Part shown: positions 1 through 48,631 of the stretch, piece after piece
Layout: every line of letters begins with the position of its first letter
Position numbering within the stretch: the first letter of the stretch is position 1
From: Desulfovibrio cuneatus DSM 11391
Lineage (GTDB): Bacteria; Desulfobacterota; Desulfovibrionia; Desulfovibrionales; Desulfovibrionaceae
NCBI RefSeq assembly: GCF_000430005.1
Contig: NZ_AUCY01000026.1
Location: 1 to 48,631, forward strand
Direction: 5' to 3'
DNA: 48,631 nt
Made by a program: the position numbers and the translations under genes
Notes under the pieces: generated by a model
What the model was told of the DNA's origin: nothing
The model's database searches: none
The model's input: only the letters and a program-made list of their open reading frames with translations

Positions 1-51
1 CACGCTGTTTTTTATTCAGTACCCCAAAATGGGGTGGAGGAGGGTGGGGGT

Positions 52-102
52 GTGGGGGAGGGAACCAGAAGGGCTTCAAGCCCTTGGGGTTCCCTCCCCC
101 AC
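52..102 (-). terminator. Long hairpin enclosing the xseA stop codon
   Basis: The arms at 52-66 and 88-102 are perfect 15-nt inverted complements (GTGGGGGAGGGAACC against GGTTCCCTCCCCCAC). Inside them, after a 2-nt symmetric interruption, is a second perfect 8-bp pair (69-76 with 78-85). The xseA stop codon (76-78) lies in the apical loop and the last xseA codons form one arm. No clear U-tract follows in the direction of transcription, so it may be a 3'-end stabiliser rather than a classical intrinsic terminator. Confidence 0.55.
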
Positions 103-1497
103 ATTCTTATCTCTTTCTTCCCCGTCCACCGTTACATCAATGGCCCCTTGGTGCAGGGTCACGTGCAGGTGCTGGCCGGGGGTTACGGCATTGGCGCTGC
201 GTATGAACTGGCCTTGGCTGTTTTGCACCAGGGCATAGCCGCGGGCCAGGGGTGCGTGCGGGTTCACGGCTTCCAGGCGCAGGCTAAGGCGTTCCACGCG
301 GTGCAGGGCTTCCATAACGCGCATGTCGCCGCTGTGGGCAAGGCGCTGGGTAAGGGAAGCAAGTCGGGCCTGTTCACGGGGCAGGCGCTGTGCAGCGCGG
401 CCAAGGCCTACGTGCAGCCGGGCCAACTGGGCAGCCTGGGTGGCAATATTCTGGGGTGGGGAGCGGCGCAGGGCTTCGGTAAGGTTTTGCAAGCGCTGCC
501 CCCACAGGGCCAGCTTGCGCTGGGGGCTTTGCCAGTGCAGGGCCTGGGTATAATGGATAAGGACCCCGGCACGTTGGGTAAGCTGGCGGGTGCCTGCGGC
601 GTGCAGCTTGGTGTGCAGGGTATGTAGCCGCTCATACAGGGCGGTGCGTTCCGGCCAGAGTAATTGGGCAGCATGGGTGGGGGTGGCGGCGCGCACGTCT
701 GCCGTGAGGTCTGCCAGGGTAAAGTCCACCTCGTGGCCAATGCCTGCCAGCACGGGTACCGGGGCTTCAAACACGGCCTTGGCAACCCGTTCATCGTTAA
801 AGGCCCACAAATCTTCCAGGGAACCACCACCGCGTACCAGCACAATAACGTCTGCCTGCCCTTGCTGGCGAATACGTGTTATGGCCCGCAAAATGGCTTC
901 CGGCGCTTCTGCCCCTTGCACTTGCACAGGGTACAGGCGCACGGTGCTGCCGTGGCCCCGTGTTTCGGCAATGCGTAAAAAGTCGTACACCGCTGCCCCG
1001 TGGGGGGAGGTGATAAGGGCAATATTCTTGGGGTGGCTGGGCAGGGGGCGCTTGCGTTCCAGGTTGAAGTAGCCCAGCTCATACAGCTTGGCCCGCAGGC
1101 GGTCAAATTCTGCCTGCAAACTGCCAATGCCTGCTTCTTCCGCCAGCTCCACCACCATTTGGTAGGAGCCACGGGGGCCGTATACCGTAAGGCGGCCCGC
1201 ACAAATAATTTCCTGCCCGTTGGCCAGGGTTTGGGCCAGGTTGGGGCGGGTGCCTTCTTCAAACACTTCCCCGGTCAGGGGGTCGAACTGCTGGGCACGG
1301 GTTTGCTGTTGCTTGAACCACACGGCAGCCAGGGTATTTTCCGCATCGCGCAGGGAAAAATAGAGGTGCCCGGAGGCAGGCCGGGAAACGTTGGTGACCT
1401 GCCCGCGCACCCACACAAACGGAAACGCGCCCTCAAGCCGGGCCTTAATGGCCCGGGTGAGGGCGGTAACGGAAAGGATTTGTCCTTCCCCTGCCAT
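76..1497 (-). CDS. xseA: Exodeoxyribonuclease VII large subunit
   Basis: Catalytic subunit of cytoplasmic exonuclease VII, which with the small subunit XseB cuts single-stranded DNA into oligonucleotides. The 473-aa product begins with the OB-fold DNA-binding domain (ILSVTALTRAIK, then WVRGQVTNVSRPASGHLYFS). The catalytic domain follows, with the hallmark GGGSLEDLWAFNDE and GIGHEVDFTLADL, then a long helical region and the C-terminal LARGYALV segment. Length is normal. I chose the ATG at 1497: the reading frame stays open to 1545, but that longer version would overlap the end of proS, whereas 1497 starts 4 nt after the proS stop and gives the usual N-terminus. It therefore probably forms an operon with proS. 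xseB is not in the window. Confidence 0.95.
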   Translation of the reverse strand: MAGEGQILSVTALTRAIKARLEGAFPFVWVRGQVTNVSRPASGHLYFSLRDAENTLAAVWFKQQQTRAQQFDPLTGEVFEEGTRPNLAQTLANGQEIICAGRLTVYGPRGSYQMVVELAEEAGIGSLQAEFDRLRAKLYELGYFNLERKRPLPSHPKNIALITSPHGAAVYDFLRIAETRGHGSTVRLYPVQVQGAEAPEAILRAITRIRQQGQADVIVLVRGGGSLEDLWAFNDERVAKAVFEAPVPVLAGIGHEVDFTLADLTADVRAATPTHAAQLLWPERTALYERLHTLHTKLHAAGTRQLTQRAGVLIHYTQALHWQSPQRKLALWGQRLQNLTEALRRSPPQNIATQAAQLARLHVGLGRAAQRLPREQARLASLTQRLAHSGDMRVMEALHRVERLSLRLEAVNPHAPLARGYALVQNSQGQFIRSANAVTPGQHLHVTLHQGAIDVTVDGEERDKNVGEGTPRA

Positions 1498-1501
1498 GGG
1501 G

Positions 1502-3226
1502 CTACATACCCCAACTGGCGTAAACGCTGTTTTTCCAGGTGACAAAGGCTTCCATAAACCCTTGGGCGGGCAGTTCCACCTTTTCTCCGGTTTTACGGTT
1601 TTTGGCTTCCACTACGCCACGGGCAAGGCCTTTGGCCCCCACCACAAGCTGCATGGGCGCGCCAATAAGGTCGGCATCGTTAAACTTCACGCCGGGGCGC
1701 TCTTCACGGTCGTCCAGCAGTATGTCCAGCCCAAGTTCCTGAATTTGGCGGTACATTTCTTCTGCCGGGCCAAATACCGCTTCATTGGCAGGGTCAAGGC
1801 ACAGCAGCACCACTTCCATGGGGGCCATGGGCGGGGGGAACACAATGCCTTTATCATCATGGTTCTGTTCAATACAGGAAGCCACCACACGGGTTACCCC
1901 AATGCCGTAACAGCCCATAATCATATCTTTTTCCGCGCCCGTTTCGTCAAGGAACACAGCCTTCATGGCTTTGGAATATTTGGTGCCCAGCTTGAACACG
2001 TGGCCCACTTCAATGCCCCGTGCTGTACCCAGCATTGCGCCGCAGCGCACGCAGGTATCGCCTTCTGCCACAGTGCGCAGGTCCACATAGGCGGTTATTT
2101 TGGCGTCGCGGCGCAGGCTCACGTTGGTCAGGTGGCTATCTGCCTTGTTGGCACCAGCCACCCAGCCTTCACGCTGTTCCAGCTCAAGGTCTGCCAGAAT
2201 GGTGGGCACTTCAAGTGCTACTGGTCCGGCAAAGCCCACAGGGGCTTTCGTCCATTGCTGCACCTGTTCTGGGGTAGCAAGGTGCACTTCGTCGGCATTG
2301 AGGTGGTTTTTCACCTTGATTTCGTTCAGTTCCCTGTCGCCGCGTACCAAAGCTGCCACGGGCTTGCCGTCTACATCCAGCAAAATGGTTTTTACAATGT
2401 GGAAGGCTGGCACTTGCAGGAAGGCCGAAATTTCTTCCACCGAATGTTGGGCCGGGGTAAACACTTCAGCACAGGGGGGGCAGTCTACGCTGCTGGGGGT
2501 ATACGCTACCTTGGCCACGGCGCGTTCCAGGTTGGCGGCATAGTCGCACCCGGTGCAGGACACCACGGTGTCTTCCCCGGTTTGGGCAAGTACCATGAAT
2601 TCATGGGAAAAGCTGCCGCCAATGGAGCCGGAATCGGCCTCCACCGGGCGAAACTTCAAAGCAAGGCGGCTGAAAATGCGGTTGTAGGCGTCGTACATGG
2701 CGCGATAGCTGATGTCTGCGCCCTGGTCGTCCTTATCAAAAGAATAGCCATCTTTCATAATAAATTCACGCCCGCGCATAAGGCCGAAGCGGGGGCGAAT
2801 TTCGTCGCGAAACTTGGTTTGAATCTGGTACAGGGAAAGGGGAAGCTGGCGGTAGGAGCGCACTTCGCCGCGCACCAGGTCGGTCATCACTTCTTCATGG
2901 GTGGGGCCAAGGCAGTAGTGGCGGTCGTGGCGGTCGGTAAAGCGCAGCAGTTCCTTGCCGTATAATTCCCAGCGGCCAGACTCAACCCACAAATCGCCGG
3001 GCTGTACGGCGGGCAGCAGCACTTCCTGCGAGCCTGCACGGTTCATTTCTTCCCGCACAATGTTGGAAACCTTGGCAATGGCCCGCAGGCCAAGGGGCAG
3101 GTAGTTGTAAATGCCCGCCGCCAGCTTGCGGATCATGCCAGCACGGGTCATAAGCTGGTGGCTTATGACTTCTGCATCAGCAGGGGCTTCTTTCAGGGTG
3201 GGAATGTAGGATCGGCTCCAGCGCAT
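1502..3226 (-). CDS. proS: Prolyl-tRNA synthetase (bacterial type, with editing domain)
   Basis: Charges tRNA-Pro with proline in the cytoplasm. The 574-aa length fits the bacterial form with an inserted YbaK-like editing domain between class II motifs 2 and 3. Visible signatures are [20 protein letters not shown] near the N-terminus, motif 2 [16 protein letters not shown], a central editing domain (about residues 225-390), motif 3 [12 protein letters not shown] and a C-terminal anticodon-binding domain with [19 protein letters not shown]. The start at 3226 is preceded by GGAG about 8 nt upstream. The 277-bp space before it, after ispG, is almost wholly filled by a dispersed repeat. Confidence 0.97.
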
Positions 3227-3273
3227 GGTATTTCTCCGTAATATAATTAGTGTTGGTCGTGTTCAGTTATGAT

Positions 3274-3502
3274 TTGGGGGACGCTGTCCCCCAATCCCCC
3301 TGCAAGGGACGTGACGCCCCTTGACCCCCATTTGCGTGCAGCTTTTCGCAAAACGAAAAGCTGCACGCTGAGGTGGGGTTCCAAGAGGACAATTGTGCAG
3401 GAAGCACAATTGGGAACTGCCCACAGGGCAGGAGCCGAAGGCCGAGGCCCAGGAAGGGCCGAGTCAATCATGCCCTTGGCGGAGGGGGACAGCGTCCCCC
3501 AA
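3274..3502. repeat. Dispersed structured repeat, family A, copy 1
   Basis: A chain of hairpins fills the ispG-proS space. In order: a terminal palindrome GGGGGACGCTGTCCCCC (3276-3292); a 15-bp stem with loop CAAAA (3334-3348 with 3354-3368); a 9-bp stem CAATTGTGC/GCACAATTG with loop AGGAA (3390-3412); CTGCCC/GGGCAG with loop ACA (3417-3431); GGCCC/GGGCC with loop AGGAA (3446-3460); and a closing GGGGGACAGCGTCCCCC palindrome ending at 3500. The copy ends directly at the ispG stop codon. Related copies lie at 4615-4796 (inverted), 6864-7100 and, partly, 13081-13140. Confidence 0.85.
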
Positions 3503-4570
3503 TTAGCGTTCTTGTAAAAAAGCCTCAATTTCTTGCATCAGGGCATTGAGTAATTCCTGTTGGCCTCCGGTAACAGAGCCCACCACCTGTCCTTTGCGGA
3601 ACAGGATGCCTTTGCCCCTGCCGCCAGCAATGCCCACATCGGCTTCGCGTGCTTCGCCGGGGCCGTTCACCACGCAGCCCATAACGGCCACGGTGAACGT
3701 TTGGGAAACATGGGCGAGGCGTTCTTCCACCGCTTGTGCAAGGCCAATAAGGTCAATTTCCGTGCGGCCGCAGGTGGGGCAGGAAATTATCTCCGGGCCA
3801 CGCTGGCGCAGCCCAAGGGAGCGCAGAATTTGCCAGGCCACTTCCACTTCCCGCACGGGGTCGTGGGTGAGGGAAACGCGGATAGTATCACCGAGGCCTT
3901 CAGACAGCAATATGCCAATACCTACAGCCGATTTTACTGCCCCGCGTAGCAGGGTGCCTGCCTCGGTAATGCCTGTGTGCAGGGGGTAGGGGCAACGGCT
4001 GGCCAGCAGGCGGTACGCGGCTAAAGTGTCTGGCACAGAAGACGATTTCAGGGAAATCTTGATGGCCTCAAACCCGCGCTTTTCCAACAGGGCCACATGG
4101 CTCATGGCACTTTCCACCAGTGCTTCCGGGGTGGGGCCGTGGAAGCGGTGCAGCAGTTCTTTTTCCAGTGAACCTGCGTTTACCCCAATGCGAATGGGGG
4201 CCTTGTGAGCCTTGGCAGCGTCCACCACCATGTCTACCTTGGCAGGGCCGCCAATGTTGCCGGGGTTAATGCGCAAGGCTGCGGCGCCCCCTTCCAGGCT
4301 AGCCACGGCAAGGCGGGCGTCAAAATGGATGTCTGCCACCACAGGCAGGGGGGAGGCAGCACACAGGGCGGGCATGGCTTTGGCGGCGGTGTCGTCTGGC
4401 ACGGCAACACGCACAATTTCACACCCGGCGGCAGCAAGGCGCTCTATCTGGGCCAGGGTGGCGGGCACGTCCCGCGTGTCTGTGTTGGTCATGCTTTGCA
4501 CAACCACAGGGGCACCGCCCCCAATGGGAACAGAACCTATGTGAATTTGCCGGGTGGTGTGGTTGTTCAT
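3503..4570 (-). CDS. ispG: 4-hydroxy-3-methylbut-2-enyl diphosphate synthase
   Basis: Iron-sulfur enzyme of the MEP isoprenoid pathway that reductively opens the cyclic diphosphate MEcPP to HMBPP. The 355-aa product is the short bacterial form (TIM barrel plus C-terminal iron-sulfur domain). Cluster ligands are visible as SCPTCGRTEIDL (Cys264, Cys267) and MGCVVNGPGEA (Cys299, with conserved Glu306). The N-terminal barrel shows VQSMTNTDTRDV and VADIHFD. Both flanks are occupied by copies of the family A repeat, so it may be transcribed separately from proS and selB. The start gives the standard N-terminus. Confidence 0.96.
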   Translation of the reverse strand: MNNHTTRQIHIGSVPIGGGAPVVVQSMTNTDTRDVPATLAQIERLAAAGCEIVRVAVPDDTAAKAMPALCAASPLPVVADIHFDARLAVASLEGGAAALRINPGNIGGPAKVDMVVDAAKAHKAPIRIGVNAGSLEKELLHRFHGPTPEALVESAMSHVALLEKRGFEAIKISLKSSSVPDTLAAYRLLASRCPYPLHTGITEAGTLLRGAVKSAVGIGILLSEGLGDTIRVSLTHDPVREVEVAWQILRSLGLRQRGPEIISCPTCGRTEIDLIGLAQAVEERLAHVSQTFTVAVMGCVVNGPGEAREADVGIAGGRGKGILFRKGQVVGSVTGGQQELLNALMQEIEAFLQER

Positions 4571-4614
4571 CTATGCCTCATCATTATGCTGTATGAGAGA
4601 ATACTATTGATTTT

Positions 4615-4796
4615 ATTTGGGAAGGCTCTGCCTCCCCAAACCCCTCCGCCAAGGGCATGATTGACTCGGCCCTTCCTGGGCCTCGGCCTTCGGCTCCTGC
4701 CCTGTGGGCAGTTCCCAATTGTGCTTCCTGCACAATTGTCCCCCTGCAAGGGGCGTCACGTCCCTTGCAGGGGGATTGGGGGACAGCGTCCCCCAA
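4615..4796. repeat. Dispersed structured repeat, family A, copy 2 (inverted)
   Basis: The same element as at 3274-3502 but in the opposite orientation, between selB and ispG. It keeps the AGGAA-loop hairpins, the CTGCCC/GGGCAG hairpin and the terminal GGGGGACAGCGTCCCCC palindrome. It lacks the roughly 70-bp segment holding the 15-bp stem. One end is the GGGGAGGC-AGA-GCCTTCCC hairpin shared with copy 3 rather than the palindrome of copy 1. The element is therefore modular. Confidence 0.85.
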
Positions 4797-4812
4797 CAAA
4801 AATCAGCACTTC

Positions 4813-6816
4813 CTATTTTTGCCGTAATTGGCGGGCGTCACCAACGCGGACTGTTAGGCGTATGGTGTCGAAGTGTTCCAATAGGGCTACAAGAAACTTG
4901 CGTGAAAGTCCTGTTACTTCTTTCAGGCCTGCCAGGTCAATGCTTTGGTGTGTGTCGAACCAGCGTACGGTTTTCTCTTTCAGGCTATCAAGGGCTTTGG
5001 TTTCGTACCAAATGCCATCAGCCACCTTCACAATTTCGCCATCGTCCTGCATAAGCTTGATAACCGCTGCTGCGTCCTTGGGGTCTGTTTGCAGGGCTTC
5101 CAGCACATCTTTCATGTTGGGTGGGGTAATGCCCCCCTGGGTGTGGGCTTGTAGAATGGCGGCCCGCAGTTTGCCCTGGTCGGAAGCAAGGCTTACCTTG
5201 TGCCCCGGCAGGTGCAGCACGTCGCCTGCCAGTACTAGTGTTCCTTGGCGCACAAGGCGCTCCATAATAAAATGGGCCAGCTTGGGGGGCAGGCTTTTTC
5301 CCCAGCCGGAAAGCATTTCGTTGCGGCCTGGCCCCTGCTTCATGGGGTTTGCCTTGTGGTGGGCAGTTACAGCGGCAAGGCAGGTTTCGGAAAGGTGCCC
5401 AATGGCCCCTTCCCCCAGGTAGCGGCGTTCTTCTTTGTCTACACAAAAAGCAAGTTGCTTTGCCCCAAGGTGGGCCAAAAGCTTTTCCAGGGGCTTGGCC
5501 CCGGCACTGGTAAGCACCGCCAGTTCTTGGAAGGTTGCCCCTGCTTCCCCGGCAAGGTCAAGGGCGGCAATGGCTTGCAAGGCGTCGGGCTGCTGTTCCG
5601 GGGGGAGTGATTGTTTTTTAGCCCCTTTACCTTCCGGCTCGCCTGCTGCCTGCTGTGGTGGCGCAGTGGGGGCAATGGTGGTGGCAAGACGGTGCAGGGC
5701 AGCGCACTGGCTGGCAAAATGGCTGCTTTTGCGGCGCAGGCCAAGGCCCAGAGGGTGCAATAGCACGCCCCCTGCCACAGTGCGCAAGGGAGAAAAAGAG
5801 CGTAGCACGCAGCGGTCGCCAAACACGCCCACCATGGGCTCGGTAAAGCGGGCCTCGCACAGGGCGGTTTCCCCTGGGCCAAGCTGGTCTACTTCCGGGA
5901 AATAGAGCTGGGCCTGCACACTTTTGGCTCCGTGGTGCAGGTGCACGGTGGTGCGCTGCTTCAGGGGCCGGGGGGAAGAAGAGAGGCAGGTGAGCTCCAG
6001 CAAAAACCGTTGGCTGGGGAACAGGGTGCCGGGGTGGGCCAACACGTCGCCCCTGTGAATGTCTTCCACGGCAAGGTTTTGCAGGTTAATGGCAGTGCGC
6101 TGCCCGGCAGGGCTGCTTTGGGCGGTGCTGCCGTGGCTTTGCAGGCTGCGCACACGGCTGGGCAGCAGGCGCGGGTATAAGGTTACGTCTTCTCCCACGG
6201 CGGCTGTGCCGGAAATCATGGTGCCGGTGACCACTGTGCCGTGCCCTTTCATGGTGAACACGCGGTCTACGGGCAGGCGGAACAGGTCGGCCCGGCGCTT
6301 GGGGGCCAGGGTGGTGGCCAGTTCTTCCAAAAAGGCCACCAGCGGCTCCATGCCTTGCCCGGTGTGGGCTGAAAGGGGAAACACAGGGGCGTTTTCCATG
6401 AACGTGCCATGCAAAAAGGCGGCAATGTCTTCCTGGGCAAGCTCCAGCAGTTCTTCGTCTACCATGTCTGTTTTGGTAATGACCACGGCCCCGCGCCCAA
6501 TGCCAAGCAGGGAACATATTTCCAGGTGCTCGCGGGTTTGGGGCATAACGCCTTCGTCCGCGGCAATCACCAGCAGCACAAAGTCGATGCCAGAAGCGCC
6601 CGCCACCATGGTGTGCACAAACTTTTCGTGGCCGGGTACGTCCACAATGGAAAGACGCCCCCCGCCGGAAAGGGGCAAGTGGGCAAACCCCAGTTCAATG
6701 GTAATGCCACGGGTTTTTTCTTCAAGCAGTCTGTCGCAATCTGTGCCGGTAAGGCGGCGCACAAGGCTTGTTTTGCCGTGGTCAATGTGGCCTGCTGTTC
6801 CTACTACCAAAGGCAT
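4813..6816 (-). CDS. selB: Selenocysteine-specific elongation factor SelB
   Basis: GTPase that delivers selenocysteinyl-tRNA to UGA codons marked by a SECIS hairpin. The 667-aa product shows the G1 motif GTAGHIDHGKTSLV (residues 6-19), G3 DVPGHEKFV, G4 TKTDMVDE, EF-Tu-like beta-barrel domains and a C-terminal part expected to be winged-helix SECIS binding (about residues 400-667). The frame stays open to 7059, but the extra 81 residues only translate the neighbouring repeat. The ATG at 6816 starts MPLVVGTAGHIDHG and has AAGGAG 6 nt upstream. Its presence implies that the organism makes selenoproteins. selA, selC and selD are not in the window. Confidence 0.96.
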   Translation of the reverse strand: MPLVVGTAGHIDHGKTSLVRRLTGTDCDRLLEEKTRGITIELGFAHLPLSGGGRLSIVDVPGHEKFVHTMVAGASGIDFVLLVIAADEGVMPQTREHLEICSLLGIGRGAVVITKTDMVDEELLELAQEDIAAFLHGTFMENAPVFPLSAHTGQGMEPLVAFLEELATTLAPKRRADLFRLPVDRVFTMKGHGTVVTGTMISGTAAVGEDVTLYPRLLPSRVRSLQSHGSTAQSSPAGQRTAINLQNLAVEDIHRGDVLAHPGTLFPSQRFLLELTCLSSSPRPLKQRTTVHLHHGAKSVQAQLYFPEVDQLGPGETALCEARFTEPMVGVFGDRCVLRSFSPLRTVAGGVLLHPLGLGLRRKSSHFASQCAALHRLATTIAPTAPPQQAAGEPEGKGAKKQSLPPEQQPDALQAIAALDLAGEAGATFQELAVLTSAGAKPLEKLLAHLGAKQLAFCVDKEERRYLGEGAIGHLSETCLAAVTAHHKANPMKQGPGRNEMLSGWGKSLPPKLAHFIMERLVRQGTLVLAGDVLHLPGHKVSLASDQGKLRAAILQAHTQGGITPPNMKDVLEALQTDPKDAAAVIKLMQDDGEIVKVADGIWYETKALDSLKEKTVRWFDTHQSIDLAGLKEVTGLSRKFLVALLEHFDTIRLTVRVGDARQLRQK

Positions 6817-6863
6817 GAAGGCTCCTTTTGGAAAAAATTGCGCATGACTTTTCTTGATTTTTA

Positions 6864-7100
6864 TTGGGGGACGCTGTCCCCCAGCCCCTGCAAGGGGAAT
6901 GATTCCCCTTGACCCCCATTTGCGTTCAGCTTTTCGCCATGCGAAAAACTGAATGCTGATGTGGGGTTCCAAGAGGACAATTGTGCAGGAAGCACAATTG
7001 GGAACTGCCCACAGGGCAGGAGCCGAAGGCCGAGGCCCAGGAAGGGCCGAGTCAATCATGCCCTTGGCGGAGGGGTTTGGGGAGGCAGAGCCTTCCCAAA
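6864..7100. repeat. Dispersed structured repeat, family A, copy 3
   Basis: Lies between gpsA and selB in the same orientation as copy 1. It has the GGGGGACGCTGTCCCCC palindrome, the 15-bp stem (6922-6936 with 6942-6956), the AGGAA-loop hairpin, the CTGCCC/GGGCAG hairpin and a closing GGGGAGGC-AGA-GCCTTCCC hairpin. Compared with copy 1, the fifth base pair of the 15-bp stem changes from G-C (3338/3364) to T-A (6926/6952), a compensatory change. One C/A mismatch is also present. Confidence 0.85.
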
Positions 7101-7141
7101 TAAAATAGAGTAGTTTTCAGTTGCAACGGGCGTTTCAGCCC

Positions 7142-8134
7142 TTATTCATCCCGCAAGGCGCGGTTCATCAGTTCCCCCACCACCCGGCGCGGGCTGGCCC
7201 CTTCCTGAACAATGCGGCGCACTGCCTGGGCAACGGGCAGGTCTACCCCCAGTTGTGCCCCCAGGGTACAGGCGGCGTCGGTGGTTTTTACGCCTTCTGC
7301 CACGTTACGCATGCTGGCAGTAATATGCTCCATGCTTTCCCCCCTGCCAAGGCGCAGGCCCACTTGCCTGTTGCGGGAAAGGTCCCCGGTGCAGGTAAGG
7401 ACCAAGTCGCCCATGCCGGAAAGCCCCATAAAGGTAGGGGCTTGCGCCCCAAGGGAAACCCCAAGGCGGCTCATTTCGGCAAGGCTGCGGGTGATGAGGG
7501 CGGCGCGGGCGCTGTGCCCCAGTTCCAGGCCGTCGCACAGGCCTGCGGCAATGGCCATGACGTTTTTCAGGGCACCGCCAAGCTCCACCCCGGTCACGTC
7601 CGGGCTGGAATACACCCGGAACAGGGAAGAAGAAAGGGCTTCACGCAGGGTGGCCCGCAGGGCTTGTGGGCCGCACCCCAGCACCACGGCAGTGGGTTTG
7701 CCTTCCGTTACTTCATGGGCAAAGGAAGGGCCGGATAAAATGGCATAATTGGTGGCCTGGGTGGGCCACACGGCTTCTACTACGTGCTGCATGGTGCAGG
7801 CGTTGGCCACTTCAATGCCTTTGCTGGTGCAAATGGGAATGGCACTGTGGGGCACCAGGGGGGCAAGGGGGGCAAGGGTTGCCCGCATGTGTTGGCAGGG
7901 CACGGCCAAAAGGCAAATTTCAGCCTTGTGCAGGGCAGCTTCCGGGCTGGTGGTGGCGGCAAGGGCAGGGTGCAGGGCAAGCCCTGGTAAGTACCGCGGG
8001 TTTTCATGCTGCCGGGTAATGGCGGTTGCCTGTTCTTCACTACGCAGCAACATGGTCACGTTGTGGCCCTGGCCTGCAAACAGGTGCCCAAGTGCCGTGC
8101 CCCAACTGCCACCCCCAATAACCGCAATGTGCAT
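7142..8134 (-). CDS. gpsA: NAD(P)-dependent glycerol-3-phosphate dehydrogenase
   Basis: Reduces dihydroxyacetone phosphate to sn-glycerol 3-phosphate, the backbone of phospholipids, in the cytoplasm. The 330-aa product starts with the Rossmann motif AVIGGGSWGTALG and contains PVCQHM-region residues AVPCQHM, SGPSFAHEV, the catalytic helix GVELGGALKNVMAIA and SGMGDLVLTC, all typical of GpsA. The frame is open to 8230, but AAGGA lies 6 nt before the ATG at 8134 and abuts an ATG at 8140, so 8134 is the better start. It is flanked by a family A repeat downstream and a long non-coding stretch upstream. Confidence 0.96.
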   Translation of the reverse strand: MHIAVIGGGSWGTALGHLFAGQGHNVTMLLRSEEQATAITRQHENPRYLPGLALHPALAATTSPEAALHKAEICLLAVPCQHMRATLAPLAPLVPHSAIPICTSKGIEVANACTMQHVVEAVWPTQATNYAILSGPSFAHEVTEGKPTAVVLGCGPQALRATLREALSSSLFRVYSSPDVTGVELGGALKNVMAIAAGLCDGLELGHSARAALITRSLAEMSRLGVSLGAQAPTFMGLSGMGDLVLTCTGDLSRNRQVGLRLGRGESMEHITASMRNVAEGVKTTDAACTLGAQLGVDLPVAQAVRRIVQEGASPRRVVGELMNRALRDE

Positions 8135-8699
8135 AGTCATTCCTTCAAAAAAGCAAAAAGATTCTGGAAAGAGCGTTGCTGCCAGGCCTGCTACCAGAGC
8201 GGGTTTTTGTTGCAAATAGCAAAGAAGCACCTGCCACTGCCATTATGGCAGATAAACCAACGCCTGAAAAGGCTGGGATGAGGCTTTTTATGGGCAGAGG
8301 GCTGTTTTTCCTGTGCCGTTGGGGGAATGGGTGCATCTTTAGCACGCTGTTGCGTGGTGCTGAGAAAAAACTGTGTCATGAGGAAGGCGTAGCGTAGCCT
8401 GCGGGCAATGCCTTTGTCCCGGTGGGTAATAGTTGGTGGAAGCAAGACCCCTTTTCTGCAGTACAGGAATGACCATTGGCAAGGGCCCAGGAGGCGAGTG
8501 GAAATAAAAGGACATGTAATTTGACAATTAGATAGAGAGGTGTTCTATATTGAAGATGCCGATTTTCCAGACTTTGGCACGTTGGTGACGTGCCTGTGGA
8601 AGCAGTGCTGCCCTGTGTGCAGGGCTGTTGGTAAAGGCTGGGAAGGGAGGCTGGCATTATTCATGCCAGCTTGGCACATAACCAGTGGAGGTTGCAGGT
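8135..8699. other. Intergenic region between divergent gpsA and alcohol dehydrogenase
   Basis: About 565 bp with no gene I can support. Short minus-strand frames at 8145-8445 lack ribosome-binding sites and recognisable sequence. A plausible promoter for the plus-strand dehydrogenase is noted separately at 8521-8551. Confidence 0.5.
8521..8551 (+). promoter_or_regulatory. Candidate sigma-70 promoter for the alcohol dehydrogenase
   Basis: A perfect TTGACA (8521-8526) is followed by TATATT (8546-8551) in an AT-rich stretch. The spacer is 19 nt, or 18 nt if CTATAT is taken as the -10. This is longer than ideal. It lies about 150 nt before the start codon. Confidence 0.45.
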
Positions 8700-9785
8700 A
8701 TGAAAATGTTGGCTGCAGTGCTTTATGAACAGGGTGGGCAGTTTGTTTTTGAGGAAGTGGACCTGGCAGAACCTAAAGAAAATGAGGTACTGGTTAAAGT
8801 TGTTGCTGTAGGCGTGTGCCATACTGATGAAGGTGGCCGCCAGTGGATGATTGAGCCGCCTGTGGTGTTGGGGCATGAAGGTTCCGGCATTGTTGAACGC
8901 GTAGGGGCTGGGGTAAAAAACTTTCAGCCGGGCGACCATGTAGTGATAACCGTTGCTTCCTGCGGCACTTGCAACTACTGCACCAAAGGCATGCCATTTG
9001 CCTGCCCGCATATGGGGGCGTTGAACATTGGCGGTAAAATGCAGGATGGCACCAGCCGAATTTCCAAAAATGGTAAGGAAATTAAAAACTTTTTTGGTCA
9101 GTCTACTTTTGCGCAATATGCTGTGGTCAATGCCACCAGCCTTGTAAAGGTTGATAAGACGGTCGATATCGCCATGTTGGGGCCATTGGGGTGCGGCTTT
9201 CAAACCGGGGCAGGCACTGTGCTTGGTTGCCTGAAAGCGGGGCCAGAAGACAGCCTGGTTATTTTTGGTTGTGGTTCGCTGGGGTTAACCGGGGTAATGG
9301 CGGCAAAAATAGCTGGCTGCAAGCATATTATTGCAGTGGGCGGTACGCCGGACAAACTGAAACTTGCCTTGGAACTGGGCGCAACCCACACCATTAACAG
9401 GAAGGAAGTGGCAGACGTGCCTGCCGAAGTTACCCGTATTTGCGGCAGGGGGGCAAGCCTTGCCTTTGAAACTACAGGAGCCCCGGCCATGTTTACCATA
9501 GCCCTGGCAAGCCTTGGTGCCCTTGGGAAAGTGGCCCTGTGTGGTGTGGGCAATAAATTTACATTCGACCCCATGGACCTGATTATTGGCAGCAAAACCA
9601 TTGTGGGGAGCAATGAAGGTAACCTTTCCTACCACACCTTCATTCCGCAAATGGTGGAATATTACAAACAAGGTAAATTCCCCTTTGATAAACTCATTAA
9701 GTATTACGATTTTAAAGATATAGAGCAGGCGTTTCAAGATTCGCACAAGGGGCTTACCGTAAAGCCAGTGCTCCGGCTGCCTTAG
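8700..9785 (+). CDS. Zinc-dependent alcohol dehydrogenase (MDR family)
   Basis: Medium-chain dehydrogenase/reductase expected to interconvert an alcohol and aldehyde with NAD(P). In the 361-aa product the catalytic zinc ligands are GVCHTDE (Cys40) and GHEGSG (His59/Glu60). The structural zinc site is the four-Cys lobe SCGTCNYCTKGMPFAC (Cys88, 91, 94, 102). The cofactor fold has GCGSLGLTG. The style is closest to aryl-/benzyl-type alcohol dehydrogenases, but the substrate cannot be read from sequence. The start at 8700 has GGAG 9 nt upstream; a GTG five codons earlier would overlap that site. The gene is monocistronic, closed by strong hairpins. Confidence 0.9.
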   Translation: MKMLAAVLYEQGGQFVFEEVDLAEPKENEVLVKVVAVGVCHTDEGGRQWMIEPPVVLGHEGSGIVERVGAGVKNFQPGDHVVITVASCGTCNYCTKGMPFACPHMGALNIGGKMQDGTSRISKNGKEIKNFFGQSTFAQYAVVNATSLVKVDKTVDIAMLGPLGCGFQTGAGTVLGCLKAGPEDSLVIFGCGSLGLTGVMAAKIAGCKHIIAVGGTPDKLKLALELGATHTINRKEVADVPAEVTRICGRGASLAFETTGAPAMFTIALASLGALGKVALCGVGNKFTFDPMDLIIGSKTIVGSNEGNLSYHTFIPQMVEYYKQGKFPFDKLIKYYDFKDIEQAFQDSHKGLTVKPVLRLP

Positions 9786-9813
9786 TTGCCGGTGTTTTTT
9801 CCTCCTAGGTTTT

Positions 9814-9853
9814 GTTGAGATGTGTTGTGGGGCACCCCCCCGCACATCTCAAC
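9814..9853 (+). terminator. Hairpin downstream of the alcohol dehydrogenase
   Basis: An 11-bp perfect stem (GTTGAGATGTG at 9814-9824 with CACATCTCAAC at 9843-9853) surrounds a G/C-rich inner pairing. There is no strong T-run, so it may help termination together with the next hairpin. Confidence 0.5.
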
Positions 9854-9909
9854 CTGCTTTGGTTCCCTCAAGGGGCGGGGGAGTTTGCCCTTGTCTTTTC
9901 AAAAAAGCT

Positions 9910-9950
9910 GTTCAAACAAAAAGGCCGCATTGCGGCCTTTTTGTTTGAAC
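9910..9950. terminator. Bidirectional intrinsic terminator
   Basis: A near-perfect stem of about 19 bp (9910-9928 with 9932-9950) has GGCCGC-ATT-GCGGCC at its top, with A-run and T-run on the two sides. It sits between the convergent alcohol dehydrogenase and uspA genes, as expected for a terminator used from both directions. Confidence 0.85.
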
Positions 9951-10024
9951 AGTCTACCTCCTGCCTCCGAGCAATTTCAAAGTGAAATTGCCCCTGGGGG
10001 AGAGGCTGCTGTATTATATGCTCG

Positions 10025-10474
10025 TTATGATACTTTTGAAGGGCGAATAGTCAGCACGGGAATGGAGGCGCTTTTCACCACCCGTTCAGCAACAGAGCCG
10101 AACAGGATGCGGTCAAAGCCCTTGCGCCCGTGGGTGCCCATAATGATCATGTCTGCCCCGCTGGCCTTGGCCGTTTCAATAATTTCTTCTGCCGGGTAAC
10201 CATGCACCACCACACCCTTTGTTTTTACTTCCTTAAAGGTGGCGGTTACAAATTCTTCCATACTTTTTTCAGCCCCGGCAACAATTTTTTGCACCGTGCC
10301 TTCAAGGGAGCTGGGGGGCACATGCAGGCCAACATACTGGGCAAGATCTGGTGCGGCATATACCACAATGATTTCTGCCCCCAAGGCTTTGGCAAAGGTT
10401 GTGGCGTAAGAAGCAACTTCTTCGCTGTGCTGGGAAAGGTCGACTGCACACAGAATTTTGGAAATCTTTTTCAT
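10025..10474 (-). CDS. Universal stress protein, ATP-binding type
   Basis: A 149-aa single-domain UspA-fold protein of the usual length. The N-terminus KILCAVDLSQHSEEV and the C-terminal ATP-binding signature GTHGRKGF followed by LFGSVAERVV (G-2x-G-9x-G-S) place it with the ATP-binding UspA/MJ0577-type proteins, thought to act as cytoplasmic stress-linked nucleotide sensors. The ATG at 10474 has AAGGA 8 nt upstream. A longer frame to 10573 has no ribosome-binding site. It is preceded by a long AT-rich region that probably carries its control elements. Confidence 0.92.
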   Translation of the reverse strand: MKKISKILCAVDLSQHSEEVASYATTFAKALGAEIIVVYAAPDLAQYVGLHVPPSSLEGTVQKIVAGAEKSMEEFVTATFKEVKTKGVVVHGYPAEEIIETAKASGADMIIMGTHGRKGFDRILFGSVAERVVKSASIPVLTIRPSKVS

Positions 10475-11135
10475 GGCTCGTTCCTTATGTACCCTATGTT
10501 CTTGCCCTGTTGCCAGGCAGGTGGGTATGAACCCTCTGGCGGCGTTGCCCTGCTGTTCAGGGCGTGCGTACATTTTGCTGCATTGGTAGCTACGGCTTGT
10601 ATGCTTGTCGCATCAGTCATCGTATGAAAAACATGCACACTTTGTGGAAAGACGTATGTATAGTTTAGTGCTTTTTTATGATAGAGTCGAGTGAAAATTG
10701 TGCTTTTTTTCACCCGAGTAAATTTACATTGAAAATTCCTTGGTTTATGTTACGTATTTCTCACTGTCTGTTGGCTTTGAGAGCATTTGTATGATAAAAT
10801 TGCTTTGTAGACGCTTTGCGGGCACCCATGAAGCGTGTCGTTGTATTTTATCATAACACGCTGTTATATAAAATCCTTCACGCGCTTAACTGCAAATGGA
10901 GAGAGCTTTTTAACGGTAAAATTCTCTAGGGGGGCAGGCAATTCTTGCCGCGCCAAGGGGCCGGGTGGGTTTTTTTCGGTGCAAAAGGGGCACTGCCAGG
11001 CAACGGGTGTTGCAGCAAGGAAAAAAATGCCGAGCCTTGAAATTTTTTGTTCAATAATATTTGGTAGGTAAGAATTTGCCGTTGCTTGGCAACTTTTTTG
11101 CATAGCAATTTGCAATCAATGACTTTGGAGGCGTT
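10475..11135. other. AT-rich intergenic region upstream of uspA
   Basis: About 660 bp between divergent genes. It is clearly more AT-rich than its surroundings (especially 10640-10870) and contains the long inverted repeat listed at 10790-10855. A minus-strand frame at 10864-11115 (83 codons) has no ribosome-binding site and is not called. Confidence 0.5.
10790..10855. repeat. Nested inverted repeat in the uspA upstream region
   Basis: TATGATAAAAT (10790-10800) is perfectly complementary in inverse to ATTTTATCATA (10845-10855). Inside it ACGCTT (10811-10816) pairs with AAGCGT (10831-10836). It could be an RNA hairpin or a pair of operator half-sites. It is not followed by a T-run and is not near a gene end. 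Confidence 0.6.
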
Positions 11136-11627
11136 ATGAAAATAACCAACGAACAGTTGGCTGCCCTGCAAGAGCTGGAACCACGCCGTAAAAAGGCAGA
11201 TGCCCCTGTGGGGTTTGAAGCCCTTATGGCAGAACAGCTAAGTGCCACGGTGGCTCCTGGTGTTGCCTCTGAAGCAAGTGCGGAAACGGCAAGGGTTCAG
11301 GGCATACTGGCCCCAAACCTTATGGGCCAAGTAGACTTAGGGTATGCAGCCCAACCGGAACAACCCGTGCTTGCCGGGGCAGGCGCGCGGCTTGAGGATA
11401 TTTTTTCATCGTTTGAAGCCTATGCTGGCGAACTTGGCAATGAAGCTGAGGGAAACTTGCGTTCCGCTTACAGCGCGCTTGAAAAAATGACTCAGGACAT
11501 TGCTGCTTTCAAGCAAGAGTATCCAAACCTGGCACAAAGTCAGCCGGGCCTTGCCTCTGTTTTGAATGAACTGGATGTGCTTGCCACAACTGAAACGTTC
11601 AAGTTTAACCGGGGCGACTACTTGTAG
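11136..11627 (+). CDS. Hypothetical protein, soluble and mostly helical
   Basis: A 163-aa protein that I do not recognise. It has no signal peptide or membrane segment. The N-terminal 50 residues look flexible (Ala/Glu/Pro-rich, PRRKKADAPVGFEALM). The C-terminal half (from about residue 85, RLEDIFSSFEAYAGEL) reads as amphipathic helices ending in TETFKFNRGDYL. GGAGG lies 7 nt before the ATG, which supports translation. It stands alone between a non-coding region and a strong terminator. Confidence 0.7.
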   Translation: MKITNEQLAALQELEPRRKKADAPVGFEALMAEQLSATVAPGVASEASAETARVQGILAPNLMGQVDLGYAAQPEQPVLAGAGARLEDIFSSFEAYAGELGNEAEGNLRSAYSALEKMTQDIAAFKQEYPNLAQSQPGLASVLNELDVLATTETFKFNRGDYL

Positions 11628-11686
11628 AAGGCAGTTCTATTGCTGTACTGGAATGCAGATGTTCCTGTAGAGTACGTGTTACAAAT

Positions 11687-11730
11687 AATCCCCTTGCAAG
11701 GCAAACACCTTGCAAGGGGATTATTGTTTT
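11687..11730 (+). terminator. Intrinsic terminator of the small helical protein gene
   Basis: A perfect 15-bp stem (AATCCCCTTGCAAGG at 11687-11701 with its complement at 11708-11722) with loop CAAACA is followed by ATTGTTTT. Confidence 0.85.
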
Positions 11731-11795
11731 ATGGGTATTTGTGGGGGGGCTAATAACTCAGCGACTTCTTAGGGAGCACTAGTTACATTGCAATT

Positions 11796-11923
11796 GGGAA
11801 ACGCTCAGTTTTTTCGTTTGGCAAGGCGCGAGCGATTTTTGCAAGGGGGCTGGACTCTTTTGTCCTGCCCCCTTGCAAAAATCGAGAAACAACGCAGCCA
11901 AACGGAAAAAATGAGCGTTTCCC
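11796..11923. repeat. Long inverted-repeat element, family B, at the gap stop codon
   Basis: A roughly 128-nt hairpin. The outer arms begin GGGAAACGCTCA and end CGTTTGGC (27 nt, nearly perfect). Inner arms pair CGATTTTTGCAAGGGGG with its complement. It begins immediately after the TAA of the GAPDH gene and separates convergent genes, so it probably acts as a bidirectional terminator. Related sequences follow other stop codons at 13207, 15976 and 18514. Confidence 0.85.
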
Positions 11924-12940
11924 TTAAAAGCCTTTTTGGGCCATCAGGTCAATCAAATCTGCCACCCGGCAGGAATAGCCCCATTCGTTGTCGTACCACG
12001 CCACTACTTTTGCCACGTTGCCGCCAGTAATGTTGGTGTATTCTGCTTCCACAATGGAAGAGCGCGGGTCGCCTTTAAAGTCGCTGGAAACCAGTGGCTC
12101 TTCACTGTAGCCCAGAATGCCTTTCATGGGGCCTTCGGCTGCTGCCTTCAGCACATTTTGCAGTGTTTCCGTATCTGTGCTTTTTTCCAGAATGGCGGTG
12201 AAGTCCACCACTGAAACAGTGGGGGTGGGCACCCGCAATGAATAGCCTGTAAACTTGCCTTTAAGCGCCGGAATAACCTTGGCCACAGCCTGGGCAGCCC
12301 CGGTGGAGGTGGGAATTATGTTGCACCCGGCAGCGCGGGCACGGCGCAGGTCTTTGTGGGGCAGGTCCAGAATGCGCTGGTCGTTGGTGTAGGCGTGAAT
12401 GGTGGTCATAACCCCGGTTTGAATGCCAAAGGCATTATGCATAATAAGGGCCACCGGGGCCAGGCAGTTTGTGGTGCATGAGGCATTGGAAACCACGTGG
12501 TGGCGCGCGGGGTCGTATTCCAGGTGGTTAACACCCAGCACAATGGTCAGGTCTTCTTCCTTGGCAGGGGCGGTAATAATGACCTTTTTTGCGCCGTTTT
12601 CGCGGTGTACTGCCGCTTGCAGGGCGGTGCGGAAAATGCCGGTAGATTCCACCACCACGTCCACGTCCAGTTCACCCCAGGGCAACAGTTTTGGGTCGCG
12701 CTCGGCAAGGCTGCGCACGTGCCAGTCGCCCACGGTAACATTTTCGCCTTCCACCACAGGGGTGAATGGGGCAGGGCCGTAGTTTGTGTCGTGGGCCAGT
12801 AAATGGAAGTTGGTGTGGGCGTCGAACAAATCGTTCACGGCCACCACTTCCACCTTGCTGCCATACATGGCGTACAGGGCGCGGAACACCTGGCGGCCAA
12901 TGCGGCCAAAGCCGTTAATGGCAATACGGGTTCTTCTCAT
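11924..12940 (-). CDS. gapA: Glyceraldehyde-3-phosphate dehydrogenase, type I
   Basis: Glycolytic/gluconeogenic enzyme that converts glyceraldehyde 3-phosphate and phosphate to 1,3-bisphosphoglycerate with NAD(P)+. The 338-aa product shows [13 protein letters not shown] (NAD-binding), the active-site [12 protein letters not shown] (Cys155), the [10 protein letters not shown] segment with the catalytic His, and the C-terminal [15 protein letters not shown]. Length and motifs are fully normal. AAGGA lies about 10 nt before the ATG. No other glycolytic gene is adjacent; the stop codon abuts a family B inverted repeat. Confidence 0.97.
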
Positions 12941-13028
12941 ATGGGTAATTCCTTATTTGCTGATTCGCTTTGGGATTTCGTAGTGTAAATGTAATGAGTT
13001 TTGAGATAAGCAGCACTTAGAGAGCTTC

Positions 13029-13207
13029 GGAAACGCTGCATTTTTTCGTTTGGCAAGGCATGAGCTTTTTTTGACGCGGAATTGGGAACCGCACACAGTG
13101 CGGGAGCCGAAGGCCGAGGCCCAGGACGGGCCGGGTCAACTCTTCTGTCCTTGACTGTTTCAAAAAAAGCGAAGTAACGCCGCCAAACGGAATACATCAG
13201 CGTTTCC
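13029..13207. repeat. Inverted-repeat element, family B ends with a family A core
   Basis: The ends are family B (GGAAACGCTG at 13029 and CAGCGTTTCC ending at 13207) and GCTTTTTTTGA/TCAAAAAAAGC pair inside them. The centre (about 13081-13140) is the family A core. Its ACA-loop hairpin is CCGCAC/GTGCGG (13089-13103) instead of CTGCCC/GGGCAG, so two base pairs changed together. Its AGGAA loop is AGGAC here. The element ends exactly at the stop codon of the GAF gene. Confidence 0.8.
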
Positions 13208-13774
13208 TTAGTCTTCAAATACCTGGTAGTTGTACTGCGTTAATAACTCATAGTTTGACTTCAGCGCTTCATGCAGCCGGGCATTTTCAATGGCAATGGC
13301 GGCAATGTGGGAAACTGCCAGCAAAAAGTTTTTCTCTTCTTCGGTAAACTGGCGCTCTTCTGCGGCATACACACGCAAGGCGCCAATGGCCTTTTGGTCC
13401 ACCAGAAGCGGTGCGGCAAGAATGGAAACAAGCCCTTCCGACATGGCAGAAGAAGGGTACTGGAAGCGTGGGTCCACCTGGGCGTTGTTAATGTATACAG
13501 GCTTGCCAGTGCTCAGCAGCACAGCGTCGAGCTGGCTTTTTTCCACTTCAATAAAGCCTTTGCGCATGTAGCCCTTGCTCAGGCCATAACTTGCGCTGGC
13601 AAGCAGCAACTTGCCCGTGCGGTCTAACAGGCGCAGGGTGCAGGCTTTGGCGTTCAAGGCCTTGGCCACTTCTTCTGTTACTTTTTGGAGCACCGTTTGG
13701 GTGTCCAGGCTGGAATTGATAACAGAGGCGACTTCATACAGCGGGGTAAAAAAACAAACAGGCTGGGGAACCAT
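13208..13774 (-). CDS. GAF domain protein
   Basis: A 188-aa protein consisting of little more than one GAF sensory domain (about residues 15-165). Typical features are FFTPLYEVASVINSSLDTQTVLQKVTEE, ACTLRLLDRTGKLLLASASYG, SILAAPLLVDQKAIGALRVY and FTEEEKNFLLAVSHIAAIAIENARL. No kinase, cyclase or DNA-binding domain is attached, so it probably senses a small ligand and acts through partners. The ligand is unknown. The start at 13774 has a strong GGGAGGAG 3-6 nt upstream; a longer frame to 13831 lacks one. It is transcribed divergently from the OlsF-like gene. Confidence 0.85.
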   Translation of the reverse strand: MVPQPVCFFTPLYEVASVINSSLDTQTVLQKVTEEVAKALNAKACTLRLLDRTGKLLLASASYGLSKGYMRKGFIEVEKSQLDAVLLSTGKPVYINNAQVDPRFQYPSSAMSEGLVSILAAPLLVDQKAIGALRVYAAEERQFTEEEKNFLLAVSHIAAIAIENARLHEALKSNYELLTQYNYQVFED

Positions 13775-14140
13775 GACTCCTCCCTGGTTGTAGCGTGGGG
13801 TATAGTAACCATTGTGGGAAACACGGTGCAAAAAGCACGTGCCGTGCCCAATGTGAAAAGCTCGGTTTTCTCGACACTGCTCATGCGCAGTTCGTGAATT
13901 TATGATGCATATTATCCGGTTCTTTCCAAAAGGACAAGCGGGCCTATGCTTTTGCGGGTTTACGAGTAATAATTGTATAATCCATTTGGTTTCGGTGCGA
14001 GATTACGCTTTGGGTTGTGGTAATAAATACAGGCTACTTAGTACAAACGCCGACCATTTTCCGTGTTTGCAGGTCTTTTGTTTCCCGGTGAAGCCTGCTA
14101 TAGTGCTTTTACCCCACTGGCGCTACCTGCAGGAGTTCTC
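13775..14140. other. Intergenic region between divergent GAF and acyltransferase genes
   Basis: About 366 bp with no supported gene. It must hold the promoters of both flanking genes, but I see no convincing -35/-10 pair or operator. Confidence 0.4.
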
Positions 14141-15976
14141 ATGCCCAAGCTTTCTTCTTCTCAGCCGGAAGCCGCAAAAAACTTGTTGGCCCGTTGGCAG
14201 GCCCCGCCGCCTGTTACCCGCATTTTGGACACTTCCTTCGTGCCCCAGCAAGTGTTTGCCATTCCCCCGTTGTTTGCCCCCATGTTGCGAAAGGTGCTGC
14301 GCATCGACGCGCTCATGGACATATTCAACCAAGTTCCTGTACGCGGGGGGGCGTTTGCATTTGCCGAAGACGCCCTGCGTGTTATGGACGTGCGCTTGCA
14401 GTGTGACGAAGGCTTTGCCGAGGCCATTCCCAAGGAAGGCCCGCTGGTTATTGTTAGCAACCACCCCTTTGGCGGCATCGACGGCCTGGCCCTGATGCTG
14501 GCCCTGCTGCCCCACCGGCCTGACGTAAAGGTGTTGGTGAACTCCATTTTGGGCATTTTTCCTGAACTGCGCCAGTGTTGCCTGCCCCTGGATATTCTTT
14601 CCGGCACGGCAGAAGCCTTTGCGGTGAACACTTCCTCCTTGCGTAATGCTAGCAGTCATTTGCAACAAGGCGGGGCCGTGGCCTTTTTCCCATCTGGTAC
14701 TGTTTCCCACTGGCAGCGCGGCAAGGGCGTGGTAGACCCGGAATGGCAAATGGCTGCCGCTCGCTTGGCCAAGCGCCACAAGGCCCCTGTGCTGCCCCTG
14801 TTTTTTCATGGGGGCAACAGCCTGTTGTTTCAAGCCATGGGTTGCCTGCACCCCATGCTGCGCACCCTGATGCTGCCGCGCGAATTTGCCCGCATGCCGG
14901 GCAAAACCTTGCGCCTTAGCCACGGCAGGCTGGTGGAACCTAGCGCCATGAACCTGCTGCAAACGCCGGAATCCATTACCGCTTACCTGCGCATGCGCTC
15001 CTACGCCCTGGCCGAACGTGACGCTCCCAAAAAGGCTGCCAAGGTGGCGCAAGAAGAGCGCCCCATGGAACCTGTTGCCGAAGCCCACCACCCGGATGCC
15101 ATTGCTGCCGCGTTTGCCGCCTTGCCCCCGGAAAACCTGCTGGTGCAGGAAGGCGATTACGCCGTGTACGCCATTCGCGGGGGGGAGTCCCCCCTGCTGC
15201 TGGAAGAGCTGGGGTCCCTGCGGGAAGGCACATTCCGCCTTGTGGGGGAAGGTTCTGGCAAGGCCCGCGACCTGGATATTTACGACCATAAATACTACCA
15301 CCTGCTGTTGTGGCACGTGAAAGACCAATGCCTTGTGGGGGCCTACCGCCTTGGCAAGGTGCAGGAAATTCTCACCCAGGAAGGGCCGCAAGGCCTGTAC
15401 ACCACTACCTTGTTCCGCATGAGCCCGGAATTTTTCAGGCGCTATGAGCATTCTTTGGAACTGGGCCGCGCCGTGGTGCACCCCGCCTACCAGCGCGAAT
15501 ACCACCCCTTGATGATGCTGTGGAAGGGCATTGGCCGCTTTTTGTTGCACCACGACGACATACACTGCCTGTTCGGCCCTGTAAGCCTGAGCCTGGATTA
15601 TACCCCGGCTTCGCTGGGTACTGTGGTGGGCTACTTGCGTACCCAGTGCGGCAGTTCCGAACTGGCAGAACTGGTGCGTGGGCGCACCGTGCCGGATAAA
15701 CTGCTGAGCCGTGGCAAAGATATGCCCCTGCCTGACACCTTGAACTACAACGGTGTGGTGGCCCTGGTGAAAGATATTGAAGGCGGCAAGGGTATTCCTG
15801 TGCTGTTTAAACATTACCTGAAACTGGGCGGCAAAATTGGGGCTTTCCACATTGATACCAGCTTTAATACTTTGGACGCCTTCCTGCTTATGGACCTTGT
15901 GCATTCGCCCCTGACAATGCTGGAACGGTATATGACGCCGGAGGGGGCGCGGGCTTTCCTTTCCCGCTGGAGTTAG
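14141..15976 (+). CDS. olsF: Bifunctional acyltransferase, OlsF-like (ornithine lipid synthesis)
   Basis: A 611-aa two-domain protein. Residues about 70-300 form a PlsC/OlsA-type O-acyltransferase with SNHPFGGIDG (catalytic His108) and FFPSGTVSHW. Residues about 325-611 form an OlsB/GNAT-type domain with ELGRAVVHPAYQ and a downstream LFGPVSLSLDY. This order is that of OlsF, in which the C-terminal part N-acylates ornithine and the N-terminal part then adds the second acyl chain. It would act at the inner face of the cytoplasmic membrane and make a phosphorus-free lipid. The ATG at 14141 has GGAG 5 nt upstream; the frame is open to 14063. The amino-acid substrate (ornithine, lysine, glycine) is not proven by sequence. 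Confidence 0.75.
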   Translation: MPKLSSSQPEAAKNLLARWQAPPPVTRILDTSFVPQQVFAIPPLFAPMLRKVLRIDALMDIFNQVPVRGGAFAFAEDALRVMDVRLQCDEGFAEAIPKEGPLVIVSNHPFGGIDGLALMLALLPHRPDVKVLVNSILGIFPELRQCCLPLDILSGTAEAFAVNTSSLRNASSHLQQGGAVAFFPSGTVSHWQRGKGVVDPEWQMAAARLAKRHKAPVLPLFFHGGNSLLFQAMGCLHPMLRTLMLPREFARMPGKTLRLSHGRLVEPSAMNLLQTPESITAYLRMRSYALAERDAPKKAAKVAQEERPMEPVAEAHHPDAIAAAFAALPPENLLVQEGDYAVYAIRGGESPLLLEELGSLREGTFRLVGEGSGKARDLDIYDHKYYHLLLWHVKDQCLVGAYRLGKVQEILTQEGPQGLYTTTLFRMSPEFFRRYEHSLELGRAVVHPAYQREYHPLMMLWKGIGRFLLHHDDIHCLFGPVSLSLDYTPASLGTVVGYLRTQCGSSELAELVRGRTVPDKLLSRGKDMPLPDTLNYNGVVALVKDIEGGKGIPVLFKHYLKLGGKIGAFHIDTSFNTLDAFLLMDLVHSPLTMLERYMTPEGARAFLSRWS

Positions 15977-16198
15977 GAAACGCTCATTTTGTCCGTTTGG
16001 CGGCGTGATTTCTCTCCGCTCCTGCGGCGGGTTACATGCTTCGGCGGCAAAGCCACCTGCGCCCCGCCTTGTCGCTTCACAGCTCGCTAACGCTCGCGAC
16101 TGCCGTCGGCTTTAGGGTCGGGGGGTAGGGCCAAAGAGCCCAGCCCGCCCTTGCAAAAACGCTTCGCGCCTTGCCAAACGAAAAAACTTCGTGTTTCC
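15976..16198. repeat. Inverted-repeat element, family B, at the olsF stop codon
   Basis: Starts within the stop codon (TAG at 15974-15976, then GAAACGCTCATTTT and CGTTTGGCGGCG). It ends with GCCAAACGAAAAAACTTC and GTGTTTCC at 16198. The interior is different from the other copies (GC-rich with several small inverted repeats), which suggests conserved ends around variable cargo. Confidence 0.7.
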
Positions 16199-16213
16199 AC
16201 CCAAGCGGAGCGG

Positions 16214-16399
16214 ATGAATGAAGAAAAAAGAGGAATGGTGTGGCGCTAGCGCCGCAAAAATCTACACAACACCACCTCTTACACACGCAATGGCAGCGGC
16301 ACGCCGCACAAAACAAACCTCTTGGTGCCTGATGAAAAAGGCGCTATACTTACCATTCACGCCAAAGGCGCATCTTCGCGCCTGGCAAAGAGCAAATAA
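16214..16399 (+). pseudogene. Small reading frame interrupted by an in-frame TAG
   Basis: Starting at ATG 16214 (GCGGAG just upstream), the frame reads MNEEKRGMVWR, then TAG (16247-16249), then 49 sense codons ending KGASSRLAKSK and TAA at 16397. The second part has a plausible protein composition (HKTNLLVPDEKGAILTIHAK) and no recognised family. It may be a decayed small gene, or a frame needing readthrough; chance is not excluded. It lies between the family B repeat and rsmD. Confidence 0.3.
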
Positions 16400-16476
16400 A
16401 ACCGCCAACACGTCTGCTTGTTTCCCTGCACCTCAGGGCCAGGCCGCTGGCAAGGCGGTTTCCTTATTGACACCCT

Positions 16477-17046
16477 ATGCGTATAATTGCTGGAATGTAT
16501 AAAGGCCGTGCCTTAAAAAGCACCACAGGGCCAGGGTTTCGCCCTGCCATGGGTGCTGTTCGTGAAGCGTTGTTTTCCATGCTGGAATCACGCGATATTG
16601 TGTGGGAAGAAACCCGTATTCTTGACCTGTTTGCTGGCAGTGGCAGCCTGGGGTTTGAAGCCTTAAGCCGCGGGGCTGCCCATGTATGCTTTGTGGATGC
16701 TGCCGCTTATGCTGCCAAAGTTATTACCGCCAATGCGGAAACCTTTGGGGTCAGCCCGGAGCGTTATAATGTGGTGCAAAGCCAAACAGGCAAAATGCTG
16801 GGCAAGCGGGCCCCTGCCCCCTATGACCTTGTGTTCATAGACCCCCCTTACAAGGACACAGTGCTGGCCTACACTGTGAAAAAGTTACTTGCCAATGGCT
16901 GGGTAAAGCCGGGTGCGCTGGTAAATGCGGAAATTGAAGCCCGCCAGCGTATTGCACCGGAAGCCGTTCACCCGGAACTTGTGTTGCATGCAGACCGTTC
17001 ATACGGGCAAACAAGGGTGCTGATATGGGAAGTGAGCCGACCGTAG
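16477..17046 (+). CDS. rsmD: 16S rRNA (guanine-966-N2)-methyltransferase
   Basis: Methylates G966 of 16S rRNA during 30S assembly. The 189-aa product begins MRIIAGMYKGRALKS, the family's diagnostic start. It then has the SAM-binding LDLFAGSGSLGFEALSRGA and the catalytic (D/N)PPY motif as FIDPPYKDT. The length is typical. No strong Shine-Dalgarno precedes the ATG, but the conserved N-terminus fixes it. It overlaps coaD by 22 nt, a very common rsmD-coaD pairing, and is followed by miaA, so the three form one operon. Confidence 0.96.
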   Translation: MRIIAGMYKGRALKSTTGPGFRPAMGAVREALFSMLESRDIVWEETRILDLFAGSGSLGFEALSRGAAHVCFVDAAAYAAKVITANAETFGVSPERYNVVQSQTGKMLGKRAPAPYDLVFIDPPYKDTVLAYTVKKLLANGWVKPGALVNAEIEARQRIAPEAVHPELVLHADRSYGQTRVLIWEVSRP

Positions 17047-17546
17047 CAATTTACCCCGGCACGTTTGACCCGCTTACCAGCGGGCACGTGAGCCTTATTC
17101 GCCGGGCATGCGAAATTTTTGACCACGTGGTGGTGGCTGTTGCCAACGACACCCCTAAAAGCCCGTTGTTTACCATTGAAGAACGGGTGAACATGGCGGC
17201 AGAGGTGTTTACGGGCAACACGCAGGTTACGGTGGAACCGTTTTCCGGCCTGCTGGTAGACTATGTAGACCGCAAGGGCGCGCGCGTTATTGTGCGCGGG
17301 CTGCGGGCTGTTTCCGACTTTGAGTATGAATTCCAGCTTGCCCTGATGAACCGCAAGCTGAAACGCCACGTGCAAACCGTGTTCCTGATGACCGATTACC
17401 AGTGGCTGTACATTAGTTCCACCATTGTAAAAGCCGCCGCAAAACTGGGGGGGGATATACGCGAACTTGTGCCAGACCCGGTGTACCGCCGGTTGCGCCA
17501 AAAGTTTGGGTACCCTTACCCGTTACACACCTCGTGTGAATCCTGA
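17025..17546 (+). CDS. coaD: Phosphopantetheine adenylyltransferase
   Basis: Penultimate step of coenzyme A synthesis: transfers AMP from ATP to 4'-phosphopantetheine. The 173-aa product shows the nucleotidyltransferase (T/H)xGH motif in YPGTFDPLTSGH, the central VRGLRAVSDFEYEFQLALMN and the C-terminal YISSTIVKAAAKLGGD, all diagnostic of CoaD. Its ATG lies 22 nt inside the end of rsmD, so expression is probably coupled to rsmD translation. miaA follows after 5 nt. Confidence 0.97.
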   Translation: MGSEPTVAIYPGTFDPLTSGHVSLIRRACEIFDHVVVAVANDTPKSPLFTIEERVNMAAEVFTGNTQVTVEPFSGLLVDYVDRKGARVIVRGLRAVSDFEYEFQLALMNRKLKRHVQTVFLMTDYQWLYISSTIVKAAAKLGGDIRELVPDPVYRRLRQKFGYPYPLHTSCES

Positions 17547-17551
17547 TTTCC

Positions 17552-18514
17552 ATGATGACACAATCTGCTCCTTCATCCTCTTCTGCCCTGCTTGTGCCGT
17601 GTCTTCTTGGCCCTACAGGTGCCGGTAAAACATCCCTTGCCCTGGAACTTGCCCGGCGCTGGCCTGTGAGCATTATCAATGCAGACTCACGGCAAGTGTA
17701 CCACGATTTCCCCATTATCACTGCCCAGCCCACAGCGGAAGAACAGGCCGCCTGCCCGCATTTTTTGTATGGTTTTCTGGAAAGCCAGGGGAAAATCAGT
17801 GCAGGTGCTTATGCCCGCATGGCCCGTGAACGCATTCTGGAAGAAGCCGCTAAAGGCCGCCTGCCTGTACTGGTGGGGGGGACTGGCCTGTATATTCAAA
17901 CCCTGTTTGACGGCATTGCCCCCATCCCCCCTGTTTCCCCAGCCATTGCTGCCCACTGGCAAGTACGCTGCAAGGAAGAAGGCAGCCATGCCCTGCACGC
18001 GGAACTGGCCACGGTAGACCCGGACTACGCCGCCAAAATTCACCCCAACGACAGGCAACGCATCACTCGCGGGCTGGAAGTGTGGCAGGCCACAGGCAAA
18101 CCACTTAGCTGGTGGCACAGCCAGCATGTGCGCCCCACAGACTTTACCCCGGTGAAAATTGGCCTGACCTTGCCCCTGGCAGAGCTGGAACCCATTCTGG
18201 AAAAGCGCATTACCCTGATGCTGGAAGCCGGGGCGCTGGACGAAGCCAAAAACGCCCTTACGCTGTGCGACGACCCCGAAGCTCCAGGGTGGTCGGGCAT
18301 TGGCTGCCGGGAACTGTACGACCACATTATCGGGCACACCACCCTGGAAGAATGCCGCGCCCTGTGGCTGAAAAACACACGGGCCTATGCCAAACGGCAA
18401 ATGACCTGGTTCCGCCGGGAAGAAGATGTGCGCTGGTTTGCCCCAGGCCAAGTGGAAGCCGCAGTGATGTACGCTGCCAATTGCCTTGCGGCAGCGGAAA
18501 AGGGGAATGGGTAG
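17552..18514 (+). CDS. miaA: tRNA dimethylallyltransferase
   Basis: Adds an isopentenyl group to A37 of tRNAs that read UNN codons. The 320-aa product has the P-loop LLGPTGAGKTSLA, the substrate-binding NADSRQVYHDFPI, VLVGGTGLYIQTLFDG, and the C-terminal QMTWFRREEDVRWF, all characteristic. It starts 5 nt after coaD. Two adjacent ATG codons make the exact start ambiguous by one residue. The stop codon is directly followed by a short family B repeat fragment. Confidence 0.96.
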   Translation: MMTQSAPSSSSALLVPCLLGPTGAGKTSLALELARRWPVSIINADSRQVYHDFPIITAQPTAEEQAACPHFLYGFLESQGKISAGAYARMARERILEEAAKGRLPVLVGGTGLYIQTLFDGIAPIPPVSPAIAAHWQVRCKEEGSHALHAELATVDPDYAAKIHPNDRQRITRGLEVWQATGKPLSWWHSQHVRPTDFTPVKIGLTLPLAELEPILEKRITLMLEAGALDEAKNALTLCDDPEAPGWSGIGCRELYDHIIGHTTLEECRALWLKNTRAYAKRQMTWFRREEDVRWFAPGQVEAAVMYAANCLAAAEKGNG

Positions 18515-18573
18515 GCACGCTGATTTTTTCCGTTTGGCCACGTTACTCGCTTTATTTGGGGAAGGTGTTTCCC
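18514..18573. repeat. Partial family B repeat after miaA
   Basis: Directly after the miaA TAG comes GCACGCTGATTTTTTCCGTTTGGC, written here only to show its parts: ACGCTGATTTTTT and CCGTTTGGC match the arm of the element at 11796-11923. A GTGTTTCCC at the far end may be the remnant of the second arm. Confidence 0.55.
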
Positions 18574-18601
18574 AAGAGTAATCAATACTCCCTATTGCAC
18601 A

Positions 18602-19531
18602 ATGGTCTCAATTCGGGGCGGGAACATGCTGCACTGCAAAGCACTTTCGGCGGACGCACGGCTTTTGGAGGCCCTGCACCAAAGGCAGGCCACAGGAGTG
18701 GTGTTAAGCGTGTTTACGCGGGCTATGAACGTGCTGTGGACACATGACGGCGTTACAGCACCCGACGCCCTGGTGGCTCTTGTGGGTGCGCAGGGCGAAC
18801 TTGGCCCCAATGTGGTACAGGTGGATGCAAGCAGTTTTGAGCAATGGCCTGTGGCCCCGCAGGCTGCGGTGCAGTATATACCCCATTGCCTGCATGTGGG
18901 CCGCGGTGCCCAGGCTGTAGTTGTGGACATGGCCCACGCGCAGCCCTGGCAACAGCCCGTTCTTGTGTATCCTCAAAACTCCCAAACGTTACAGAGAAAT
19001 CTTACAGAGGTGTTGTGGCCCGCTTTGGAGGCCACCAAGCCGGAAGGTGAAATTTCTGCCATACAGGTGCATACTCAGCAGCGTTTAAGGCAGGGTATAC
19101 AAGGGTTGGCGCAAAGCCTTGTGCAAGGGGATGAAGCGGCGGCCTTGACCAGTGCCAAGGGGCTTTTGGGTTTGGGCATGGGGCTGACACCAGCCGGGGA
19201 CGACATGCTGCTGGGGCTCTTCGCCGTGTGCACCGTGTGCAATTGCCCGCTTTCGCGTTGGCAGCCTTTTTTTGCGCAGGTGGCGCACCTTTCGCGCAGT
19301 GCCACCAATGTTATCAGCAGTGCCGGGGTGGAACATGCTGCCCATGGCAGAATGCGGGCCAGCCTTGCCGCCCTGGTGCATGCCCTTATGCATGGCTCAC
19401 AAGAAGAGTGCCGCCAGTGCCTGGAGCTTGTGCTGGACATTGGGTCTTCCTCTGGCAGGGACATGGCCGTGGGCATGGCTTATGGGTGTGCGGTGTGCCT
19501 TGGGGGGTGGGGTGGGCCAGAGCCTTGTTGA
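18602..19531 (+). CDS. DUF2877 protein (AllH/YlbF-like)
   Basis: A 309-aa cytoplasmic protein with the DUF2877 signature GLGMGLTPAGDDMLLGLFA (about residues 192-210) and the C-terminal GSSSGRDMAVGMAYG. This family includes AllH (YlbF), one of three subunits of the enterobacterial AllFGH enzyme linked to oxamate/carbamoyl phosphate metabolism in allantoin breakdown. No AllF/FdrA or AllG neighbour is present here, so the role may differ. ATGs occur at 18602 and 18626; neither has a strong ribosome-binding site, and the longer is kept. Confidence 0.75.
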   Translation: MVSIRGGNMLHCKALSADARLLEALHQRQATGVVLSVFTRAMNVLWTHDGVTAPDALVALVGAQGELGPNVVQVDASSFEQWPVAPQAAVQYIPHCLHVGRGAQAVVVDMAHAQPWQQPVLVYPQNSQTLQRNLTEVLWPALEATKPEGEISAIQVHTQQRLRQGIQGLAQSLVQGDEAAALTSAKGLLGLGMGLTPAGDDMLLGLFAVCTVCNCPLSRWQPFFAQVAHLSRSATNVISSAGVEHAAHGRMRASLAALVHALMHGSQEECRQCLELVLDIGSSSGRDMAVGMAYGCAVCLGGWGGPEPC

Positions 19532-19579
19532 GGGAACAAACGACATTTTTTAGCATTGCTCTTTGCAAGATTTTTCTGA

Positions 19580-19621
19580 CAACAAAAAACGCACCGTATT
19601 GCTACGGTGCGTTTTTTGTTG
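19580..19621. terminator. Bidirectional intrinsic terminator
   Basis: A perfect 19-bp stem (19580-19598 with 19603-19621) with loop TTGC, GC-rich at the top and with A-run/T-run flanks. It separates the convergent DUF2877 and DUF4254 genes. Confidence 0.92.
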
Positions 19622-19639
19622 TTGCTTATTTTTTGTACC

Positions 19640-20281
19640 TTACTTCCCCGCTGCCTTGTACAGTTCCGGGTTCAGGCTGGGGTCGTTGTACATTTTGCAC
19701 TGGTGGTACACCATGGGGGTTTTGCGCCCTTCCCGGTATTCTTCCAGCAGGCCCAGCACAGCACGTTCCAGGGCGGCGCGTTGCTGCACAAGGGTTTCCA
19801 GCTTTTTGGTGCAGTTGGCCTTGTGTTCTGGCCCCACATCGGTGCGCAGAGTTTGTTCTTCCATGTGGTATACCTTCAGGGCCAGAATGGACAAGCGGTC
19901 CACTGCCATACCCAGGGTTTCCGTATTCAGGCCGGGGTTATGGGTGCGGGGCAGGGCCGGGGTCATCAGGGTGGTCAGGCAGGTGTCCACCTTTTCCATC
20001 AGGTCGTTGCGGCGCTGGTTCAGGCCGTCAATGGTGCGTTTGCACTTGGCAATAACGGTGTCGTCCACGTCGGTGCGGCGGGCGGTGTCTTCCACATGCC
20101 ACAGGCGAAAGTTGTACTGGTGCTGCGCCAGAATAAGCTGGGGCAGGTTTGCCAGGGTGGCTTCTTCCGTAAAGGGCACGTCTGCTGCTTCTGCCTTATG
20201 CCACTGGGCAGTGGCGGTGGCCTGCTGGGTAAAGCAGGCGGGCAGGGCGTGGCAAAGGGCAAAAAATATGTCAGTACTCAT
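19640..20281 (-). CDS. DUF4254 family protein
   Basis: A 213-aa soluble helical protein with the family's marks HQYNFRLWHVEDTARRTD and GMAVDRLSILALKVYHM. The function of DUF4254 is not established. Family members often sit beside glycosyltransferase or LPS-core genes (recollection of family context). Here its ATG overlaps the stop of the upstream ARMT1-like gene by 4 nt (20278-20281), which points to translational coupling and possibly to a joint function. Confidence 0.8.
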   Translation of the reverse strand: MSTDIFFALCHALPACFTQQATATAQWHKAEAADVPFTEEATLANLPQLILAQHQYNFRLWHVEDTARRTDVDDTVIAKCKRTIDGLNQRRNDLMEKVDTCLTTLMTPALPRTHNPGLNTETLGMAVDRLSILALKVYHMEEQTLRTDVGPEHKANCTKKLETLVQQRAALERAVLGLLEEYREGRKTPMVYHQCKMYNDPSLNPELYKAAGK

Positions 20282-22029
20282 GTGTCTGTCCTTGTAAGAG
20301 TGGCATCGTAGTATTTGCCAACACCGTATTCGTTACGCCGGAAGAACCGTTCCGGCGAAGGGCCAATAATTTGCAGTTCCGGGTGTTTGCGCTGCACTTC
20401 CAGGGCAATGTGCATTTCTTTGGTGCAGCCTGTGGAAAAGGTGGCGTCTTTGCCGGACCAAACCGAAGGCACCTTGCGCCCCAGCAGGGCAAAGCTGGCT
20501 TCAATGTCGGGCACGGTTTGAAAGCGCCATACATCTAAAAGGCCACTGCGTTGCACATTTTCCCACATATACATCAGGTCGTCGCCGTCCATGCCTTCCA
20601 CAAAGTGTTCGGCAGGGTTGATAATAAATGTGCCTTCCATGCGGCTTCGCAGGCTTTCCACAAAGGTGTTTACCAGGGTAATGGCAACGTCGGTTTGCCC
20701 AGGAATGGAGCCAATAACAGCGCTGTAGAACATAACTGTTTTCCCCTGTGCGCGCGCTGCACGCATGGCATCGGTTATTTCCTTGGCCTTGGCAAGCAGG
20801 TTTTTTTCGGAAAACTTGTGGGCCCATTCTGCCCTGGGCTTGGCCTGCACCGCAAAGGTGCCGTCCTGGTTGCGCCAAAAGGCCAGAATATCTCTGGTAA
20901 ACAAGTGGCTAGATTCCATTAAAATTTCTTTGTTGCGGCGGCCCTTGGCCAGAATCAGGTCGCATTCTTTCCAGGCCCTGGCAAAGGCCACGCTGGTACG
21001 GTACAGGTTCAGTTGTTCTGATGTTCCATCGGAAATAATCAGAAAACGGTGTTCACGCAGCAATTGCAGCAGTTCGTTTTTGCTCACGGTGTTGTGGTCC
21101 AGCACGTGGGCTGCCCCCAGTGCTTTTTTGATCACCGGGTCGTCTTCCAAGTCCCACAAGGTAAGGGCCTTGAAGTAGAAAAATTCCTTGAGAGCCAACA
21201 CCACTTCATGCCCCTGGCGCAGCAAGGTGCGTATCAGGGCAAGGTCAAACATAATGCCCCCAGCCACATCGGGAATAAACAGAATGCGCTTGCGTTCCTC
21301 GCTGCCCTGGCTGAGTAAGGTGCGCACACAGGCTATATTCTGCGCTGCTTGGGCTACTTCCTGTTCCAGCACAGTGCTGGGCACGGTGCTTGTCCACAGG
21401 GTGTCCAGGGTGGAAAGGCGCATCAGGCGTGTGGTTTCCGCCATGTCCAGTTCCTGGCGCATGCCGGAAAGGCTGAGGCTGGTGGGGTTTTCCATGGCGG
21501 GAAACGCGTTGACTGCCTGCTGGAATTCAGACGACTGCAACACTTGCTCTGCCTTGGCATTGGCCAGGCGTTTTTTGGCGGCAAAGGGGTCTAAGATGCC
21601 GCATTTGGTCAGCACCACCTTCACCAGGCGCTTTACCAGGCGTGAAGGCAGCAGCATGCGGGCGTTAAGGTATTGCCGGAAGCGGTAACGGCACAGGCTG
21701 AGCACCCTGCGTTTTTCCTGTTTGCTTAAATCGTGCCGATAAATAAGGCGCACAATGAAGAGCCATGATTTTTTATAGGCATCCACAAGGCCGGTTTGTT
21801 CGGCACGGGTATACATTTGGGTAAACAGGGCGTCGCTGCACGGCAAATACACCTGCCCTTCCTGTAAGGCTACCATAAAGCGAAGCTGCGCCGCAGAAGC
21901 CACAATGGATGGGTTGGTGAGGTATTCAATATTATTTTCAGTGAGGAAATGGTACACCCACGCTTCAAGCTGCGGGTCTTCCCCCATGGTAATGTCTGCT
22001 ACACTGGTAACTGCCGGTAACCGTGCCAT
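20278..22029 (-). CDS. ARMT1-like (DUF89-type) domain protein, large
   Basis: A 583-aa cytoplasmic protein. The middle section resembles the ARMT1/DUF89 metal-dependent phosphatase fold: ILFIPDVAGGIMFDLALIRTL, HEVVLALKEF, LIISDGT and DLILAKGRRNKEIL are the counterparts of the family's Asp-Asn and KG-N motifs. The usual DNAGE is DVAGG here, so a catalytic residue may be missing. The N-terminal 220 residues and the C-terminal 100 residues are not recognised. AAGGAG lies about 8 nt before the ATG. It is coupled to the DUF4254 gene and lies downstream of nadK. Confidence 0.65.
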   Translation of the reverse strand: MARLPAVTSVADITMGEDPQLEAWVYHFLTENNIEYLTNPSIVASAAQLRFMVALQEGQVYLPCSDALFTQMYTRAEQTGLVDAYKKSWLFIVRLIYRHDLSKQEKRRVLSLCRYRFRQYLNARMLLPSRLVKRLVKVVLTKCGILDPFAAKKRLANAKAEQVLQSSEFQQAVNAFPAMENPTSLSLSGMRQELDMAETTRLMRLSTLDTLWTSTVPSTVLEQEVAQAAQNIACVRTLLSQGSEERKRILFIPDVAGGIMFDLALIRTLLRQGHEVVLALKEFFYFKALTLWDLEDDPVIKKALGAAHVLDHNTVSKNELLQLLREHRFLIISDGTSEQLNLYRTSVAFARAWKECDLILAKGRRNKEILMESSHLFTRDILAFWRNQDGTFAVQAKPRAEWAHKFSEKNLLAKAKEITDAMRAARAQGKTVMFYSAVIGSIPGQTDVAITLVNTFVESLRSRMEGTFIINPAEHFVEGMDGDDLMYMWENVQRSGLLDVWRFQTVPDIEASFALLGRKVPSVWSGKDATFSTGCTKEMHIALEVQRKHPELQIIGPSPERFFRRNEYGVGKYYDATLTRTDT

Positions 22030-22114
22030 AAAGGCTCCTTATAAGAGTATTGCGCACTGAAGTTTATTAACTATTATTTAGGGAGGGGCGCACGGATTTA
22101 CTGGCGTTTCTCTA

Positions 22115-22957
22115 TTACCCCCGCACAAATCCGGCGGAGGCTAACCGCTCAAAATAGCCTGAATAGCCAAAGTGGGCCAGGTGCATGCGCCCGGGTATGC
22201 CGCGCACGCACAAGGTGTCGCCGGGGTGCAGTTCATGCACTTCTTGTCCATCCAGGGTTAAAAACACTTCCACCCCGGTAGCCTGCACGGTGATGCACAG
22301 GGAATTGTGGGCGCTAAGCACCAGGGGCGGAAACCCGCATAAAAAAGGACAAATGGCAGTGGCTACATACGCATTCAGCCCGGTGGCAAGCAGTGGCCCC
22401 CCGGCGGAACTTGCATAGCCAGTGGAACCCGTGGGGGTGGAAGCCACCAGCCCGTCGGAACGCAGGTTCACCATGTGGCATCCGTCCACTTCAAGGCTAA
22501 GGGGCACAAGGCGGGCCAGTTTGCCACGGGTAAGTACCACGTCGTTCACCACTTCCCCGCGCAAGGCAGTGCTGTTGCCCCGCTGCACTTCATAATGCAG
22601 GGTCATGCGCTGTTCTGTGGTAGTGGCACCTGCCATGGCCTCTTCCAGGCCTGCCAGCCATGTGGCAGGGGAAAGTTCTGCCAAAAAGCCCACCTTGCCA
22701 AAATTGACCCCGGCCACAGGTATGCCCCTGCCAAGAAGCCGCCGCAGCACGGAAACAATGGTGCCGTCGCCCCCAAACACAAGGGCCATGCCAGCATCTG
22801 GCACCGGGGCACCGGCAAGGAGGTCGGCATGGGAAAGGGCCGTTACCTCAACGCCACGCTCTGCAAGCCAGGCAAAGGCCTGCCTGCCAGCTTCTTCAGC
22901 GGCGGTATTTTCCCGTTTGGTAATAAGAACGAAGGAGGAAACAGGAGCGTGCTGCAT
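22115..22957 (-). CDS. nadK: NAD kinase
   Basis: Phosphorylates NAD+ to NADP+. The 280-aa product has GGDGT (residues 62-66), the NDVVL motif, and TPTGSTGYASSAGGP where most family members have TPTGSTAY. The C-terminal beta-sandwich ends in a normal position. It starts 11 nt after the small membrane protein gene, in the same direction, so the two are probably cotranscribed. The ARMT1-like gene follows after 85 bp. Confidence 0.95.
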   Translation of the reverse strand: MQHAPVSSFVLITKRENTAAEEAGRQAFAWLAERGVEVTALSHADLLAGAPVPDAGMALVFGGDGTIVSVLRRLLGRGIPVAGVNFGKVGFLAELSPATWLAGLEEAMAGATTTEQRMTLHYEVQRGNSTALRGEVVNDVVLTRGKLARLVPLSLEVDGCHMVNLRSDGLVASTPTGSTGYASSAGGPLLATGLNAYVATAICPFLCGFPPLVLSAHNSLCITVQATGVEVFLTLDGQEVHELHPGDTLCVRGIPGRMHLAHFGYSGYFERLASAGFVRG

Positions 22958-22968
22958 GGCTACCCCGG

Positions 22969-23379
22969 CTACTTTAATTCAAGCACAGGGGCAGAAGTTT
23001 TGGGGGCAACACCCGGTTTTTCCGGGGTAGTGCCCAAGGTGCCAATGTCCAGGGAGGCAAAAGAACCGCCCATGGGGGGCTGCTGCGCCGCCGGGGGGGT
23101 GTACGGGGTGAACAGTTCTGTCACGTCCTGGGGAAAGTCGTCCGGCTTTGGTGGCGCGGCCTGTTCCATTGCACCCTCTGCCGCAAGGCGCATCAGGTAG
23201 TGAATGTCCATAAGCTGGCGGTCTACGTCTGCCAGGGTGGCTTGCTGTTGCTTGAACAGTTCTTTCATCAGGGTTGTTTGCTGGGAAAGAGCCCGTAAAA
23301 TGAAAAGAAACATGACAAATATGCCCACAAAGCCCAGCAGCACCATGAACATAAGCGAAACTGTGGCGTTTTCAAACAT
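22969..23379 (-). CDS. Small single-span membrane protein
   Basis: A 136-aa protein of unknown function. Residues about 8-30 form a hydrophobic transmembrane segment (MFMVLLGFVGIFVMFLFI). A coiled-coil stretch follows (about 32-75, QQTTLMKELFKQQQATLADVDRQL), then a Pro-rich, probably disordered tail. It resembles small envelope or polar scaffold proteins only in general layout. AAGGA lies about 7 nt before the ATG. Its position 11 nt before nadK suggests a shared transcript, not a shared function. Confidence 0.75.
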   Translation of the reverse strand: MFENATVSLMFMVLLGFVGIFVMFLFILRALSQQTTLMKELFKQQQATLADVDRQLMDIHYLMRLAAEGAMEQAAPPKPDDFPQDVTELFTPYTPPAAQQPPMGGSFASLDIGTLGTTPEKPGVAPKTSAPVLELK

Positions 23380-23670
23380 GAGGTATTCCTTGCAAAAGGG
23401 GCAGCCTGATAGCTGCCAAAAGATGTTGGCAACGGCGCAAACGCACGTAGTTGTATTTAAAAATAGGGCAATGGGCAGGCTTTTGTAAAAGCGCGTGGAG
23501 CCAGTATGTGTGTTTTTTAGAGACTAGGTAGAATAACACACAACATGTAGCGACACAATAATACCCATACGCTTTGTCCCGGGTGGTAGTGTACTGGTTG
23601 CCTTGCATGTTCCCCATAAAAAATGCCGCCTGGCAAGCAGGCGGCACTGAACCCTGTAGTACCCTGGAGG
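23380..23670. other. Intergenic region between the nadK operon and ridA
   Basis: About 290 bp. It contains the ridA terminator (23616-23646) and presumably the promoter of the nadK operon. I see no gene. Confidence 0.4.
23616..23646 (-). terminator. Intrinsic terminator of ridA
   Basis: A perfect stem TGCCGCCTG/CAGGCGGCA (23624-23632 with 23638-23646), loop of 5 nt, followed on the minus strand by a T-rich run (23616-23623). Confidence 0.88.
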
Positions 23671-24048
23671 TTACTTTACAGCAATGGCTTCAATTTCTAC
23701 CAAAGCGTCTTTGGGCAGGCGGGCTACTTGCACGCAGCTACGAGCAGGGTAGGGTGCGGCAAAGAAAGACTGGTATACTTCGTTAATGGCAGCAAAGTGG
23801 GCCAGGTCTTGCACGAATACCGTTACTTTGATCACTTTTTCCATGGAAGAACCAGCAGCTTCCAGCACGGCCTTTACGTTGGTAAGGGACACTTTGGCCT
23901 GTTCGGCTGGGTCTGCGGGCATTTCGCCAGTAGCCGCCACAATGGGGAGCTGGCCAGAAGTAAATACCATGGAACCGCTGGTAATACCTTGGGAATATGG
24001 GCCAATGGCGGCGGGGGCCTTTTCAGTGTTAATCTGTGTTTTAGGCAT
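23671..24048 (-). CDS. ridA: Reactive intermediate/imine deaminase RidA
   Basis: Hydrolyses reactive enamine/imine intermediates released by PLP enzymes such as threonine dehydratase. The 125-aa length is typical. The family pattern is complete: IGPYSQGI at the N-terminus, FTSGQLP, and the C-terminal PARSCVQVARLPKDALVEIE, which carries the Arg that binds the substrate carboxylate. A perfect inverted repeat 75 bp upstream (24123-24150) may be an operator. Confidence 0.95.
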   Translation of the reverse strand: MPKTQINTEKAPAAIGPYSQGITSGSMVFTSGQLPIVAATGEMPADPAEQAKVSLTNVKAVLEAAGSSMEKVIKVTVFVQDLAHFAAINEVYQSFFAAPYPARSCVQVARLPKDALVEIEAIAVK

Positions 24049-24556
24049 GGTTTTCTCCCGTTTTCCTGAAATGTTACAGGCAGTGCACTGCTGTGCAGCG
24101 CAGGCTGCCCTTTTCTGGGGAAGAGTTGATTAATTGGTACTAATCAACTCCAAGCCCAAACAAGCGGAAATCCACTTGCTTGGGAAAGTCGCATAATCCA
24201 GTTATTGTAGCGAAGAAGAGAATTCTCCGTATTGCCGGATTATGGTCTTATGACTGCGTAAAAAGACCTGAGAAAACACATCATCAGTGTTTCCTTAGCT
24301 ATTCACGGTAACATTACCTTATTCACGGGGTCAAGGGTATGGTAAACGTGTTTTTGCGTCTTTGTATGGAGTTTAAGGTTTATTCTTTTTGCATATGCTG
24401 GTATAGTTTTGGGACTGGAGTGAAAACGCCAGAGCAAGGGTTGCACCCGTTTCTGTTTTGCCTCCGTTTTTTTCAAGGCAGGTAGGAACAGTAACGAAAT
24501 GTATGTGTTGCGGGTGCTTCTCCTTTACAAACCCTACACGGTAAGGAGAATTTATT
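24049..24556. other. Intergenic region between divergent ridA and cytochrome genes
   Basis: About 508 bp without a supported gene. It contains the inverted repeat at 24123-24150, a weaker one (CATAATCC at 24192-24199 with GGATTATG at 24237-24244), and a short family B-like remnant (CAGTGTTTCC near 24284-24293). Confidence 0.45.
24123..24150. promoter_or_regulatory. Perfect inverted repeat upstream of ridA, candidate operator
   Basis: GAGTTGATTA (24123-24132) is the exact inverse complement of TAATCAACTC (24141-24150), 8 nt apart. It has the size of a dimeric regulator site and lies 75 bp from the ridA start. No T-run follows on either strand, which argues against a terminator. Confidence 0.5.
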
Positions 24557-24859
24557 ATGAAAAAATTGACAGCCGTCTTCATGTTTATGTTTGTGGCCTT
24601 TTTGGGCAGCCATGCCATGGCAGCCACGGGTGAGGAACTGTACAAGTCTTGCGCTGGGTGCCACGGGGCTGATGGCAGCAAACCCACAGGCGGGTCAACT
24701 GCACTGCGTGGGCAAAGCGCTGATGAATTGCTACGCAAAATGAATGGCTACCTGGATGGCTCCTTCGGTGGTGAAAAAAAGAATGTGATGATGAACATTC
24801 TGAAAAAACACACCCCTGAAGATTTGAAAATGCTTGCCGACCACATTAGCAAGCTGTAG
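24557..24859 (+). CDS. Cytochrome c-553, periplasmic monoheme
   Basis: A 100-aa exported electron carrier. A signal peptide (residues 1-22, ending SHAMA) precedes a mature domain that starts ATGEELYKSCAGCHGADGSK. Heme is attached at CAGCH (Cys32, Cys35, His36), and the Met-rich stretch NVMMNIL carries the probable distal Met ligand. The whole mature sequence, including SADELLRKMNGYLDGSFGGEKK and the ADHISKL end, closely follows Desulfovibrio cytochrome c-553, a proposed partner of formate dehydrogenase or lactate oxidation. AAGGAG lies 8 nt before the ATG. It is monocistronic. Confidence 0.93.
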   Translation: MKKLTAVFMFMFVAFLGSHAMAATGEELYKSCAGCHGADGSKPTGGSTALRGQSADELLRKMNGYLDGSFGGEKKNVMMNILKKHTPEDLKMLADHISKL

Positions 24860-24881
24860 TTCTGAGCATAGGAGAATACGA

Positions 24882-24919
24882 CTCCCCGGTGGCATTATGG
24901 CTGCCGGGGAGCTTTTTTT
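24882..24919 (+). terminator. Intrinsic terminator of the cytochrome gene
   Basis: Stem CTCCCCGG/CCGGGGAG (24882-24889 with 24904-24911) followed by C and seven T residues. Confidence 0.9.
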
Positions 24920-25143
24920 GAGCCGCTCACAGGGGGGTATCCAAGAGGTGGACTGCGGCCAAGGAAAATGGCACTACCCGTGAATGAGGAACGCGTTGCA
25001 AATTATGCGGAATCTTCCAGGGCGCGGCCCGGCATGAAAGACAATACACTGCCGAACCAACGCGCACAAAGGATATACGTAAACAATGGGGAACGTACTG
25101 CCTTTTCGCTGATTTATTTTTCTTATTTTCTTGCCAAAACATA

Positions 25144-25172
25144 TTGACCTTCTCGGCTGCATCATGTAAATA
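25144..25172 (+). promoter_or_regulatory. Promoter of tRNA-Glu
   Basis: TTGACC (25144-25149), a 17-nt spacer and TAAATA (25167-25172). This places the transcription start about 20 nt before the tRNA. The 24860-25143 stretch upstream holds only the cytochrome terminator. Confidence 0.6.
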
Positions 25173-25200
25173 CCCTTTTCGCAGCAACGAGCTGCCATGC

Positions 25201-25277
25201 GTCCCCATCGTCTAGCTGGCCCAGGACAACGCCCTTTCACGGCGTCGACAGGGGTTCAAATCCCCTTGGGGACGCCA
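25201..25277 (+). tRNA. tRNA-Glu (anticodon UUC)
   Basis: A complete cloverleaf. The acceptor stem GTCCCCA pairs with TGGGGAC (25267-25273). The anticodon loop CTTTCAC carries TTC, and the T arm is AGGGG-TTCAAAT-CCCCT. The 3' CCA is encoded (25275-25277). The integrase gene just downstream makes its 3' end the likely integration site of the adjacent element. Confidence 0.97.
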
Positions 25278-25351
25278 AGTGATTCCAAGAGGTTATGTAA
25301 ATTTCCTCAAAACATATTCTCCGGGGTTAGTGCCTGGGGTTAGTTTCTCGG

Positions 25352-25392
25352 AAAAAGGCTCTTGAAGTACTACTTCAGGAGCCTTTTCTTTT
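25352..25392. terminator. Hairpin terminator after tRNA-Glu
   Basis: A 13-bp stem with one G-T pair (GGCTCTTGAAGTA from 25357, complement ending at 25383), with an A-run before it and TTTTCTTTT after it. It can serve the tRNA on the plus strand and the integrase on the minus strand. Confidence 0.85.
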
Positions 25393-25452
25393 GCCTAGAG
25401 AATTCCATGTGGAACCTGTGTTTTGATTGAGGGCTTTCCCTTTTCCACCGGC

Positions 25453-25478
25453 ACGGCGGCTCTTAGCGCCGTTTTTTT
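25453..25478 (+). terminator. Second intrinsic terminator before the integrase
   Basis: Stem ACGGCG/CGCCGT (25453-25458 with 25467-25472) followed by seven T residues. Confidence 0.75.
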
Positions 25479-25561
25479 GGTACAGGTATTTTGGGGGTTT
25501 GTAGGCATTTTTCTGCAAAAAGGTAAAACCTACATGGTGTGTGCTAATCTGGGTAGTTTCG

Positions 25562-26737
25562 TTAATTGGCGCGTCTTACGCGCACATTTTCGCTACTACT
25601 AGCCGGAGGAGAGGGAAAAGGCAGCACCTTGGCCGGGGCTCGGCCTGCCAGCGAATCTAGTGCTTCCTCTACTTCTTTGAAAGCACCTAGGCTGTGTAAG
25701 TAACGGTCAGTTGTGCTTTGTTTTTCATGTCGTAAACTGTGCTGGATACTAAACAGGCTGTGTCCTTCCTGGGCCAGAATGGTCGCTGCCAAATGCCGGA
25801 TCGCATGAAAGCCGAAGCGCTTAACACCAGCTCTGGCGCAAAGCCGCTTCATTACATGTGCTGCCGATTTGTAAGGCTGCCCGCAAAAGGGCTCTACCGA
25901 ACAGGTAAACACATGATTACTGTCACCTTGTCTGTTTTCCCAAAGCCAAAGCATAATCGTTTGCAACTCGGTATTCATGGGCATTTTATCCCGCTTCACA
26001 GTTCCTGTTCTGCTTTTGCATGTACTTAAAGTTACTATTTTGCGGGCAATATCCACTTCTTCCCAAGTTAGGCGTAGCAGTTCGCTTTTTCTGGCCGCCA
26101 GATTCAGGTAGCAGGATAACAAAGCCTGCTCCCGCACAGGAGCTACTGCGTACACCTTCCAGAAGTCTGCTTCTGGCGGAATATACCTTGGTGTTCTTAA
26201 TTCCGGGTAACGCTGGCAGCTCAAAAAGGGATCGGGCATATCAACGGGGAACCCGTCAAGATATGCAGCCCCCCAGCGCCAGGCTGTGGTCAATACTTTG
26301 CGGGCTTTGTTGGAGCTGTTTGGCCCACGCTGGTCTTTTTGATGTGCCAGATACAGCCGGGCTTCACGCCGGCCAAAGTGTTCTATTAACATATTAGGAA
26401 ACAGGTCTTTTGTCGCACTAAGATAATGGACAAAAAACTTGAATCCTGTCCGTTTTGTTTTGAAGGTGCTTGCTGCGTTACGCCGTTCACACTCTTCAAG
26501 GTAGGCATGAGCCCATTCAAGAATGGTCAGTTTTTGGCAAGAGTCCGTAAGGGTCGGCATCTGCCGTTTGGCTGCTTCCGCCAGGTCTTTTTTGGTCTGT
26601 TCTTCCCAGGCAATGGCTGCTCTTTGCTCGGCTTTTGTTGAGCCGAACCACTTCACCGCCACCATCTTCCCGTCTTTCCAAACCTGTCCTTTCCATCGTT
26701 TGGGGCCATCTTTCTTCTTTGAAATGAATGTCGCCAT
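25562..26737 (-). CDS. Tyrosine recombinase, phage-type integrase
   Basis: A 391-aa site-specific recombinase expected to insert and excise the element at the tRNA-Glu gene. The N-terminal arm-binding domain (about 1-60, FISKKKDGPKRWKGQVWKDG) and a core-binding domain (about 70-160) precede the catalytic domain. The catalytic set is complete: Arg216 (LAARKSELL), His311 and Arg314 (FHAIRHLA), His337 (LRHEKQ) and Tyr346 (TDRYLHSLG). The start lies inside the longer excisionase-like frame, and only a weak ribosome-binding site precedes it, so expression may depend on translation of that gene. Confidence 0.95.
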   Translation of the reverse strand: MATFISKKKDGPKRWKGQVWKDGKMVAVKWFGSTKAEQRAAIAWEEQTKKDLAEAAKRQMPTLTDSCQKLTILEWAHAYLEECERRNAASTFKTKRTGFKFFVHYLSATKDLFPNMLIEHFGRREARLYLAHQKDQRGPNSSNKARKVLTTAWRWGAAYLDGFPVDMPDPFLSCQRYPELRTPRYIPPEADFWKVYAVAPVREQALLSCYLNLAARKSELLRLTWEEVDIARKIVTLSTCKSRTGTVKRDKMPMNTELQTIMLWLWENRQGDSNHVFTCSVEPFCGQPYKSAAHVMKRLCARAGVKRFGFHAIRHLAATILAQEGHSLFSIQHSLRHEKQSTTDRYLHSLGAFKEVEEALDSLAGRAPAKVLPFPSPPASSSENVRVRRAN

Positions 26738-26909
26738 GTGACATACTCGCTATGTGATTTTCAAAGAACCGAATGGCGCGCCCAATCCGGACGCCCCCGA
26801 ACGTTGTATAGTAACGGCGCACAGTGCGGACGTCAATGCGAAATATTCTTGCAACCTCTTCAGATGTAAGTATATTTCCTATGGGTGAATGTTGGTTCTT
26901 CGGTTCCAT
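26517..26909 (-). CDS. Helix-turn-helix excisionase-like protein overlapping the integrase
   Basis: A 130-aa frame. The first 55 residues hold a MerR/excisionase-type DNA-binding domain (ILTSEEVARIFRIDVRTVRRYYT, then GVRIGRAIRFFENHI). Small proteins of this kind direct excision or control integrase. The remaining 73 residues run in another frame over the first 221 nt of the integrase gene and have no recognisable features (Arg/Glu-rich). They may be a genuine overlap or simply an open frame; the functional domain needs only the upstream part. I see no strong ribosome-binding site before the ATG at 26909. Confidence 0.7.
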   Translation of the reverse strand: MEPKNQHSPIGNILTSEEVARIFRIDVRTVRRYYTTFGGVRIGRAIRFFENHIASMSHGDIHFKEERWPQTMERTGLERREDGGGEVVRLNKSRAKSSHCLGRTDQKRPGGSSQTADADPYGLLPKTDHS

Positions 26910-26961
26910 GGCATATATATAACAACAAATCATATTCACTGGAGACTGAGGGAGTTGCTCG

Positions 26962-28059
26962 ATGAAACGAGAAGAAGAACTCGAATATTTGTTGAAAGAT
27001 GCGTGTGACCGTGTTGAGCGCAGTACCGTATGGGGAGCGGCTGAGGCGCTGGGTGACCTGCTTGCATCGGAGATGGACATTCCCCGCGATACCGCAAAGA
27101 TTTCCTGGTTAGATCTGCACCGTATTGTCTTAGCCGCCGCACGAGAGCGGAGCTGGCCTTCTGCAGGCTATCATCTTGTGAACCTGTTACGCCTGCGCAA
27201 AGAACGGGAAGCATACTTGACTATTATTTTAAATGATGCGGAACTTCACCTATACCAAAAAATTGAGAATCGCAGTCCACGAGAACTTGGGCCGTTCATT
27301 GCAAATAATTATACATGTGAACTAGCTGGTGCAAACCTGCCCAAGTTTTTACTCAAGCAACAAACATGGAGCAGCCTGCTTAATTTTGTGCGTGGTTTTC
27401 AACCAACAGGCATAAGCGATGCAAACACATTGTATTCTGTACTTCTGACCACACAAAGTCTGCAAAAATGGAAGCCGCGTAATGTCACTTCACTTTTTTG
27501 TCGTTGTTCCCTCTGCTGGCGTCCTGTTCCTGCACGCTTCATGGGTAAGAAAGAACGCATCCTTTGCCAGTTCCATACATATCTTCCATGCGAAACTATG
27601 CCTGCACATAAAAAAGCATATGAGCGGGCTTTGAAAATTGACAAGGCAGGCTCTGTTGGGAAAAAGGTCAAACCTGTGGCCGATGCATTGTATGCTCTCA
27701 CTCAGGTTAGCGCGGACTGCCGTGAATCTCTGGCGAACTGGATTGGCATATGGGACAGCGATCCTTGCGCCGCTCAATCCTCCTTACCCTGCGAAGTAGC
27801 ATGGCCAAATGCAGAACAGCTCTCCTCACTTTTGCCAGCTATTGCAGAGGTCATGCCCATTATAGCAAATACGGCCTCAATCATTGAGAGCCTTGCTCCT
27901 GTGCATCCCCGTGCCAATACAGATGAACGAAATGGCATGTTGGCTCTTCATGCAATGTGGTGTAAAAACTTCTTTCTCTTTGTCCCAGAGCTTGCCCGTG
28001 CAGAATCATGGTTGAGGCAGTGTAAATTCGTTCACGGAAAAATGTATTTCCCTGGGTAA
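26962..28059 (+). CDS. Hypothetical protein with a Cys/His cluster
   Basis: A 365-aa protein that I do not recognise. The N-terminal half is helical and charged. A central cluster, CRCSLCWRPVPARF then ILCQFHTYLPCE (about residues 175-215), has the spacing of a small zinc-binding module. The C-terminal half is helical with no membrane segment. GGGAG lies 8 nt before the ATG, and a clear terminator follows. It is divergent from the excisionase/integrase pair and sits before the relaxase, so an accessory or regulatory role in the element is possible. Confidence 0.75.
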   Translation: MKREEELEYLLKDACDRVERSTVWGAAEALGDLLASEMDIPRDTAKISWLDLHRIVLAAARERSWPSAGYHLVNLLRLRKEREAYLTIILNDAELHLYQKIENRSPRELGPFIANNYTCELAGANLPKFLLKQQTWSSLLNFVRGFQPTGISDANTLYSVLLTTQSLQKWKPRNVTSLFCRCSLCWRPVPARFMGKKERILCQFHTYLPCETMPAHKKAYERALKIDKAGSVGKKVKPVADALYALTQVSADCRESLANWIGIWDSDPCAAQSSLPCEVAWPNAEQLSSLLPAIAEVMPIIANTASIIESLAPVHPRANTDERNGMLALHAMWCKNFFLFVPELARAESWLRQCKFVHGKMYFPG

Positions 28060-28110
28060 TCTTGCGTAGGGGCAACTCCGCCAGTCTCCTCTTTGCTCTC
28101 AAACGTTATA

Positions 28111-28142
28111 AAAGCGATCTCATAACCGAGGTCGCTTTTTTT
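28111..28142 (+). terminator. Intrinsic terminator of the Cys/His protein gene
   Basis: An 11-bp stem with one G-T pair (AAAGCGATCTC at 28111-28121 with GAGGTCGCTTT at 28128-28138) followed by further T residues. Confidence 0.88.
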
Positions 28143-28190
28143 GTTGCAACTGTATTTGCGAGACAAAACGCCGAAGGCGAAACCCCGAAG

Positions 28191-28244
28191 GGCGCAACTT
28201 ATGCAAACTGCGTTTGCGTTGCGCCAAAGGGGCAAGCCCCTTTG
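28191..28244. other. Candidate oriT upstream of the relaxase
   Basis: Nested perfect inverted repeats: GGCGCAAC (28191-28198) with GTTGCGCC (28218-28225), and inside them GCAAAC (28203-28208) with GTTTGC (28212-28217). A second palindrome, CAAAGGGGC/GCCCCTTTG, follows at 28225-28244. An inverted repeat ending in a TGCGCC-type sequence just before a MobA/MobL gene is the layout of IncQ-like transfer origins. The nick site is not proven. Confidence 0.45.
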
Positions 28245-29068
28245 GAAACCCCCAAGCGGGCAAAAGACAGTTTGTGCCTACGGCGCAGGAGTTAAGGGAA
28301 TGGACTTTTACCATGCACATTTTGATGTTGGGAGTCGCTCTAACGGGCAAAACGCCATAGCGATGGCGGCCTATGCTGGTGGCATCAGGCTGCAAAAACT
28401 CGATGGAACCATGGCCGACTACACAATGAAAAAGGATGTGCGGGCCAGTAAAATTGTTTTGCCACAAAGTTGCAAGAAAACGATTACGCCCCCAACTCAG
28501 TGGGTGTGGGAACAGGCGGAGTTGGCAGAAAAACGCAAAAATTCCACAGTGGCACGCAAGGGTGATTTGGCTTTGCCAAAGGGACTCAGCCTTCAAGAAT
28601 ATTTTGCTATAGGCAAAGCGTATTCGCAGGACATTGCCGACCGCTACAACGTTATTGTGTATGTCAATTTTCACGGCTTGGCCGGACATAATCCGCATAT
28701 AGATCTGATGTGGACAACCCGTGAATATGATGGCGAAAAACTTACTGTCAAAACACGCATTCTCGACGACCAAACTTCTGGACCTATGGAAATTATTTGG
28801 TTGCGTGAATAATGGGCAGCAAGAGTCAATGAGAAGTTGGAGCGCTATGGCAGGCGCATCGACCACCGCAGTTATAAGGATCAGGGCAGTGAAAAAATAG
28901 CCCAGAAGCATGTAGGCAGAAAGGCCACAGCTCTGGAGCGTCAAGGCATTGAAACAGATGTAGGAATCCACAACCGTAAGGTGCGAGAGCACAACTGGCT
29001 GGTTAATGAAAAAGTAACACTCAACTCTGAAATTGCCTCGCTAGAGGTACAACTCAAGGAGCAAGCTT

Positions 29069-29620
29069 ATGTCACAATCCGAAAACAACCAACAGCATCA
29101 AGTGCAGAAGACCAACGAAACACCGGCCCACAAACGCGAGATAATCTTCCTAGAAGGAGAGCCGGAACAGACACTCCCGCCACTGCCGCGCAGGGAGGTC
29201 ATTCGCGAGAAAACAAGCACATTGGGGAAGGACGGCCTAACTCCAAAGATCAGGGTCTCGTATTCCAAGACGCTATCGGAGCTCACTGTGTATATGAATC
29301 GCTTGTGGCAAACCAGCCAGGCAACCCAAATACGCATTGGGGACATGGAAAAGAAGTTCAGCCATTTTCTGCACCTTCCGCAGGAGGTGAAAGAATACCA
29401 TGCCACGATGCGACAGGAGCTGGACGAACAGGTGACGGAAGTGAATCGTGTCATTCAAGATGTATACAACCAGTTGGAGAGCCTGCTCCAGGGCAAAGCC
29501 AAACCCAACGACGAGGTTCTGAATCTTGTCCTGCAAACGCTCAACCGCCAGGAGGAGCGCCTCAATGCGCTGGAAGCGCAGCGGCAAATTTCCAGCAAAA
29601 CGCGGTCAGAGGACAAGTAA
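29069..29620 (+). CDS. Coiled-coil mobilization protein nested in the relaxase frame (MobB-like position)
   Basis: A 183-aa acidic/basic helical protein. The first 60 residues look disordered (REIIFLEGEPEQTLPPLPRRE). Residues 60-180 are strongly helical with heptad patterning (VTEVNRVIQDVYNQLESLL, LNLVLQTLNRQEERLNALEA). A textbook AAGGAG lies 8 nt before its ATG, and its composition is natural, whereas the relaxase frame over the same stretch is low-complexity. The position recalls RSF1010 mobB, which is also nested out of frame in mobA, but I see no clear sequence kinship. It is probably a relaxosome accessory protein. Confidence 0.7.
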   Translation: MSQSENNQQHQVQKTNETPAHKREIIFLEGEPEQTLPPLPRREVIREKTSTLGKDGLTPKIRVSYSKTLSELTVYMNRLWQTSQATQIRIGDMEKKFSHFLHLPQEVKEYHATMRQELDEQVTEVNRVIQDVYNQLESLLQGKAKPNDEVLNLVLQTLNRQEERLNALEAQRQISSKTRSEDK

Positions 29621-29652
29621 TCTCATGGGGCAATGCCAAGGAATTGTCCGTC

Positions 29653-30399
29653 ATGTCCAGCGCCATTGCCAAGAGATGCGCGGCTATTTCCGGCCTAGTG
29701 ACACTGGATGCTGTCAATATGGCACTATGTGATACACAGAGTGCCTTCTTAGGGAAGGCCCCAGCCTCGATGCAAACAGTTCCTCTGGAGGATTTGACGG
29801 CTGCCATAGGGGAGCAGGTTGAAAAGATTTCCGGCCTAGAAACACTGACGATTCTCAATAGCCGGCTGTCCGTTCAACAGTGGCAGTATTTACATGAGAA
29901 AATCGGGACCCCAAGCATCATCAATAGATTGGCCTCCACTGATCCGATCCATGTGCTTGGGGAGGAACTGGCAACGCGCCTGACGCTTGATGCCATAAAT
30001 AACGAGTTATTGCGTAGCCAATGGACGCTGCCACAGGAGCAACTTTGGAACCGTGAGCTGTTCAGCAATATGCAGGGCAATGCTTCCCTGCTTCGAGAAT
30101 CAATACAATACCTTTCCGGCCAAGTCACCGTTGAGGCGTTGGAACACTGTGTACAGGCCTGGAATGCCCAGGCGCTTTGGAAAAACATGCTACCGCCACC
30201 ATCATCATCACGGCTCAACCTTGCAAACGCTCGCCTGATGTCCCGCGCCATCCGGGCAATGGTGCGCACTCTTTCCGGCGACCTCACTACAGCCGCTATC
30301 GCTGAACAAGTGGCCTGCACAGATTATCCATCCACAACAAACACCATACAGGAGACTCCGCATGTCGGACTATCAACAAAACCCTTCTTCGACCCCTGA
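29653..30399 (+). CDS. C-terminal repeat domain of the relaxase frame, possibly a separate gene
   Basis: The last 248 codons of the relaxase frame again look like a normal protein. They contain about five degenerate copies of a motif of the form (I/L)SGxxTxxA(I/V)xxxL: ISGLVTLDAVNMAL, ISGLETLTILNSRL, LATRLTLDAINNEL, LSGQVTVEALEHCV, LSGDLTTAAIAEQV. The ATG at 29653 has AAGGA 10 nt upstream and lies 33 nt after the nested gene, so it could be translated on its own. Alternatively it is the C-terminal domain of full-length MobA. The family is not recognised. Confidence 0.45.
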   Translation: MSSAIAKRCAAISGLVTLDAVNMALCDTQSAFLGKAPASMQTVPLEDLTAAIGEQVEKISGLETLTILNSRLSVQQWQYLHEKIGTPSIINRLASTDPIHVLGEELATRLTLDAINNELLRSQWTLPQEQLWNRELFSNMQGNASLLRESIQYLSGQVTVEALEHCVQAWNAQALWKNMLPPPSSSRLNLANARLMSRAIRAMVRTLSGDLTTAAIAEQVACTDYPSTTNTIQETPHVGLSTKPFFDP

Positions 30400-30736
30400 G
30401 GCTAATACTCTCTGTAGTGAACATATGGCAGAACAGAAAAACGCTGCCATGCCGCGCCGGCGAACTGCGGAAGAACGCTTGCAACGCGCCCTAACACAGC
30501 AGCAGACTATACAGAGAAAAATTGACGAACTGAAAAAAGATGTGGACGAAAAAAGCCGCAAAGCCCGTAACCGTGGCCTGATGCTTATTGGTATTGTGGT
30601 GGAACAGTGCCTGAAAGAAGGGCTATTCCATAAACCGCAGGAAATGGGGCAGAACTGGTGGCTAGGGCAGGCCAGCAGGCTGCATGAAAAAGATAGGGCA
30701 GCGTATGTGACATTTGTGCAGTTGTTGCATGGGTAG
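30362..30736 (+). CDS. MobC/TraD-like mobilization accessory protein
   Basis: A 124-aa basic protein. A flexible N-terminus precedes a coiled-coil (RTAEERLQRALTQQQTIQRKI) and the family-like segment KARNRGLMLIGIVVEQCLKEG found in the small TraD/MobC proteins encoded after MobA/MobL relaxases. GGAG lies about 9 nt before the ATG. The start overlaps the end of the relaxase frame by 38 nt, so the genes are probably cotranscribed. It is the last recognisable gene of the element. Confidence 0.65.
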   Translation: MSDYQQNPSSTPEANTLCSEHMAEQKNAAMPRRRTAEERLQRALTQQQTIQRKIDELKKDVDEKSRKARNRGLMLIGIVVEQCLKEGLFHKPQEMGQNWWLGQASRLHEKDRAAYVTFVQLLHG

Positions 30737-30979
30737 TAGTTTCGGGTGTGAGGGGGGGGGCTCTGAGGGTTGTGCGAGTTTAACTTATAGCTCTGAAATG
30801 CGTAGCCAGAAGCAGTGTAAGCCACGTTGGGGATTTTCACAACTAGATTACCCCTTGCTTGCCATATAGACGAGAATTGTGAAGGATTAGCCCAATTCAA
30901 AAGATTTCAGTGCAAAAAAGTAGATGGTTGTAATGAGTATCGCATCTTCATTTCTCTTCTCAATAAGCTCAGGCAATGT
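30737..30979. other. Spacer at the right end of the element
   Basis: About 240 bp with no gene. TTGGGGA near 30824 matches 7 nt of the tRNA-Glu 3' end, which is too short to call an attachment site. Confidence 0.3.
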
Positions 30980-31714
30980 TCAAGGTAAGGCTGTTTCTTG
31001 CAGCAGGGCTTGCCATGCGGCAGGGGTGGGGCCAGGAGCCCCGTTCACCAGTTGCTGCATAAGGGTGTGCGCCTCTGCAAGGAACGCATGGCCTTGTTCT
31101 GCTTCGTGCTGGTGCAGGCAGGCCTGGCCCAATTGTGCAAGGCAGTTTGCTGTGTTGTATATATACGTAGCGTTACCCGGTTGGAGCTGCATAAGGTGTT
31201 TACGAATTTCCATGGCCATACGGTAGTTTGGTATAGAGTTTTCGCCCTGTTGGGCTTGCAATGTGGCTACGCGCATAAGGGAATAGCTGTAGTCTTTGAG
31301 CAAGCTGTTATTTTCCGGGTGTGTTGCCGTAAGCTTGCGGCGCAGGGCACATGCTTCTTCATAGTGCTGCAATGCGGCATCGTTGTTGCCCATGCGCGCT
31401 TGCATGTCTCCAATTTTATTGAGGGAAATTGTGTTGTCTCGCATCAGGGTAATGTTGTGCGGGGCGTGCAGGCAGGCGGCTTGCGTAAGTTCCAGGGCGT
31501 GTGAGTAATGGCCCAGGGCCTGCGGTAGGTTTTCAGCCTGAGCCAGGGTGTCGCCCATGTAATCCAGAGCAACGGTATAGTCGCGCAGTGCCCGCGTATT
31601 GGTGGGGCATTCCTGGAACAGGCGCAGACGAATGTCCAGGGATTCTTCCCTTATGGAGACAACTTCGTGGATGCTGGTTGCTGTGTTGCCGCACGCGGCA
31701 AGAGCATTGGCCAA
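30980..31714 (-). CDS. TPR protein, probably truncated at the N-terminus
   Basis: A 244-aa product made almost entirely of tetratricopeptide-type repeats about 45 residues apart (RALRDYTVALDYMGDTLAQAENLPQAL, LMRDNTISLNKIGDMQARMGN, LLKDYSYSLMRVATLQAQQGE, YIYNTANCLAQLGQACLHQ). The layout is that of long repeat proteins with IRRRL-type linkers. No ATG starts the frame; the listed start is a TTG. The repeat-like sequence already begins upstream of it, where a stop codon cuts the frame (about 31756). An ATG in another frame at 31779 suggests a frameshift. It is likely the C-terminal remnant of a larger gene. Confidence 0.55.
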   Translation of the reverse strand: MANALAACGNTATSIHEVVSIREESLDIRLRLFQECPTNTRALRDYTVALDYMGDTLAQAENLPQALGHYSHALELTQAACLHAPHNITLMRDNTISLNKIGDMQARMGNNDAALQHYEEACALRRKLTATHPENNSLLKDYSYSLMRVATLQAQQGENSIPNYRMAMEIRKHLMQLQPGNATYIYNTANCLAQLGQACLHQHEAEQGHAFLAEAHTLMQQLVNGAPGPTPAAWQALLQETALP

Positions 31715-32423
31715 GTGGCCAAGGGACGCAGTACTTGCAAGCCTACGGCACCATTAGCTAAAAGATATTTAGCCTCCATAATTGCAGCCAGTTATAGCAT
31801 CGTGTTGACATCTTGAACGTGATACCGTAGGTTATTGGCTATACAGCTTGACGCTATTCATGCAACTCCGCCTGCAATGGGCCGGAGGGAATAGATGTGC
31901 TCTTTGGTATGCACACAAGTGCTTTGGCGGGTGGTTCTCATTCGCTTTTTTGCATGCGTTTTCATTGCAGAAAAAGTACATTTCCCTACGACACTATGTC
32001 TCTTGCAGAGGTGTTTCATGCGCATTATTTGTGCTATGCCTACAACGTATTCTTGCCCTGGCCTCTATAGTATCCTTCATGCAATTCGTGCTGTTTTTTT
32101 GCGCACCATAGGGGTGTGGCCTGTGCCTATGGGGTGGGCTCGTATACCGTTTTGTGCGTATGTGTTCTCGCTTTCTGTATGCCTAATTTCGCTGAAAATT
32201 TTCATTATGGTACCACAACAAAGGGTTTGGAAGAGTTTCTCTTTCATGCCCTGTGTTGTGGTACCTTTTTTTGCGTTGTGATTTTTTTGTGCTGCACGGG
32301 GTAACAGACGTGTTTGTGGTGCTGCCTGCACCCTTGCCAGCACCCATGGTAAGCAATGGCTTTGTGGTTGTGCCACCAGGCCAGCATTGTGTTCTCTGTT
32401 TTGTGAACGTATAAGGGGGATTT
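31715..32423. other. Long non-coding region upstream of the envelope cluster
   Basis: About 700 bp, AT-richer than its surroundings, with no supported gene. It contains the 57-nt hairpin at 32209-32265. This stretch must include the promoter of the cluster that starts at 32424, and may encode a small RNA ending at the hairpin. Confidence 0.45.
32209..32272 (+). terminator. Long hairpin with T-run, possible small-RNA terminator
   Basis: GGTACCACAACA (32209-32220) pairs perfectly with TGTTGTGGTACC (32254-32265). Further pairing continues inside (GGG with CCC, then GAAGAG with CTCTTTC). Seven T residues follow. No plus-strand gene ends nearby, so it may terminate a small RNA or guard the downstream cluster against read-through. 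Confidence 0.65.
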
Positions 32424-34787
32424 GTGAACAAACGCCTTTCTCGTTATTGTATGGGTTTGCTGTGTGCTGTTGTACTGGGATCAGGGTATTCTTCCTCAGC
32501 CTTGGGGGCTACAGTAACCCAGCCTTTTGCCCCGGCAGGCACGCAAGAACCTGCCAAACCGCAAGAAACACAAGGGGACGTTGCCCCGGCACCCAAGGGG
32601 GCAGCAGTGCCTGCCCCTGCCACACCCGCCGCCAGTGCCCCGGCCCCCAGTGCGGCCAATGCCACGGCCCCGGGTGGTGAAATGACTGCCCTGCAAGAAG
32701 GCGCTGCTCCTGCTGCTCCTGCCGCTGCCCCTGCTGAGCAGGCAAAAGCCCAGGCCACGGGTACCGGGCGGCGTGTGCCCGTAAAGGTGAAGGAAGGGTC
32801 TATTTTACCCCTGCGGGTGCTGACCCGGCCCATGGCGGCGCTCTATAAAACGTCAGATGAAAAAAGCGAAGTGGTGCAAAGCAATTTGCCCGTGTTTATG
32901 CCATTTTACGTGTACACCCAACCGGGGGGCGAAGATGTTGCCGCAGAAACAGGCTGGTATGAGGTGGGCCCGGATAACCGGGGCACGGTAACAGGCTGGT
33001 TGAAGTCGGCTGACGTGTTTGCCTGGAAGCAAGCCATGTGCCTTACGTACACCCACCCGGAGCAGCGCAAGCCAGTGCTGATGTTTGATGGTCCCAAAGC
33101 CCTGGAAGCATTGCTGGGGCAAAGCGCTGAAGCGCGGACCGAGGCTGTGAAAGGGCTTTATACCACCATTGATTCCGGCAATATTCCGCAAAATTTCAGT
33201 ATTGTTTCGGTGGAACCAAAACAGGCCGTTGACATAACCCGGCAGTTTTACCTGTTGCCCATTCTTGACCACAAGGTCATTCAGCTTGATGGCCGGGAAG
33301 CCCGCTTGCTGGAGCTTGCGGCCGTGAGTGGTGGGGGTGAAGATGCACGGGAAAAAACAGACATTCGGGAAAACGCCAAGTTTGCCGCTGCTGCCACCCA
33401 AACGTCTGCCGAGGCAGCCGGGCAGGTGGCACAAAGCCTGAAAATTGATGTGGTGTGGGTGCTAGATACCACCCGCAGTATGGGGCCTTATATTGACGCC
33501 ACCAAAGAAGTGGCCGGGGCTGTTTCGGCAAAGCTGGCGGAAAACAAGGCCATTGCAGAAAACATCCGGTTTGGGGTGTGGGGCTACCGCGACCCGGTGG
33601 AAGCCATTCCCGCCATTGAGTACACAACCAAAAACTATACTCCGCAATTGCAAGATATTCAAAGCTTTCTTGCCACCATGGGCACTGTCAAGGAAACAAA
33701 AATCGATTCCGTAGACTTTCCTGAAGATATGTTTTCCGGTGTGAGTGACGCCATTACCCAAACCCAATGGACGCCGGGGGCAATGCGCATTGTGGTGCTG
33801 GTGGGCGACGCCCCCGCCCATGAACTGGGGCACAAATGGAACCTTTCCGGCTATGGGGAAGAAACGCTGCGTACCCTGGCAACGGAACATAACATAACGT
33901 TGCTTGGCATTCAGGTACGCCCAAAAGGCGCTGCAAAATATCAGGCCAAGGCAGAAGAGCAGTTCAAGGTACTCTCCCTTGGCAAGGGTAGCGATATTCC
34001 CGCCTATTATTCCATTCAGGGCACAGACATGGGCTCTTTTGCCAAAACCACAGGCACCATTGTGGCTTCCCTGCAAGGCCTTTTGGAAAAAGCTTCCAGC
34101 AACACACTCAGCGCAGCCCTTACCAAAGAAGGGGGCCTGGTGGAAGAAGCCACCGGGGAAATGGCCGCTTTGAAAGAAGGCGAGGCAGCCCCTGCCACCA
34201 CGGAAACAAGTAAAGCCATGAACGAAGGCACTGCCGGGCTTGCTCAAGCCTTAAAGGCCGCTGTGGTGCAATGGGTGGGCAGCAAGGCAGAAGCAAAACC
34301 CCCGCGTGATGTTGTGGCCTGGGTGGTAGATAAAGATTTGACAGACGCTGCCCGGCAGTCGCTGGAAGTGCGCCTGCTTATAAGCAAGCGCCAGTTAGAT
34401 TCCCTGGCCACCCTGCTTAATGAAGTTATTGCAGCAGGCCGCACAGGGCAGATTAGTGGCGACGACTTTTTCACCTCGCTTCAGGCGGCTTCGGTTGTTG
34501 CCTCCCGCGACCCGAACCTGCTGAAAAGCGCCAAAACCATTGGGCAAAGCGGGCTTATTCCAGGATTTTTGGAAGGGTTGCCCTACCATAGCCGTCTTAT
34601 GGATATGAGCAATGAGCTGTGGAACAGTTGGAACGTGACAGAGCAAGACCAGTTTTTAAGTGAAATGGATTCCAGAGTGCGTGCCTACAAATCGTTGCAC
34701 GACGCGCCGGAAGGATGGATTACCTTGAACCCTGGCGCTGATGCCGATGAAAGTGTGTATCCTATTCCCCTGGAACTGTTGCCATGA
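32424..34787 (+). CDS. Exported von Willebrand factor A protein (periplasmic, PpkA-vWA-like)
   Basis: A 787-aa protein. A signal peptide (1-29, GTG start) is followed by an Ala/Pro-rich linker (about 30-115). An SH3-like region comes next (about 125-215: SILPLRVLTRPMAALYKTSD ... TGWLKSADVFAWKQAM), then a vWA domain (about 341-545) with the MIDAS motif VLDTTRSM (Asp348, Thr350, Ser352) and VGDAPAHELG. The tail is helical. The SH3-like plus vWA pair resembles the periplasmic part of the type VI secretion kinase PpkA, but there is no kinase or membrane span; a signal peptide replaces them. The stop codon overlaps the start of the ABC ATPase gene by 4 nt. GGGGG lies before the start. Confidence 0.85.
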   Translation: MNKRLSRYCMGLLCAVVLGSGYSSSALGATVTQPFAPAGTQEPAKPQETQGDVAPAPKGAAVPAPATPAASAPAPSAANATAPGGEMTALQEGAAPAAPAAAPAEQAKAQATGTGRRVPVKVKEGSILPLRVLTRPMAALYKTSDEKSEVVQSNLPVFMPFYVYTQPGGEDVAAETGWYEVGPDNRGTVTGWLKSADVFAWKQAMCLTYTHPEQRKPVLMFDGPKALEALLGQSAEARTEAVKGLYTTIDSGNIPQNFSIVSVEPKQAVDITRQFYLLPILDHKVIQLDGREARLLELAAVSGGGEDAREKTDIRENAKFAAAATQTSAEAAGQVAQSLKIDVVWVLDTTRSMGPYIDATKEVAGAVSAKLAENKAIAENIRFGVWGYRDPVEAIPAIEYTTKNYTPQLQDIQSFLATMGTVKETKIDSVDFPEDMFSGVSDAITQTQWTPGAMRIVVLVGDAPAHELGHKWNLSGYGEETLRTLATEHNITLLGIQVRPKGAAKYQAKAEEQFKVLSLGKGSDIPAYYSIQGTDMGSFAKTTGTIVASLQGLLEKASSNTLSAALTKEGGLVEEATGEMAALKEGEAAPATTETSKAMNEGTAGLAQALKAAVVQWVGSKAEAKPPRDVVAWVVDKDLTDAARQSLEVRLLISKRQLDSLATLLNEVIAAGRTGQISGDDFFTSLQAASVVASRDPNLLKSAKTIGQSGLIPGFLEGLPYHSRLMDMSNELWNSWNVTEQDQFLSEMDSRVRAYKSLHDAPEGWITLNPGADADESVYPIPLELLP

Positions 34788-35557
34788 CCTCAAGTGCTGC
34801 CAGCTTTGATGCAGCAAACCTTGTGCTTGATGTGCAGAACATAGTGAAACGCCGGGAAAAAGGGGGCATGTGCTTTGAATTGCGCGTGCCCCGCCTGCGG
34901 GTGCATGTGGGTGAATTTGTGGCTGTGGTGGGGCAAAGCGGGTGTGGCAAATCCACCCTTTTGGACATGCTGGGCCTTGTTCTTACCCCTGATTCTGCCT
35001 CCAGGTTTGCCCTGCACCCCCGCTTTGCCAACAAGGGGCATGTTGCCATTGACCTGCGCCACAAACCGGAAAGTGTTCTTTCCTTATTGCGGCGCAGGGA
35101 AATTGGCTATGTGCTGCAATCAGGCGGGTTGCTTCCCTACCTCACGGTGGGGGACAACATTCTGCTGCCCTGTCTTATGAACAAATATCCGGCAAAGCCT
35201 TCACAGGAGCAAGCCCATGCCTTGGCTGCGCTTTTGGACATAGCCGAACACTGGGAAAAGAAGCCTGCCCACCTTTCCGGGGGGCAGCGCCAGCGCGTGG
35301 CCATTGCCAGGGCCTTGACCCATGAACCGGGCCTTGTGCTGGCAGACGAACCCACCGCTGCGGTGGACGCCCTCACCGCCACGGAAATACGTGATGCCTT
35401 TAAACGTGCCGTGCAGCAGCAAGGCATAGCCCTGGTTATGGTCACCCATGACCGCCCGCTTATTGAAGGGTATGCAGACACCATGGTCACCTTTACGGTG
35501 GAACGCCCCCACAGCGGGCTCACGGTTTCCACCCTGGTGGAGGTGCCCCATGCCTAA
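34784..35557 (+). CDS. ABC transporter ATPase, TagT/LolD-like
   Basis: A 257-aa cytoplasmic ATPase with every motif intact: Walker A GQSGCGKST (50-58), Q-loop LQSGGLLPYLT, signature LSGGQRQRVAIARAL (164-178), Walker B LVLADEPTA and the switch His in MVTHD. It belongs with the MacB/LolD/FtsE ATPases, which work with FtsX-type permeases and usually move signals or lipoproteins rather than solutes. An unusual insertion of about 25 residues (TPDSASRFALHPRFANKGHV) follows Walker A. Its ATG overlaps the vWA stop by 4 nt, so it is translationally coupled to a periplasmic protein, as in TagT-type systems. Confidence 0.9.
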   Translation: MTSSAASFDAANLVLDVQNIVKRREKGGMCFELRVPRLRVHVGEFVAVVGQSGCGKSTLLDMLGLVLTPDSASRFALHPRFANKGHVAIDLRHKPESVLSLLRRREIGYVLQSGGLLPYLTVGDNILLPCLMNKYPAKPSQEQAHALAALLDIAEHWEKKPAHLSGGQRQRVAIARALTHEPGLVLADEPTAAVDALTATEIRDAFKRAVQQQGIALVMVTHDRPLIEGYADTMVTFTVERPHSGLTVSTLVEVPHA

Positions 35558-35634
35558 CAGATTCACGGGCCCAGGCAGGGGCAGGCGCTGTGTGCAGGTT
35601 GCCTGCCAAACACAGCAAACGCCATGGGGGAAGC

Positions 35635-37569
35635 ATGAAAGCGCATAACAGTCGTTTGGGCCGCATGCTGGTGTTCTCCCTGTGTCTGGAAGATCTGCGT
35701 AACGAAAAAATGCTTTCATTTTGTATGGTTATGGCTGTTGCTTCTGTGCTTGGGCCATTACTCATCCTGTTCGGGCTGAAGTTTGGCACCGTGGAAACGC
35801 TGCGGGGCAGGCTGGTGCACGACCCGCGCAACCGGGAAATTCGCCCCCTCAACGCCCAGGCCTACTCCCATGAATGGTTTCAAACCGTGGCAAAGCAGGA
35901 AGGGGTGGCCTTTGTCGTACCCTACACCCGCCAGCTTGCCACCGGGGTGGATATTGTGGTCCCCGGCCCCCAGGGAAAACGTGTGGCAGCCGACCTTATT
36001 CCCACAGCAGAAGGCGACCCCTTGGTGTTGCAAAACGGGCATAGCATTCCCGCGAAGGAAGAGTGCCTGCTTTCTGCCCCGCTGGCAGAAGCGCTGGGCG
36101 TGGCAGCAGGCGAAACAGTGGTTATGGCCGCACGCAGAACAGTGGGCGGGCAGTTTGAAACAGGGGAACGCGCGTTGAAAGTGCTGGGGGTGCTCCCGGT
36201 GCGGGCCAGCGCCACAAAAAGTGTGTTTGTGCCCCTGCCTGTTTTGGAAGCTGTGGAACGCTTCAAAGACGGCATGGGTGTGCCTCAGTTCGGTTGGAAA
36301 GGTTCTATACCCCTTGCCTACCCGGCATTTTCCGCCCTGCTGGTGAATGTGCCTGGACCCCTTGGGGTGGAAGCGGAATTCCGGCTTGTGAACAACACGG
36401 GCTTTACCAGTAAGGAACAGATTTCCGGAGCAAGCGCCGGGGCCTTTTTGGGAAGGCAACACGGACCTGATGGCACAAATTATCTGCTTTCCGGCAAAGG
36501 CCAGCCAGGGGAAGCCACCAACTTGAAAACCGTGCGCTACGGGCTGGCGGGCAGGCAGGCCCGGTTGTTTCCCCTTGCCCCCGGCCTTACCTTGGCACTT
36601 TCCGCAAATGGCACAAGTAGCGGGCCGTGGCAGCTTGCCCCGGCTGGGGAAATGCTGGTGGTGAATGGCGGAGAAAATGCCCCGGCAACGGCTGGTAGCC
36701 ACGTTGGGGCAGCGGGGGAAGGGCAGAATGCTCCCCCTGCTTTGCTGGAAGGCGTGCTGTGGCAGGAAGATTTTAGCAAGGAACACAATGCCTCGGCAGC
36801 ATGGCGCGCCGTGCTTGTGCCCCCCGGCAGCGTGCCCCCCGGCAAGGTGGTTGCCACCCTGAGCGCCGGGGAGCACAGCCTGTCGTTTCCGGTAACCGTT
36901 GCACAAGGCCACGGCGTGCAGGCAGGCACAGCCTTGGTTCCTTTGCGCCTTTTGGGGGTGCTTACCCTTGCTGCACACCGCCCTGTTACCTTTGACCCGG
37001 AAACAGACGCTTTTATATTGCACCGCAAGGGCTATGCCGGGTTCCGGTTGTATGCCGACACCCTTGAACGGGTGGACACGCTGAGACGGGAGTTTGAAGC
37101 ACAAGGGCTGGCAGTGCACACTGAAGCACAACGCATTGACGACGTGCTGCGCCTAGACAAATACTTGACCCTGATTTTCTGGCTTATTGCCCTTGCCGGT
37201 GTGGTGGGCGGGGCCGCCTGCCTTGTGGCAAACGTCTATTCCGGCATTGAACGCAAACGCCGGGAACTGGCAGTGCTAAGGCTTTTAGGGCTCTCTGGCG
37301 GGGCTTTTTTACGCTTTCCCATGTACACGGCAGCAGTGTTTTCTGGGCTTGGGTTTGTAGTGGCCATGGGGCTGTTCTACACTCTGGCCGGAATAATCAA
37401 TATGCTTTTTAGCCAACACCTGCAAAGCGGGGAAAGTTTGTGCCGCCTTGCGTGGTGGCACCCACTGGCTGCCCTTGGCCTTACGGTGGCAGTTTCCATA
37501 CTGGCCGGGGTGGTGGCCGGGCGGCGGGCAATGCTGGTAGACCCTGCGGAGGCCTTACGCAACGAGTAA
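35635..37569 (+). CDS. FtsX-like permease, TagS-like
   Basis: A 644-aa inner-membrane protein. One transmembrane helix near the N-terminus (about 27-47, SFCMVMAVASVLGPLLILFG) is followed by a very large periplasmic region (about 50-505). Three helices at the C-terminus surround the FtsX/MacB segment ERKRRELAVLRLLGLSGG and end in RRAMLVDPAEALRNE. This 1+3 topology is that of MacB-type mechanotransmitting permeases, and it is the obvious partner of the ATPase just upstream. The start at 35635 follows GGGGGAAGC; a longer frame begins at 35590. The periplasmic part is much larger than usual and could bind the neighbouring periplasmic proteins. Confidence 0.85.
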   Translation: MKAHNSRLGRMLVFSLCLEDLRNEKMLSFCMVMAVASVLGPLLILFGLKFGTVETLRGRLVHDPRNREIRPLNAQAYSHEWFQTVAKQEGVAFVVPYTRQLATGVDIVVPGPQGKRVAADLIPTAEGDPLVLQNGHSIPAKEECLLSAPLAEALGVAAGETVVMAARRTVGGQFETGERALKVLGVLPVRASATKSVFVPLPVLEAVERFKDGMGVPQFGWKGSIPLAYPAFSALLVNVPGPLGVEAEFRLVNNTGFTSKEQISGASAGAFLGRQHGPDGTNYLLSGKGQPGEATNLKTVRYGLAGRQARLFPLAPGLTLALSANGTSSGPWQLAPAGEMLVVNGGENAPATAGSHVGAAGEGQNAPPALLEGVLWQEDFSKEHNASAAWRAVLVPPGSVPPGKVVATLSAGEHSLSFPVTVAQGHGVQAGTALVPLRLLGVLTLAAHRPVTFDPETDAFILHRKGYAGFRLYADTLERVDTLRREFEAQGLAVHTEAQRIDDVLRLDKYLTLIFWLIALAGVVGGAACLVANVYSGIERKRRELAVLRLLGLSGGAFLRFPMYTAAVFSGLGFVVAMGLFYTLAGIINMLFSQHLQSGESLCRLAWWHPLAALGLTVAVSILAGVVAGRRAMLVDPAEALRNE

Positions 37570-37661
37570 GGGGGGACACAAAGTAACTGAGCGTTTCCCG
37601 AAATATAGGTAATTCGTGCTTCCTCAACAGCCTATGCGCTGTACATTTTCAGGAGTGAATC

Positions 37662-39275
37662 ATGCATTTTTTTGCAGTAGGTATTTTGGCAAGTATGTTG
37701 GCCTGTATGCCTGTGGCCCATGCGGCAGAGCCGTGTAACCCCGCGCCACTGGTAGGGGATTTGGTGCTGCCTGGGCCTAACAACCAGTGCTTTGTGTTTC
37801 GCCCCGTGCGTATTGGGGCCGGGGGCAACCCCCTGGAGGCCCAAAAGCGTTTTACCCTAGGCAACCCCAACGACTACCTGGGGGAAAAGCCCACGGAAAT
37901 AACGTTGGGGGGGAGCTTTGCCATGCAAGGGGAAGCTGCCAGCGACTGGCTGTATTATATGGGCAAGTACGAAGTAACAGAAGGGCAGTACTATTCTCTT
38001 ATGGGGTTGCCCAAGGGCATGGACCAAAGCAAGTTGCAAAGCCTGCTGCCTGTAAGTGGTATTTCTGCCTTTGAGGCCATGGCCTTCATGGAAAAGCTCA
38101 ATAGCTATTTATATACGCATGCCATGGAACAAATGCCCAAGGTGCGCTCTGTACCGGGTTTTGTCCGCTTGCCCACTGAGCCGGAATGGGAATTTGCCGC
38201 ACGGGGCGGTAATGAAACCCCTGCCAACCTTTTTGGTAACGATGTGCCCTATGAGGGGCCACTTGCAGCCTATGAATGGTTTTCCGGGCCTTCTTCTTCC
38301 CACAACAAGGTACAGCCCATTGGCAAGCTGAAGCCCAACGCCCTTGGTGTGCACGACATGCTGGGCAACCTCAGCGAGTTGATATTATCCCCGTATCATA
38401 TTGACTATTATCAGGGGCGTCCCGGTGGGTTCACTTCCCGTGGGGGCAACTACTTTACTCAAGAAAAAGACATGCGCACTTCCCAGCGCCAGGAAGAACC
38501 TTTGTTCATAGGCACAGTGGAAAAGGGCATGAAGGAAAACCGCAAGGCCACCATGGGCTTGCGCCTTGCCCTGGTGGCCCCGGTGCTGCCAGACAGAGAG
38601 GCCATGCAGGAAATTAAGGACGCCTGGACAGACTATGCTGAGGGGGATTTGCGCAAAACCACCCCGGCGGGGCGTTCCACCGCTCCGGTAGACATTAAAA
38701 CCCAGGCCAGGGCGGAAGGGGTTGAAGGGGCTGTGGAACTATTGCGTGCCTATGTTGCCAGTGCCAATGCCCCGGAAGGGGTGCGGCAGGCGGTGGCTTC
38801 CGTGCAGGGCACCCTGCGCGATGTGAATGCCATTCGCCGGGAAACAGACAAGCGTATTTCCCAGGCTTTTGTGGACGTTGCCACCAAAACCGGGGCGCGC
38901 CTTGGCCGTGAAATTGAAAAATTACCCAAGCTGGCAGCCCTTGTGCAAAGCGCCAAAGATTCAGGGAACAGCACAAACCTGGAACGCTATGCCCGCATGG
39001 TGGAAGGGGTTGAGGGCAATATAAACACCGATATTGCCGACCTTTATACCATTATCCAGTCCCTTGCCAGCCTGAACCACGACCTGGTGGAAAATGCCTT
39101 TGCCGACCATTTGAATTACCTTAATGACCCTGCCAGAAAAGAAAAAGCCCTGTGGCCACGGGCGGCATTGCCTGTGGTGAAAGGGCTGTACGCCACCTTT
39201 TTCCAGAATAAAGGCATTCAGTCTGAAGCTATGCGCAAAGAACTGGAAGCCATTAAGATTGTTTCCCCTGAATAA
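37662..39275 (+). CDS. Periplasmic formylglycine-generating-enzyme-fold protein, TagR-like
   Basis: A 537-aa exported protein (signal peptide 1-21, ending PVAHA). The FGE/SUMF1 fold occupies about residues 75-305: YYMGKYEVTEGQYYSLM, FVRLPTEPEWEFAARGG, NALGVHDMLGNLSEL, SRGGNYF and TMGLRLAL. No sulfatase gene is nearby, so it is probably a binding protein rather than a formylglycine-generating enzyme. TagR of Pseudomonas, which acts with TagS/TagT on PpkA, has this fold. The C-terminal 230 residues are a helical extension of unknown role. AGGAG lies 8 nt before the ATG, and it starts 92 bp after the permease gene. Confidence 0.88.
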   Translation: MHFFAVGILASMLACMPVAHAAEPCNPAPLVGDLVLPGPNNQCFVFRPVRIGAGGNPLEAQKRFTLGNPNDYLGEKPTEITLGGSFAMQGEAASDWLYYMGKYEVTEGQYYSLMGLPKGMDQSKLQSLLPVSGISAFEAMAFMEKLNSYLYTHAMEQMPKVRSVPGFVRLPTEPEWEFAARGGNETPANLFGNDVPYEGPLAAYEWFSGPSSSHNKVQPIGKLKPNALGVHDMLGNLSELILSPYHIDYYQGRPGGFTSRGGNYFTQEKDMRTSQRQEEPLFIGTVEKGMKENRKATMGLRLALVAPVLPDREAMQEIKDAWTDYAEGDLRKTTPAGRSTAPVDIKTQARAEGVEGAVELLRAYVASANAPEGVRQAVASVQGTLRDVNAIRRETDKRISQAFVDVATKTGARLGREIEKLPKLAALVQSAKDSGNSTNLERYARMVEGVEGNINTDIADLYTIIQSLASLNHDLVENAFADHLNYLNDPARKEKALWPRAALPVVKGLYATFFQNKGIQSEAMRKELEAIKIVSPE

Positions 39276-39371
39276 TAGTGCCTACGGGCGTCGGGCTTTG
39301 CCCACAGCAGGGGAAATTTCAAGTGTTATGCAGTGTAACGACTATTGGCTAACTTTTTCTAGGAGGTTTGT

Positions 39372-40040
39372 ATGCGTAAAGGAGTTGTGCTGGTTATGGT
39401 GCTGGCGTTGTTGGCAACCCAGGTAAGTGGCTGTGCCAATATTAAAAATGACAGCACCCGCACCAAAACTGAAGGAGCCCTCGTAGGTGGTGCAGTGGGG
39501 GCCGCTGCCGGGGCAGGTGTTGGGGCCGCCATTGGTGGCGGGCGTGGGGCGCTTATTGGGGCCGTGGTGGGTGCTATTGTAGGCTCTATTGGTGGCCATG
39601 CCTATGGCACCCACGTGGCCAATGAAAAAGCGCGCTATGCCAATGAAGAAGCATGGTTGGATGCTTGCCTTTTGCAGGCTGAAAAAACAAACAATGAGTT
39701 GCGCCAATACAACAAGGTCATGGCAGGGGAAATAGCTGCCCTGGACAAGAAAACGCAGGTCTTGCAAAAAGCCTTGGCAGCTAAACAGGCAGACAAAAGA
39801 GAGCTGAGGGCTGACGCTAGACGCATTCAAGAATGCATTGAAAGCAACAATGAACGCATTGCGTATATTGGCAATGAGCTGACAAATCAGGAAAAAGTGC
39901 TGGCAGACGCCAAATTGAACCACAGAAGCAATGATGCTGCGCTCATTGAAGCGGAAATTTCTGCCCTGCGCCGCCATAAGGCCCAGTTGGAAGAAACCAA
40001 CAAACAGCTTGCTGCCATGTCTACCCGTATTTCTGTGTAA
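39372..40040 (+). CDS. Lipoprotein with glycine-zipper and coiled coil
   Basis: A 222-aa lipoprotein. The signal peptide ends in the lipobox VSGC (Cys21). A glycine-zipper region follows (about 34-75, alternating small residues such as VGGAVGAAAGAGVGAAIGGG and LIGAVVGAIVGSIGG) that can insert in a membrane. The rest (80-222) is a long coiled coil (KKTQVLQKALAAKQADKREL). AGGAGG lies a few nt before the ATG. Lipoprotein TagQ is part of the Pseudomonas Tag branch and one of the two lipoproteins here could fill that place, but no sequence kinship is evident. Confidence 0.8.
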   Translation: MRKGVVLVMVLALLATQVSGCANIKNDSTRTKTEGALVGGAVGAAAGAGVGAAIGGGRGALIGAVVGAIVGSIGGHAYGTHVANEKARYANEEAWLDACLLQAEKTNNELRQYNKVMAGEIAALDKKTQVLQKALAAKQADKRELRADARRIQECIESNNERIAYIGNELTNQEKVLADAKLNHRSNDAALIEAEISALRRHKAQLEETNKQLAAMSTRISV

Positions 40041-40146
40041 GACCAATTCCACAGGCTCTTAGTCTTGTTAGTGTGCTGTAAAAGCATAAGGGAACGCCAC
40101 CGGGGTTCCCGGAACTATCCATAGAATTTTTCAGGAGGTAATGAAT

Positions 40147-40641
40147 ATGCCGAGAATTCTTGTTCTGTGTTTGTGTGCGATGTTGCTTGGGGGATGTCAA
40201 ACAGGGCGTACCACAGACCCAAGCCAAGGCGGATTGTTCAGCTATTCGCCGGAGGCATACAAACAGCGGGCTGCGCAGCGCCAGGAGCGCTTGAAAATGT
40301 TGCAGCGCGAACAAATTGCCGAGGAACAGCAAAAGGCTGCCCTCACCCAAACGGCTGCGGAGAAAAAAGCGGCCCACACAAAGGCCCAGCAGCAGTTGCG
40401 CCAGGCAGGGCGTGAAATAACAGGCTTGAAAAAACAGCTTGAAGGGTACAAGGCCACCAATGAAGCCCAGCAAGCCGCCCTGACTGAAATGCTTGTCCGG
40501 CGGGCCGTGCTGGAAGGGGACCTGAAGGCCCTTGGCAATGGCAGCGGGTCAGACCCGGCTGTGTTGCAAGTGGAAGCCGAACGCTTGCGGCGCGAAGTGG
40601 AACGCCTGACCAATGACGCCGAGGCTCTTAGCGCCATATGA
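40147..40641 (+). CDS. Coiled-coil lipoprotein
   Basis: A 164-aa lipoprotein with lipobox LGGC (Cys near residue 17) followed by Gln-Thr. After a short linker the rest is a continuous coiled coil (about 38-160: RLKMLQREQIAEEQQ, AGREITGLKKQLEGYKA, AERLRREVERLTNDAEAL). AGGAGG lies 8 nt before the ATG at 40147 and only 2 nt before the alternative at 40141, so the former is preferred. Its stop overlaps the start of the S41 peptidase gene by 4 nt, which implies coupled synthesis. Confidence 0.8.
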   Translation: MPRILVLCLCAMLLGGCQTGRTTDPSQGGLFSYSPEAYKQRAAQRQERLKMLQREQIAEEQQKAALTQTAAEKKAAHTKAQQQLRQAGREITGLKKQLEGYKATNEAQQAALTEMLVRRAVLEGDLKALGNGSGSDPAVLQVEAERLRREVERLTNDAEALSAI

Positions 40642-41735
40642 GGACATTCGCTCTTTGCATGGCGTTTCTGGGGTGTGCGGCCTGCCCGTTGGCGCAGGCC
40701 GCCCCCCAGCACGACTGGCAACGCCTGGAAGCAGCGGCAGCCATGGCCGAAAAAGAAAGCCTTGAGCCTGTGCTGCACCAAAAGTCCGTTTCTGCTGCCA
40801 TTACTGCCTATTTGCAGACCCTTGACCCCTATTCTTCCTATATTTCCCCGGCAGAAGCAAGGCAATTGAAAGAAGACGCCGGCAACACGTTTGGCGGTGT
40901 GGGCATGGATATTATCCGCAATAGTGATGGCATGCTGTACTGCCTGCCCCATGCGGGTAGCCCGGCGGCCAACGCGGGCATTGGCTATGGCGACGTGCTG
41001 CGCGCCGTGGATGGAGCCTTTTTGCATGATAAACCGCTGAGCGTTGTGCAGCATTTGGTGCGCGGCCCTGCACTCAGCCCGGTGCGCCTTTTGGTGGCAG
41101 GGGTTGATGGGGTGAAGGAAGTGACTGTCACCCGGGAAATGGTGCAGCCCCCCAGCGCAGAACTGGTTGCCGGGCAGGGGTTTTACCGTATTCGGCTTAC
41201 CCGGTTTGATGCAAATACTCTTCCCCAACTCAAGGCAGCGCTGGCCAGGGTGCCTGCTGGTATGCCCCTGGTGCTTGATGTGCGGGGCAATGTTGGCGGC
41301 GACCTTGAAGCCGCCTTGCAAAGTGCTTCATTATTCTTGCCTCCGGGAACACCCCTAGTGACCATTGTTAAAAAAGACGCCTTGCCCGATGTACAACTTT
41401 CCGGCGGGGGGGGCACAGAGCCTGCCGGGCTTGTGGCGGTATGGCAAGATGCATTCACCGCCAGTGCGGCGGAAGTGTTTGCCGCAGCCTTGGCCCATAA
41501 TGGTAAGGCCGTGCTTGTGGGGCAACGCAGCTTTGGCAAGGGCAGGAGCCAGGTGGCTGTGCCTGCCAAAGATGGGGGCATATACCTTATTACCAACGCA
41601 GAACTTTTGCCCCCCAATGGCATAAGCTACCACGGCAAAGGGCTGGAGCCAGATTTGCTTGTGGGTTCACGCTCTGCCACGGTGCAGGCTGACTTTGAAA
41701 GGAGAACGTATGAAGCCCTTGGTAAAACACACTAA
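40638..41735 (+). CDS. Exported S41 (CtpA-type) peptidase with PDZ domain
   Basis: A 365-aa periplasmic protease: signal peptide (1-21), an N-terminal helical part with LDPYSSYISPAEA, a PDZ domain (about 85-170, GGVGMDI then GSPAANAGIGYGDVLRAVDG) and the S41 catalytic domain. The substrate motif LDVRGNVGGDLEAAL, the nucleophile Ser276 in FTASAAEVFAAAL and the general base Lys301 in RSFGKGRSQ are all present, so it should be active. CtpA peptidases trim C-termini and activate or degrade envelope proteins. Its coupling to a lipoprotein gene upstream and a membrane protein gene downstream (26-nt overlap) suggests a target within this cluster. Confidence 0.9.
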   Translation: MRTFALCMAFLGCAACPLAQAAPQHDWQRLEAAAAMAEKESLEPVLHQKSVSAAITAYLQTLDPYSSYISPAEARQLKEDAGNTFGGVGMDIIRNSDGMLYCLPHAGSPAANAGIGYGDVLRAVDGAFLHDKPLSVVQHLVRGPALSPVRLLVAGVDGVKEVTVTREMVQPPSAELVAGQGFYRIRLTRFDANTLPQLKAALARVPAGMPLVLDVRGNVGGDLEAALQSASLFLPPGTPLVTIVKKDALPDVQLSGGGGTEPAGLVAVWQDAFTASAAEVFAAALAHNGKAVLVGQRSFGKGRSQVAVPAKDGGIYLITNAELLPPNGISYHGKGLEPDLLVGSRSATVQADFERRTYEALGKTH

Positions 41736-42186
41736 GTGGTGGCTTGGCCTTGGTGTGCTAGTCATTGCGGCTGTTGTTATTCTTTTAAGCCGCCAAGCCA
41801 CCCCTGCCCCGCCGGATATTCCAGTGCTGGTGGCACGGTTTGAGCGGGCCGTTGTCCTTGGTTGGGGGTGGTTGCATGCGGAAAATACCCAAGTGAGCAG
41901 CTTGGCCCACACGGGCAACGACGTTACTGTGGCGTTGGTGTATACTGTGGTGGTGGATAAAGACGCCGCCAGCCTGAACCAGGAAGAAAAAGATCGCTTC
42001 GCCCAGTTTTTGCCCATGTGTGCCAGCGTGCCCTTGCAACAGGGCAGCCGTTGCCAGGTTACGGAAACCATGCAGTTTACCCAAACACCGGAATTTGGCC
42101 TCATGCCTGCTGTTTTTGTGGCCCATAGGCCGGAAATGCTGCCCGCCATTGCCGGGAAAACTGCTGTGGGTGCGGGGAAAGAGTAA
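41710..42186 (+). CDS. Small membrane-anchored envelope protein
   Basis: A 158-aa protein of unknown family. A single N-terminal transmembrane segment (about residues 10-29, WWLGLGVLVIAAVVILL) anchors a small periplasmic domain with two Cys (CASVP, RCQVTE) that could form a disulfide. The domain is beta-rich (VTVALVYTVVVDKDA). AAGGAG lies 5 nt before the ATG, which lies 26 nt inside the end of the peptidase gene, so the two are translated together. It may be a partner or substrate of the peptidase (inference from position only). Confidence 0.75.
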   Translation: MKPLVKHTKWWLGLGVLVIAAVVILLSRQATPAPPDIPVLVARFERAVVLGWGWLHAENTQVSSLAHTGNDVTVALVYTVVVDKDAASLNQEEKDRFAQFLPMCASVPLQQGSRCQVTETMQFTQTPEFGLMPAVFVAHRPEMLPAIAGKTAVGAGKE

Positions 42187-42406
42187 GGGGCGGCAGTAGA
42201 CTATAGGCAACTCGCTTTTACTCTGGTCGGAAAATTTGGTTCACATTGAGTATGGAAAGAAATGGTGGGATTATGGCGCTTTTGCAGGTGCCGTAACCAC
42301 ATGAGTCCAAAGGGTGGGCTCCCAGTGATTTACGTGAACGATTGTGTTGGAGTGCCAGTGGTGTTTTGTTCTTACCATCTCATTAACGTCATTAAAGGAG
42401 ACTGTC

Positions 42407-43087
42407 ATGGGTATTTCTCGTTGGTTTATGCAGTTGGTTGTTTGTTTTGGTGTTGTGCTTGGCGCGGGCTTTGCCAAGGCCGAGGAAGTGCCTGCAACGG
42501 TGGCAGAAGAAACCGCAGGCATGAAGCAAAACGTCAATTCGCGCATGCAGGAATTGCTTAATGCTCCGGCTGGGGTGTTTGATGTGGAGTTTCAGGAAGG
42601 GCAGTTGCGCCGCTTGAAAATTAAGGGAGAAGCAGAAGTTTCCACTGCCCTGAAGGGCGCACGGGGCGACCGCATGGCACGGGAAAAAGCCCAGCGTGCA
42701 GCAAAGGTTTCCTTTACCCAGTTTTTGAATGAGAACGTGCTTGTGGTGGAATCGGGCTCGGAAGGCGTGATGCTGAAGGAAAAAGACGGCACGGAAACTG
42801 CCGAAGTGCTGCAAGTGAGCCAAACCACGTTTGCCAGCCATTCCAGCAGTTTTTTGCGCGGACTTGTGGTGCTGCTTGACCATGTGGAAGGGGAAGGGGC
42901 AAACCGCAAGGCTGTGGTGGTTATGGGCTGGTCTACAAAAATGATGCAGGCCGCACAAGGCGCGCAAGGTGCCATGGATACCAGTCGGCAAGAACAGGGG
43001 GCCAGCAAGCCCGCAGCCCCACAGCCTGCCCCGGCAACACCCAACACAGGCACCAAAACCCGTATGGGGAATGTGGAAAATTTTTAA
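42407..43087 (+). CDS. Exported protein of unknown function
   Basis: A 226-aa protein with a signal peptide (1-25, ending GFAKA). The mature part contains the pattern GDRMAREKAQRAAKVSFTQF followed by LNENVLVVE and a strand-rich segment ending VVVMGWSTKMMQAA. This pattern is reminiscent of LPP20/FlgT-like exported domains, but I would not assign it. The last 40 residues are Pro/Ala-rich and disordered. AAGGAG lies 6 nt before the ATG. A 220-bp gap separates it from the previous gene. Confidence 0.75.
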   Translation: MGISRWFMQLVVCFGVVLGAGFAKAEEVPATVAEETAGMKQNVNSRMQELLNAPAGVFDVEFQEGQLRRLKIKGEAEVSTALKGARGDRMAREKAQRAAKVSFTQFLNENVLVVESGSEGVMLKEKDGTETAEVLQVSQTTFASHSSSFLRGLVVLLDHVEGEGANRKAVVVMGWSTKMMQAAQGAQGAMDTSRQEQGASKPAAPQPAPATPNTGTKTRMGNVENF

Positions 43088-43162
43088 TTTGCCGAACAAC
43101 ATACCTTGCCATGGCGCTACTCTGCTTTGGCACTGTATAAACGGCGTGCATAAGGAGAAACC

Positions 43163-44365
43163 ATGAAATTTCGCCTGTATGTTTCTGGAATTGTGCTGTT
43201 GGCTATGGTGTGTGGTGTTGGTGCATTTGCCCACGCTGCCAGCCCTGCCCCCAGCCAAAAGGCTGATGAGCGTGAAGTGGTGGCAACCGGGGTAGGGGCC
43301 ACGGAAGATGCCGCAAAACGGCAGGCCTACCGCAGTGCCATTCAGAATGTGATTGGAGCCATGGTGGTGGCGGAAACCTTGGTGGAAAACGACGCTGTGG
43401 TGCGCGACAACGTGCTTTCCCATAGTGACGGCTACATTACCAAGGTGGTCCAGGTGGGGAAAACCCGCCCGCTGGAAGGGGGGCTGGTGGAAGTCACCAT
43501 GCGCGTTACGGTGAAAAGCGACCAGTTGAAGGAAAAACTCAAGGCCGAAAATATTGCCCTGGTAGCCGTGGATGGGGAAAGCCTGTTTGTGAAAAAGGCT
43601 ACCACCCAGGAAAAGGCTAAAGATGCGGCGGGCATTATTGCAGATGCCATAAAAGATTTGCCCGCCAGCCTCATTACAGCAAAAGCAGATACGGAAAAAG
43701 CGCAAATAGAAACATCCGGCACGGCGAATACTGTTACTATCCCCATGACGGTTTCTGTAGATATGCCCGCGTTCAAGAAATTCACCACCGACTTGAAAAG
43801 TACTGCAACGCAGTTGGGCTTTGATGTAAAGCCCATGACAGCCGAGTTGAAATCGCGTGACTGTAAGGATAGCGACCCAAGATTTATTGTGGAACCACAT
43901 CCTCTTCTGTGGAAATGGCGCAAAGAAAAAGAACTTTTCACCATTGCCATAGCAGAAATGGCCGACTGTGCTAGCTTGCAAAGCCGCTGGAGCATTATTC
44001 CGGTTTCCAAAGAAGTTGTGCAAGCATTTTCCTCTTTTCCTCAAGGGGTTGTCTTGCAAATCGATTTATTGGATGAAGCAGGTGCTGCGGTGGTTTCGCA
44101 GCGTGTTCCTTTTCTCTCTAAGGATAGAGATGATATTTCATGGGATATTGCGCGATTAATTGAAAGGAGTGGGGTTGTGGCAATAGCACCTACCTTAAGA
44201 TCAACATTTAACCTCCATGAAGCGGCAGGGAAATTTAGTTTTGGCGGTCGGGGGTCTGATAAGCGCCAGATGCCGGTTACCTTCCTGCTTTCTGATGCTG
44301 AACTGCGTGCGGTGAAAGGTGTGCAAACAAAAGTGATTAATGCTGCACCTGCTGTGAGAAAATAA
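43163..44365 (+). CDS. Exported protein, paralogue 1 (FlgT-N-like N-terminal domain)
   Basis: A 400-aa protein with a signal peptide (1-25, ending AHAAS). Residues about 37-130 form a conserved domain: VVATGVGATEDAAKRQAYRS, AIQNVIGAMVVAETLVEND, VLSHSDGYITK and LVEVTMRVTVKSDQL. It is tentatively like the N-terminal domain of flagellar FlgT and LPP20 proteins. The rest (130-400) is unrecognised. It is clearly paralogous to the product of 47206-48426, which shares the domain almost residue for residue and a similar overall length. AAGGAG lies 5 nt before the ATG. No flagellar gene is nearby, so a role in the local envelope complex is more likely. Confidence 0.75.
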   Translation: MKFRLYVSGIVLLAMVCGVGAFAHAASPAPSQKADEREVVATGVGATEDAAKRQAYRSAIQNVIGAMVVAETLVENDAVVRDNVLSHSDGYITKVVQVGKTRPLEGGLVEVTMRVTVKSDQLKEKLKAENIALVAVDGESLFVKKATTQEKAKDAAGIIADAIKDLPASLITAKADTEKAQIETSGTANTVTIPMTVSVDMPAFKKFTTDLKSTATQLGFDVKPMTAELKSRDCKDSDPRFIVEPHPLLWKWRKEKELFTIAIAEMADCASLQSRWSIIPVSKEVVQAFSSFPQGVVLQIDLLDEAGAAVVSQRVPFLSKDRDDISWDIARLIERSGVVAIAPTLRSTFNLHEAAGKFSFGGRGSDKRQMPVTFLLSDAELRAVKGVQTKVINAAPAVRK

Positions 44366-44386
44366 TTACGTACTGGAAGGTAGAGC

Positions 44387-45739
44387 ATGAAGTGGTTCTG
44401 TAATGCTTGTTGTATGCTTGGCATAATAGCCATCCTAGCCAACTTCCCCCCTGCCCATGCAGCCCCGCCGCCTGCCTGGTTGCTACAAGAAGTGGCAAAC
44501 CCCGCCAGCCTGCACACGCCGGGGGTGTACCCCCTTTCGCAAGGGCGGGTGCTGGCGGTAGGGGCAGGGCGCATAACCAGCAAGCTTCGGGAAGATACGG
44601 CACAGCGCCTTGCCCGCAGCATGGCGGAACGCGACGCCAAGGCCCGGCTGGCTCGCGCCCTATTCAGCAAGCAGATACAGGCCGAGGCCCCGCGCCAGTT
44701 TACCGTGCAGTTGCACGGGGCCCAAACGGTGTTTGCAGAACCTTCCCCTGTAACTGCTGGCACAATGGTGGCAGGGCTTGTGGTGCCACGGGGAAACGTA
44801 ACGCTTATTCCCCTGCCTTTGCACATGGCGCGTGAGGTACGCGTGGCTCCTATTGTGGAGCAGCTCTTTGCCAGCGACCCGGTGCTGGAAGAAGGGGGCG
44901 GCAGGGTATTTCCCCAGGAGCAGGGGTTTATAGCCCTTGGGGTAGGCTTTGCCGCCTTGCCGGAAGCGCCGGGTGCAAAAGCGGAACAGGCAACCCGCAC
45001 CGTGGCAACCCTGGCAGCCCGAGCCGCGCTAACTGAAGCCGTGTTCGGGGTGGAGGTGCTGGCGGAACAAAAAACAATAGATATTGTGGCACAAGGGCCG
45101 GAAGGCATAGTACTGCGCCAGTGGGCCAAAAGTAAAAGCAAGGAAGAAGTGGCAGGCGCGTTTAAAGCTGCCCAGCAAGCCGGGGAATGGAAAACCGACG
45201 ATGGCCACCTTGCCGTGGTTGTGCTGGTGGCTCACCCACCTCTCCCCTTGGAAGAACAAGGCGATTTCGGAACGGCTGCCCAAGACATACAACACAGGTT
45301 CATAAGCCTTCCGGACATGGCCGTGGAAGACGCTTGGCAAGAAGCCTATGCCGCACGGCCCTGGTTGTGGGGCGGCGGGGCAAACCTGTATGAAGCGGAC
45401 GGAAAAGTATTTCTGCTGGTGGTGGCTGCGGCCCCTTTGCAGGGGAACGCTGCTCAAGATGCCACCACAACCCCGCTGGTGGCGGAAACAAAGGCAAGGG
45501 CCGCGGCGGTGCGCTATCTTGCCGGCATAACGGTTAAGGCCTCCACCCTGGAGGTGGAAGAAAGCTTGCTGCAAGGGGTTGAAATGACTGAAACCATGCA
45601 AACATCGCTACACAAACTGGTGAGGGAAAGCGCCCAGGGAGTGGTGCAGGGGCTACGCAAGGTGGGCTCGTGGAAGTCGGAGGACGGGAAGTTGTTGTAT
45701 TACGCCACAGTGGTTCCATTGCCTGCCATGGACCAATAA
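44387..45739 (+). CDS. Exported protein with threefold internal repeat
   Basis: A 450-aa exported protein (signal peptide about 1-26, ending AHAAP). Three segments share a beta strand followed by an Ala/Arg-rich helix: AVGAGRITS with RLARSMAERDAKARLARALF (about 57-93), ALGVGFAAL with TLAARAALTEAVFGVEV (about 183-225), and LLVVAAAPL with ETKARAAAVRYLAGITV (about 345-388). This resembles LPP20-type repeats and the N-terminal domain of the neighbouring paralogues. GGAAGG lies before the ATG. It starts 21 nt after paralogue 1 and ends 14 nt before the TIR gene. Confidence 0.7.
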   Translation: MKWFCNACCMLGIIAILANFPPAHAAPPPAWLLQEVANPASLHTPGVYPLSQGRVLAVGAGRITSKLREDTAQRLARSMAERDAKARLARALFSKQIQAEAPRQFTVQLHGAQTVFAEPSPVTAGTMVAGLVVPRGNVTLIPLPLHMAREVRVAPIVEQLFASDPVLEEGGGRVFPQEQGFIALGVGFAALPEAPGAKAEQATRTVATLAARAALTEAVFGVEVLAEQKTIDIVAQGPEGIVLRQWAKSKSKEEVAGAFKAAQQAGEWKTDDGHLAVVVLVAHPPLPLEEQGDFGTAAQDIQHRFISLPDMAVEDAWQEAYAARPWLWGGGANLYEADGKVFLLVVAAAPLQGNAAQDATTTPLVAETKARAAAVRYLAGITVKASTLEVEESLLQGVEMTETMQTSLHKLVRESAQGVVQGLRKVGSWKSEDGKLLYYATVVPLPAMDQ

Positions 45740-45753
45740 AAGGAGTGTAGAAC

Positions 45754-47097
45754 ATGGGCTACCATGTGTTTGTCAGCTATTCCACTCAAGATAAGCTGTT
45801 TGTGGATGCCTTGGTGAACCGGCTGGAAAGCGCGGCCATTCGCTGCTGGTACGCCCCGCGTGATATTCCCCCAGGCACCACCTGGCCTGCTGCCATTGCC
45901 CAGGCCATTAAAGATGTCCCCTTGATGCTGTTGGTGTTTTCCGGCCATGCCAATGCCTCGCAGGAGGTTTCCCGGGAATTGACCTTGGCCTCCAGCAACA
46001 AGTGCCTTGTTATTCCTGTGCGCATTGAAAATGTGTTTCCCAGCGTGGAAATGGAATACCATTTAAGCAACCGCCACTGGCTGGATGTGTATGGGCTGGA
46101 GGTGGAAGCAGCCATAAACAGTGTGCTGGAAACATTGCAACGCCACAACGAATTGTTTCAGCATGAAGTAAACCCGTTGGGGGTGGTCCCCCCCCTGGAG
46201 CCCAACGACAACGCCAGCGCTGTTCATAATCGCGTAGGGAACAAGGGGGCCGCTCCCCCAAGTTCTGCACCACGTTCTGTGGCAGGGCCTTCTCCTTTCA
46301 CCTCGTGGCTGCGTACTGTGGTTTCAGAGGTCAAAGGCGGCGCTTGTTCCTTGGGGGCACTCACCGCAAACAGGAATATGCGCAGGGTGCTGGCAGGTGT
46401 GGCTCTGGCTGCCTGTGCAGCGGGCGCTGTTTTTTTGTGGAACGGACGGGAAATTCCACTGCCTGCTCCGGTGGCAGGGGCCACCACTTTGGGGCAACTG
46501 GTGCAGAAGGCGGAACAGCAAGACCTGGCTGCCATGCGTGGCCTTGGGGAATATTACCTTGATGTGGGCAAAGCCCCGGAAAAAGCTGTGCCGTGGTTGC
46601 AAAAAGCTGCGGAGCAAGGCAGTGCTGCCGCAATGGTGCTTCTGGGTGATATGCACTACGGCGGCCTTGGAATACCCAAAAACATGCAGCAGGCCGTCGC
46701 ATGGTACCGCCGTGCAGCAGATGCCCATTTCCCCGCAGGCCAAACAAGCCTTGCCAGCCTGTATGAACAGGGCATGGGGGTGGAACAAGACTTAGCCCAG
46801 GCCCGTTTCTGGTACGAAAAAGCCGCTGCGCAAGGTGATAACCAGGCCCGGTATGCCCTTGGTGCGCTCTATGAAAATGGCGAAGGTGTGCCCGCAAGCT
46901 ACGCCACGGCCTTGCGCTGGTATAAGGCCGCTGCGGCAGAAGGCTATGCCACGGCCCAATATAAAATGGGGGCCATGTACCACATGGGAATGGGCGTACA
47001 GAAAGACGTGGCAGAAGCCAGACGCTGGCTACAGCTTGCGGTAGAACAGGGCGACGCCGAAGCAAAAGAACTGCTTGGGCAAATACAAGCCCAATAG
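45754..47097 (+). CDS. TIR - transmembrane - Sel1 repeat protein
   Basis: A 447-aa protein. Residues 1-130 form a TIR domain with the box HVFVSYSTQDK, CWYAPRDIPPGTTW and FSGHANASQEVSREL, in which Glu75 is in the position of the catalytic Glu of NAD-cleaving TIR domains. After a Pro/Ser-rich linker comes one transmembrane helix (211-229) preceded by arginines, which predicts the TIR domain in the cytoplasm and the C-terminus in the periplasm. Residues about 255-445 are five Sel1 repeats (for example AAMVLLGDMHYGGLGIPKN). AAGGAG precedes the ATG. It is the only gene of the cluster with both a cytosolic signalling domain and a periplasmic protein-binding domain. Confidence 0.88.
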   Translation: MGYHVFVSYSTQDKLFVDALVNRLESAAIRCWYAPRDIPPGTTWPAAIAQAIKDVPLMLLVFSGHANASQEVSRELTLASSNKCLVIPVRIENVFPSVEMEYHLSNRHWLDVYGLEVEAAINSVLETLQRHNELFQHEVNPLGVVPPLEPNDNASAVHNRVGNKGAAPPSSAPRSVAGPSPFTSWLRTVVSEVKGGACSLGALTANRNMRRVLAGVALAACAAGAVFLWNGREIPLPAPVAGATTLGQLVQKAEQQDLAAMRGLGEYYLDVGKAPEKAVPWLQKAAEQGSAAAMVLLGDMHYGGLGIPKNMQQAVAWYRRAADAHFPAGQTSLASLYEQGMGVEQDLAQARFWYEKAAAQGDNQARYALGALYENGEGVPASYATALRWYKAAAAEGYATAQYKMGAMYHMGMGVQKDVAEARRWLQLAVEQGDAEAKELLGQIQAQ

Positions 47098-47205
47098 AGC
47101 TTGGTCAGTCTGAGGCCATAGAGCGTGTTGCCTTTTGCTAGAGGACATTCTATTCTACGAAACATTTTTGTGTTCCTGTAGCTGATGAGAGAGGAGCATA
47201 CGCCA

Positions 47206-48426
47206 ATGGGAGAGCTATATATGCTTGTAAGGCAGCATGTTGCCTGTTGTTTATCACTACGCATGAGTGCACAAGGTATAGCCTTGTTCATAAGGCCGTT
47301 CATTCTTGTGGCTGCAAGTTGTTTTTTGTGTGTAGCGCTTTCTTCTGCTGCGTTGGCCGGAGCGACTGCAGAACGGGAGGTGCTCTCAACAGGCCTTGGC
47401 CTTACCGAAGAGGCCGCCCGTAAACAGGCTTTTCGCAGTGCCGTGCAAAACGTTATTGGTGCCATGGTGATTACCGAAACCCTTGTGCAAAATGAAGAAT
47501 TGGTGCGGGACAAAGTTCTTTCCCACAGTGATGGTTACATTAGCAAGGCAACGCAGGTTGGCCCTGCCCGCCCCCTGGAAGGGGGCCTTGTAGAAGTGAC
47601 CATGCGAGTCACGGTGAAAAGTGACAGGCTCAAGGCGAAACTTTCCGATGAAAATATTTCACAGGTACGCTTTGATGGGAACGTATTGTTTCAGGCGGCG
47701 CTAGCCCAGATGCAACAGCAACAGGAGGCGGCCACAAGCCTACTGGCGCTGCGCAAACCGCTCCCCGCCAGCCTTGTGCGCATAGAGGCACATAGCGACA
47801 AGGCATCCCAAAAACTTGCCAAAGGCATGGTGCAGCTTGCCTTGCCCATTTCAGTTTCCATTGACGAAGTCGCCTATGGGGCTATGGCCCAACAACTCAC
47901 CAGCTTGCTGGAAGGCATGGGCCATAAGCGCGTGCAGGCTACCCTTGCCTTGAGTTCGGAAGGAGAACTGTACACCCAGGGCTTGCTGCAAAAAATTGGT
48001 GGCAGCCCGCAACAGACCGATGGGAATGCGCTTTTTTTGCTGGGCGTGTGTGAACTGGTGCAGGCGGAGAAAAAAAGCTCGCGCTGGAGTTTTTTCTGGG
48101 TTCCCCAGTATGTGCTGGATAGTTTTCGGGGGAATGGGCGGTTAATCATACAAGTGGAATTGCTGGATAAAGAGGGCAAGGTAGTTGCCGTGCAGGAACA
48201 ACACATGGGCGACGACAGCTACGCGGCTGTTATTCAAACAGGTTTTCCGGCAACAGACCCTTTGCGTGTGGTTGTGGCACCGCGTTTTAATTTGGTGAAT
48301 AAAAAGTTGTTTCTTGACTCTTCATTCAACACAAGCCCCCAGCAAAAACAGCTCACCTTTTCCCTTTCTGAGCAGGAACTGGCCCGCCTTGTTGGGGTGC
48401 GTAGTTCTGTTACCAATGCGTTGTAA
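47206..48426 (+). CDS. Exported protein, paralogue 2 (FlgT-N-like N-terminal domain)
   Basis: A 406-aa product homologous to that of 43163-44365. The shared N-terminal domain reads VLSTGLGLTEEAARKQAFRS, VQNVIGAMVITETLVQNE, VLSHSDGYISK and RPLEGGLVEVTMRVTVKSD. A hydrophobic export segment (about 28-50, ending ALAGA) is preceded by an unusually long N-terminus. I chose the ATG at 47206 because GGAG lies 9 nt upstream, but an ATG at 47263 would give a normal signal peptide. It follows the TIR gene after 108 bp. Confidence 0.72.
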   Translation: MGELYMLVRQHVACCLSLRMSAQGIALFIRPFILVAASCFLCVALSSAALAGATAEREVLSTGLGLTEEAARKQAFRSAVQNVIGAMVITETLVQNEELVRDKVLSHSDGYISKATQVGPARPLEGGLVEVTMRVTVKSDRLKAKLSDENISQVRFDGNVLFQAALAQMQQQQEAATSLLALRKPLPASLVRIEAHSDKASQKLAKGMVQLALPISVSIDEVAYGAMAQQLTSLLEGMGHKRVQATLALSSEGELYTQGLLQKIGGSPQQTDGNALFLLGVCELVQAEKKSSRWSFFWVPQYVLDSFRGNGRLIIQVELLDKEGKVVAVQEQHMGDDSYAAVIQTGFPATDPLRVVVAPRFNLVNKKLFLDSSFNTSPQQKQLTFSLSEQELARLVGVRSSVTNAL

Positions 48427-48487
48427 GGAGCAGTTGTTCATATAACCAGCCTGCCTGTGCAGGCGAAACCCAAGGAGATGATTGTAA

Positions 48488-48631
48488 ATGAAACGCGCTT
48501 TTTTACTCCCCTGCCTTGTGCTTGGTATGCTCTTGTGGGGCAGTGTGGCCCATGCAGAATGGACACCCATTACGGATGAAGTGGAAATAGATTACCAAAC
48601 CCACGTAATCCGCATTTTTGTAAGTGGTAAA
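48488..48631 (+). CDS. Exported protein, 5' part only
   Basis: The first 48 codons of a gene that runs off the window. AAGGAG lies about 10 nt before the ATG. The product starts with a clear signal peptide (MKRAFLLPCLVLGMLLWGSV, cleaved after AHA) and the mature sequence begins EWTPITDEVEIDYQ. The family cannot be told. It shows that the envelope cluster continues beyond the window. Confidence 0.7.
   Translation, partial: MKRAFLLPCLVLGMLLWGSVAHAEWTPITDEVEIDYQTHVIRIFVSGK

What the first reader, a model, noticed from the sequence alone, without database searches (positions are those of the whole stretch)
32424..48631. Envelope-sensing gene cluster built on TagT/TagS/TagR and a secreted PpkA-like vWA protein, with no secretion apparatus in view
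Seen: a signal-peptide vWA protein overlaps an ABC ATPase by 4 nt, followed by an FtsX-type permease with a huge periplasmic part, a periplasmic FGE-fold protein, two lipoproteins, an S41/PDZ peptidase, several exported proteins and a TIR-transmembrane-Sel1 protein, all on one strand. Known: in Pseudomonas type VI secretion, TagT (ATPase), TagS (FtsX permease), TagR (FGE fold) and lipoprotein TagQ act upstream of the kinase PpkA, whose periplasmic part has a vWA domain. Inference: this is a stand-alone descendant or cousin of that signalling branch, joined to a protease and a TIR output, that senses envelope damage or contact.
Basis: partly seen in the sequence, partly recalled or inferred. 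Interest (0 to 1): 0.82.

Follow-up and report, generated by a model that had tools for sequence, protein, structure and literature searches.

The report
Envelope sensor module with a protease
A set of seven bacterial genes looks like the damage-sensing part of a known bacterial weapon system, but here it stands alone and is paired with a protein-cutting enzyme instead of the weapon, which suggests that the sensor is a general-purpose part.

Summary
Genes vWA, ABC ATPase, FtsX permease, FGE-fold protein, Gly-zipper lipoprotein, second lipoprotein and S41 peptidase (32424-41735) form a block that recurs, whole or cut by contig ends, in 26 further loci compared. In 8 of 8 Pseudomonas-genus T6SS loci fetched, PpkA-TagT-TagS-TagR stand in the same order. 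The window vWA protein aligns with PpkA residues 391-990 (28%, 7e-82), its ATPase with TagT (41%), its permease with both ends of TagS. Kinship to that branch is shown. Kinase and apparatus are absent: no TssC or IcmF in the own genome; TssC in 6 of 18 genomes with the block. The block's vWA proteins form one clade apart from T6SS- and SrfABC-linked ones: a cousin, not evidently a descendant. All 27 permeases carry an extra insert; S41 is in 23 of 27 loci, its Ser/Lys dyad in 21 of 21 readable copies. The TIR protein and its exported neighbours were not found with the block elsewhere. Best reading: an envelope-perturbation sensor read out by periplasmic proteolysis; function untested.

The parts
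32424..34787 (+). vWA protein, 787 aa: signal-peptide-like N-terminus and small SH3-like beta domain (both by eye), proline/alanine-rich linker, vWA domain (~336-558), conserved C-terminal part; counterpart of PpkA residues 391-990
   Evidence: 28%, 7e-82; Z 18 to integrin I domains
34784..35557 (+). ABC ATPase, TagT counterpart (Walker A, signature and Walker B present by eye)
   Evidence: nearest DevA and LolD, under their cut-offs; 41% to the ATPase of Pseudomonas-genus T6SS locus L161
35635..37569 (+). FtsX/LolCE/MacB-type permease, TagS counterpart, with an extra ~224-aa insert (residues ~232-455); alternative GTG start at 35590
   Evidence: LolCDE/MacB folds; insert in 27 of 27 loci of this type
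37662..39275 (+). Exported FGE-fold protein, TagR counterpart; no cysteine within the FGE domain, so not a formylglycine-generating enzyme by that criterion (recalled)
   Evidence: 35% to the T6SS-linked FGE protein of Tistrella; 3 Cys in all
39372..40040 (+). Gly-zipper lipoprotein, in the position of TagQ
   Evidence: Gly-zipper_YMGG 9.3e-6, under cut-off; L161 has a Gly-zipper lipoprotein in that place; no direct BLAST similarity
40141..40641 (+). Second short lipoprotein, conserved with the block
40638..41735 (+). Exported S41/PDZ peptidase (CtpB-like); 4-nt overlap with the preceding gene; Ser and Lys of the dyad in place
   Evidence: 21 of 21 readable copies, window included, keep both residues
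41710..42186 (+). Small single-TM protein; relative only in L032 (same genus)
   Evidence: (45% over 116 aa)
42407..43087 (+). Exported protein; no Pfam match; not found with the block elsewhere
43163..44365 (+). Exported protein, paralogue of the one at 47185-48426 (38%) and of one on contig C56 (29%)
44387..45739 (+). Exported protein, LPP20-like only very weakly (0.18); not found with the block elsewhere
45754..47097 (+). TIR-TM-Sel1 protein (TIR 5-114, TM 212-230, Sel1 repeats after it); TIR in the window only; possible but unproven cytosolic output
47185..48426 (+). Exported paralogue of 43163-44365

Best explanation
The core (32424-41735) is a T6SS-free lineage of the receptor module known from the Pseudomonas PpkA/TagQRST pathway. 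SHOWN by sequence: homology and order of vWA-T-S-R with ppkA-tagT-tagS-tagR; absence of the kinase; presence of a second lipoprotein and an S41 peptidase with an intact dyad; a lineage-specific insert in the permease; one group in the tree; no T6SS found in the own genome. INFERRED mechanism: the Gly-zipper lipoprotein and the FGE-fold protein report outer-membrane or envelope perturbation. The LolCE/MacB-type ATPase-permease uses ATP-driven movement of its enlarged periplasmic part to load or reset the complex. The vWA protein, through its metal site, passes the state on. As it is a separate exported protein here and not the outer half of a kinase, the read-out is most likely made in the periplasm, by switching the S41/PDZ peptidase on a substrate. 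In two same-genus loci a sigma-70-like gene and a one-TM zinc-finger anti-sigma-like gene (both weak matches) lie just upstream, a plausible substrate there. In the window the local exported proteins or the TIR-TM-Sel1 protein could be the targets.
For: Homology; T6SS locus with separate kinase and vWA protein on Tistrella pTM1. Block conservation. S41 in 23 of 27 loci of the type; of the other four, three contigs end first (L031, L033, L142) and the fourth (L139) has an exported trypsin-like protein (PF13365, 6.7e-25) in that place. Dyad intact in 21 of 21; its Ser is the place where PDB chain 7rqh has Ala and 7rpq has Ser. Permease insert in 27 of 27, against whole permeases of 400-481 aa in the other types seen, one frame of 561 apart. 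One group in the tree. No T6SS in the own genome; other genomes. Envelope perturbation as the stimulus of the homologous pathway in P. aeruginosa: PMC11881912 and PMC6657622, passages seen. Sigma- and anti-sigma-like genes next to the block.
Against: No expression, interaction or phenotype data. The lipoprotein shows no direct similarity to the one in the Pseudomonas-genus locus (E 6.4); only Gly-zipper Pfam matches and the position agree. That the vWA protein controls the protease is a guilt-by-association inference. The anti-sigma-like gene was not found in the own genome (a search with no positive control) nor in loci other than L031 and L032. 6 of 18 genomes with the block do encode TssC somewhere, so cross-talk with a T6SS cannot be excluded there. 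In L053 and L057 another gene stands between the second lipoprotein and S41.
Confidence: 0.5

Rival explanations
1. A dedicated lipoprotein-trafficking or export machine: the ATPase-permease is a LolCDE/MacB-like pump for the two lipoproteins or the neighbouring exported proteins, with FGE-fold and vWA proteins as periplasmic adaptors and S41 as a maturation or quality-control protease. No signalling.
For: Best structural matches of the permease are LolCDE with Lpp, then MacB (TM-scores 0.2-0.5); the ATPase is nearest to the DevA and LolD families, under their cut-offs; exported proteins of varied kinds lie around these loci.
Against: The homologous TagTSR-PpkA set acts in signalling in P. aeruginosa (PMC6657622, PMC11881912, passages seen). 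The neighbouring exported proteins are not conserved while the core is.
Confidence: 0.2
2. One reading: the sensor feeds the TIR-TM-Sel1 protein, which depletes NAD or makes a signal when the envelope is breached (a defence or suicide switch).
For: Same strand, 14 nt behind the preceding gene; layout cytosolic domain-TM-Sel1 recalls the Tistrella T6SS kinase (kinase, TM, weak Sel1-like end) and the SrfABC slot protein; the Sel1 part matches a Sel1 protein beside S41 in L036 (47% over 64 aa, 1.6e-6) and the slot protein of L150 (36% over 107 aa, 2e-5).
Against: No TIR in any other locus held; Sel1 repeats are common and the window's lack the YDP motif seen by eye in the slot proteins; the TIR gene lies ~4 kb past the block; PADLOC matches are weak and partial.
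Confidence: 0.15
3. A regulator of a distant T6SS or SrfABC system encoded elsewhere.
For: TssC elsewhere in 6 of 18 genomes with the block; a same-genus genome (G012) holds both this block (L032) and an SrfABC-linked one (L049).
Against: TssC, IcmF and SrfB not found in the own genome (in the last no control rang); single-contig genomes G067, G082 and G094 have the block and no TssC.
Confidence: 0.05

Closest known systems
PpkA-TagT-TagS-TagR-TagQ (threonine phosphorylation pathway of Pseudomonas H1-type T6SS)
   Same: Homologous vWA region, ATPase, permease ends and FGE-fold protein, in the same order; a Gly-zipper lipoprotein follows in the one locus examined for it, L161.
   Different: No kinase domain, no PppA, TagF or Tss genes; vWA protein exported on its own; extra permease insert; second lipoprotein and S41 peptidase.
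tagQRST-ppkA genes beside srfABC in host-associated Deltaproteobacteria (PMC3608642, 2013, section 16 read)
   Same: The same sensor genes, mostly in genomes without T6SS machinery, in the same bacterial group.
   Different: Srf-linked blocks here (L043, L045, L048, L049 and many named loci) have the short permease and no S41; the window's block is a separate group with S41 and a longer permease, and none of the 80 named loci had both S41 and Srf. That the paper's clusters are this short-permease kind is inferred from their gene content.
CtpB-type S41 peptidases (PDB 4c2c, 7rpq)
   Same: S41 domain and Ser/Lys dyad.
   Different: Encoded with a sensor module; short (365 aa); PDZ match just under cut-off.
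LolCDE / MacB / FtsEX (type VII ABC systems)
   Same: Permease fold and ATPase family.
   Different: One permease gene, with an inserted periplasmic region that the ~400-aa LolC/E chains are too short to hold.

Membership tests
PpkA/TagTSRQ sensor module | ABC ATPase of the TagT kind | tested here: met
   41%, 1e-45 to the ATPase of Pseudomonas-genus T6SS locus L161
PpkA/TagTSRQ sensor module | FtsX/LolCE permease of the TagS kind | tested here: met
   39% over 227 columns and 35% over 189 columns at the two ends; extra insert between them
PpkA/TagTSRQ sensor module | Periplasmic FGE-fold protein (TagR) | tested here: met
   FGE-sulfatase 4.6e-24; 35% over 327 columns to the T6SS-linked protein of Tistrella
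PpkA/TagTSRQ sensor module | Outer-membrane lipoprotein TagQ | tested here: inconclusive
   Same place and weak Gly-zipper matches, but no direct similarity; localisation not testable
PpkA/TagTSRQ sensor module | vWA region of PpkA | tested here: met
   28% over 661 columns, 7e-82, PpkA 391-990, up to the common C-terminus
PpkA/TagTSRQ sensor module | Ser/Thr kinase domain joined or adjacent to the vWA protein | tested here: not met
   No kinase among the cluster's proteins; the genome's three kinase matches lie on contigs C38 and C11
T6SS regulatory locus | Adjacent or genomic T6SS apparatus | tested here: not met
   TssC and IcmF not found in the 96%-complete genome, E. coli control rings
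SrfABC cluster | SrfB/SrfC next to the module | tested here: not met
   None among the proteins around the module in the window; genome search PF07520 empty but without a ringing control
S41 C-terminal processing peptidase | S41 domain with Ser/Lys dyad | tested here: met
   97.5 bits against cut-off 24; dyad
Formylglycine-generating enzyme | Active-site cysteine pair (recalled) | tested here: not met
   No cysteine within the FGE domain
Known TIR defence systems (PADLOC-DB of 2023) | Full-length match to a TIR defence protein | tested here: not met
   Only weak partial matches; later systems are not in that library

The most novel reading that the evidence does not exclude
TagTSR plus the vWA domain of PpkA is not a T6SS part but an old, portable envelope-damage receptor that bacteria plug into different outputs: a kinase that fires T6SS, the SrfABC complex, and, in the window's lineage, a periplasmic protease (with a TIR protein added locally).
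Probability: 0.45. Interest if true: 0.8.

Novelty: new variant of a known kind. Interest (0 to 1): 0.62.

Why it matters
How the TagQRST/PpkA pathway senses attack is open: the introduction of PMC11881912 calls the mechanisms of local activation unresolved and its discussion speaks of an unknown signalling molecule (passages seen). A natural version with no kinase and no secretion machine separates the sensor from the weapon: it can be studied by itself, its conserved surfaces mark the sensing parts, and its protease gives a measurable read-out. It also ties the unexplained SrfABC 'virulence factors' to the same kind of receptor.

Tried and rejected
Rejected: (1) a T6SS just off the window: the window is a whole contig, and genome searches for TssC and IcmF were empty. 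(2) The whole 16-kb stretch as one conserved system: only 32424-41735 recurs. (3) The permease insert as a duplicate of the neighbouring periplasmic domain: no profile match (E 0.22 over 12 columns). (4) A shared exported N-terminal domain in accessory proteins: my HMM mixed unrelated rows (trypsin and ankyrin proteins) and, one weak match in L144 apart, matched only proteins it was trained on; not used. (5) Insertion of the cluster with the tRNA-Glu element: no 14-base repeat of the tRNA 3' region in the window, so undecided rather than shown.

Led nowhere: the first genome-contig scan, with the permease (30 stretches, none confirmed); PDB sequence search with the vWA protein (none); Casabona 2013 not held; consensus promoter and terminator scan (promoter-like sites no more than in shuffles); literature searches for the module with S41 gave no paper on it, PMC3608642 being the only one listed on tag genes beside srf. 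Not run: AU tests of clades, complex prediction.

By the markers used, T6SS genes lie in 1 of the 80 (L073, beside an SrfABC block) and S41 in 7 of 80; Pseudomonas PpkA-type loci were reached separately (22 of 59 genomes of that genus matched; 8 loci with long frames fetched). In the count of 18 genomes G076 is included on its long permease alone. Of 9 short-permease loci among the first twenty fetched, SrfB/SrfC were recognised in 4 (L043, L045, L048, L049) and not within view in 5. Tree: 82 rows, quick mode, LG+G4, no bootstrap; the program flagged long branches (L117, L123) and odd composition in 11 rows. Left out for want of a readable or long enough frame: L042, L044, L045, L062, L111, L114, L128, L135, L144. 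Dropped by me: L040, L058, L126, L129, L136, and 28 of 53 Srf-labelled rows. Four rows without a detected S41 (L031, L033, L139, L142) were put with the S41 group because of their other genes.
Full report
OBSERVATION. The window is one whole contig (G000:C21) of a 3.36-Mb, 76-contig, 96%-complete assembly. The vWA domain is under Pfam's cut-offs by sequence, but the predicted structure of the protein (mean pLDDT 69.9) matches integrin I domains over residues ~336-617 (Z 18.0, rmsd 2.7, 189 aligned). The permease model (mean pLDDT 78.7) matches LolCDE and MacB (Foldseek E 2.4e-13 and 3.1e-10).

WHAT IS CONSERVED. A search of 99 genomes with the permease gave matches in 38, some of them weak hits of other FtsX-type permeases (E 1e-6 to 1e-3). 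Twenty neighbourhoods were fetched and compared. Eleven are of the window's kind: vWA-ATPase-long permease-FGE-Gly-zipper lipoprotein-second lipoprotein-S41, where the contig reaches that far. Nine have a short permease; SrfB-SrfC-slot protein stand before the vWA gene in four of these (L043, L045, L048, L049), and SrfB and SrfC pass their Pfam cut-offs in L043. More of the window's kind came (L057-L063; L053, an Azospirillum plasmid). In a set of 27 loci of this kind, the window included, S41 is present in 23. Contigs of L031, L033 and L142 end first; L139 lacks it but has an exported trypsin-like protein in its place. In L053 and L057 one further gene stands between the second lipoprotein and S41. 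In 21 of 21 copies that cover the site, window included, the Ser and Lys are kept (L141 is cut by its contig end, L060 was not extracted by that script). All 27 permeases have the insert, 190-262 aa.

WHAT IS NOT. The TIR domain matched none of the other loci held, and proteins from 42407 on had no match there, Sel1 repeats apart; the small TM protein (41710-42186) recurs in L032 only. Many loci extend only a few kb past S41, so absence is 'not within reach'. The accessory genes near the block differ by locus: Sel1 proteins (L036, L037), propeller proteins (L039, L063), trypsin-like and ankyrin proteins (L139, L143).

LINK TO T6SS SIGNALLING. On Tistrella plasmid pTM1 the order is tssH-tagH-tssJ-tssK-icmH-tssM-tagF-PP2C-kinase-vWA-ATPase-permease-FGE-small protein-vgrG: kinase and vWA protein are separate neighbours. 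In a sample of the genus of Pseudomonas sp. KUIN-1 (G348), 22 of 59 genomes matched, some with frames of ~665-693 aa, more with frames of 968-1166 aa. All 8 long-frame loci fetched (frames 1000-1054 aa) show tssK-tssL-tssM-tagF-PP2C-kinase-vWA-ATPase-permease-FGE, i.e. ppkA-tagT-tagS-tagR; kinase and vWA were read as one ORF in the two loci printed, L161 and L164. In the one examined by Pfam a Gly-zipper lipoprotein follows (L161). This is the tagQ-tagR-tagS-tagT (PA0070-PA0073) and ppkA set of P. aeruginosa read in the other direction (gene numbers from PMC6657622, passages). Direct comparisons: vWA to PpkA residues 391-990, 28%, 7e-82; ATPase 41%, 1e-45; permease 39% and 35% at its two ends; FGE-fold protein 35% over 327 columns to Tistrella's. 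The lipoprotein shows no similarity. PpkA's outer vWA part was proposed as a sensor (PMC3224232, passages), and outer-membrane damage is signalled through TagQRST/PpkA (PMC11881912, passages).

NO APPARATUS. TssC and IcmF were not found in the own genome, with E. coli ringing as control. Of 13 genomes with the window's kind, TssC is in 4 (G003, G012, G075, G084), each on another contig. Of 5 more it is in 2 (G354, G357). The Azospirillum record also has TssC, ~0.73 Mb away. So 12 of 18 genomes with the block have no TssC match, among them three single-contig assemblies (G067, G082, G094).

TREE. A quick maximum-likelihood tree of 82 vWA rows puts the window's kind in one group (25 rows, SH-aLRT 100; 1 change against a mean of 21.8 in shuffles). 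T6SS-linked rows fall in two places (Pseudomonas genus; Tistrella) among SrfABC-linked and unassigned rows. The root is a midpoint; no AU test was run.

OTHER COUPLINGS. Of 68 named loci with 7 kb upstream, 50 have SrfB/SrfC; none of the 80 has both Srf and S41. The protein just before vWA is a kinase with one TM and a weak Sel1-like end in Tistrella, or in SrfABC loci a protein with a similar end and no recognised kinase domain in those scanned.

MECHANISM. Shown: homology, order, grouping, intact dyad, and no apparatus found. From established knowledge: LolCE/MacB-type permeases couple ATP use to periplasmic movement (general knowledge), and TagQRST acts upstream of PpkA (papers above). Inferred: the module senses envelope perturbation, and its read-out here is the S41 protease. 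In G003 and G012 a caspase-like fragment (DTCQSG motif by eye, seen in L032; no Pfam match), a weak sigma-70-like and a weak zf-HC2 protein with one TM lie directly upstream, which suggests regulated proteolysis of an anti-sigma factor there. The window has no such pair beside it, and the anti-sigma-like protein was not found in its genome (without a positive control).

VERDICT. A real, conserved, T6SS-free and protease-linked lineage of a known sensor module. Tag genes in T6SS-free relatives, beside srfABC, were noted in 2013 (PMC3608642, section 16); I found no paper on the S41-linked kind in the searches. Hence a new variant of a known kind, interest 0.62.

Noticed in passing
window 25201-32400: tRNA-Glu, tyrosine integrase (25562-26737, minus), MobA/MobL relaxase (28141-28812) and lower G+C (0.497 against 0.561 left of it): an integrated mobile element ends near the cluster; its right end was not found.
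   Followed up: partly
L051, L054, L055 and 50 of 68 named loci with 7 kb upstream: SrfABC operons, annotated as virulence factors, are followed by a slot protein and the vWA-ATPase-permease-FGE block, also in a Chloroflexota MAG (L095). 114 Klebsiella plasmid records hold the vWA gene; the Srf genes were looked at in one of them (L054).
   Followed up: partly
L052:10499-11926, L098, L110, L135, L054:10862-11881: The protein just before vWA shares a C-terminal region with a YDP motif (by eye), Sel1-like only weakly in Pfam, whether or not it has a kinase domain: a possible common coupling domain.
   Followed up: partly
L032:1-2260 and L031: Caspase-like fragment, weak sigma-70-like gene and zinc-finger one-TM anti-sigma-like gene directly upstream of the block in two same-genus genomes.
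   Followed up: partly
L099:9920-17202: Three successive vWA-homologous frames behind SrfB/SrfC in an Anaerobiospirillum MAG.
   Followed up: no
L166:11102-12705 (locus coordinates): ATPase match twice, with a second copy of the vWA protein's C-terminal end between, in a Pseudomonas-genus T6SS locus.
   Followed up: no
window 43163-44365 and 47185-48426; G000:C56:539-1600: Three paralogous exported proteins (38% and 29% to the first); the two in the window match no known family in Pfam.
   Followed up: no
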